In this document: in pieces, positions 1 to 23,006 of the stretch
How positions within the stretch are numbered: position 1 is the stretch's first letter
Layout of the letters: every line of letters starts with the position of its first letter
Virus record (IMG/VR): IMGVR_UViG_3300008954_003257
Location: 1 to 23,006 of that record
DNA from: a virus
Reading direction: 5' to 3' (one strand)
DNA length: 23,006 nucleotides
Notes under the pieces: generated by a model
The model's database searches: none
What the model saw: the letters and a program-made list of their open reading frames with translations, nothing else
What the model was told of the DNA's origin: nothing
Position numbers and translations under genes: made by a program

Positions 1-1
1 G

Positions 2-691
2 TGGGTTTACGATAAGGGAATTAGCGCCGCCACCATTAACCCCACCATAAGCGGAGACGGCACTGCAATAACAGCTGGAACCAGTGGCTTATCGTACGAC
101 TACGATAATGGCAGATTACTTTTCGACTCTGATTTTGTCACAGGCACAAACATAAGCGGCACCTATACGGTTAAAAATTTCAACGTCTATATCGCCAATC
201 AAACAGAGGAAACTTTGATTACGGCTGGGAAATACAAAAACAACAGTAGATATGGCCGTACTCTCAATTATGTGACCCCTTACGATCAGGCTACCCCCGC
301 AGCTTTCCTTTCTTTGGGGGGTACCACGAACGCTCCTTTTGCTCTAGGAGGGGAAGATAATACCATAACCGATATTACAGCGGTAATTTTTGCAGAAAAT
401 ATGTATCAATTAGATGGCGCTTTATCTGTTTTCGCTGACGCTGCAAGAGAAGTGTTTGGGAATATCCCCTTCTCCGGGGCACCTTTAGATGAATACGGCG
501 GTGTTAAAGCAGATTATCCTGATGGTTATAACTATAACAATGTTGCTTCCACTAATGATGGAGAAAAATATATGATCAATGAAACAAGGGTCTCTAAAAT
601 CAGTGATACCGCCGATAAACAGCTTCCTGTTGATCTTTTCGTTGGTTTTGTGGATTTTGAAATCTACAAATATCGGTTCCCTCGAAGTTAA
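2..691 (+). CDS. Putative virion/tail structural protein, 5'-truncated
   Basis: The frame is open from the left edge of the window to a TAA at 689-691, so at least 229 residues of a longer protein are visible and the true start lies outside. The visible part is rich in Gly, Thr, Asn and Asp. It contains a beta-type stretch followed by a segment with FLSLGGTTNAPFALGGEDN and a later AENMYQLDGALSVFADAARE helix, and ends in Arg-Phe-Pro-Arg-Ser. There is no signal peptide, membrane segment or catalytic motif. The composition and the neighbouring plus-strand gene fit a phage virion component such as a tail or neck protein, but no specific family is recognised. A TTG at 215 would give a 158-residue product; I reject it as the start because the reading frame upstream has the same character and no stop. 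Confidence 0.6.
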   Translation, partial: WVYDKGISAATINPTISGDGTAITAGTSGLSYDYDNGRLLFDSDFVTGTNISGTYTVKNFNVYIANQTEETLITAGKYKNNSRYGRTLNYVTPYDQATPAAFLSLGGTTNAPFALGGEDNTITDITAVIFAENMYQLDGALSVFADAAREVFGNIPFSGAPLDEYGGVKADYPDGYNYNNVASTNDGEKYMINETRVSKISDTADKQLPVDLFVGFVDFEIYKYRFPRS

Positions 692-748
692 AAGTTCTCA
701 AAGTCGTAAAAAAGTTGTAAATTATTTTAAATTTAGAACTATACTACC

Positions 749-2221
749 ATGGCTAGAAACAGAGTAATTTATCAGAGTCAGGCGCTCTTTATTGCGCCTT
801 CATCCACTGGTTACCACATGCAAACGGGAGATTCTTCGTCGAATAACTCGATTGATACAGTAGGTAATACCAACTGGACAGGAGTCACAGGGATAACTTT
901 CCCTGATGGAGCAGCCGGTGGCGCTATCGGTGCCGCCAAAGTGCTCAATCGAAGCCTTATTGAGCCCCTTCATAGAGTTCAATCAGCAAATTTTAACTTC
1001 ACAATTAATCGCCAAGATATTAACGAATTCGGCAAACTAGCTCGTATTGACTCAATTGTAATGGAGTCTCCGACTGTTGGTTTGGATTTTAGTTATTATA
1101 TAACTGACGGTGGAAATGAAAGAAAGATGGGCTTTAACCTTCCGACAAACTGTTCGGGAGTGGCCGGAACCCCTTCGGGAATAGGCCGAGCTGCTTCTAC
1201 AGAATATGCATGGACTGGTGACGGTTGTGTCTCTGGTTATTCCGCACTTTCAGGTTTAATTGAAGATACCCAAGGAAACAACTACTTTATCCTTACCACT
1301 TCTGAAGGCGAAGATGTGCAGGGCGACTTAGTTACTACAACTGCAACCGATTTTGATGTCATTGGCATCGGAAACGGCTTTATCAGTGATTATACAATCG
1401 ATGCTTCTGTAGGCGCAATTCCTACCGCAAGTGTTTCGGTCGAAGCCTTTAACATTCGAATGAATGATAAGATTTCGGGGGCTTTAGATCAAGGAACCGC
1501 TGGTGGCGGCGGTAATGTTACTGGCAACCAAGTTCCGGGTGTTAACGATACTGACGGTCAATTAGTTGATATTAACTACAACTTTGAGGGTGGCACCATT
1601 AATACCACCGGTGAAGGCGCTGATGCAGTCACGGCATTACGCCCCGGTGACATCTTACTGGAGTTCCTTGAGGGTCCCGGTGTCGCGGAAAGTCAGTTCA
1701 ATGACGGATTCACTACCTTGAGTGGTGCGGGCGCAGCCCATATTCAAAGCTTCGGTGTTACCGTTCCAATGAGCCGTACGGTTCTTGGTAGATTAGGTAA
1801 TACATTCGGATATGCTCGTGTAATCGATCTTCCGATGAATATTGATGTGAGTATTTCTGCAATTGTTTCCGAGATGAACGCAGGCAACCTCTTCTCTAAG
1901 TTGTCCTCCACTGATAAGGTAAACTTCCGTTTAACTCTACGTAGATCAGCTGCAACCGGGAAAGCTGGGGCAGACTCAGTCGTTATTGATGTTAAGGGGG
2001 CCCGACTTGAAGGGGAAAGTTACAGCAGTTCTATTGGCGACAATGAAACTGTTGATATAAGCTTTTCCACTCAAATAGGTGGCTCTAATGACACAAATAA
2101 CGGTATCTTTATTAGAGGTTCTTACCCACGATGGACAACCCTTCCTTATTGGGTATTAGGCAATGCTAAAAATAAGCAGGGCTCGTGGTCAGGTGATGGG
2201 TTTATCAATAGCATAACCTAA
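749..2221 (+). CDS. Putative tail tube / major virion structural protein
   Basis: A 490-residue protein starting at ATG 749, 57 nt after the preceding gene. It has no signal peptide or membrane segment and is Gly/Ser/Thr/Asn-rich. Residues about 75-130 (FNFTINRQDINEFGKLAR, then a DFSYYITDGGNE-like strand) and the C-terminal part from about 330 (GRLGNTFGYARVIDLPMNID) read like two related beta-sandwich halves. This pattern is seen in long tail tube proteins of marine myovirus-like phages. The assignment comes from sequence style and position and lacks a diagnostic motif; another abundant tail or sheath-associated protein is possible. A strong terminator follows 26 nt after the stop. The leader has AAGTTGTAAATTATT at 709-723, a degenerate relative of the AGTGTAAT motif, but it lies 25 nt from the ATG. 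Confidence 0.55.
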   Translation: MARNRVIYQSQALFIAPSSTGYHMQTGDSSSNNSIDTVGNTNWTGVTGITFPDGAAGGAIGAAKVLNRSLIEPLHRVQSANFNFTINRQDINEFGKLARIDSIVMESPTVGLDFSYYITDGGNERKMGFNLPTNCSGVAGTPSGIGRAASTEYAWTGDGCVSGYSALSGLIEDTQGNNYFILTTSEGEDVQGDLVTTTATDFDVIGIGNGFISDYTIDASVGAIPTASVSVEAFNIRMNDKISGALDQGTAGGGGNVTGNQVPGVNDTDGQLVDINYNFEGGTINTTGEGADAVTALRPGDILLEFLEGPGVAESQFNDGFTTLSGAGAAHIQSFGVTVPMSRTVLGRLGNTFGYARVIDLPMNIDVSISAIVSEMNAGNLFSKLSSTDKVNFRLTLRRSAATGKAGADSVVIDVKGARLEGESYSSSIGDNETVDISFSTQIGGSNDTNNGIFIRGSYPRWTTLPYWVLGNAKNKQGSWSGDGFINSIT

Positions 2222-2244
2222 AATAAACGGTTCTAATTAAACAC

Positions 2245-2274
2245 AAACCCCGCTCGAAAGAGCGGGGTTTTTTT
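2245..2274. terminator. Bidirectional rho-independent terminator
   Basis: Perfect 8-bp GC-rich stem CCCCGCTC (2248-2255) and GAGCGGGG (2260-2267) with a GAAA tetraloop, followed by T7 on the plus strand. The flanks (AACACAAA before, TTTGTGTT after) also pair, so the minus strand carries TTT then GTGTT. It lies between convergent genes ending at 2221 (plus) and 2301 (minus) and can serve both. Confidence 0.92.
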
Positions 2275-2300
2275 GTGTTAATAAATGAAAATATGAAAAA

Positions 2301-2855
2301 TTAGACCTGACCTACCCACGCACGCCCATAGATATCGCCACTAGCCTCCACAGAAGCGTCTGTACCGGCAGTTTGAACCGGGGTGGCCTCATATATATTA
2401 TATTTGGCTACGAGCAAATCTAGACGCTCCTGAGCGTCCTTAGCGAAGCCTCTGTAAGTCTTGGCTATCTCGTTTTTATTGGTTCTCGTTATCATGGAGT
2501 CCCCTTCACGCAAACTGATAAAATCCACTGAACTATCGATACCCTTTAAAACCGCGCGGGCTTTTTTAGTATAATAGTTAGTAAGGTAAATTTGCTTGTA
2601 AACATCTGACTCTTCAAAACGAAAGCTGCCTGAAGGGGAAAGAATGGTATCCCCGGGATACTCAGAGTCATTATCGGCTGCCCCCGAGCCAGAATAAGCG
2701 GTATAAAGGATTGTGTTTAGTAATCCAATGTTATTCGCCAACCACCCAGATATGGAAGAAAGTGTAGAATAACCGGTTTCTGAATCAAATTCGTCGTTAT
2801 AAATACCGGTAGCAATCGTGCTCACCAAATATGGGGTTTTAGATCTGTCAGGCAT
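2301..2855 (-). CDS. Putative neck/head-completion virion protein
   Basis: A 184-residue protein and the last gene of the minus-strand head block, 20 nt after the SAP-like gene. It begins with a Thr/Ser-rich stretch and a helix SSISGWLANNIGLLNTILYTAY, then a mixed region (FRFEESDVYKQIYLTNYYTK) and a helical segment (YRGFAKDAQERLDLLVAKYN), with a loose acidic/Gly tail. There is no membrane segment or catalytic motif. The helical layout and the location after the coat gene suit a head-tail connector or neck protein; I recognise no named family. The start is supported by motif copy A, which ends a few bases before the ATG. The stop is 26 nt from the bidirectional terminator. Confidence 0.5.
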   Translation of the reverse strand: MPDRSKTPYLVSTIATGIYNDEFDSETGYSTLSSISGWLANNIGLLNTILYTAYSGSGAADNDSEYPGDTILSPSGSFRFEESDVYKQIYLTNYYTKKARAVLKGIDSSVDFISLREGDSMITRTNKNEIAKTYRGFAKDAQERLDLLVAKYNIYEATPVQTAGTDASVEASGDIYGRAWVGQV

Positions 2856-2859
2856 ATAT

Positions 2860-2871
2860 AATATTTACACT
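2860..2871 (-). promoter_or_regulatory. Late-promoter-like motif, copy A
   Basis: Reads AGTGTAAATATT on the minus strand, with GTGTAA 9 nt before the ATG at 2855. One of nine near-identical intergenic copies. The promoter role is inferred from recurrence and placement. Confidence 0.6.
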
Positions 2872-2875
2872 AATA

Positions 2876-3313
2876 TTAAAAACCTTCACCCATTAATTTT
2901 TTGGCTTTATCGTGATTAGGGTGATTTGGATCCGAAATGGAAAGAGGCGTCTCCATTACAATAGACCTGGTCCCCTTCGTTACGCGCTTAAACTCTTCCC
3001 TTAGCTTTTGTTTCATACGCGCCCGGGAGCTATCGGGAAAAACCCCCACTTTGGTACATAGGTTTTGCAAATCGCTCACGGTAGACTCCGCCATACTTTT
3101 TTCAAATATTTCTGGCTCATTGGTACCAAAGGGGTTTGTGGTTTTAATTCCTAGTACTTCCTCAAGATCGGCCACTTTTTTCAACGTCTCATCGTCAATT
3201 TTTCCAGTGGTAAAATTCTGAAGATCTTCTAAGGAAGACGTTTTTTTGGATGCCGTAGCCTTCTTCGATTTGGCGGTAGCTTTTCTTTTTTTTGCTTTCT
3301 TTTTCGCTGCCAT
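2876..3313 (-). CDS. Lys-rich protein with SAP-like helix-loop-helix
   Basis: A 145-residue protein. Residues 1-25 are a histone-tail-like run of Lys/Ala/Thr/Ser (starting MAAKKKAKKRKATAK). Residues about 77-108 (STVSDLQNLCTKVGVFP then SSRARMKQKLREEF) match the layout of a SAP or HeH DNA-binding domain: helix, extended loop, second helix ending in a basic Lys-x-x-Leu-Arg pattern. SAP domains bind AT-rich DNA, so a nucleic-acid-binding role inside or around the capsid is plausible; this is inference. The gene follows the coat gene after a strong terminator and has its own motif copy B 8 nt before its ATG, so it is probably transcribed separately from the coat gene. It could also be a structural protein whose basic tail contacts packaged DNA. 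Confidence 0.6.
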   Translation of the reverse strand: MAAKKKAKKRKATAKSKKATASKKTSSLEDLQNFTTGKIDDETLKKVADLEEVLGIKTTNPFGTNEPEIFEKSMAESTVSDLQNLCTKVGVFPDSSRARMKQKLREEFKRVTKGTRSIVMETPLSISDPNHPNHDKAKKLMGEGF

Positions 3314-3316
3314 ATC

Positions 3317-3328
3317 TAATATTACATC
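3317..3328 (-). promoter_or_regulatory. Late-promoter-like motif, copy B (weaker)
   Basis: Reads GATGTAATATTA on the minus strand; TGTAA ends 8 nt before the ATG at 3313. It differs from the consensus by GATGTAA in place of AGTGTAA. It sits directly downstream of the coat-gene terminator, where a new promoter is needed. Confidence 0.5.
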
Positions 3329-3345
3329 TAAAAAGGGTTTTTTCC

Positions 3346-3380
3346 AAAAAAAAACTCCACCCCGTTACCGGGGTGGAGTT
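3346..3380 (-). terminator. Rho-independent terminator after the coat gene
   Basis: On the minus strand a 12-bp stem (AACTCCACCCCG paired across a 4-base loop) is followed by T9 that partly overlaps the stem (plus-strand A9 at 3346-3354). It lies 19 nt beyond the coat-protein stop and separates the abundant coat message from the two genes that follow. Confidence 0.92.
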
Positions 3381-3398
3381 GTAATAACATTTAGCTGA

Positions 3399-4553
3399 TT
3401 ACATGATCAAGCCAACTAAGGCCCTATCATCCAACACCATACGTCCCTCCTCTAACGCGCCGTAATAACCAATTCTCTGCTGTCTATTAGAGAACTGATC
3501 GTCGGCGACCAAGTTAAACTCGGAACCGGTTTCAGAATCAACTGCGATAGCACGAACAAAGGCATCACGCGTACGGTCTATACCGACGATGATTTCCTCA
3601 GTAGCGCCAGCGAATGCACTTGAAGCAGTCGTGGAGCCATTGTCCAAGTAATCCGTAGTACCAGCAACCGTATCAAACACATCATTGAAACGTTTGCCAA
3701 CACCAAGCTCAAGAATCTCCATGATAGAAATACCATAGAATTCAGTCAAACCAGATTGACCGAAGATCTTCTCGCGCTCAGGATCAACCAATGTAACGGG
3801 CTGAGAAGTCGCGCCAACAGCTGCACCATTAGGAGCGAGCGTGTTGATTGGCTGGTAAGCCATTGCACGAATCTTTTCCACTACCTCCGGGGAAACCAAA
3901 AGGTCAGTTAGACCCTTACGGGCTCCTGTCGGAGTGCCGCCGTCCCATGAAGCATTGACTCTCTTGATCTTGGTGAATAACTTATTTAAGTCATCCAACA
4001 ATAAACGATCAGCCTGAGCCGTTCTGAAAACGTGACGGTTGGTAGCCTCCAAAGCGGCGGTACCAGTCTTAGCGTTTGCCAAGGCCGTCATAAGCAGATT
4101 CGAAGACGTTCTTTCCTGCTTAATCAGAACTTCTTGTGCTACACGAGTGAAGGTTTTACCGATCACATCTAGTCTTGAACGAGACGCGTATTTCTTATCG
4201 AAAGAAACGGCGCTGTCCAGATGATATGTGGCAAACTTCAGTTCGGAAGCGGTAGGTTGCACATAGTTGGTGGGAAGACCACCAGCTACGGATTGACTGT
4301 AAACACGGATGTAATCTTCATCGAAGATATTGTAGTACAAATCCAACGGAATAGAAGGATTGTCATCAGCGTTATACTGTAACGGAGTGAATAGGTTACT
4401 CACGGTAGGAGCATTATTGATAACTTCGGCCAAAACCGGACCAATAAACTCTGCCAGAGCAACTTGAGCCGCATAGGCGGTATCGCGGTTACGCGAAGCC
4501 ATAGCCTTGACTAATTCGATCTGCTCATCGGTTCTTTTTAATGTAATTTTCAT
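3399..4553 (-). CDS. Major capsid protein (HK97-fold type)
   Basis: A 384-residue protein placed after the protease-scaffold and a small capsid-associated gene, the usual slot of the coat protein. The N-terminal helical region (QIELVKAMASRNRDTAYAAQ) is followed by PTVSNLFTPLQYNADDNPSI, and the middle has KKYASRSRLDVIGKTFTRVA and a long helix ending LIKQERTSSNLLMTALANA. The C-terminal third holds IVGIDRTRDAFVRAIAVDSE and a tail ending DDRALVGLIM. Size and layout fit coat proteins of phages with HK97-type capsids; the lineage within that fold is uncertain. Upstream is AAAGGAA 14 nt before the ATG, one of very few Shine-Dalgarno-like sites here, which fits a highly translated gene. A strong terminator follows at once. 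Confidence 0.82.
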   Translation of the reverse strand: MKITLKRTDEQIELVKAMASRNRDTAYAAQVALAEFIGPVLAEVINNAPTVSNLFTPLQYNADDNPSIPLDLYYNIFDEDYIRVYSQSVAGGLPTNYVQPTASELKFATYHLDSAVSFDKKYASRSRLDVIGKTFTRVAQEVLIKQERTSSNLLMTALANAKTGTAALEATNRHVFRTAQADRLLLDDLNKLFTKIKRVNASWDGGTPTGARKGLTDLLVSPEVVEKIRAMAYQPINTLAPNGAAVGATSQPVTLVDPEREKIFGQSGLTEFYGISIMEILELGVGKRFNDVFDTVAGTTDYLDNGSTTASSAFAGATEEIIVGIDRTRDAFVRAIAVDSETGSEFNLVADDQFSNRQQRIGYYGALEEGRMVLDDRALVGLIM

Positions 4554-4585
4554 TATATTATATTAATTCCTTTCTAGTTTAAGGT

Positions 4586-5251
4586 TTATGCAACATCCCA
4601 TGAAGCAGAGACGTCCAGCTGAACCAATGCATACTGTGCCGTACCTGTACCAGCGAACTCATCAGATTTACCCATCTGAGAAGTTCTATTACCGGTACCG
4701 ATAATATGGCCCACTAGCGTTTCCGCTGTACCCTGAGCCAGACTTTCACGTGTGACACCAGTTAACTTGCCAGCGTTTGCAGAAACAGCGGCGATGTTAC
4801 CCGGAACGAAGTTGGTGTCTTTTTCGTAAGCATTTTCATCGAAGGTGAACAAGCCTTTCGTAGCGACCGGGCAAGCCTGACCACTGAGAACAGCCTGAAG
4901 TTCATCTTTTTTGACTGGGTTATAAAGGAGTTTTTCTCCGTTCTCGTCATTCTGAAGCGTTTGATTCAGAGTAACGCCTAAGACGGCAGAACCGGTTGTA
5001 GCAGCTACAACTCGTAAAGGCACGACAGGATACTTATCTGCACCCAAGAAGGGGTAGTCAGTTTTTCCGAGATAGGTACTTCCGATCAAATCGAAAGTAT
5101 CTTTCTGCATATTGCCGCTCAATACCTTTACAAGCACACCTGCACTACCGTTACCGTTGGTTGTGGGATTATCATCAACCACCTGATTGGCGTACATGTT
5201 GATAACATCATGATCGCTATATTGCCTAAATGGATATAATCTTAGTGCCAT
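4586..5251 (-). CDS. Putative capsid decoration/head protein
   Basis: A 221-residue protein between the protease-scaffold (21 nt upstream) and the coat gene (32 nt downstream). It begins MALRLYPFRQYSDHDVINMY and continues as a beta-rich, Gly/Thr/Val-rich chain (SAGVLVKVLSG, VVPLRVVAATTGSAVLGVTL, ETLVGHIIGTGNRT), ending in QLDVSASWDVA. There is no signal peptide, helix bundle or catalytic motif. A small beta-rich gene just before the coat gene is commonly a head decoration or stabilisation protein, so that is the working call; it rests on position and fold style only. The leader is AT-rich without a Shine-Dalgarno site or a clear motif copy, so it may be co-transcribed with the upstream genes. 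Confidence 0.55.
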   Translation of the reverse strand: MALRLYPFRQYSDHDVINMYANQVVDDNPTTNGNGSAGVLVKVLSGNMQKDTFDLIGSTYLGKTDYPFLGADKYPVVPLRVVAATTGSAVLGVTLNQTLQNDENGEKLLYNPVKKDELQAVLSGQACPVATKGLFTFDENAYEKDTNFVPGNIAAVSANAGKLTGVTRESLAQGTAETLVGHIIGTGNRTSQMGKSDEFAGTGTAQYALVQLDVSASWDVA

Positions 5252-5272
5252 AATAGTTTAGTAATTATAAGG

Positions 5273-6853
5273 TTAATAGGTTATGGAAATATTTTGCGAG
5301 CTGAAGGCCTTCTTGAATTTATCTTCAAGAGATTCCTCAGCAGAAGATGCCTCGTTATTGTTCGCCATAGTAGAATGAGGAACCTCAACGTTTTCCACTA
5401 CATCTTCAACGGTTTCGCCAGTTTCTTCCGTAACTGATGAGGTAGCATTAGCGGTAGTTTCCTGCGCTAAACGCTGCTCAACAGCCTCTTGTATCCGCGC
5501 CTCGAACTGCATTTCCTGTTCCGCTTTAAAAGCTTTGCTCTTATGTTGTAACAAGGATGCCAGTCGTGACTGGTAATCCTCAAAAGCAGCCTCGGCACTA
5601 TCAAGAGCTTTAACCTCAGCCGCCAACACACTACGGTCTTGGTCTGTAAGTTCATAAAGCTCATCAATAGATTCCATTCTGCTATTGAATAACTCTTCTG
5701 CCGCAGCAGTGTTGATAGAGGTCTCTAGAGAATTAATCTTCTCATCAGCGGCCTCTAACTTATTCTGAAGCTCTTCGATAGAAGATTTGGCTTCCTCAGC
5801 ATCTTTTTGAGCCTGAATTTTATCAGTCTCAATAGCTTTCTTTTCGGCCTGCCACTGCTCGTCCTTCTCACGAATCTTATCGATCACATGAGAAGCGACA
5901 TTAGCGACGGCTTCCTGAGAGAACTCAGCTTTGTCAGACAACTTCGAATCGAGGATCTTCTCGAACTCTGTTTTGAATTCTGTGATATCCATAGTCTTAG
6001 TAGTTTTTACATTATTTATTTCACTTTGTGAAATTTTTAAAATATTTTTTTCCATTTCCCCTTCAAATTTTTGGGGGGCTGTTCCGTCCCTTGTGTCGTT
6101 GACGGTTAAATCTATGTTTTTTTCTATTACAAGCCCACTTACGTCTGCGGCAGGATTAGTAGTAAACCCAATACCTAGCGGAAAAACTTCCCCCACCACT
6201 AAACGATAAACAGGCGTTCCATCATCCAAAGCGCCTGACCCCTCAAAGGTCTTTAGGTGCTTTTTCATTTCTTCAATTTGAACCGGATTGGTTATAATTT
6301 CAGCGTCTTTTAGGTCTTGAGACCCCACTGCAATCACATAATCATTAAACCCAAGCTCCCAACTAGCAGAAATTTTCTTAAAATAAGGATCGTCTTCGTC
6401 ACTAGATCTTAAGAGCACCTCCGCAAAATCCTTATTGACCGTTTTATATATGACAGAAGCTAAAGAAATGTAATAAGGGTCTTTGGTGGCCAATGCGGCA
6501 CCATTACCTATAATCTTGTCATTATTGAGGTCAGTGAAGCCTGCGTTAACAATATGCCCCACCACCTTCTGTTTCTTATGCTCTATATTGGTTGGCTTAT
6601 GAACAAAGTAATCAATAAGCTCTACAGCCGTTTCGGAATCGATGCCATCTCCATTGCGGTTAAATTTGTTAACAATGGCCGCATTGAACGCTACGCCTAT
6701 TAAATCGACGTTTCTCTCTAAATCAATGGATTTGGGAATAAGAGGCTTAAGATTCTCCAATGATGCTAAACTAATATTTAGATCGTTTTCTAAATCTGCT
6801 GTCGCGTAGATATCAAAAAGATATTCGGTTTTATACTTAAATTTATCTGACAT
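5273..6853 (-). CDS. Prohead protease fused to a scaffold domain
   Basis: A 526-residue protein. Residues 1-245 look like a prohead maturation protease of the herpesvirus-assemblin/T4 gp21 type: FNRNGDGIDSE, then NIEHKKQKVVGHI with candidate catalytic His92, and KKISASWELGF with candidate Ser162 or Ser164. After a linker, residues about 290-465 are a charged, Glu/Lys/Ala/Gln-rich coiled coil typical of internal scaffolds, followed by an acidic Ser/Thr tail and a terminal helix (EESLEDKFKKAFSSQ). One chain therefore probably supplies both the protease and the scaffold it removes. Met288 opens the scaffold half, so an internal start producing free scaffold is possible, although no Shine-Dalgarno site precedes it. 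Portal lies upstream and coat downstream, as expected. Motif copy F precedes the gene. Confidence 0.8.
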   Translation of the reverse strand: MSDKFKYKTEYLFDIYATADLENDLNISLASLENLKPLIPKSIDLERNVDLIGVAFNAAIVNKFNRNGDGIDSETAVELIDYFVHKPTNIEHKKQKVVGHIVNAGFTDLNNDKIIGNGAALATKDPYYISLASVIYKTVNKDFAEVLLRSSDEDDPYFKKISASWELGFNDYVIAVGSQDLKDAEIITNPVQIEEMKKHLKTFEGSGALDDGTPVYRLVVGEVFPLGIGFTTNPAADVSGLVIEKNIDLTVNDTRDGTAPQKFEGEMEKNILKISQSEINNVKTTKTMDITEFKTEFEKILDSKLSDKAEFSQEAVANVASHVIDKIREKDEQWQAEKKAIETDKIQAQKDAEEAKSSIEELQNKLEAADEKINSLETSINTAAAEELFNSRMESIDELYELTDQDRSVLAAEVKALDSAEAAFEDYQSRLASLLQHKSKAFKAEQEMQFEARIQEAVEQRLAQETTANATSSVTEETGETVEDVVENVEVPHSTMANNNEASSAEESLEDKFKKAFSSQNISITY

Positions 6854-6860
6854 TACATAA

Positions 6861-6872
6861 AAATGTTACACA
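6861..6872 (-). promoter_or_regulatory. Late-promoter-like motif, copy F
   Basis: Reads TGTGTAACATTT on the minus strand, with GTGTAA 12 nt before the ATG at 6853. It lies in the 22-nt gap after the portal stop. Confidence 0.5.
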
Positions 6873-6875
6873 TTT

Positions 6876-8924
6876 TTATTTCTGTAGAGAATTTTTTCTA
6901 CTGTGATGCAAGATTGCCGCCGCGTAATCATCGAGCTCATGCTCAGCACTTATATCAACCACTTCCTTAAGAGGCTTTAAATCAATTAACTTAGCTGCAT
7001 TTTTAATACATGATTTAGCGGTCGAAAGCCAATCCTTCGGATTTTTGGCGATTACTACGGATTCACAGACTTTTTCTAGAACAGATGTCTGATGTTTATT
7101 TAACCTTTTTCTTTTGAAAACTTTTTTGGCTTCCGTTACCAAGGTAGCATATAAATTATTAGTGTCATCTACAGTCTCCTTGATGTCTTGAACCGAATAC
7201 TTAGTCTTAGCCAACGTTTTAGAGCCTACAGGTCGCCCCGGACGAGAAGGGCTTTTGCCCCTGTTGTTCTTCTTTTCCTCGTAGCGCCGCCTTTGATCTA
7301 GTAGCTTTGCGCCCTCCGGATGCCTAATCTCTTCGATTTCCTCTTCCTCTTCGAAGTCCATTGGCATAGGGGTTCCCCCCACCAACGGGTTATAATACCC
7401 CTTTTGCCTATCGTCCACAAATTTTTCTTGCGCCTTTTCCAACGTAGGAGCATCGGGAAACACACCAGTATCGATAACCTTCATCCCTTGCTCTGGAGGC
7501 AAAATACCCAACTCCATCATACGCGTAATCACTCTTTGTATTTGCGCTGGATCCTTTAGATCTATTGTTTCAAATTTAGCTGTAGGTATATCTCTGAAAC
7601 CAAAGTTTTTGCAGAGCTGCCGTATTTCCGCTTGTAAAAATTCATTTAAAAAGGTGTCCCTCGCCTCCTTCAGGCGCTGTAGGAACATTTGAGCTTTCAC
7701 CTCTGTACTTGCAAATTTTTCTTGACTTAAAATAATATTCTGCAACCCTTCCTTGATGTCCTGATTGACCACCTCGTATTTAGATGGACCAATTACCCTT
7801 TGAATATCTGGTATAATAAATTCCGCTTTAGTGGTATAATCGCTCACTAAAATACGACCAACACTTTGGTTTTGAAATAGCGCTTGCATTGCGCGAATAT
7901 TACGAGGGTTTATTCCTCCATTATCTGGAGTGGTTCCCATCGTGATGAGCAATACCACATTTTCTATGGTCCTGCAGATCGACTGGTCTATTTTTTTCAT
8001 CTCCATTTTAAAGTTAATATCATCCAAAACTGGAAATCCAAAAGGAATAGCAAAAGGCTCGTAATCCTGCTTTTTATAAAAAGCATACCTTAGTCTTTCT
8101 GGGTTAAGCTTCACCTTGATACCGTCGATAGCCCAACTATCACTTTTTACCCTTTTCTTTATATTGGCAGGAAGGGCATCATAAATTTCACGATCTTCTT
8201 CGGTTTTGGGATCCCGAAGCCTCTCCACCTCATACTCACTTAATACTTTGGCATATAAACCAAACCGATCAAACGAAGTAGCTCGCTGAGCAACAACCCC
8301 ATAAGGATTCAACAAAATATACCTAACAGGAATTTTATTGCTCATCATGTTAATGCCCAAGTTTCTTACCTTTGAAAAATCGTCTGCTTTAAATTTGCTT
8401 TGCAACGTGTATAAAAATATATTTCCGCTCCTGTAAAACTCTCTAAAAAACTGGTCTTTTAAATTCCATATTTTAATTTTCTTAAACCACGCATTAATAA
8501 ACTCTCTGGACTTTGCGCTTCCCCCTTCTAAATAAAGTTGAGAGTTGGCGAAATCCGCCATGGTGTCAACCGAGTTTCTAAAAACAGCTATGTTGGCATA
8601 AGCTTTCTGGCATAACTCTATGGCATCTCGCACATTTACTCCGTCAATAGAATACTGGTAAGGCAATAGCCCGGCCCTGATGTTGGCATATTTGTAGAGC
8701 ATAGGGGCAACCGCAATATTGTTGCGCCTAAGCTCGGTGGCTGACCCTCCCGAAGAGGTGCGCGAATAAGCTTGAGCTTCGTAATTATAAAAAGACTCCC
8801 CTATCAGTTGAGGTTCGAACCCATCTTTAGAGGTTGCCTTCATGATATTTTCGATAGGTTGGTTCTTTTTCTGAATCTTTTCCCAATAATCAGAGCGTTT
8901 GGTATATTTTCTTTTGGCTGCCAT
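6876..8924 (-). CDS. Portal protein with long basic C-terminal extension
   Basis: A 682-residue protein directly downstream of the large terminase, the standard portal position. The core (about 30-515) has a portal-like layout: FRNSVDTMADFANSQLYLEG, the wing region with KDQFFREFYRSGNIFLYTL, NPERLRYAFYKKQDYEPFAI, and a long stem/crown helix region KAQMFLQRLKEARDTFLNEF. It ends with the MELGILPPEQGMKVIDTG pattern familiar from portals. Beyond that comes an acidic run (FEEEEEIEEI, 524-533), a basic linker with an AT-hook-like RPGRPVGSK at 561-569, and a helical domain of about 110 residues. The N-terminus is also basic (AAKRKYTKR). Motif copy C lies upstream. The core call is firm by size and context; the role of the tail is unknown. 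Confidence 0.82.
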   Translation of the reverse strand: MAAKRKYTKRSDYWEKIQKKNQPIENIMKATSKDGFEPQLIGESFYNYEAQAYSRTSSGGSATELRRNNIAVAPMLYKYANIRAGLLPYQYSIDGVNVRDAIELCQKAYANIAVFRNSVDTMADFANSQLYLEGGSAKSREFINAWFKKIKIWNLKDQFFREFYRSGNIFLYTLQSKFKADDFSKVRNLGINMMSNKIPVRYILLNPYGVVAQRATSFDRFGLYAKVLSEYEVERLRDPKTEEDREIYDALPANIKKRVKSDSWAIDGIKVKLNPERLRYAFYKKQDYEPFAIPFGFPVLDDINFKMEMKKIDQSICRTIENVVLLITMGTTPDNGGINPRNIRAMQALFQNQSVGRILVSDYTTKAEFIIPDIQRVIGPSKYEVVNQDIKEGLQNIILSQEKFASTEVKAQMFLQRLKEARDTFLNEFLQAEIRQLCKNFGFRDIPTAKFETIDLKDPAQIQRVITRMMELGILPPEQGMKVIDTGVFPDAPTLEKAQEKFVDDRQKGYYNPLVGGTPMPMDFEEEEEIEEIRHPEGAKLLDQRRRYEEKKNNRGKSPSRPGRPVGSKTLAKTKYSVQDIKETVDDTNNLYATLVTEAKKVFKRKRLNKHQTSVLEKVCESVVIAKNPKDWLSTAKSCIKNAAKLIDLKPLKEVVDISAEHELDDYAAAILHHSRKNSLQK

Positions 8925-8931
8925 GTTAAAA

Positions 8932-8943
8932 TAATATTACACT
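8932..8943 (-). promoter_or_regulatory. Late-promoter-like motif, copy C
   Basis: Reads AGTGTAATATTA on the minus strand, the consensus itself, with GTGTAA 12 nt before the portal ATG at 8924. Two tandem AAAGTnACTTT palindromes lie immediately upstream. Confidence 0.65.
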
Positions 8944-8944
8944 T

Positions 8945-8976
8945 AAAGTCCTCAAAGTGACTTTGAAAGTTACTTT
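8945..8976. repeat. Tandem AAAGT-n-ACTTT palindromes
   Basis: AAAGTGACTTT at 8954-8964 and AAAGTTACTTT at 8966-8976 are two palindromes on a 12-bp period, preceded by a half site AAAGT at 8945-8949. They fill the gap between the terminase stop and the portal promoter-like motif. Candidate operator for the portal promoter, or a DNA-packaging recognition site; function is inferred from layout only. Confidence 0.6.
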
Positions 8977-10786
8977 ACATTATAAATAAAGGCTCGAAAG
9001 TTTCCACAACATCTTCTGCTGGCTGTGATTGTGCGTCAAGATACACCTTAGCCATCCAATTTGCTAACACTAAAGCTGAATAAGAATCCTTACGGGCTTT
9101 ATCTGGCCCACTTTGCCTACGCAAATTAGAGGGTAGATCAAAAGTTTGCGTGCCTTGCGCAGTGGTAGTAATCTGAACCAAGGCGCACTCATTCTTGGTA
9201 AGCTCTATCATGTCCGACTGATGTTCAATAAAGTCAATCATTTTAGCGCCAGCGGTTTGCTTAGACTCTTCCGAGGTGCGTAAAAATTTGAGGTCGGTGA
9301 TAGGAATGCTTTGGCGCTTTTGCTTGGAGTAAGAATCGTCAATTGCACGACTTGCAAAATACAGTCTTCGGTGATCAAAGTTTGCTTGCAGGAGCTCGTT
9401 GGCTTGTCGAATCCAATTGCTCGTTGGTTTTCGTAGCACAATGTGTTGATAGTTTTCTTTGTTGTATTGTCTTTTATAAGACCTTATGTCTTTTTGATAT
9501 TCCTCAGGTTTATCAAGCCCCACCTCTATGGTTTGCAATTTAATTTTTTTCTGCTTGAAGGTTTCGCTTTCGTTGCAAGCCTGCATAAACTGAACACCAC
9601 CGTTGTAGTCTCCGCATAGGGCCACAATATTAAAATTTTCTAAGCAAAATAAAAAATATTTGATATGATGCTTTAGCGACGTTCCAGACAAAGCATAACT
9701 ATGAACCAACGTAACGCTCTGGTTCTCTTTGTTTAATTTTAAAATTTGAATCGCAAAATCATCAGAACTTTCTGTTTGAGACCATGATGGGTCAAAAGCT
9801 AAAATGTACTCGCCGTCAGGATCCCCTTTGACTTCTACGCAAGGAAGATCGCCATCCGGCACGGTACACAAAGCCATTTTGCTGGTTTTGAAATAACCCG
9901 AACTATCATCTGTAAAGGTAGCCCCAAACTCCCGCTCAAACTGAGACTGACTCATTGTAGCCTTAGCTTGATTGATCAAGTTTTCATCATATAATAGCTG
10001 AGGGGCACAGTCATAACTATATCGCATTATACATCTAGAGGCCTTGTCTTTTTGATTCTCCAATGAGATAAGATGCTCAAACTGCGTATAAAGTTTATAC
10101 AAATATTCAAACTTATAAGATGCTGATGAAAGAGCAATAAGTTTATTGTTGGGCCAAACATGTCGATCTCCTTCAGTCATTTTATTTTCCTTTATAAGTC
10201 TTGTCTCTAACCTAAAGAGATCGTCGCGCTGAGTAGGGTTTTCAACTACAGACAAAAACGGAACAATAACTTCGTTATAAATTCTTTCAGGCATCAAAGC
10301 AAACTCATCAATAATTATTCGATGAAACCGAAACCCACGAAGTTTCTCTCCGTCACCCAACGGCAAAGCCCGGATGCGACTAGCCCCAATTTCCATCAAC
10401 CACTCATCATTGCTCTTTGACGTCTTTGTTATACACTGTCTAAAAAACGCAGCTTCAGGCTTGTTTGCCATATCCTCGATTTTCTTAAAAATCATCTTTG
10501 CCTGCCTAAACGATTTGGACAATATTCCTATCTCTACCCCTTGATTTAATATCGCATCTAAGGCAGCAAAAACTCCAGTTGTAAAAGATTTCGACATGCC
10601 TCGAGCCCACACGCCTAAAAAATAATCCGTTTCAAACATAGACTTAATAGCCATATGTTGGAACGGAAATAACTTCACCCCTAAAATTAAATCAGTAGTA
10701 AAAGTAATATTATTTCTGAGAAATTCATAAAGGGCAATCTTAGCTTCCTTTTCTTCCAGAAAGCCTTCGATCTTCATCATCTCCAT
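8975..10786 (-). CDS. terL: Terminase large subunit (packaging ATPase-nuclease)
   Basis: A 603-residue protein with both terminase domains, which powers DNA translocation into the prohead and cuts the concatemer. ATPase: a deviant Walker A in VWARGMSKSFTTG (residues 59-71), Walker B RIIIDEFALM (156-165, with catalytic-type Glu161), and a coupling-motif-like LIALSSAS (216-222). RNase H-type nuclease: candidate metal-binding Asp332 (LAFDPSW), Asp393 (ALCGDYNGG) and Asp567 (KDSYSALVLANW). The portal gene follows. The first codons are ATG GAG ATG ATG, so initiation at Met3 or Met4 using the internal GGAG cannot be excluded. No late-motif copy precedes it, and the 40-nt gap has AAGGGAGAAC 30 nt upstream, so it is probably expressed from the upstream operon. 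Confidence 0.95.
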   Translation of the reverse strand: MEMMKIEGFLEEKEAKIALYEFLRNNITFTTDLILGVKLFPFQHMAIKSMFETDYFLGVWARGMSKSFTTGVFAALDAILNQGVEIGILSKSFRQAKMIFKKIEDMANKPEAAFFRQCITKTSKSNDEWLMEIGASRIRALPLGDGEKLRGFRFHRIIIDEFALMPERIYNEVIVPFLSVVENPTQRDDLFRLETRLIKENKMTEGDRHVWPNNKLIALSSASYKFEYLYKLYTQFEHLISLENQKDKASRCIMRYSYDCAPQLLYDENLINQAKATMSQSQFEREFGATFTDDSSGYFKTSKMALCTVPDGDLPCVEVKGDPDGEYILAFDPSWSQTESSDDFAIQILKLNKENQSVTLVHSYALSGTSLKHHIKYFLFCLENFNIVALCGDYNGGVQFMQACNESETFKQKKIKLQTIEVGLDKPEEYQKDIRSYKRQYNKENYQHIVLRKPTSNWIRQANELLQANFDHRRLYFASRAIDDSYSKQKRQSIPITDLKFLRTSEESKQTAGAKMIDFIEHQSDMIELTKNECALVQITTTAQGTQTFDLPSNLRRQSGPDKARKDSYSALVLANWMAKVYLDAQSQPAEDVVETFEPLFIM

Positions 10787-10826
10787 ATTGTTGCGAAGTG
10801 CTGTTTCACGTCGCGTTTGTTCTCCC

Positions 10827-11777
10827 TTAGTCCAACTGATTTTTTTGATCTAAAAAATATTGCATATCAGTTTGCCAAATTTCTTTGCCATAAACCAAAA
10901 GGCGAGGTATAATTGCCGAGGCTCGTTCACGAGTGTCCACAAATATAAACTGACAAGATCTCGCATACTCGTGTGAAATCTCTTTGATTTGTTTTAATAC
11001 ATAATCCATATTTGTTCGACGATTAAAAATTTTATTTTCTTTAATTATCTTTGAGACACTAGATTCAATAACTACAAAAAGATAAGCATCCATTTCCTTG
11101 GCCCGTTGAATTTCCTTTTTGAATCTTTCGACATTATATTTGTTCAAAGTTCCCTGCAGGTCATTTCCCGACTTGCGATCCACAAAAGTATAATTATAAT
11201 GCTCTCCTAACGTTGTATAATCTCCAATATCCAGCTTTAATGTTTGAGTGTTGCATGAAAACTTTAACGGTTTTTGTTCGCGCGTATCTACCGCTACTAC
11301 CAAATCAGTTGGCATTGGCTTCTCAAAAAATTCCTTAGGAAGCCTTTGTCCGTAAAGTGGTTCGCATCCAATTGCTTCACACACACGATTGTAGCTTCCA
11401 AAAAGATCTTTATAAATTGAAATTGAAGGCATAAAAGAATTGACAGTCTCCAAATGAAAAGGACCATATTGCCTTTTCTTTTTAAGGTGCCTCTTTTCCA
11501 GCATAGAGAGAACGTATTCCTTCACCTCTTCATCTGGGTGTTGATTACACCATTTTAAAAGCTGCTGCTTTGTTGAAAAATCTCTTTCAAAGTATTCGTC
11601 AAATCTCTTGAAAGGAAGGGGGTCTCCTGTAAGCTTGTTGAGGCGAGGGTAATACTTGGTATAATAAGAAGCTAAATTTAAATCGTGCTGCTTTATGTGT
11701 TTGTGCAAAGAGGCTCGGCTAGAAAATTCTTTTTTACATTCAGCGCAAGGGAAAATTCTGGTGCATATTCTTTCCAT
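10827..11777 (-). CDS. C2H2 zinc finger - ERCC4-type nuclease
   Basis: A 316-residue protein. The N-terminus holds a classical C2H2 finger, FPCAECKKEFSSRASLHKHI, with Cys11, Cys14, His27 and His31 in C-x2-C-x12-H-x3-H spacing. The C-terminal half is an ERCC4 (XPF/Mus81-type) nuclease: VVAVDTREQKP (Asp164, Glu167), LDIGDYT (Asp186), then FVDRKSGNDLQGTL, which corresponds to the family's ERK-x3-D motif with Asp in place of Glu, followed by RFKKEIQRAKEMDAYLFVVIE. Enzymes of this family cut branched or flapped DNA. Its start shares one base with the preceding stop (TAATG) and it sits just before the terminase, so a role in resolving branches in replicating DNA before or during packaging is plausible but inferred. 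Confidence 0.85.
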   Translation of the reverse strand: MERICTRIFPCAECKKEFSSRASLHKHIKQHDLNLASYYTKYYPRLNKLTGDPLPFKRFDEYFERDFSTKQQLLKWCNQHPDEEVKEYVLSMLEKRHLKKKRQYGPFHLETVNSFMPSISIYKDLFGSYNRVCEAIGCEPLYGQRLPKEFFEKPMPTDLVVAVDTREQKPLKFSCNTQTLKLDIGDYTTLGEHYNYTFVDRKSGNDLQGTLNKYNVERFKKEIQRAKEMDAYLFVVIESSVSKIIKENKIFNRRTNMDYVLKQIKEISHEYARSCQFIFVDTRERASAIIPRLLVYGKEIWQTDMQYFLDQKNQLD

Positions 11778-12847
11778 TATATTGCATCTTCTTTACTAAT
11801 GCCCAACACTCGAGCTTTCCACTCTGGCATTTTTTCCATTCTGTCCGCCTCTCGTTGAACGGCTTTTTTTTGCATCTCTGCCATTTTGATCATTAGTTTT
11901 CTTTCCTCTTCATCTTGAAAAAGTTGAACTAACGAAATTATAGAAGCGTTTCGTTGTTGTTGGTTCGCCACCCTCTTCGCTCTTTCACCATTTAATTTAG
12001 CAAGCATCTTGTCCACACGGTTGACACATTGGTTATATTCTTCGGCTTTAGTTTTAAGCATTTCAGTAAGCCTCATCGTCAAGTCGTGTTGACCCTCCGT
12101 GTCGTCAAACATTAAATTTAATTTTTGTTTTTGCTGCTCAATTTCCTTGAGGTTAACATAGTCCATGCATACATTTACATATAAATTCAATTCATCAGAA
12201 GTTAAGTCTGGCTTGTCCCATGTGCTTCGAATATATTCCGACTCAAAAAGATCTCTACTTTGCTTAGTTATATAAGAGCTTATAACCTGAACAAACCGTG
12301 GAGCATTTAAATAGGTAATTAATTTTTCTATACACTTACGGTCCTGTAAATTCATTTTTTGCACTTCTAACTGCTTCGAAGCCACTTTGTTTAATCTCTT
12401 GATCGCAGTAGATAAAATCTGAGGGGGGGTATATTTTTCGCCCGCCGCATCGTCTCTTAAGTTTACGGTTGCAGGAAACTCTTTGGTGATATAATCGCAC
12501 AAGGAAATAAATTTGTCACTTTCAGTAAACCCTTTATTTTCCCCCTCCTTAGGCCACAGCAATTGCCCTATTTCTTTCTTTGTCATTTCGGCACAATAGT
12601 GCTGCTTTACAAAAGACTTCTCCTCGTCGCCTAAAAAATATTTAGCCGCTCTTTTTTTTACCTTTGTCCGATAGCTCAAACCTTTTTCAACCCAGAATTT
12701 TCGTAATGCGCGCCCTCGAATAGTACTTCCTTTTTCGTTGGTGTCCTTGAAAAGCTTTTTTGTGGTTTCATTTAAATCCCCGTTGAGCTCCTCAAAAAGT
12801 TTCAGACTCGTGTCTTTTTCTTCTTTGGTTAAAACATACTCTTTCAT
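11777..12847 (-). CDS. Coiled-coil protein, possible small terminase
   Basis: A 356-residue protein not assigned to a family. The N-terminal third is basic and helical, with a helix-turn-helix-like segment (about 24-58, DLNETTKKLFKDTNEKGSTI then RGRALRKFWVEKGL) and a second helical unit around KQHYCAEMTKKEIGQLLWP. The C-terminal third (about 230-345) is a long Gln/Lys/Glu-rich coiled coil. A DNA-binding head plus an oligomerising coiled coil, encoded upstream of the large terminase, would suit a small terminase subunit, but the nuclease gene intervenes and the protein is long for that family. It is tightly packed: ATGA overlap with the sigma-like gene and TAATG overlap with the nuclease gene, implying translational coupling. 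No Shine-Dalgarno site is evident. Confidence 0.5.
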   Translation of the reverse strand: MKEYVLTKEEKDTSLKLFEELNGDLNETTKKLFKDTNEKGSTIRGRALRKFWVEKGLSYRTKVKKRAAKYFLGDEEKSFVKQHYCAEMTKKEIGQLLWPKEGENKGFTESDKFISLCDYITKEFPATVNLRDDAAGEKYTPPQILSTAIKRLNKVASKQLEVQKMNLQDRKCIEKLITYLNAPRFVQVISSYITKQSRDLFESEYIRSTWDKPDLTSDELNLYVNVCMDYVNLKEIEQQKQKLNLMFDDTEGQHDLTMRLTEMLKTKAEEYNQCVNRVDKMLAKLNGERAKRVANQQQRNASIISLVQLFQDEEERKLMIKMAEMQKKAVQREADRMEKMPEWKARVLGISKEDAI

Positions 12848-13563
12848 GTGAAAAATATATCCGTTTCATTACAAATCTTTTTAGCAATTTTTTTGTAGAA
12901 ATTTTTCAAGTTTTTAATTTGCTTGTAACCCGCCTTTCTCCCCTTCTCGTTACTCTTGTAACCCAACACCCTTGCGACCGTTTCCTCGTCCACGTGATCT
13001 ACAAATAACATTTTATAAATAATATAATGACGATCATTTAAATACTGGCGCATTCGCAAATGCATAGAAACTACGGCATCACTAATATTATAGTGATCTT
13101 CCGGAACAGTAAACCGATCAAACTCATTAGTTTCCAAAGAAACCGGTATTTTAATATCATAGGCTTGTTTTCTGGTTTTTTCCCATTTAGCGTAAAGGTC
13201 ACACTCGCTGGATTGCAAACCACTCTGGGTTAAGGAGCACAGATTAGATATTTGAGACGCCCCCTGTTCTTTAGATTGATTATATTTACAGCTTATACAT
13301 GGGCGCGCAAAATTAGAATAGTTATTGCGTAAAATATTTTTAAGCTGATTGGAAATAATTTTGTTTACCCATGGTTCAATAGGACGAATCTGGTCCCACT
13401 GTTCCCACTTTTTATATATATGGGCACGGATAATCTGCGAGACATCGTCAAAATCTAGCCATGCAATTGCGTGAAGGTGCCACTTATAGTAGCGCTTCCT
13501 TATTTCATTATCAATAGCATCCGACTTATCCTCGTAAGTATGTTTTTTATTCTCCTCCACCAC
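12844..13563 (-). CDS. Phage sigma factor-like protein with Cys insert
   Basis: A 239-residue protein built like a two-domain alternative sigma factor. Residues about 25-83 match region 2: HAIAWLDFDDVSQIIRAHIY, then EPWVNKIISNQLKNILRNNY, the polymerase-binding and -10-reading domain. Residues about 160-230 match region 4, ending in a helix-turn-helix (DEETVARVLGYK, then AGYKQIKNLKNFYKKI). Between them is an unusual insert with Cys89, Cys92, Cys109 and Cys121, a possible zinc site. It most likely redirects host RNA polymerase to late phage promoters, like T4 gp55. The start is GTG at 13563 or the adjacent GTG at 13560, as no ATG lies in the usable region; it overlaps the previous gene by 17 nt and the next by 4 nt. 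Confidence 0.72.
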   Translation of the reverse strand: MVEENKKHTYEDKSDAIDNEIRKRYYKWHLHAIAWLDFDDVSQIIRAHIYKKWEQWDQIRPIEPWVNKIISNQLKNILRNNYSNFARPCISCKYNQSKEQGASQISNLCSLTQSGLQSSECDLYAKWEKTRKQAYDIKIPVSLETNEFDRFTVPEDHYNISDAVVSMHLRMRQYLNDRHYIIYKMLFVDHVDEETVARVLGYKSNEKGRKAGYKQIKNLKNFYKKIAKKICNETDIFFT

Positions 13564-13954
13564 CGATGTCTTTCGAGTCCCCTCGAGAACTGCGACATTC
13601 AGCTTGAGAAACCTTTACAAACTCTTCAGGCGTTAACGTCTTATGCCCTTTTACTTTTTTAGTACCATAAACTACCTCTTCAGGATTAATCGGATTACTT
13701 ATTAGGGACTGGAAGGTAACTTTATTATTACCTGCATCCGAGATGTTTTCTATTTCGTATTCAAATTTAGAAATATCCGGAACGTGGTCGGTTTCGCTTT
13801 GAGCTGGTTGAGCAGCAGAATAGCTACTACGCTGAGCTGAAGCATTCGCCATGCCAAACGCCGCGAAAGTTTCTCCGCACCCCTGACAGAAGTTTGGCTT
13901 CTTCAGGGTATAGACATTTTTTGCTCCGCACTGAGGACAAAATATACTAGCCAT
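13547..13954 (-). CDS. Small zinc-ribbon protein
   Basis: A 135-residue protein with an N-terminal zinc ribbon: FCPQCGAKN (Cys6, Cys9) and PNFCQGCGETF (Cys23, Cys26). A low-complexity Ala/Ser/Gln linker follows, then a conserved-looking domain (ISKFEYEIENIS, VTFQSLISNPINPEEVVYGT, TLTPEEFVKVSQAECR) and a Gly-rich tail. The ribbon suggests contact with nucleic acid or RNA polymerase. It is encoded between phoH and the sigma-like gene, overlapping the latter by 17 nt, so a partner role in transcription is possible, but no family is recognised. The leader is AT-rich (ACTTAAAATATAAAAA before the ATG) without a Shine-Dalgarno site. Confidence 0.7.
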   Translation of the reverse strand: MASIFCPQCGAKNVYTLKKPNFCQGCGETFAAFGMANASAQRSSYSAAQPAQSETDHVPDISKFEYEIENISDAGNNKVTFQSLISNPINPEEVVYGTKKVKGHKTLTPEEFVKVSQAECRSSRGDSKDIGGGGE

Positions 13955-13964
13955 TTTTTATATT

Positions 13965-14687
13965 TTAAGTTACGGGGTTATTTTCTAGTTTATTTACAAT
14001 AAATTTCAAAATTTCACTCCTAAGGATATCCTCCTTAGTGAACTTAAAAGTATACACCCCTTTTTTCCTAGATGCCTCATCATCAAACAAATTCATGATA
14101 GAAATAAAGCCTGTTTTTCCGTTAATGTCTGGCTGCATTGGGTCTCCGCATATAAAATACTTAGAGTTTTCGCCAATTCTGGTAATCAGGGTAACCAATT
14201 CCTTCTTGGTAAAATTTTGAGATTCGTCGGCAATAATGAGCTTATTTGCCCAACTCGCGCCGCGTAAAAAATTAATTGGCGCACATTGGATTATTTTTTC
14301 ATCTACCAGCATTTTTATTTGACTTGGCTCTAGTAATTCAGCTAACTTGTCTTGCATTGGCATCATAAAAGGATTAAACTTTTCGTGCACATCTCCGGGC
14401 AGACTCCCTAAGTTCCTATCAGCGCTTTCTGCAATAGTGCGAACATAAAACAAGTCTTGATGCATGTTCATGTTAAACAATTGCAAAGCCGCATAAATAG
14501 AAATAAAAGTTTTAGAGGATCCCGCGGGACCAGAAACAAAAACTATTTTTGTGTTTTTGTCGAATGCTATTTTTAAAAACTGGTGTTGTTTTTTTGTTAA
14601 TTCAAAATTATTAAGATAAAGCTTGTATTTGTTTTCAATGGGTATTATCTTTTCCGACGCCGTGGACTTCTTCCGTCTACTCATCAT
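13965..14687 (-). CDS. phoH: PhoH-like ATPase
   Basis: A 240-residue P-loop protein covering the whole PhoH domain. Walker A is VFVSGPAGSSKTF (about residues 49-61), Walker B LIIADESQNF, with sensor-type FICGDPMQPD and the family segment LPGDVHEKFNPFMMPMQDKL. PhoH proteins are helicase-like ATPases very common in marine phages; their role in infection is unsettled and probably concerns RNA. It is the first gene of the minus-strand block, with motif copy D immediately before ATG ATG (the second Met is an equally possible start). The basic N-terminus (MMSRRKKSTASEK) precedes the domain. Confidence 0.93.
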   Translation of the reverse strand: MMSRRKKSTASEKIIPIENKYKLYLNNFELTKKQHQFLKIAFDKNTKIVFVSGPAGSSKTFISIYAALQLFNMNMHQDLFYVRTIAESADRNLGSLPGDVHEKFNPFMMPMQDKLAELLEPSQIKMLVDEKIIQCAPINFLRGASWANKLIIADESQNFTKKELVTLITRIGENSKYFICGDPMQPDINGKTGFISIMNLFDDEASRKKGVYTFKFTKEDILRSEILKFIVNKLENNPVT

Positions 14688-14688
14688 T

Positions 14689-14700
14689 AAATATTACACT
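14689..14700 (-). promoter_or_regulatory. Late-promoter-like motif, copy D
   Basis: Reads AGTGTAATATTT on the minus strand, GTGTAA ending 6 nt before the first and 9 nt before the second ATG of phoH. It abuts the -35-like hexamer of the divergent plus-strand promoter. Confidence 0.62.
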
Positions 14701-14727
14701 TGACTTGTCTTTTTTTTCCGTTATAAT
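14700..14727 (+). promoter_or_regulatory. Sigma70-type promoter for the glycosyltransferase
   Basis: TTGACT (14700-14705), a 16-bp spacer, then a perfect TATAAT (14722-14727). The predicted start of transcription is near 14734, only about 3 nt before the ATG at 14737, so the message would be leaderless or nearly so. Expected to be read by host housekeeping polymerase, that is early. Confidence 0.7.
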
Positions 14728-14736
14728 TAAAACAAA

Positions 14737-15837
14737 ATGGTTTTTCACGTATTAGCGGTCCCTGTTTACCCTACGCAAAGAGAAATAACAATTTGTCCTT
14801 TCACGCAAAAGGTTTACAAATTTTGCAAAGCAATGACGGAGCGGGGTCACACCGTTTTTCATTATGGTCATCCGGCTTCGGAAGCGCAATGTACCCAACA
14901 CTTTGATGTTGTTTCTGTGGAGACTTATAATGAAGTTTACAAAAAAAAAAGCTGGAGGGATTTTCATTCTCAACACATTAACAACAAGGTTCACCAAGAG
15001 TTCAATAAAAACGCAACCACGTTAATAAAAAAAAACAAACAATCTGAGCATGATTTTGTACTAGCATTTTGGGGGATCGGTCATGCCGCGGCTTGTGAAG
15101 ATCTTGATGGTTTTTATGTGGTGGAACCCAGCATTGGATATGACTCGGCCTTTGCACCTTTTAAAGTTTTTGAATCTTATGCGCAGTGGCACAAGATTCT
15201 TTATAAAATAAACGAAAAAGGGATGCCCAGCTTTACGGATCACGTTATCCCCCCGGGTTTCTATTTTGAAGATTTTCAGTATAGCAACCAAAAAGATGAC
15301 TACCTTCTTTTTTTAGGGAGAATGATTGACGAAAAAGGGTTGCATATTGCAGAATCCCTCTCTAAGTTATCTGGTCTCCCTATTAAATTCGTAGGCCCCC
15401 AGACTTTTAAAAATACCCTTTCAAAAGACAATCCGTTGGCAGAATATATTCATACCGTGAGCCTTAAGGAACGTCAACAATTATTGTCAAAAGCCAAAGC
15501 GCTTATCATGCCCAGCTTATATGCCGAACCCTGTGGGTGGGCTATGATTGAAGCTTTTGCTTCCGGAACCCCTGTTTTATCTACAGATTGGGGAGGGTTA
15601 GGAGAATACAACATTCATGGAAAAACAGGCTTCAGCTGCCATTCTTTAAATGAATTTTATCACGCTCTTCATATGGTGGAAACTATTGACCCAGCATACT
15701 GTCGCCAATATGCAGAAAATACTTTTAACATTGATTTGATAATGAAAATGTATGAAAACTACTTTGAACATATCATAGATTACAGCCAACATGAAAAGGG
15801 CATCATAAAAGAAAAATGCCACTTTTTAAAAAAATAA
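14737..15837 (+). CDS. Glycosyltransferase, GT4 family, GT-B fold
   Basis: A 366-residue retaining glycosyltransferase. The donor-binding half is diagnostic: DDYLLFLGRMIDEKGLHIA, KALIMPSLYAEPCGWAMIEA with the Glu-x7-Glu signature (EPCGWAMIE), and GTPVLSTDWGGLGEYN then HGKTGF. The N-terminal half has the acceptor domain starting HVLAVPVYPTQREIT and the GHTVFHYGH strand. No membrane segment, so it is a cytosolic enzyme. The acceptor cannot be read from sequence: candidates are modified phage DNA, a virion protein or host surface glycan. It is the first plus-strand gene after phoH, driven by a host-type promoter, which suggests early expression. The gene is AT-rich with A-tracts, like the neighbouring phage genes. 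The next gene starts 10 nt after the stop. Confidence 0.88.
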   Translation: MVFHVLAVPVYPTQREITICPFTQKVYKFCKAMTERGHTVFHYGHPASEAQCTQHFDVVSVETYNEVYKKKSWRDFHSQHINNKVHQEFNKNATTLIKKNKQSEHDFVLAFWGIGHAAACEDLDGFYVVEPSIGYDSAFAPFKVFESYAQWHKILYKINEKGMPSFTDHVIPPGFYFEDFQYSNQKDDYLLFLGRMIDEKGLHIAESLSKLSGLPIKFVGPQTFKNTLSKDNPLAEYIHTVSLKERQQLLSKAKALIMPSLYAEPCGWAMIEAFASGTPVLSTDWGGLGEYNIHGKTGFSCHSLNEFYHALHMVETIDPAYCRQYAENTFNIDLIMKMYENYFEHIIDYSQHEKGIIKEKCHFLKK

Positions 15838-15848
15838 GTGTAAACATA
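15837..15848 (+). promoter_or_regulatory. Late-promoter-like motif, copy G
   Basis: AGTGTAAACATA overlapping the glycosyltransferase stop; GTGTAA ends 4 nt before ATG 15848 and 10 nt before ATG 15854. The spacing of other copies (6-12 nt) favours the second ATG. Confidence 0.5.
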
Positions 15849-16171
15849 TGGAGATGACTAAAGACAAAGAAACGGGATCCAAGGTGGGCTTTGCGGACCT
15901 AGATACATTCTTAAAAATAGCCCCTATAATTGGTTTAGCCGTTTTAGCATACCTTCAAACTTTGTTTCCAAGCAAAGCAGAATTCGATAAAGTTCACGAC
16001 AAGCTTATTCAAATGGACAAAAAAATTACCGAAATGGCCGTTTTACAAAACGCCATCTCCAGCAATTCTGGAGATATAAACGACCTTGAAACTCGCCTCC
16101 GGTTAATAGAAGTAGAGCTCGCTCGTCATAGCGCTAAGGACAACAAAAATACGCCAAGAAAAACACCATAA
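15848..16171 (+). CDS. Small membrane-anchored coiled-coil protein
   Basis: A 107-residue protein with a short charged N-terminus, one membrane segment at about 23-40 (KIAPIIGLAVLAYLQTLF) and a coiled coil from about 45 to 95 (FDKVHDKLIQMDKKITEMAV, then DLETRLRLIEVELARH), ending in a basic tail. One N-terminal anchor plus a periplasmic or cytosolic coil is the shape of some holins and inner-membrane spanins, but no lysis enzyme is next to it and the function is not recognised. The start may be ATG 15848 or, by motif spacing, ATG 15854 two codons later. GGAG lies between them, too close to either to act as a normal ribosome site. Confidence 0.65.
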   Translation: MEMTKDKETGSKVGFADLDTFLKIAPIIGLAVLAYLQTLFPSKAEFDKVHDKLIQMDKKITEMAVLQNAISSNSGDINDLETRLRLIEVELARHSAKDNKNTPRKTP

Positions 16172-16209
16172 TAAAATCGACAAATCCACACTTGAAAATA
16201 TCATAAATA

Positions 16210-16650
16210 ATGAGTCATCTTTCAGGAACTTATAGTTATCAATTTGTAAGATTAGAGCCCTTCTATAATAACAGCAATAAAACCGGAGTATCGTCGCTAG
16301 TTGTTGGGATGAGCTGCCAATTCTCAGGGGTAGATGAACAATCTAACCCTATAACTGAAGGCTCTTATATAGATGGTACCACAGGATTCATCGAATGGGT
16401 AGCTACCCCTAACGAACCAATTTCAGGACAAACGGGTTACGTTCAGGTGCCTATTTGTCATACCCCTGAATATGTTAGCGGGAACATTAGCGACATTGCT
16501 AATACGTATGCTTCAGGGTTATGTTGGTGTCATCAGTTATCAGGTCAAATTTCAAGCAAAATTGAAGCTCCAGTTAAGGACACTGATTTTCCTTATCCCA
16601 CGGGTACACCCCCAAATGTTTTCCCCCTTGTAGATCCTCACGATATGTGA
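16210..16650 (+). CDS. Hypothetical protein, possibly virion-associated
   Basis: A 146-residue protein, not recognised. It starts MSHLSGTYSYQFVRLEPFYN and is rich in Gly, Ser, Thr and Pro, with four Cys (including GLCWCHQ) and no membrane segment or signal peptide; the tail is Pro-rich (FPYPTGTPPNVFPLVDP). The opening resembles the start of the 65-residue protein at 18933-19130 (both have a Met-Ser start and Tyr-x-Tyr-Gln-Phe), a possible distant relationship. The leader is AT-rich (AAATATCATAAATA) with no Shine-Dalgarno site. A bidirectional terminator follows the stop by 7-10 nt. Confidence 0.6.
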   Translation: MSHLSGTYSYQFVRLEPFYNNSNKTGVSSLVVGMSCQFSGVDEQSNPITEGSYIDGTTGFIEWVATPNEPISGQTGYVQVPICHTPEYVSGNISDIANTYASGLCWCHQLSGQISSKIEAPVKDTDFPYPTGTPPNVFPLVDPHDM

Positions 16651-16654
16651 GGGA

Positions 16655-16689
16655 CAAAAAAGCCCCGCGCAAGCGGGGCTTTTGTTTTT
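16655..16689. terminator. Bidirectional rho-independent terminator
   Basis: Stem AGCCCCGC (16661-16668) / GCGGGGCT (16673-16680) with a GCAA loop. The plus strand continues TTTGTTTTT; the minus strand continues T6 (plus A6 at 16655-16660, adjoining the stem). It sits between convergent genes ending at 16650 and 16688. Confidence 0.92.
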
Positions 16690-17191
16690 AGTGGGGCCTC
16701 TTACGGCGATCTCCCCATTCAGACCTTGAACGCCTACCTTTGTCTGAACCAGACCTCCGGCTTTTTTTGCGACCTTCAGCCGAAGGGTGTTTGGTGGCCG
16801 CTTTCTTTCTCCACTCTGCTGCAGCCTTACGGGCCGCAGCCTTTTCCTTATCATCAAGTTTGCCATCCTTGTTTTTATCAAACTTTTTAAGAATATCTGC
16901 ACGACGACCAGCTGTACGACTATTGGCATCTGCCGCCATTCTCTTGCGTAAGGCAGTATACCTTTCTTTAGCTTGGGCTTCTGTTAGCTTGCCCGCTTTG
17001 ACCGCTTCCTTGATTTTTTTAGCGGCAGCAACATACCTTTTTCTGGCTTCCCTTGGGTCAGCTTTCTTGGGCGCAGGTTTAGCCTTGGCTTGCGCCACCT
17101 TATTTGTTTTGTGAGGATGATCGGCTTGCGCCACGGTAACACCCCCGAGCAGCAAAGCTGCTGTAATGATTAGTTTAATATATGTTTTCAT
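16688..17191 (-). CDS. Exported, very basic protein with one EF-hand
   Basis: A 167-residue protein. The start chosen is the ATG at 17191, which gives a clear signal peptide (MKTYIKLIITAALLLGGVTV then AQA, cleavage before Asp24); a longer frame starting at 17254 would bury the signal. The mature part is dominated by Lys, Arg and Ala in helical runs, with one textbook EF-hand loop DKNKDGKLDDKE at residues 105-116, and ends in an Arg/Ser/Lys-rich tail. It should be periplasmic or secreted and bind calcium; no enzyme domain is seen. Such short exported EF-hand proteins are common in PVC bacteria, so host origin is likely. It begins 4 nt after the stop of the other exported gene, forming a two-gene operon under motif copy E. 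Confidence 0.75.
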   Translation of the reverse strand: MKTYIKLIITAALLLGGVTVAQADHPHKTNKVAQAKAKPAPKKADPREARKRYVAAAKKIKEAVKAGKLTEAQAKERYTALRKRMAADANSRTAGRRADILKKFDKNKDGKLDDKEKAAARKAAAEWRKKAATKHPSAEGRKKSRRSGSDKGRRSRSEWGDRRKRPH

Positions 17192-17195
17192 AAAA

Positions 17196-17726
17196 TTATG
17201 GTTTGGGGTCGTTTCCGTCAATAACCTCGTCGCGCTTGTTTTTAAACTCTTCACGAATCTCTTTTATGCGAGCGTGAACTTCTTTGCGATGACTTTTCAT
17301 CGATTCCACCCATTCTTTTCTAGAGGCAGCTACCTGCTCTCTAAGGACCTTTTTCTCATCGTCTGTGGCATCCTTCCACTTGTCTTTATCCAAACCGACC
17401 CAATGCTTTTTAGAGGCTTCCTTAAAAGCTTCACGTAATTCCTTGATCTTGGCGTCATCACGAACAAGCTTACCAAACGCGTTTCCCTTATGGCGCACTT
17501 TGTGGCCCTTCTTCTTGGATTCACCACGATGCTTTTTACGCTTCTCAAAAGCAGCTTTAAGGCGCTCTTTAACTTTAGCTGGATCAAATTTCTTGCCGCC
17601 GCGTTCAGGCTTTTCTTTCTTAGGTTTATCTGGCTTAGGCGCAGGCTGAGGCACCTGACCTGTAGCTGTTAATGCTGACGCCATGACAGCAACCAGCCCA
17701 ATTTTAAGTATGCGTTTAATGAACAT
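17196..17726 (-). CDS. Exported, Lys/Arg-rich helical protein
   Basis: A 176-residue protein starting at the ATG at 17726, which sits 8 nt after motif copy E and opens a signal peptide (MFIKRILKIGLVAVMASALT then ATGQ, cleavage near residue 23). A Pro/Lys linker (VPQPAPKPDKPKKEKPERGG) is followed by charged helices (FDPAKVKERLKAAFEKRKKH, then AKIKELREAFKEASKKHW, then EEKKVLREQ-like and HARIKEIREEFKNKRDE segments). It has no Cys and no catalytic motif. It resembles its downstream neighbour in design (export signal plus basic helices) without obvious sequence identity. Probably a periplasmic binding or coating protein of host origin; function unknown. Confidence 0.72.
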   Translation of the reverse strand: MFIKRILKIGLVAVMASALTATGQVPQPAPKPDKPKKEKPERGGKKFDPAKVKERLKAAFEKRKKHRGESKKKGHKVRHKGNAFGKLVRDDAKIKELREAFKEASKKHWVGLDKDKWKDATDDEKKVLREQVAASRKEWVESMKSHRKEVHARIKEIREEFKNKRDEVIDGNDPKP

Positions 17727-17729
17727 AAT

Positions 17730-17741
17730 AATATTTACACT
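17730..17741 (-). promoter_or_regulatory. Late-promoter-like motif, copy E
   Basis: Reads AGTGTAAATATT on the minus strand, GTGTAA ending 8 nt before the ATG at 17726, which settles the start of the exported protein. Divergent from copy H 116 nt away; the stretch between contains only AT-rich DNA with T-tracts. Confidence 0.65.
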
Positions 17742-17856
17742 GCAGGAATCGTGCCAGAACTTTTTTTTTGTTTTATTGGCTTTTAAGCCTCGACTCCTCG
17801 TTATGTTGAGTAATAACACCCATTATTAAATAAATTACGGGAAATATTCCCCACAA

Positions 17857-17868
17857 AGTGTAATAATA
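17857..17868 (+). promoter_or_regulatory. Late-promoter-like motif, copy H
   Basis: AGTGTAATAATA with GTGTAA ending 8 nt before the GTG at 17872, supporting that unusual start for the lipoprotein and the five-gene cassette behind it. Confidence 0.62.
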
Positions 17869-17871
17869 TAT

Positions 17872-18114
17872 GTGAGATGTTTTTTAAAATATTTTGTTTT
17901 AATCTTATTGCTAACGGGGTGTAAATCTGTAGATGACAATGGTCGTCTAGAAAAAATAAGAATCATGGTCCCCGCTCTTATTGATATAGAATTTGATTAT
18001 TATAAAGACAAGGAAAATAAAGGAAAAGGAGTTGTGAGCGATAGCTCAACAAACTCTACCCCTATTATAAAGTGGCCCAAGTACAACCAGCTAATGCCAA
18101 TGTCAAAAGACTAA
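17872..18114 (+). CDS. Small lipoprotein
   Basis: An 80-residue protein starting at GTG 17872, chosen because the motif spacing fits and no ATG in frame precedes the signal. It has a short lipoprotein signal (FLKYFVLILLLTGC) with a lipobox Leu-Thr-Gly-Cys and lipidation at Cys17. The mature part is about 64 residues: charged, with IRIMVPALIDIEFDYYKDKE and a Pro/Trp segment (TPIIKWPKYNQLMP). Asp18 is absent (Lys-Ser follow Cys), so sorting to the outer membrane is likely by the E. coli rule. First gene of a five-gene envelope cassette; the next start is 1 nt beyond its stop. It could be an outer-membrane spanin-like or exclusion lipoprotein; I cannot choose. Confidence 0.72.
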   Translation: MRCFLKYFVLILLLTGCKSVDDNGRLEKIRIMVPALIDIEFDYYKDKENKGKGVVSDSSTNSTPIIKWPKYNQLMPMSKD

Positions 18115-18115
18115 A

Positions 18116-18262
18116 ATGTATAAATACAAGAACGTTCCCATTGAAACGCCCAAAGACCATTGCGTTGATATATTACGTAATAACGAGGCGCAACACCCTT
18201 GCGATCCTCGCTTCGGTCCACCGTTTCCACCACACCCCGAAAAACACCCAAATGACAAGTGA
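18116..18262 (+). CDS. Pro-rich 48-residue protein
   Basis: A 48-codon frame from ATG 18116, 1 nt after the lipoprotein stop, to TGA at 18260-18262, filling the otherwise unexplained gap before the MscS-like gene. The product begins MYKYKNVPIETPKDHCVDIL and ends with a Pro/His-rich tail (CDPRFGPPFPPHPEKHPND), containing two Cys. There is no membrane segment. The tight packing on both sides and the distinctive composition support a real gene; the function is unknown. Confidence 0.55.
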   Translation: MYKYKNVPIETPKDHCVDILRNNEAQHPCDPRFGPPFPPHPEKHPNDK

Positions 18263-18277
18263 AACAAATAAAAACTT

Positions 18278-18709
18278 ATGGATGGACTAACCAACTTAAC
18301 TAATTTACTAAACAACACTAATTTAGTAAATCAATTGTCCAACTTAAAATCGGAAGAAGTAGAGGGCATTGCCAAAAGTTTATTTTCGGAATACGGGTGG
18401 ATTTTCGCGGCTGGCGTGATAGCTCTTTTGGCCAAAGACGTCATGATTAACCTAGTAAAAGGCATGTTGATATTTTATGGGCACGATTTTGATAACGACG
18501 ATGTTATTTATATTAGCGGTCGTCAGGCACGCATTGTACGCGTTGGCGTTACACGTACCACTTTCTACATGAGTGACCGTAAAACTAAAATGGTCGTTCC
18601 AAATGAACAGCTTAAAGAATTAACTATAGAAAAAACCCTTGGAGTGAATGGAGGGTCACCTTATTTACCTAAAGGTGGAGAGCCGGGGTTCGACCCTAAA
18701 ATAAAATAA
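18278..18709 (+). CDS. MscS-like mini-protein (pore helix + beta domain)
   Basis: A 143-residue protein. After an Asn/Leu-rich N-terminal helix there is one hydrophobic segment at about 40-66 (WIFAAGVIALLAKDVMINLV). Then comes a stretch that matches the MscS beta domain: FYGHDFDNDDVIYISGRQAR, IVRVGVTRTTFYMSDRKTKM, VVPNEQLKELTIEK, including the invariant-type Pro108-Asn109. Full MscS channels have three or more membrane segments and a C-terminal alpha-beta domain; here only the pore-proximal helix and beta domain remain, followed by a Gly/Pro-rich tail. It could form a reduced channel, modulate the host MscS, or serve as a holin-like protein. The gap to the upstream gene is 15 nt and to the next gene 1 nt. 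Confidence 0.72.
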   Translation: MDGLTNLTNLLNNTNLVNQLSNLKSEEVEGIAKSLFSEYGWIFAAGVIALLAKDVMINLVKGMLIFYGHDFDNDDVIYISGRQARIVRVGVTRTTFYMSDRKTKMVVPNEQLKELTIEKTLGVNGGSPYLPKGGEPGFDPKIK

Positions 18710-18710
18710 T

Positions 18711-18932
18711 ATGAAAAAGAAAGCATTAACGACTAAAAACTATATAGCAATAGCTATCATCGCTGCAGCCATCGGAGGATGGTTTTGGTATTCCAATAAT
18801 AAAGAAGAGATAAAAGAAAAAGTTGTTGAAACCGTAATTGAAAAAACAGTGTATAACGTTGTAGACGAAGCCGCTGATGACGTAAAAGAAAAAACAGTGG
18901 AAAAAATAACCAATTTAATCAATAATAAATAA
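18711..18932 (+). CDS. Small single-pass membrane protein
   Basis: A 73-residue protein with a basic N-terminus (MKKKALTTK), one membrane segment at about 11-27 (YIAIAIIAAAIGGWFWY) and a Glu/Lys/Val-rich amphipathic helix containing imperfect repeats (KEKVVETVIEKTVYNVV and VKEKTVEKITNL). The positive-inside rule places the helix in the periplasm, as in inner-membrane spanins, but it lacks other identifying features. It starts 1 nt after the MscS-like gene, and its stop is directly followed by the next ATG (TAAATG), so it belongs to the same operon. Translation probably relies on coupling; no Shine-Dalgarno site. Confidence 0.65.
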   Translation: MKKKALTTKNYIAIAIIAAAIGGWFWYSNNKEEIKEKVVETVIEKTVYNVVDEAADDVKEKTVEKITNLINNK

Positions 18933-19130
18933 ATGTCCGATTATACATATCAATTCAACCGACAAGAAGATATAGATCCCACAGGAGGCCTTGTAGCCGA
19001 AGATATATGCACAACCATTCGCGGTGCAGATCCTACCTTAGATCAGGTTCTTAGTGGCCTAAGTAGCTTTGTTCCTGCATGTGGGTTCAATTTGAATGGC
19101 AGCGGCATTGGCGTTGTCGCTTCTGAGTAG
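18933..19130 (+). CDS. Small hypothetical protein
   Basis: A 65-residue protein whose ATG abuts the previous stop. It starts MSDYTYQFNRQEDIDPTGG, has two Cys and a weakly hydrophobic Gly/Ser-rich end (SGLSSFVPACGFNLNGSGIG). Not recognised. The opening shares Tyr-x-Tyr-Gln-Phe with the protein at 16210-16650. It closes the envelope cassette; two hairpins follow. Confidence 0.55.
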   Translation: MSDYTYQFNRQEDIDPTGGLVAEDICTTIRGADPTLDQVLSGLSSFVPACGFNLNGSGIGVVASE

Positions 19131-19158
19131 AGTTTAGCAGAAGTTCCTTCAGTCACAC

Positions 19159-19215
19159 CACCTTGATGTAACCAAGGTGCGCGTAGAGCTTTCTTTAAAA
19201 GTAATCTTTTAAAGA
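19159..19215. terminator. Two hairpins between convergent genes
   Basis: First a 7-bp stem CACCTTG (19159-19165) / CAAGGTG (19173-19179), then a perfect 10-bp stem TCTTTAAAAG (19192-19201) / CTTTTAAAGA (19206-19215) with a TAAT loop. Neither is followed by a clean T-tract, so they may be weak terminators or RNA-stabilising ends for the convergent messages ending at 19130 (plus) and 19227 (minus). Confidence 0.5.
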
Positions 19216-19226
19216 TGGTTGCAATT

Positions 19227-19808
19227 TTATGGCTTCCCCAGCGAACCAGAGTGATCGCTCTTTTCCACTAAAAAGTCCTCCATAATAAGACAATCTAAAT
19301 CGGAATTCCAAAATGTTTTCAATGCGTCTGACGGGCTGTCTACCAATGGTTCTCCCCTTAGATTGAAACTGGTGTTCATAAAAACAGGAACACCTGAAAG
19401 TTTTTCAAAATTTACTAAGGCTTGATGAATAACCGGGTTTTGCTTGTTGCTAATGGATTGCGGCCGACAGGTGCCATCCACATGCGTTACCGCAGGAATC
19501 CTCAACCTCCACTCTTCTTTAACGGGAGCGGCAATTAACATAAAGGGGGACAGATGCTTTAACTCTACAATCTCATGAAAAGATTCCTCTTTTATTACGG
19601 GAGCCAGCGGCCTCCAAAATTCACGATTTTTAATTTTATTTACTCTGTTTAAATTTTCTTTTATAGTTGGATTAGCTAAGATACTACGGTGACACAGAGC
19701 GCGCGGTCCTATTTCCGCTCTTCCTGCAAAATATCCTACCACTTTATTCTCATGGATAAGTTGAGGTAAAACCGTTTCAACTTCTATATTTTTATAGTGT
19801 AACTTCAT
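19227..19808 (-). CDS. Carbamoyltransferase, C-terminal domain (split gene)
   Basis: A 193-residue protein equal to the C-terminal (YrdC-like side) domain of NodU/CmcH/TobZ-type carbamoyltransferases. Signature segments: VVGYFAGRAEIGPRALCHRS (family form has RALGxRS, so Cys replaces Gly), ILANPTIKENLNRVNKIKNR, EFWRPLAPVIKEE, VDGTCRPQS and MNTSFNLRGEPLVDSPSDAL. In the family this domain makes carbamoyl-adenylate from carbamoyl phosphate and ATP, and the other domain passes it to a hydroxyl group. It starts inside the stop of the N-terminal gene (ATGA at 19805-19808), and no conserved segment seems lost at the junction, so the two chains can rebuild the whole enzyme. A simple sequencing or natural frameshift cannot be excluded. 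Confidence 0.85.
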   Translation of the reverse strand: MKLHYKNIEVETVLPQLIHENKVVGYFAGRAEIGPRALCHRSILANPTIKENLNRVNKIKNREFWRPLAPVIKEESFHEIVELKHLSPFMLIAAPVKEEWRLRIPAVTHVDGTCRPQSISNKQNPVIHQALVNFEKLSGVPVFMNTSFNLRGEPLVDSPSDALKTFWNSDLDCLIMEDFLVEKSDHSGSLGKP

Positions 19809-20935
19809 GGTTCAAAAGTCTTTATGTAATGTTCTATTTGAGCTTTATTAAATTTAGATCCCCAATACGCCGTAGGAAAATCTATTCTAGGGAACGACCC
19901 TCGTTCCTGATAATGAGTCACCAACGCAGCACCCAAGGCACTCCCCGTATCATGAGAAGCTGGGTGTACAAAAATATTATCAACAAAATCCTGTTCTAAT
20001 AGCTTTCCGTTAGCGGAACAATTTAATACCGAACCTCCAGTTAAAACAAAATCACGACAACCCGTTTTATTGTAAATAATTTTTGCAGTATCAATTAAAA
20101 TTTCTTCTAAATATTTTTGAGCAGTATGCGCTAAATTTACCGCAACCTCACTTAAAATCCCCTCTGACAGAATCTGCTCTCCCTTTTCTTCCTTGAGTTT
20201 TGTTAGCCACTCATCTATGGTATTACGATCTATTTGAAGTAACCCCCCTTCATTACGGAAAAACAGTTCGCGAGGAAGTAGCTTTTCGTCATATTGGCCA
20301 TAGCTGGCGAGACCCATTGTTTTACCTTCTTCGCGATGAGGCACAAAACCTAAAAAATCAGTAATTTTTTCGTAAAAGGTGCCAATAGACCCGATACAAT
20401 GAAACCAAGCGTGCTCCTCTAGCGATTTCCCATTAAAAAACCCAACGGAGCCCGCTCTTTGCCCTCCGTCGCCATCAATAGAAATATAATTACAAGAGTC
20501 AAAAGGAGCGCACGCAAGGCTGCTAAAAATATGGGTATCATGGTGATCCTGCCAGTAGATATGGCCTACCGGTAAACCGCTAAGGCAAATATCTCTCACC
20601 CAATCTGCTTCGTAGTATATTTCTAAATCAGCTCCCCGGTCAAATTCGATCCTCTCAAAACCTTTATTGACATATCGGGCAAACTCATGAGTGCTAACTA
20701 CTTTCCATATGTCTTGTACAGAAGAGTAGCCAACCCCCACCTTTACGATATCGTGTGTACTTATGCCAGCCTCATTCAAACAAAAATTTATGGCATTCTC
20801 AGGAAACAAATGGGGAGCTTGCTTTACTCTGCTAAACCGCTCTTCTTCCGCAAATGCAATTAATTTACCATCCCCCAAAAGACAGGCAGCTTGATTGTAA
20901 GAAAATTTATGGGTAATACCTAGAATGTAGCGCAT
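19805..20935 (-). CDS. Carbamoyltransferase, N-terminal domain (split gene)
   Basis: A 376-residue protein matching the N-terminal Kae1-like domain of the NodU/TobZ family: MRYILGITHKFSYNQAACLL, AEEERFSRVKQ (30-39), the His motif QDHHDTHIFSS (residues 129-139), ISIDGDGGQ, GTFYEKITDFLGFVPHREEG then KTMGLASYG, LTGGSVLNCSANGKLL and PASHDTGSALGAAL. It catalyses transfer of the carbamoyl group to a hydroxyl of the acceptor, in known cases sugars, antibiotics or Nod factors. With the 193-residue partner the total is 569 residues, normal for the one-chain enzyme. It diverges from the putative glycosyltransferase at 20991, so a glycan or modified nucleoside acceptor is likely; this is inference. Confidence 0.88.
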   Translation of the reverse strand: MRYILGITHKFSYNQAACLLGDGKLIAFAEEERFSRVKQAPHLFPENAINFCLNEAGISTHDIVKVGVGYSSVQDIWKVVSTHEFARYVNKGFERIEFDRGADLEIYYEADWVRDICLSGLPVGHIYWQDHHDTHIFSSLACAPFDSCNYISIDGDGGQRAGSVGFFNGKSLEEHAWFHCIGSIGTFYEKITDFLGFVPHREEGKTMGLASYGQYDEKLLPRELFFRNEGGLLQIDRNTIDEWLTKLKEEKGEQILSEGILSEVAVNLAHTAQKYLEEILIDTAKIIYNKTGCRDFVLTGGSVLNCSANGKLLEQDFVDNIFVHPASHDTGSALGAALVTHYQERGSFPRIDFPTAYWGSKFNKAQIEHYIKTFEP

Positions 20936-20990
20936 ATAATGAATGATAATTTGCTACTTTAAAAAGTCTATTTTTTTACAAACATTAGTA

Positions 20991-21812
20991 ATGGATTTTT
21001 TACTCGAAAACCAACGTATTAAATTTTTAAAAAAAGGGGCTAACCGAAAAGCCTTTGTTTTTTACACCGGGCTTTCGTACTATCCTAATTTTTACCATTG
21101 CGAAACAGGCTGGCATTTTGACCTTGATATGGAGTTCGGTTATGACAACCATGTGAAACAACTTCACCAACCTTTGGAAAAAATGGGATATGAAGTAAAT
21201 TGCGCTATCATCACAAATAAGGAGAACAATCCCAAATATAACAAGTATTTAAAAATGTATAATGCGCTAGATATGAATTACGCCGGGGATGTTAGTGACT
21301 ACGAAATTGAAACAATGATAAATTATTTCAAAGTACGTTACGAGCGCTTTGATGCCTTTTCGTTTGGTTTTCCTATTCAGGGCTTCCGCTTCCTCACAAT
21401 TCAAGATCCTATTCCTTCTGCGGATATTTACATTTTCATAAGATGTGATTTAACCTTAAAAAAACCAATTAATCAAATCAATATTGATTACAATAAAATT
21501 AATTACCTCTGGAAAGAAGAAGGAATCAACCGAGCTAAAGAAGAAAGTATTTCTAACGTACACGATCCAAACTCAGGGTGGAGTAGGCATTATCGAGTAT
21601 GCGGCAACATGCTTCACGTGGTTAATAAAAAATATATTAAATCTTTTTTAACTCACTACTGGATGGAGCACTGTTCAATGCAAGCCCTTCTAAGAGATTG
21701 CGACTCAATAACTTTCGAAGATTTTCACATTGTATGCGGGGATAAAATGTATGACTCCTGCACAGAAAGACAAGCCAACCCTATTTTCAATCATGCAAGA
21801 AAAAGGGTGTAA
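20991..21812 (+). CDS. Possible glycosyltransferase (weak)
   Basis: A protein of 273 residues from ATG 20991, or 289 from ATG 20943. I prefer 20991 because the earlier start lies only 7 nt from the divergent carbamoyltransferase start and leaves no room for two promoters. It has no membrane segment or signal peptide. Segments such as KAFVFYTGLSYYPNFYHCET, GDVSDYEIETMINYFKVRYE, ADIYIFIRCDLTLKKPI and MLHVVNKKYIKSFLTHYW have the flavour of bacterial and phage sugar transferases (Asp-containing IRCDLTL as a possible metal/nucleotide site), but no family signature is certain. The pairing with a carbamoyltransferase supports a glycan-modifying role. Confidence 0.45.
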   Translation: MDFLLENQRIKFLKKGANRKAFVFYTGLSYYPNFYHCETGWHFDLDMEFGYDNHVKQLHQPLEKMGYEVNCAIITNKENNPKYNKYLKMYNALDMNYAGDVSDYEIETMINYFKVRYERFDAFSFGFPIQGFRFLTIQDPIPSADIYIFIRCDLTLKKPINQINIDYNKINYLWKEEGINRAKEESISNVHDPNSGWSRHYRVCGNMLHVVNKKYIKSFLTHYWMEHCSMQALLRDCDSITFEDFHIVCGDKMYDSCTERQANPIFNHARKRV

Positions 21813-21824
21813 AAAAAATATTTA

Positions 21825-21836
21825 AGTGTAAAATAA
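21825..21836 (+). promoter_or_regulatory. Late-promoter-like motif, copy I
   Basis: AGTGTAAAATAA, the only copy far from a start: GTGTAA ends 80 nt before the ATG at 21912. The leader in between holds a 7-bp inverted pair AAGATAC / GTATCTT around 21841-21868. Confidence 0.45.
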
Positions 21837-21911
21837 TTGAAAAGATACCTTTAACGAAGTAGTATCTTGGCAGGTTGTCATTTTACCTTGAAAAATGTTA
21901 TTTTATAAATT

Positions 21912-22652
21912 ATGAAGAAAACGTTTCTTAGCATATTATTTATTGGTTCTTGTGCGTTTATAAACGCTCAAGAAGTGGCTACGCCCGAGCCCGCTTTTGA
22001 TGCTACCGTTGGTTATACGGAAAGCATTACTCTTCGTGGCCTCTCTTACGGCGGTGACGGAGTTATTACGGGCATACACGGAAAAATACCTACCAAATGG
22101 GCTGATCTCCATGTTGGCGCGTATCATCTGTGGGGCGACGACCCAGATTCTCAGTCTCATTTTTCTTTGTTCGCATCTAAGGGATGGAGTTGGGATAAAT
22201 GGGCAATCAAGGCCAACGCCGGAATGAGCAAGCATCAAGGAGGCTCTGCACTTTACGATAGCGTTGCCGTGAAAACTTCCCTTACGTTGAGTAAAGATCC
22301 TATTGGTATTACCAAGTGGGTTAAACCATCTGTAAGTGTGTGGAGAGACACCGACTATGATTATAGTGGTGTTACATGGGGGTTGCACAATACATGGCAC
22401 TGGGATGCCCTTGGTCGTCAATGGCATATCACCCCTGCGATCCAATGGGGCGCTGCGGGCGAAATGAAGACCATTGGTGACTATGACTACACCAAAGCAA
22501 CTTTGCGAGTAGCCACAGAAGTGAATGTCTTTGGTCAGACGTGGGAACCTAACGTTAAGCTTACCTATCTTGACAACGACCTTCACGGTGATCTCGGCTT
22601 CGCAAGTGAGAGTGAAACGTCCGTATGGGCAGGAATAAAATATCGTTTCTAA
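21912..22652 (+). CDS. Outer-membrane beta-barrel protein
   Basis: A 246-residue protein with a signal peptide (MKKTFLSILFIGSCAFINAQ, cleavage near Gln20-Glu21). The mature chain alternates polar and hydrophobic residues with many aromatic girdle residues: VGYTESITLRGLSYGGDGV, WADLHVGAYHLWGDD, WAIKANAGMSKHQG, WKPSV-type strands and EVNVFGQTWEPNVKLTYLD. It ends in a strand with terminal Phe (VWAGIKYRF), the sorting signal for the BAM complex. It should form a roughly 10-12-strand barrel. In a phage genome such a protein may alter the surface and block superinfection, or act as a porin; the sequence does not say which. Its leader of about 75 nt is unusually long here. A terminator follows 27 nt downstream. 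Confidence 0.78.
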   Translation: MKKTFLSILFIGSCAFINAQEVATPEPAFDATVGYTESITLRGLSYGGDGVITGIHGKIPTKWADLHVGAYHLWGDDPDSQSHFSLFASKGWSWDKWAIKANAGMSKHQGGSALYDSVAVKTSLTLSKDPIGITKWVKPSVSVWRDTDYDYSGVTWGLHNTWHWDALGRQWHITPAIQWGAAGEMKTIGDYDYTKATLRVATEVNVFGQTWEPNVKLTYLDNDLHGDLGFASESETSVWAGIKYRF

Positions 22653-22679
22653 TCCTCAAATAAAAAATCTTTGTTTTTA

Positions 22680-22706
22680 CCCCCAGCTCTCCTCTGGGGG
22701 TTTTTT
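22680..22706 (+). terminator. Rho-independent terminator
   Basis: Stem CCCCCAG (22680-22686) / CTGGGGG (22694-22700), loop CTCTCCT, followed by T6 (22701-22706). It closes the outer-membrane protein message. Confidence 0.9.
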
Positions 22707-22767
22707 GTGTAAAGCTATTATGGAATATGCGGTGTTAAATGAATAACATATAATAAATAGAAAACCT

Positions 22768-23006
22768 ATGCGTACCCCCACCCTGACTGCGGCGAAAGCA
22801 ACCAGAGGGTTCACACTGATTGAGCTGCTGGTTGTCATTGCTATTATTGCAATACTGGCGGCTCTTTTGCTTCCGGCGCTCGGATCGGCTAAACAAACGG
22901 GGTGGCAAGCCGCATGCATAAATAACCAACGCCAACTTAACCTCGCTTACGCAGAGTTCGCGGGAGATCACGAAAACAGGTTTCCTTACGCATCAGCTTG
23001 GGCTGG
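22768..23006 (+). CDS. Type IV prepilin-like / pseudopilin, 3'-truncated
   Basis: The frame opens at ATG 22768 and runs off the window (79 codons visible). A short leader ending Thr-Arg-Gly14 is followed by the class III signal [20 protein letters not shown] with Glu at +5, the site cut and N-methylated by the PilD-type prepilin peptidase. Then [20 protein letters not shown] and [20 protein letters not shown]: this Cys-x-Asn-Asn-x-Arg-Gln-Leu pattern is typical of the very numerous prepilin-like proteins (DUF1559-related or H-X9-DG type) of Verrucomicrobiota, Lentisphaerota and Planctomycetota. The region looks more GC-rich than the phage genes around it, suggesting recent capture from a host or the edge of host DNA. 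No clear late motif lies within 20 nt of the start. Confidence 0.85.

Follow-up and report, generated by a model that had tools for sequence, protein, structure and literature searches.

A GTGTA-type motif abutting start codons as a probable late-promoter class in a lineage of uncultured siphovirus-like phages

Nine similar short stretches at the edges of genes in a 23,006-nucleotide piece of phage DNA (the window) raise the question of whether they form a new class of late promoters giving leaderless mRNAs, as had been proposed from the letters alone (the sequence-only reading). The window is the whole of its IMG/VR record but only part of the genome of an uncultured siphovirus-like phage, which has more than 600 terminase relatives; the closest terminase match among 50,697 phage records searched is less than 30% identical. 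Four GTDB contigs gave matches, their MAGs being named Verrucomicrobiales, Flavobacteriaceae, Halobacteriovorax and, for one, an unnamed bacterium; these may be binning errors and do not fix the host. The motif was compared over 84 relative contigs, many of which are not independent of one another and whose genes are simple ORF calls. All nine stretches were verified in the sequence, each at its position and on its strand (Table 1). The reading that we prefer, and consider likely, is a phage late promoter of which the motif forms the -10 element; a sigma factor encoded by the phage would recognise it, and the mRNAs would be leaderless or nearly so.

Table 1. Candidate late-promoter copies and neighbouring features in the window
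Feature	Position	Strand	Basis or remark
Putative late-promoter copy, AGTGTAAATATT	2860-2871	-	Among top 6 by matrix; motif at 15/22 orthologous genes
GATGTAATATTA	3317-3328	-	Lacks the GTGTA core; 3' of a terminator-like hairpin
Putative late-promoter copy, TGTGTAACATTT, before gene 5273-6853	6861-6872	-	Motif in 42/51 orthologues
Portal-like gene	6876-8924	-	Motif at its head in every relative
Putative late-promoter copy, AGTGTAATATTA, before the portal-like gene	8932-8943	-	Motif in 77/77 orthologues
Terminase large subunit	8975-10786	-	Inside operon; motif in 0/77 orthologues
Phage sigma factor (region 2, Cys-rich insert, region-4-like helix-turn-helix)	12844-13563	-	Pfam and fold search
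Putative late-promoter copy, AGTGTAATATTT	14689-14700	-	Motif in 30/37 orthologues
Sigma-70-type promoter TTGACT-N16-TATAAT of glycosyltransferase gene 14737-15837	14700-14727	+	16 distinct orthologue upstream regions
Putative late-promoter copy, AGTGTAAACATA	15837-15848	+	Matrix; motif in 5/8 orthologues
Putative late-promoter copy, AGTGTAAATATT	17730-17741	-	Matrix; motif in 5/6 orthologues
Putative late-promoter copy, AGTGTAATAATA, divergent from 17730-17741	17857-17868	+	Matrix; motif in 5/6 orthologues
Top-scoring motif copy, AGTGTAAAATAA	21825-21836	+	Matrix; ~75 nt before ATG 21912

The sequence-only reading had described the motif as a recurrent 12-mer. Its core and its placement hold, but the rigid 12-mer is too strict, being exact only at 8932-8943. 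With up to two mismatches the 12-mer has 7 matches in the window against 3.0 expected. The 12-mer alone is not significant, since 6 of 100 shuffles also reach 7 and two of the matches (10701 on the plus strand, 13083 on the minus strand) are intragenic; this mismatch scan ruled it out as the unit. The shorter AGTGTA is found in 5 of 27 upstream segments of the window against 0.11 expected (p ~1e-7). The proposed weight-matrix scan was run with a matrix built from the relatives only, leaving the window out. Over the ~46,000 positions scored in the window, the six best are the copies at 21825, 17730, 2860, 14689, 8932 and 17857; 15837 ranks 8th and 6861 ranks 11th, and the copy at 3317 was not recovered. 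As read from the sequence, the motif has the consensus [A/n]GTGTAWnnT and continues into a stretch rich in A/T and poor in G.

The placement of the motif is conserved across the relatives. AGTGTAA occurs 327 times in the 84 contigs, and 151 of these copies immediately precede a start codon of the same strand. It had been suggested that equal frequency in reverse orientation would speak against a promoter; the reverse complement is found before starts in 10 of 327 copies and the reversed sequence in 5 of 115. One-base changes in the GTGTA core mostly reach 0-3%, and the reversed, reverse-complement and most permuted controls span 0-8%. Within almost every long contig, taken separately, the motif ranks first or close to first among 6-mers; it is weak in contig G013. 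Unrelated phages do not share it, with counts of 2/32 in MaeS and 1/25 in a T4 stretch. The permuted motifs, the reversed sequence, the unrelated phages and the independent matrix together rule out a chance origin. GTGTAW is most often 8-13 nt away from the start codon, and past ~18 nt its frequency is at background level. Copies with long leaders are nearly absent; this is unexpected of an ordinary promoter and is also compatible with a signal for translation.

The likely reader of the motif is the phage sigma factor, based on co-occurrence: a search of 22 contigs found its gene in 21. Pfam Sigma70_r2 was found in 22 of 22 relatives and r4_2 in two, and a fold search yielded mostly sigma factors; a search of PDB sequences with the sigma alignment gave only weak sigma matches. 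The protein seems to have both region 2 and region 4. The motif is kept in phages whose sigma is ~51-56% identical, and no clear motif was found in one relative whose sigma is 44% identical. Alternatively, the host sigma-70 holoenzyme, helped by a phage activator, could read the motif as an unusual -10 box, with the phage sigma serving another promoter class. TAWnnT does fit the sigma-70 -10 pattern TAnnnT, clear sigma-70-type promoters exist in the same phages, and three sigma-like genes were counted in G019, a relative of 103.8 kb. However, GTGTA is nearly fixed, unlike TATAAT, and the sigma gene is almost always present. A hidden -35 box was not found: TTGACA-like sequences upstream of the motif (4 of 92, against 2.8 in shuffles) stay at the shuffle level. 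No strong -35 column is shared in the upstream alignment, and a common activator site was not found there beyond family-specific stretches. We therefore regard recognition by host sigma-70 as unlikely.

The motif marks the heads of operons. It precedes 3 of 434 genes whose co-directional upstream gap is below 10 nt, against a share of 34-62% where this gap is 10-99 nt and of 34% among divergent genes. Counted by gene family, the operon-head test gave 28/203 against 2/94 (p 0.0014). Structural operons are marked at their heads in the same way, before the portal-like gene (77/77) and not before the terminase gene (0/77). For the portal-like protein, one relative matches PHROG portal families (E 1e-4) and a PDB sequence search gave no useful match; its structure model, with a mean pLDDT of 46, is too poor for use. 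A point against the late-promoter reading is that some consecutive genes each have a motif copy of their own.

These features also bear on whether the motif is an mRNA element that recruits the ribosome instead of a Shine-Dalgarno site, which we find improbable. Such a role would suit a motif that keeps a fixed distance from the start and is rarely seen further away, and whose genes are short of Shine-Dalgarno sites (2/246 against 135/943 other genes); where these phages do use Shine-Dalgarno sites, the spacing is similar to that of the motif. Against this, 16 sites from several gene families have an intrinsic terminator directly upstream, with a stem-to-motif gap as small as 5 nt, and therefore the motif itself must be the promoter of the gene. 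It is also almost never seen within tight operons, and it is accompanied by a Shine-Dalgarno site when the gap is long (5/31 at 14-18 nt against 1/219 at 7-13 nt, p 1e-4). The sequence GTGTAWnnT agrees with a -10 box and lies as far from starts as the sigma-70-type boxes of the same contigs (5-10 nt and 6-11 nt, respectively), and its core is unlike the usual anti-Shine-Dalgarno tail, CCUCC. With such spacing, sigma-70-type promoters would give very short leaders as well as the late ones. It is very improbable that the motif is instead bound by a regulator to block or activate a promoter overlapping it, as the motif is non-palindromic, strictly oriented and at times the sole element between terminator and start codon. 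In favour of such a role, it touches the -35 box of the promoter on the other strand at the PhoH/glycosyltransferase junction.

Read as late promoters, the individual copies make specific predictions. Transcription from the 2860 copy is predicted to begin at 2856/2855, at ATG 2855, without a leader. The copies at 17730 and 17857 likewise predict leaderless messages, starting at ATG 17726 and GTG 17872, and for the 15837 copy the predicted start is ATG 15854, preceded by a 1-2 nt leader. These three start corrections, made from the motif at the outset, are supported, and a fourth was added, as the 14689 copy points to ATG 14684 rather than 14687. Leaders of 3-4 nt are predicted for the copies at 6861 and 8932. 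The 21825 copy stands ~75 nt from its ATG, and therefore its leader would be ~70 nt; among orthologues of its gene, the motif lies 12 nt before the start in 4 of 9. The 14689 copy heads a cluster of PhoH, zinc ribbon, sigma, ERCC4 nuclease and terminase genes, and abuts the -35 box of the sigma-70-type promoter on the opposite strand. The 3317 copy is probably not a class member and was rejected as such: the core is absent, the matrix missed it, and orthologues at this place conserve TTGGAA and TAATAT in the pattern TTGGAA-N17-TAATAT. It is probably a separate sigma-70-like promoter.

Thus the proposal of a new late-promoter class with leaderless mRNAs, with the rigid 12-mer and the 3317 copy removed, is the best-supported reading over more than 80 contigs, given the placement, the terminators and the operon heads. 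In the mechanism we propose, [A/n]GTGTAWnnT would act as a -10 element with no conserved -35 box, read by host RNA polymerase carrying the phage sigma. RNA would start ~6-7 nt past the TAWnnT hexamer, at the start codon or a few bases before it. Since the motif ends 5-10 nt before the start, the late mRNAs would be leaderless or nearly so, with leaders of ~0-5 nt or none and no Shine-Dalgarno site, and translation of genes further down the operon would rely on Shine-Dalgarno sites or on overlapping starts. Because the motif heads the PhoH-to-terminase cluster, in which the sigma gene lies, the late sigma probably raises its own expression. Late timing is deduced from gene content, and a genome-block test in G019 gave 9/46 against 6/121 genes (p 0.006).

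Phage-sigma late promoters without a -35 box are already known in T4 and Kayvirus; the GTGTA consensus, the sigma and the predicted leaderless design are new within this kind. T4 late promoters are short, -10 only, depend on gp55, gp33 and gp45, and serve structural genes (PMC2988020). The T4 analogy drawn at the outset stands for the layout, a single -10 box and a phage sigma, but the sigma is not a detectable relative of gp55: hhalign gave a probability of 0.2% (with a single-sequence gp55, of limited power), and gp55 matches phrog_234 whereas the phage sigma family matches phrog_1740, so membership of the gp55 family is not supported. PF02916, for the gp45-type clamp, was found in 0 of 14 contigs, all perhaps fragments, and the control also had no match anywhere. 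In contrast to T4 with its separate gp33, the phage sigma appears to contain its own region 4 (PMC2988020), and the T4 late box TATAAATA is not matched by the GTGTAWnnT consensus. In the available text on the Kayvirus vB_SauM-515A1 of S. aureus, late promoters have a long -10 box, TGTTATATTA, and no -35, start ~6 bp past the box, lie in the structural region and are attributed to a phage sigma factor, and early promoters are of sigma-70 type (PMC7698491). The -10-only layout, phage sigma and structural region are thus shared, but the consensus is another one, the phage is a firmicute myovirus, and abutment on start codons is not described in that text (PMC7698491). In Deinococcus-Thermus, a TANNNT box ~6-7 bp before the ORF is a proven promoter giving leaderless mRNA; it is a host RpoD promoter, whereas the phages studied here have a distinct GTGTA-type core and their own sigma (PMC12340547). 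phiKZ and AR9 have phage-specific late promoters with very short motifs, but these are read by phage multisubunit RNA polymerases and not by a sigma on host polymerase, and AR9 leaders measure 26-491 nt (PMC5312081).

Our analysis corrects gene starts and names a testable sigma-promoter pair. A review of T4 asked why a fused late sigma had not been found (PMC2988020); a single-chain sigma with a -10-only promoter may perhaps be such a protein. More tentatively, a widespread lineage of uncultured phages could have a one-piece late sigma (region 2, Cys-rich insert, region 4) dedicated to start-abutting, GTGTA-type, -10-only promoters, and a late programme of leaderless messages. We regard this as possible, while leaning slightly against it. 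If true, the promoter would set both the RNA start and the protein start. The motif suggests that leaderless messages are normally translated during infection by these phages, and perhaps in their host too. It offers a way to approach early-late control from sequence in an abundant group of phages without a close cultured member.

The window, an IMG/VR virus record of 23,006 bases, contains genes for a terminase, an ERCC4 nuclease, PhoH and a protein with sigma-70 region 2. More than 600 candidate terminase stretches are present in viral contigs, and the closest cultured phage is less than 30% identical in a terminase comparison. Lambda-J-like tail fibre and tape-measure genes in the long relatives make these look like siphoviruses. 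Prepilin-type proteins such as the one beginning near the end of the window, which also weakly matches a Verru_Chthon cassette protein, are common in Verrucomicrobia-like bacteria; it is possibly a host gene or a clue to the host. The window further encodes a carbamoyltransferase in two overlapping ORFs, either a split gene or a frameshift, and a small protein that matches a mechanosensitive-channel domain, in a phage.

Features of the window and the matches that define them
Feature	Coordinates	Strand	Match or description
Terminator-like hairpin with T-run 3' of the capsid-position gene, then promoter-like TTGGAA-N17-TAATAT	3313-3398		Conserved in relatives
Repeated AAAGT/ACTTT elements (AAAGTCACTTT)	8944-8975		Between terminase and portal-like gene, upstream of the motif
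Sigma, 239 aa	12844-13563	-	Sigma70_r2 in 22/22 relatives, Sigma70_r4_2 in two
Divergent late and sigma-70-type promoters (candidates) with shared boundary TTACACTTGACT	14687-14737	- (late), + (sigma-70-type)	
Small protein	18278-18709		Mechanosensitive-channel beta domain (PF00924, E 1e-5)
NodU/CmcH-type carbamoyltransferase	19227-20935		N-terminal 19805-20935, C-terminal 19227-19808
Prepilin-type protein, start of gene (25 residues noted)	22768-23004		NCBIfam prepilin N-terminal domain, E 6e-9

The sequence-only reading described nine copies of a 12-mer, AGTGTAATATTA, before start codons and suggested that they are late promoters of a new kind whose mRNAs lack leaders. All nine stretches are present, but the 12-mer describes the motif poorly; with two mismatches it barely exceeds chance in the window. 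The signal lies in a core, NGTGTA[A/T], and the A/T-rich, almost G-free stretch after it. A weight matrix built from 86 sites in relatives and none in the window ranked the copies starting at 21825, 17730, 2860, 14689, 8932 and 17857 first to sixth in the window, that at 15837 eighth and that at 6861 eleventh. The copy at 3317 was missed, and its orthologues suggest a TTGGAA-N17-TAATAT promoter behind a terminator-like hairpin.

In 84 contigs (1.27 Mb; genes called by a simple ORF method), which are fragments and come from correlated relatives, 151 of 327 AGTGTAA copies lie directly before a same-strand start; the remainder are in genes (63 sense, 84 antisense) or elsewhere (29). The motif is not equally frequent in reverse: AATGTGA precedes a start in 5/115 cases and TTACACT, on the reverse strand, in 10/327. 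One-base changes in the 84 contigs rarely precede starts (AATGTAA 9/339, AGTATAA 4/390, AGTGCAA 0/122), and AGTGTAT (37/112) and TGTGTAA (27/115) are tolerated. Among 6-mers before starts, AGTGTA or GTGTAA is first or near-first in nearly all long contigs, including G019 and G020, related contigs with a sigma ~51% identical to the window's; another relative, G013, is the main exception. In unrelated phages used as negative controls, the motif preceded starts in 2/32 cases (MaeS) and 1/25 (a T4 stretch). Starts were ORF-based and motif-independent for the 6-mer, upstream-gap and per-gene Shine-Dalgarno counts, and motif-aware for the orthologue-family, G019-block and Shine-Dalgarno-between-motif-and-start counts.

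The sequence-only reading weighed a late promoter against a translation signal, and the promoter is favored by upstream terminators, near-absence at abutting genes, the Shine-Dalgarno pattern and sigma-70-like spacing. The motif is common where a transcript can start and precedes only 3 of 434 genes that abut or overlap the upstream gene (depletion before abutting genes by gene family, p 0.0014). Intrinsic terminators lie upstream of 16 sites, with 5 nt between hairpin stem and motif in one gene family and in G019 (e.g. cctccggtattttaccggaggttttttttGTGTAAatatttatGTG). Expression of a gene that follows a terminator requires a promoter, and since the motif is the sole element there, it must be that promoter. 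Shine-Dalgarno sequences occur in 2/246 motif genes vs 135/943 others, a scarcity partly due to lack of room, as the A/T tail fills short gaps; between motif and start they are found only where the gap is longer. The same contigs hold 69 sigma-70-type sites (TTGAC-N15-18-TAnnnT), vs 6 when the -35 is reversed as a control. Most of these sites, which span many gene families, end 6-11 nt upstream of a start, and the motif, aligned as TAWnnT, ends 5-10 nt upstream. In sites with an 11-13 nt gap, T occupies position 9 in 88% and A predominates at positions 15-16, the pattern predicted if position 9 closes the -10 box and RNA starts 6-7 nt after it. Leaderless late messages are also said to be made by Thermus phages. 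For Deinococcus, a TANNNT box located 6-7 bp upstream of ORFs has been demonstrated to act as a promoter that yields leaderless mRNA (PMC12340547).

The motif lies upstream of the portal-like gene in 77/77 orthologues (the label rests on gene position and the PHROG match of one relative), gene 5273-6853 in 42/51, the PhoH gene in 30/37 and gene 2301-2855 in 15/22. It precedes none of the orthologues of the terminase (0/77), ERCC4 (0/73), sigma (0/49) and capsid-position (3399-4553; 0/31) genes; 27 of these last 31 have Shine-Dalgarno sites. The AAAGT/ACTTT elements are kept in many relatives and are a possible operator or activator site. In G019 (103.8 kb), 9 of 46 end-block genes, head genes included, carry the motif vs 6 of 121 middle-block genes (p 0.006). 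Genes for DNA polymerase and helicase also lie in one of the two end blocks, so late timing of the motif genes is a deduction.

Because the sigma gene co-occurs with the motif and a conserved -35, looked for upstream of the sites, is absent, we infer that the phage sigma recognizes the motif. Of 22 contigs searched, 21 have a region 2 match, generally a single one. Region 2 is separated from region 4 by a conserved insert rich in Cys (C89, C92, C109 and C121 invariant), which perhaps binds zinc. A fold search returned mostly sigma factors, all with weak E-values (best 0.013), and no kinship to the T4 late sigma gp55 was detectable. Besides the orthologue of the window's sigma gene, G019 has two extra sigma-like genes (L187-L192; 60254-60454 and 71156-71365) with a QueF-like gene, and a gene for DNA polymerase III alpha elsewhere in the contig. 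T4 (PMC2988020) and Kayvirus (TGTTATATTA, PMC7698491) already provide examples of late promoters that consist of a single long -10 box, lack a -35 and use a phage sigma. Compared with the promoters described there, the class here differs in its consensus, its sigma and its strict adjacency to start codons.

The PhoH gene heads the PhoH-zinc ribbon-sigma-ERCC4-terminase cluster and diverges from a glycosyltransferase gene. At their junction, AGTGTAA of the candidate late promoter touches the -35 box of the opposite sigma-70-type promoter, TTACACTTGACT-N16-TATAAT, a layout that recurs at most of the orthologous junctions within the clade of the window. This arrangement looks like a mutually exclusive switch. 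The junction would not have room for two polymerases simultaneously; late transcription may therefore switch off the glycosyltransferase gene, or the reverse.

Follow-up and report, generated by a model that had tools for sequence, protein, structure and literature searches.

Beside its gene for the large terminase subunit (TerL), the window (the whole 23,006-nucleotide stretch of viral DNA analysed here) carries a genuine gene for a protein that joins a C2H2 zinc finger to an ERCC4/XPF-type nuclease. The domains themselves are known; their fusion and its fixed position in a packaging block are new. The protein is best explained as having a packaging-related job, given its constant linkage to the terminase, its inheritance as a core gene and its intact, structure-specific type of nuclease fold.

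Single-protein tblastn found no relative of the protein among cultured phages, even at E 10. Queries of cultured phages with the nuclease domain or with homologues returned weak matches in Acinetobacter phages, or matches to ERCC4 or the finger only, mostly in haloarchaeal viruses, and none was full-length. The open-licence literature on ERCC4/XPF, phage and terminase describes no such system.

Domains and predicted fold of the nuclease

The open reading frame (positions 10827..11777, minus strand, ATG start) encodes 316 residues, in which Pfam and PHROG matches, an AlphaFold model compared with PDB folds, and homologues delimit a C2H2 finger, a helical middle region and an ERCC4/XPF-type nuclease. 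The finger spans residues 9–31 (11685..11753, minus strand) with the spacing C11-x2-C14-x12-H27-x3-H31; its Pfam zf-C2H2 match (E 4e-4) lies under the curated cut-off, and it is assigned on its finger fold, on ligand conservation and on the C-x2-C-x12-H-x3/4-H pattern, one ligand of which is missing in a minority of relatives. The nuclease domain, residues 163–291 (10905..11291, minus strand), scores above the curated cut-off for ERCC4 (PF02732; E 6.9e-7, 29.7 bits against 24), matches PHROG 3490 ‘ERCC4-type nuclease’ (E 9.7e-16) and has the XPF-type fold and catalytic motifs D164-T-R166-E167, G185-D186-Y187 and D200-R201-K202-xxx-D206. All 28 members of the first family alignment matched both zf-C2H2 and ERCC4, at E up to 1. 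Between the two domains, residues 116–139 (11361..11432, minus strand) give a weak, partial match to HNH_repeat, the homing endonuclease associated repeat (E 0.014, below the curated cut-off), seen in 20 of the 28 aligned members at E up to 1 (best 2e-4). Beyond this repeat, Pfam matched neither an HNH domain nor an Endonuclease_7 domain in the window protein.

The AlphaFold model, built on the 28-sequence alignment, has a mean pLDDT of 91.4. Its top match among solved folds was Aeropyrum pernix XPF (2bgw_B; Z 13.0, rmsd 2.4, 123 aligned residues, over residues 158–296), and the Hef nuclease domain (1j24; Foldseek E 7.8e-6, Z 12.0) and Mus81, XPF and FANCM relatives were matched too, all solved matches covering residues ~150–300. 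In BFVD the matching folds were ERCC4 proteins from haloarchaeal viruses and from large eukaryotic ones; EP364R, from large eukaryotic DNA viruses and so from a different kind of virus, is alike by fold comparison only. The N-terminal 155 residues, modelled separately (pLDDT 86.4), gave mainly zinc-finger matches (best Foldseek E 0.18), and a search with these residues alone found no clear fold match for the helical middle region. Their best VIA-align match was AFV1p06 of an archaeal virus (Z 4.3).

Archaeal XPF (2bgw), Hef (1j24), Mus81 and human XPF thus share the nuclease fold and active-site layout of the window protein, which differs from XPF, Hef and Mus81 in having the finger and helical region ahead of the nuclease, and in which no (HhH)2 or helicase was found. 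XPF enzymes usually bind branched DNA through (HhH)2 and work as dimers. No HhH family is among the Pfam matches shown for the 28 members, and the model has one helix only past residue 300; these observations come from the general Pfam search and the model. The earlier note, made from the sequence alone, was therefore right to read a C2H2 finger and an XPF-type nuclease in one protein and to pick out the DTRE, GDY and DRKxxxD motifs, but ‘eukaryote-like’ overstates the case for a finger whose fold resembles that of AFV1p06.

Terminase linkage and conservation

In the window the nuclease gene lies within a block of minus-strand genes. Downstream, 40 bp from the end of the nuclease gene, TerL begins (8975..10786; Terminase_6N 1.5e-9, phrog_2 8.6e-29), followed by a portal protein candidate (6876..8924) named from its position and kept order, without a significant Pfam or PHROG match. 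Upstream, a one-base overlap (TAATG) joins the nuclease start to a 356-residue gene (11777..12847) that lies upstream of the nuclease in relatives too; it has no informative Pfam or PHROG match and is a small terminase (TerS) candidate by position only. Next come a sigma-70 region 2-like protein (12844..13563; Sigma70_r2 E 4e-4, below cut-off), a conserved block member by its kept order, and a PhoH-like ATPase (13965..14687; PhoH 2.3e-46). A place in the packaging block had been proposed together with a one-base overlap; the place holds, but the overlap is with the TerS candidate and not with TerL. A group 1 glycosyltransferase gene on the opposite strand (14737–15837, plus strand) borders the block and is conserved in many relatives.

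IMG/VR searches recovered relatives at 40–100% identity, and each alignment query yielded over 500 of them as a lower bound. The MAGs that hold L134 and L135 point to flavobacterial hosts. In the first 61 loci of the clade to which the window belongs (clade A), the order PhoH, small gene, sigma-like gene, TerS candidate, nuclease, TerL and portal candidate was kept as far as the contigs reach, and in more distant relatives it was largely kept, with insertions around the nuclease. Across 276 clade A loci (228 distinct nuclease ORFs), which were found via the nuclease or TerL, include overlapping fetches of the same contigs and so are not independent events, TerL was next after the nuclease in 274 and no more than 150 bp away in 262. 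The remaining two contigs stop 234 and 10 bp past the nuclease, making the count 274/274 where the contig reaches TerL. Hundreds of related contigs repeat this architecture and gene order; the domain combination is not a chance one.

Starting from TerL instead, a first survey found the nuclease upstream in 73 of 80 loci. Five of the other seven begin at TerL itself or no more than about 100 bp from it, and one (L187) ends inside an inserted ORF that looks by eye like a 2OG-oxygenase. The last, L238, has an Endonuclease_NS-like ORF directly upstream of TerL, then the contig end. It was again the sole exception in a second TerL-started survey, with the nuclease upstream in 58 of 59 informative loci, and may represent slot replacement or an insertion, on a short contig. 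A gene never found near the terminase in relatives would have spoken against the proposal of the earlier note; instead, the nuclease adjoins TerL in all 274 clade A loci whose contig extends that far.

In relatives, accessory genes have entered the block on both flanks of the nuclease, among them SNase genes and, by reading, beta-helix-, sugar-epimerase- and protease-like genes. In L059, L094, L097, L104, L105, L126, L129 and L130 the TerS-position gene is followed, ahead of ERCC4, by an SNase-like gene (SNase 4.9e-9 in L097, by eye in the other seven), which adds another nuclease to the packaging slot. A subtilisin-type protease-like gene (by eye) separates nuclease and TerL in L100 (3903–4991). 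The TerL coding sequence of L058 is in two parts (3804–3983 and 5208–6839), broken at residue 61 by about 1.2 kb that matches no Rfam family and holds no plus-strand ORF of at least 40 residues; this stretch may be an intron or some kind of insertion.

Catalytic residues were conserved throughout. In all 219 aligned copies D164, R166, E167, D186, R201, K202 and D206 are unvarying and position 200 is always acidic (E in 112, D in 107), so a degraded nuclease motif, the other finding that would have counted against the proposal, did not appear; G185 is replaced by A in 16 copies. The zinc ligands vary more: C14 is D in 17 copies, all of which retain the catalytic set, and H27 and H31 are replaced in four copies each, by Y and F respectively. 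The strictest constraint falls on the nuclease and not on the finger, and the 17 copies that have lost a zinc ligand beside an intact nuclease indicate that the finger is not the essential part. At position 200, D replaces the E of the XPF-family ERK motif in the clade of the window protein. Sampled D-200 copies form one clade on the domain tree (support 100/98; 22/22 D, against 27/27 E elsewhere), which makes DRK a single conservative E-to-D change and not the especially notable one that it had been taken for.

Selection on the nuclease is close to that on TerL (median dN/dS 0.032 and 0.027, respectively, in 123 close pairs), and the protein distances of the two are correlated (Mantel r 0.906, with 0 of 999 permutations as high; 125 non-redundant pairs). 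By these comparisons decay of the gene is excluded, and the nuclease is a core gene of the packaging block, inherited vertically through a large clade of uncultured tailed phages. Gene neighbourhood of this kind demonstrates co-inheritance and probably reflects co-expression; physical partnership is not implied by it.

Nucleases in the terminase slot and their possible roles

The pairing of ERCC4 with TerL recurs in a second phage group (group B). Its Lake Lanier locus, in an alphaproteobacterial MAG (L159), has the order sigma-like gene, TerS-position gene, NDP-sugar dehydratase-like gene, 92-residue HNH, 162-residue bare ERCC4, 189-residue gene and TerL. Across group B viral contigs of up to 244 kb, ERCC4 stands before TerL in 81/81 and HNH adjoins ERCC4 in 79/81. 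Between the two groups, hhalign shows TerL to be homologous (probability 100, E 2.6e-45) and gives the TerS-position genes a weak profile link (E 0.0013, probability 19); on the tree, the ERCC4 domains of each group lie apart from those of the other. In Bacillus phage Slash, whose TerL is distantly related, an HNH_3 gene directly precedes TerL; together with group B, this indicates that the position immediately ahead of TerL is repeatedly occupied by nucleases, of differing types. Profile comparison found the group B HNH unrelated to the clade A N-terminal region (probability 0.3), and a simple joining of HNH and ERCC4 is thereby ruled out as the origin of the clade A fusion.

Branched DNA stalls packaging motors, an obstacle that known phages overcome with unrelated nucleases. 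T4 endonuclease VII (gp49) binds to the portal and releases motors that have stalled on Y-DNA during packaging (PMC9958956, PMC3485210). With this precedent favouring debranching, we give an even chance to the reading that the window protein is a structure-specific nuclease associated with packaging, which probably debranches DNA as gp49 does; the two would share a job but belong to different enzyme families, and no homology is claimed. The nuclease would be made together with TerL and act at the packaging motor; its N-terminal part, finger and helical region, may help to hold DNA, while the ERCC4 domain would nick the replicated concatemer at branches such as Y-forks, flaps and junctions and so make translocation possible. 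A bolder version, which we hold somewhat more tentatively, is that an ERCC4 nuclease forms an obligate working part of the packaging machine with TerL in two distant, widely sampled phage groups, with the C2H2/helical module docking DNA or the motor.

Debranching by this enzyme had been put forward in the earlier note as the job done by endonuclease VII in T4. The link to packaging has come out stronger than its author could know, while debranching is still what we infer and a site-specific terminase helper would fit the same facts. The comparison with endonuclease VII is weakened by a survey of other resolvases in 21 long records (12 clade A and 9 group B), which may be incomplete: four of the nine group B records carry an Endonuclease_7 above cut-off, remote from the terminase locus and separate from the terminase-linked ERCC4, so that in group B ERCC4 is not the sole debrancher candidate. 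None of the 12 clade A records had an Endonuclease_7, and none of the 21 a RuvC or RusA, above cut-off. These absences are weak evidence, since the records may be fragments and an ERCC4 family search over them missed three known carriers. A search for T7 endonuclease I-type enzymes, which had no positive control, gave no match anywhere.

The main rival, which we regard as unlikely, is a terminase accessory nuclease like HK97 gp74, an HNH protein that promotes cos cleavage (PMC9410871). Like gp74 and other HNH packaging proteins, the ERCC4 enzyme would work with terminase: the finger and middle region would read a genome site and the ERCC4 domain would nick there, aiding the initiating or terminal (cos/pac) cut by TerL. 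What keeps such a helper in play is the gp74 precedent, together with the DNA-binding additions and the neighbouring HNH genes. A C2H2 finger and a homing-endonuclease repeat, weakly matched here, are kinds of module often used in sequence recognition, and the same slot holds HNH-type genes in Slash and group B and the Endonuclease_NS-like ORF in L238. XPF-fold enzymes are, however, classically structure-specific; the C14-less copies imply that precise sequence reading by the finger is not universally needed; and in group B the ERCC4 protein has no added domain, with an HNH neighbour already beside it.

Less probable again is a nuclease for replication, recombination or host-DNA degradation that merely shares a late operon with TerL. 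Unrelated accessory genes inserted on both sides in relatives mean that proximity alone is no proof of a common job. Haloarchaeal tailed viruses also encode ERCC4 nucleases with the domain of the window protein (tblastn), and in two of these viruses the genes, unlike the window gene, are short (146 and 155 codons including the stop) and away from any annotated terminase, so that a terminase neighbour is not a general feature of ERCC4 genes in viruses. Against a merely shared operon, the insertions come and go while the nuclease–TerL pair stays unbroken, and the pairing is found in group B as well.

A free-standing homing endonuclease parked beside the terminase is very improbable: homing endonuclease genes are commonly found there and the HNH_repeat similarity would suit one, but the gene is near-universal in its clade, at one position, congruent with TerL and under strong purifying selection, where a patchy, mobile distribution would be expected.

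If the packaging reading is true, a strictly terminase-linked XPF-type nuclease would bring a new enzyme class into packaging and connect virus assembly with a family known chiefly for DNA repair. The small proteins, the confident model and the natural variants (ligand loss, ERK/DRK, and the bare domain with its HNH neighbour) offer ready-made tests.

Other genes of the window

Elsewhere in the window, a carbamoyltransferase (19227–20935, minus strand) is encoded by two ORFs, one for the N-terminal and one for the C-terminal part (Carbam_trans_N, Carbam_trans_C), which share 4 bases and are either true split genes or a frameshift. An ORF at the contig end (22768–23004, plus strand) with a prepilin-type N-terminal methylation signal (N_methyl 5.5e-9) and two Lys-rich, secreted-looking proteins (16688–17819, minus strand) look host-derived, as host DNA, acquired genes or part of a chimeric contig. 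A mechanosensitive-channel beta-domain-like protein (18278–18709, plus strand; MS_channel_2nd 9.8e-6) has a very similar counterpart near PhoH in a Flavobacteriales locus (L135, 6234–6779, minus strand).
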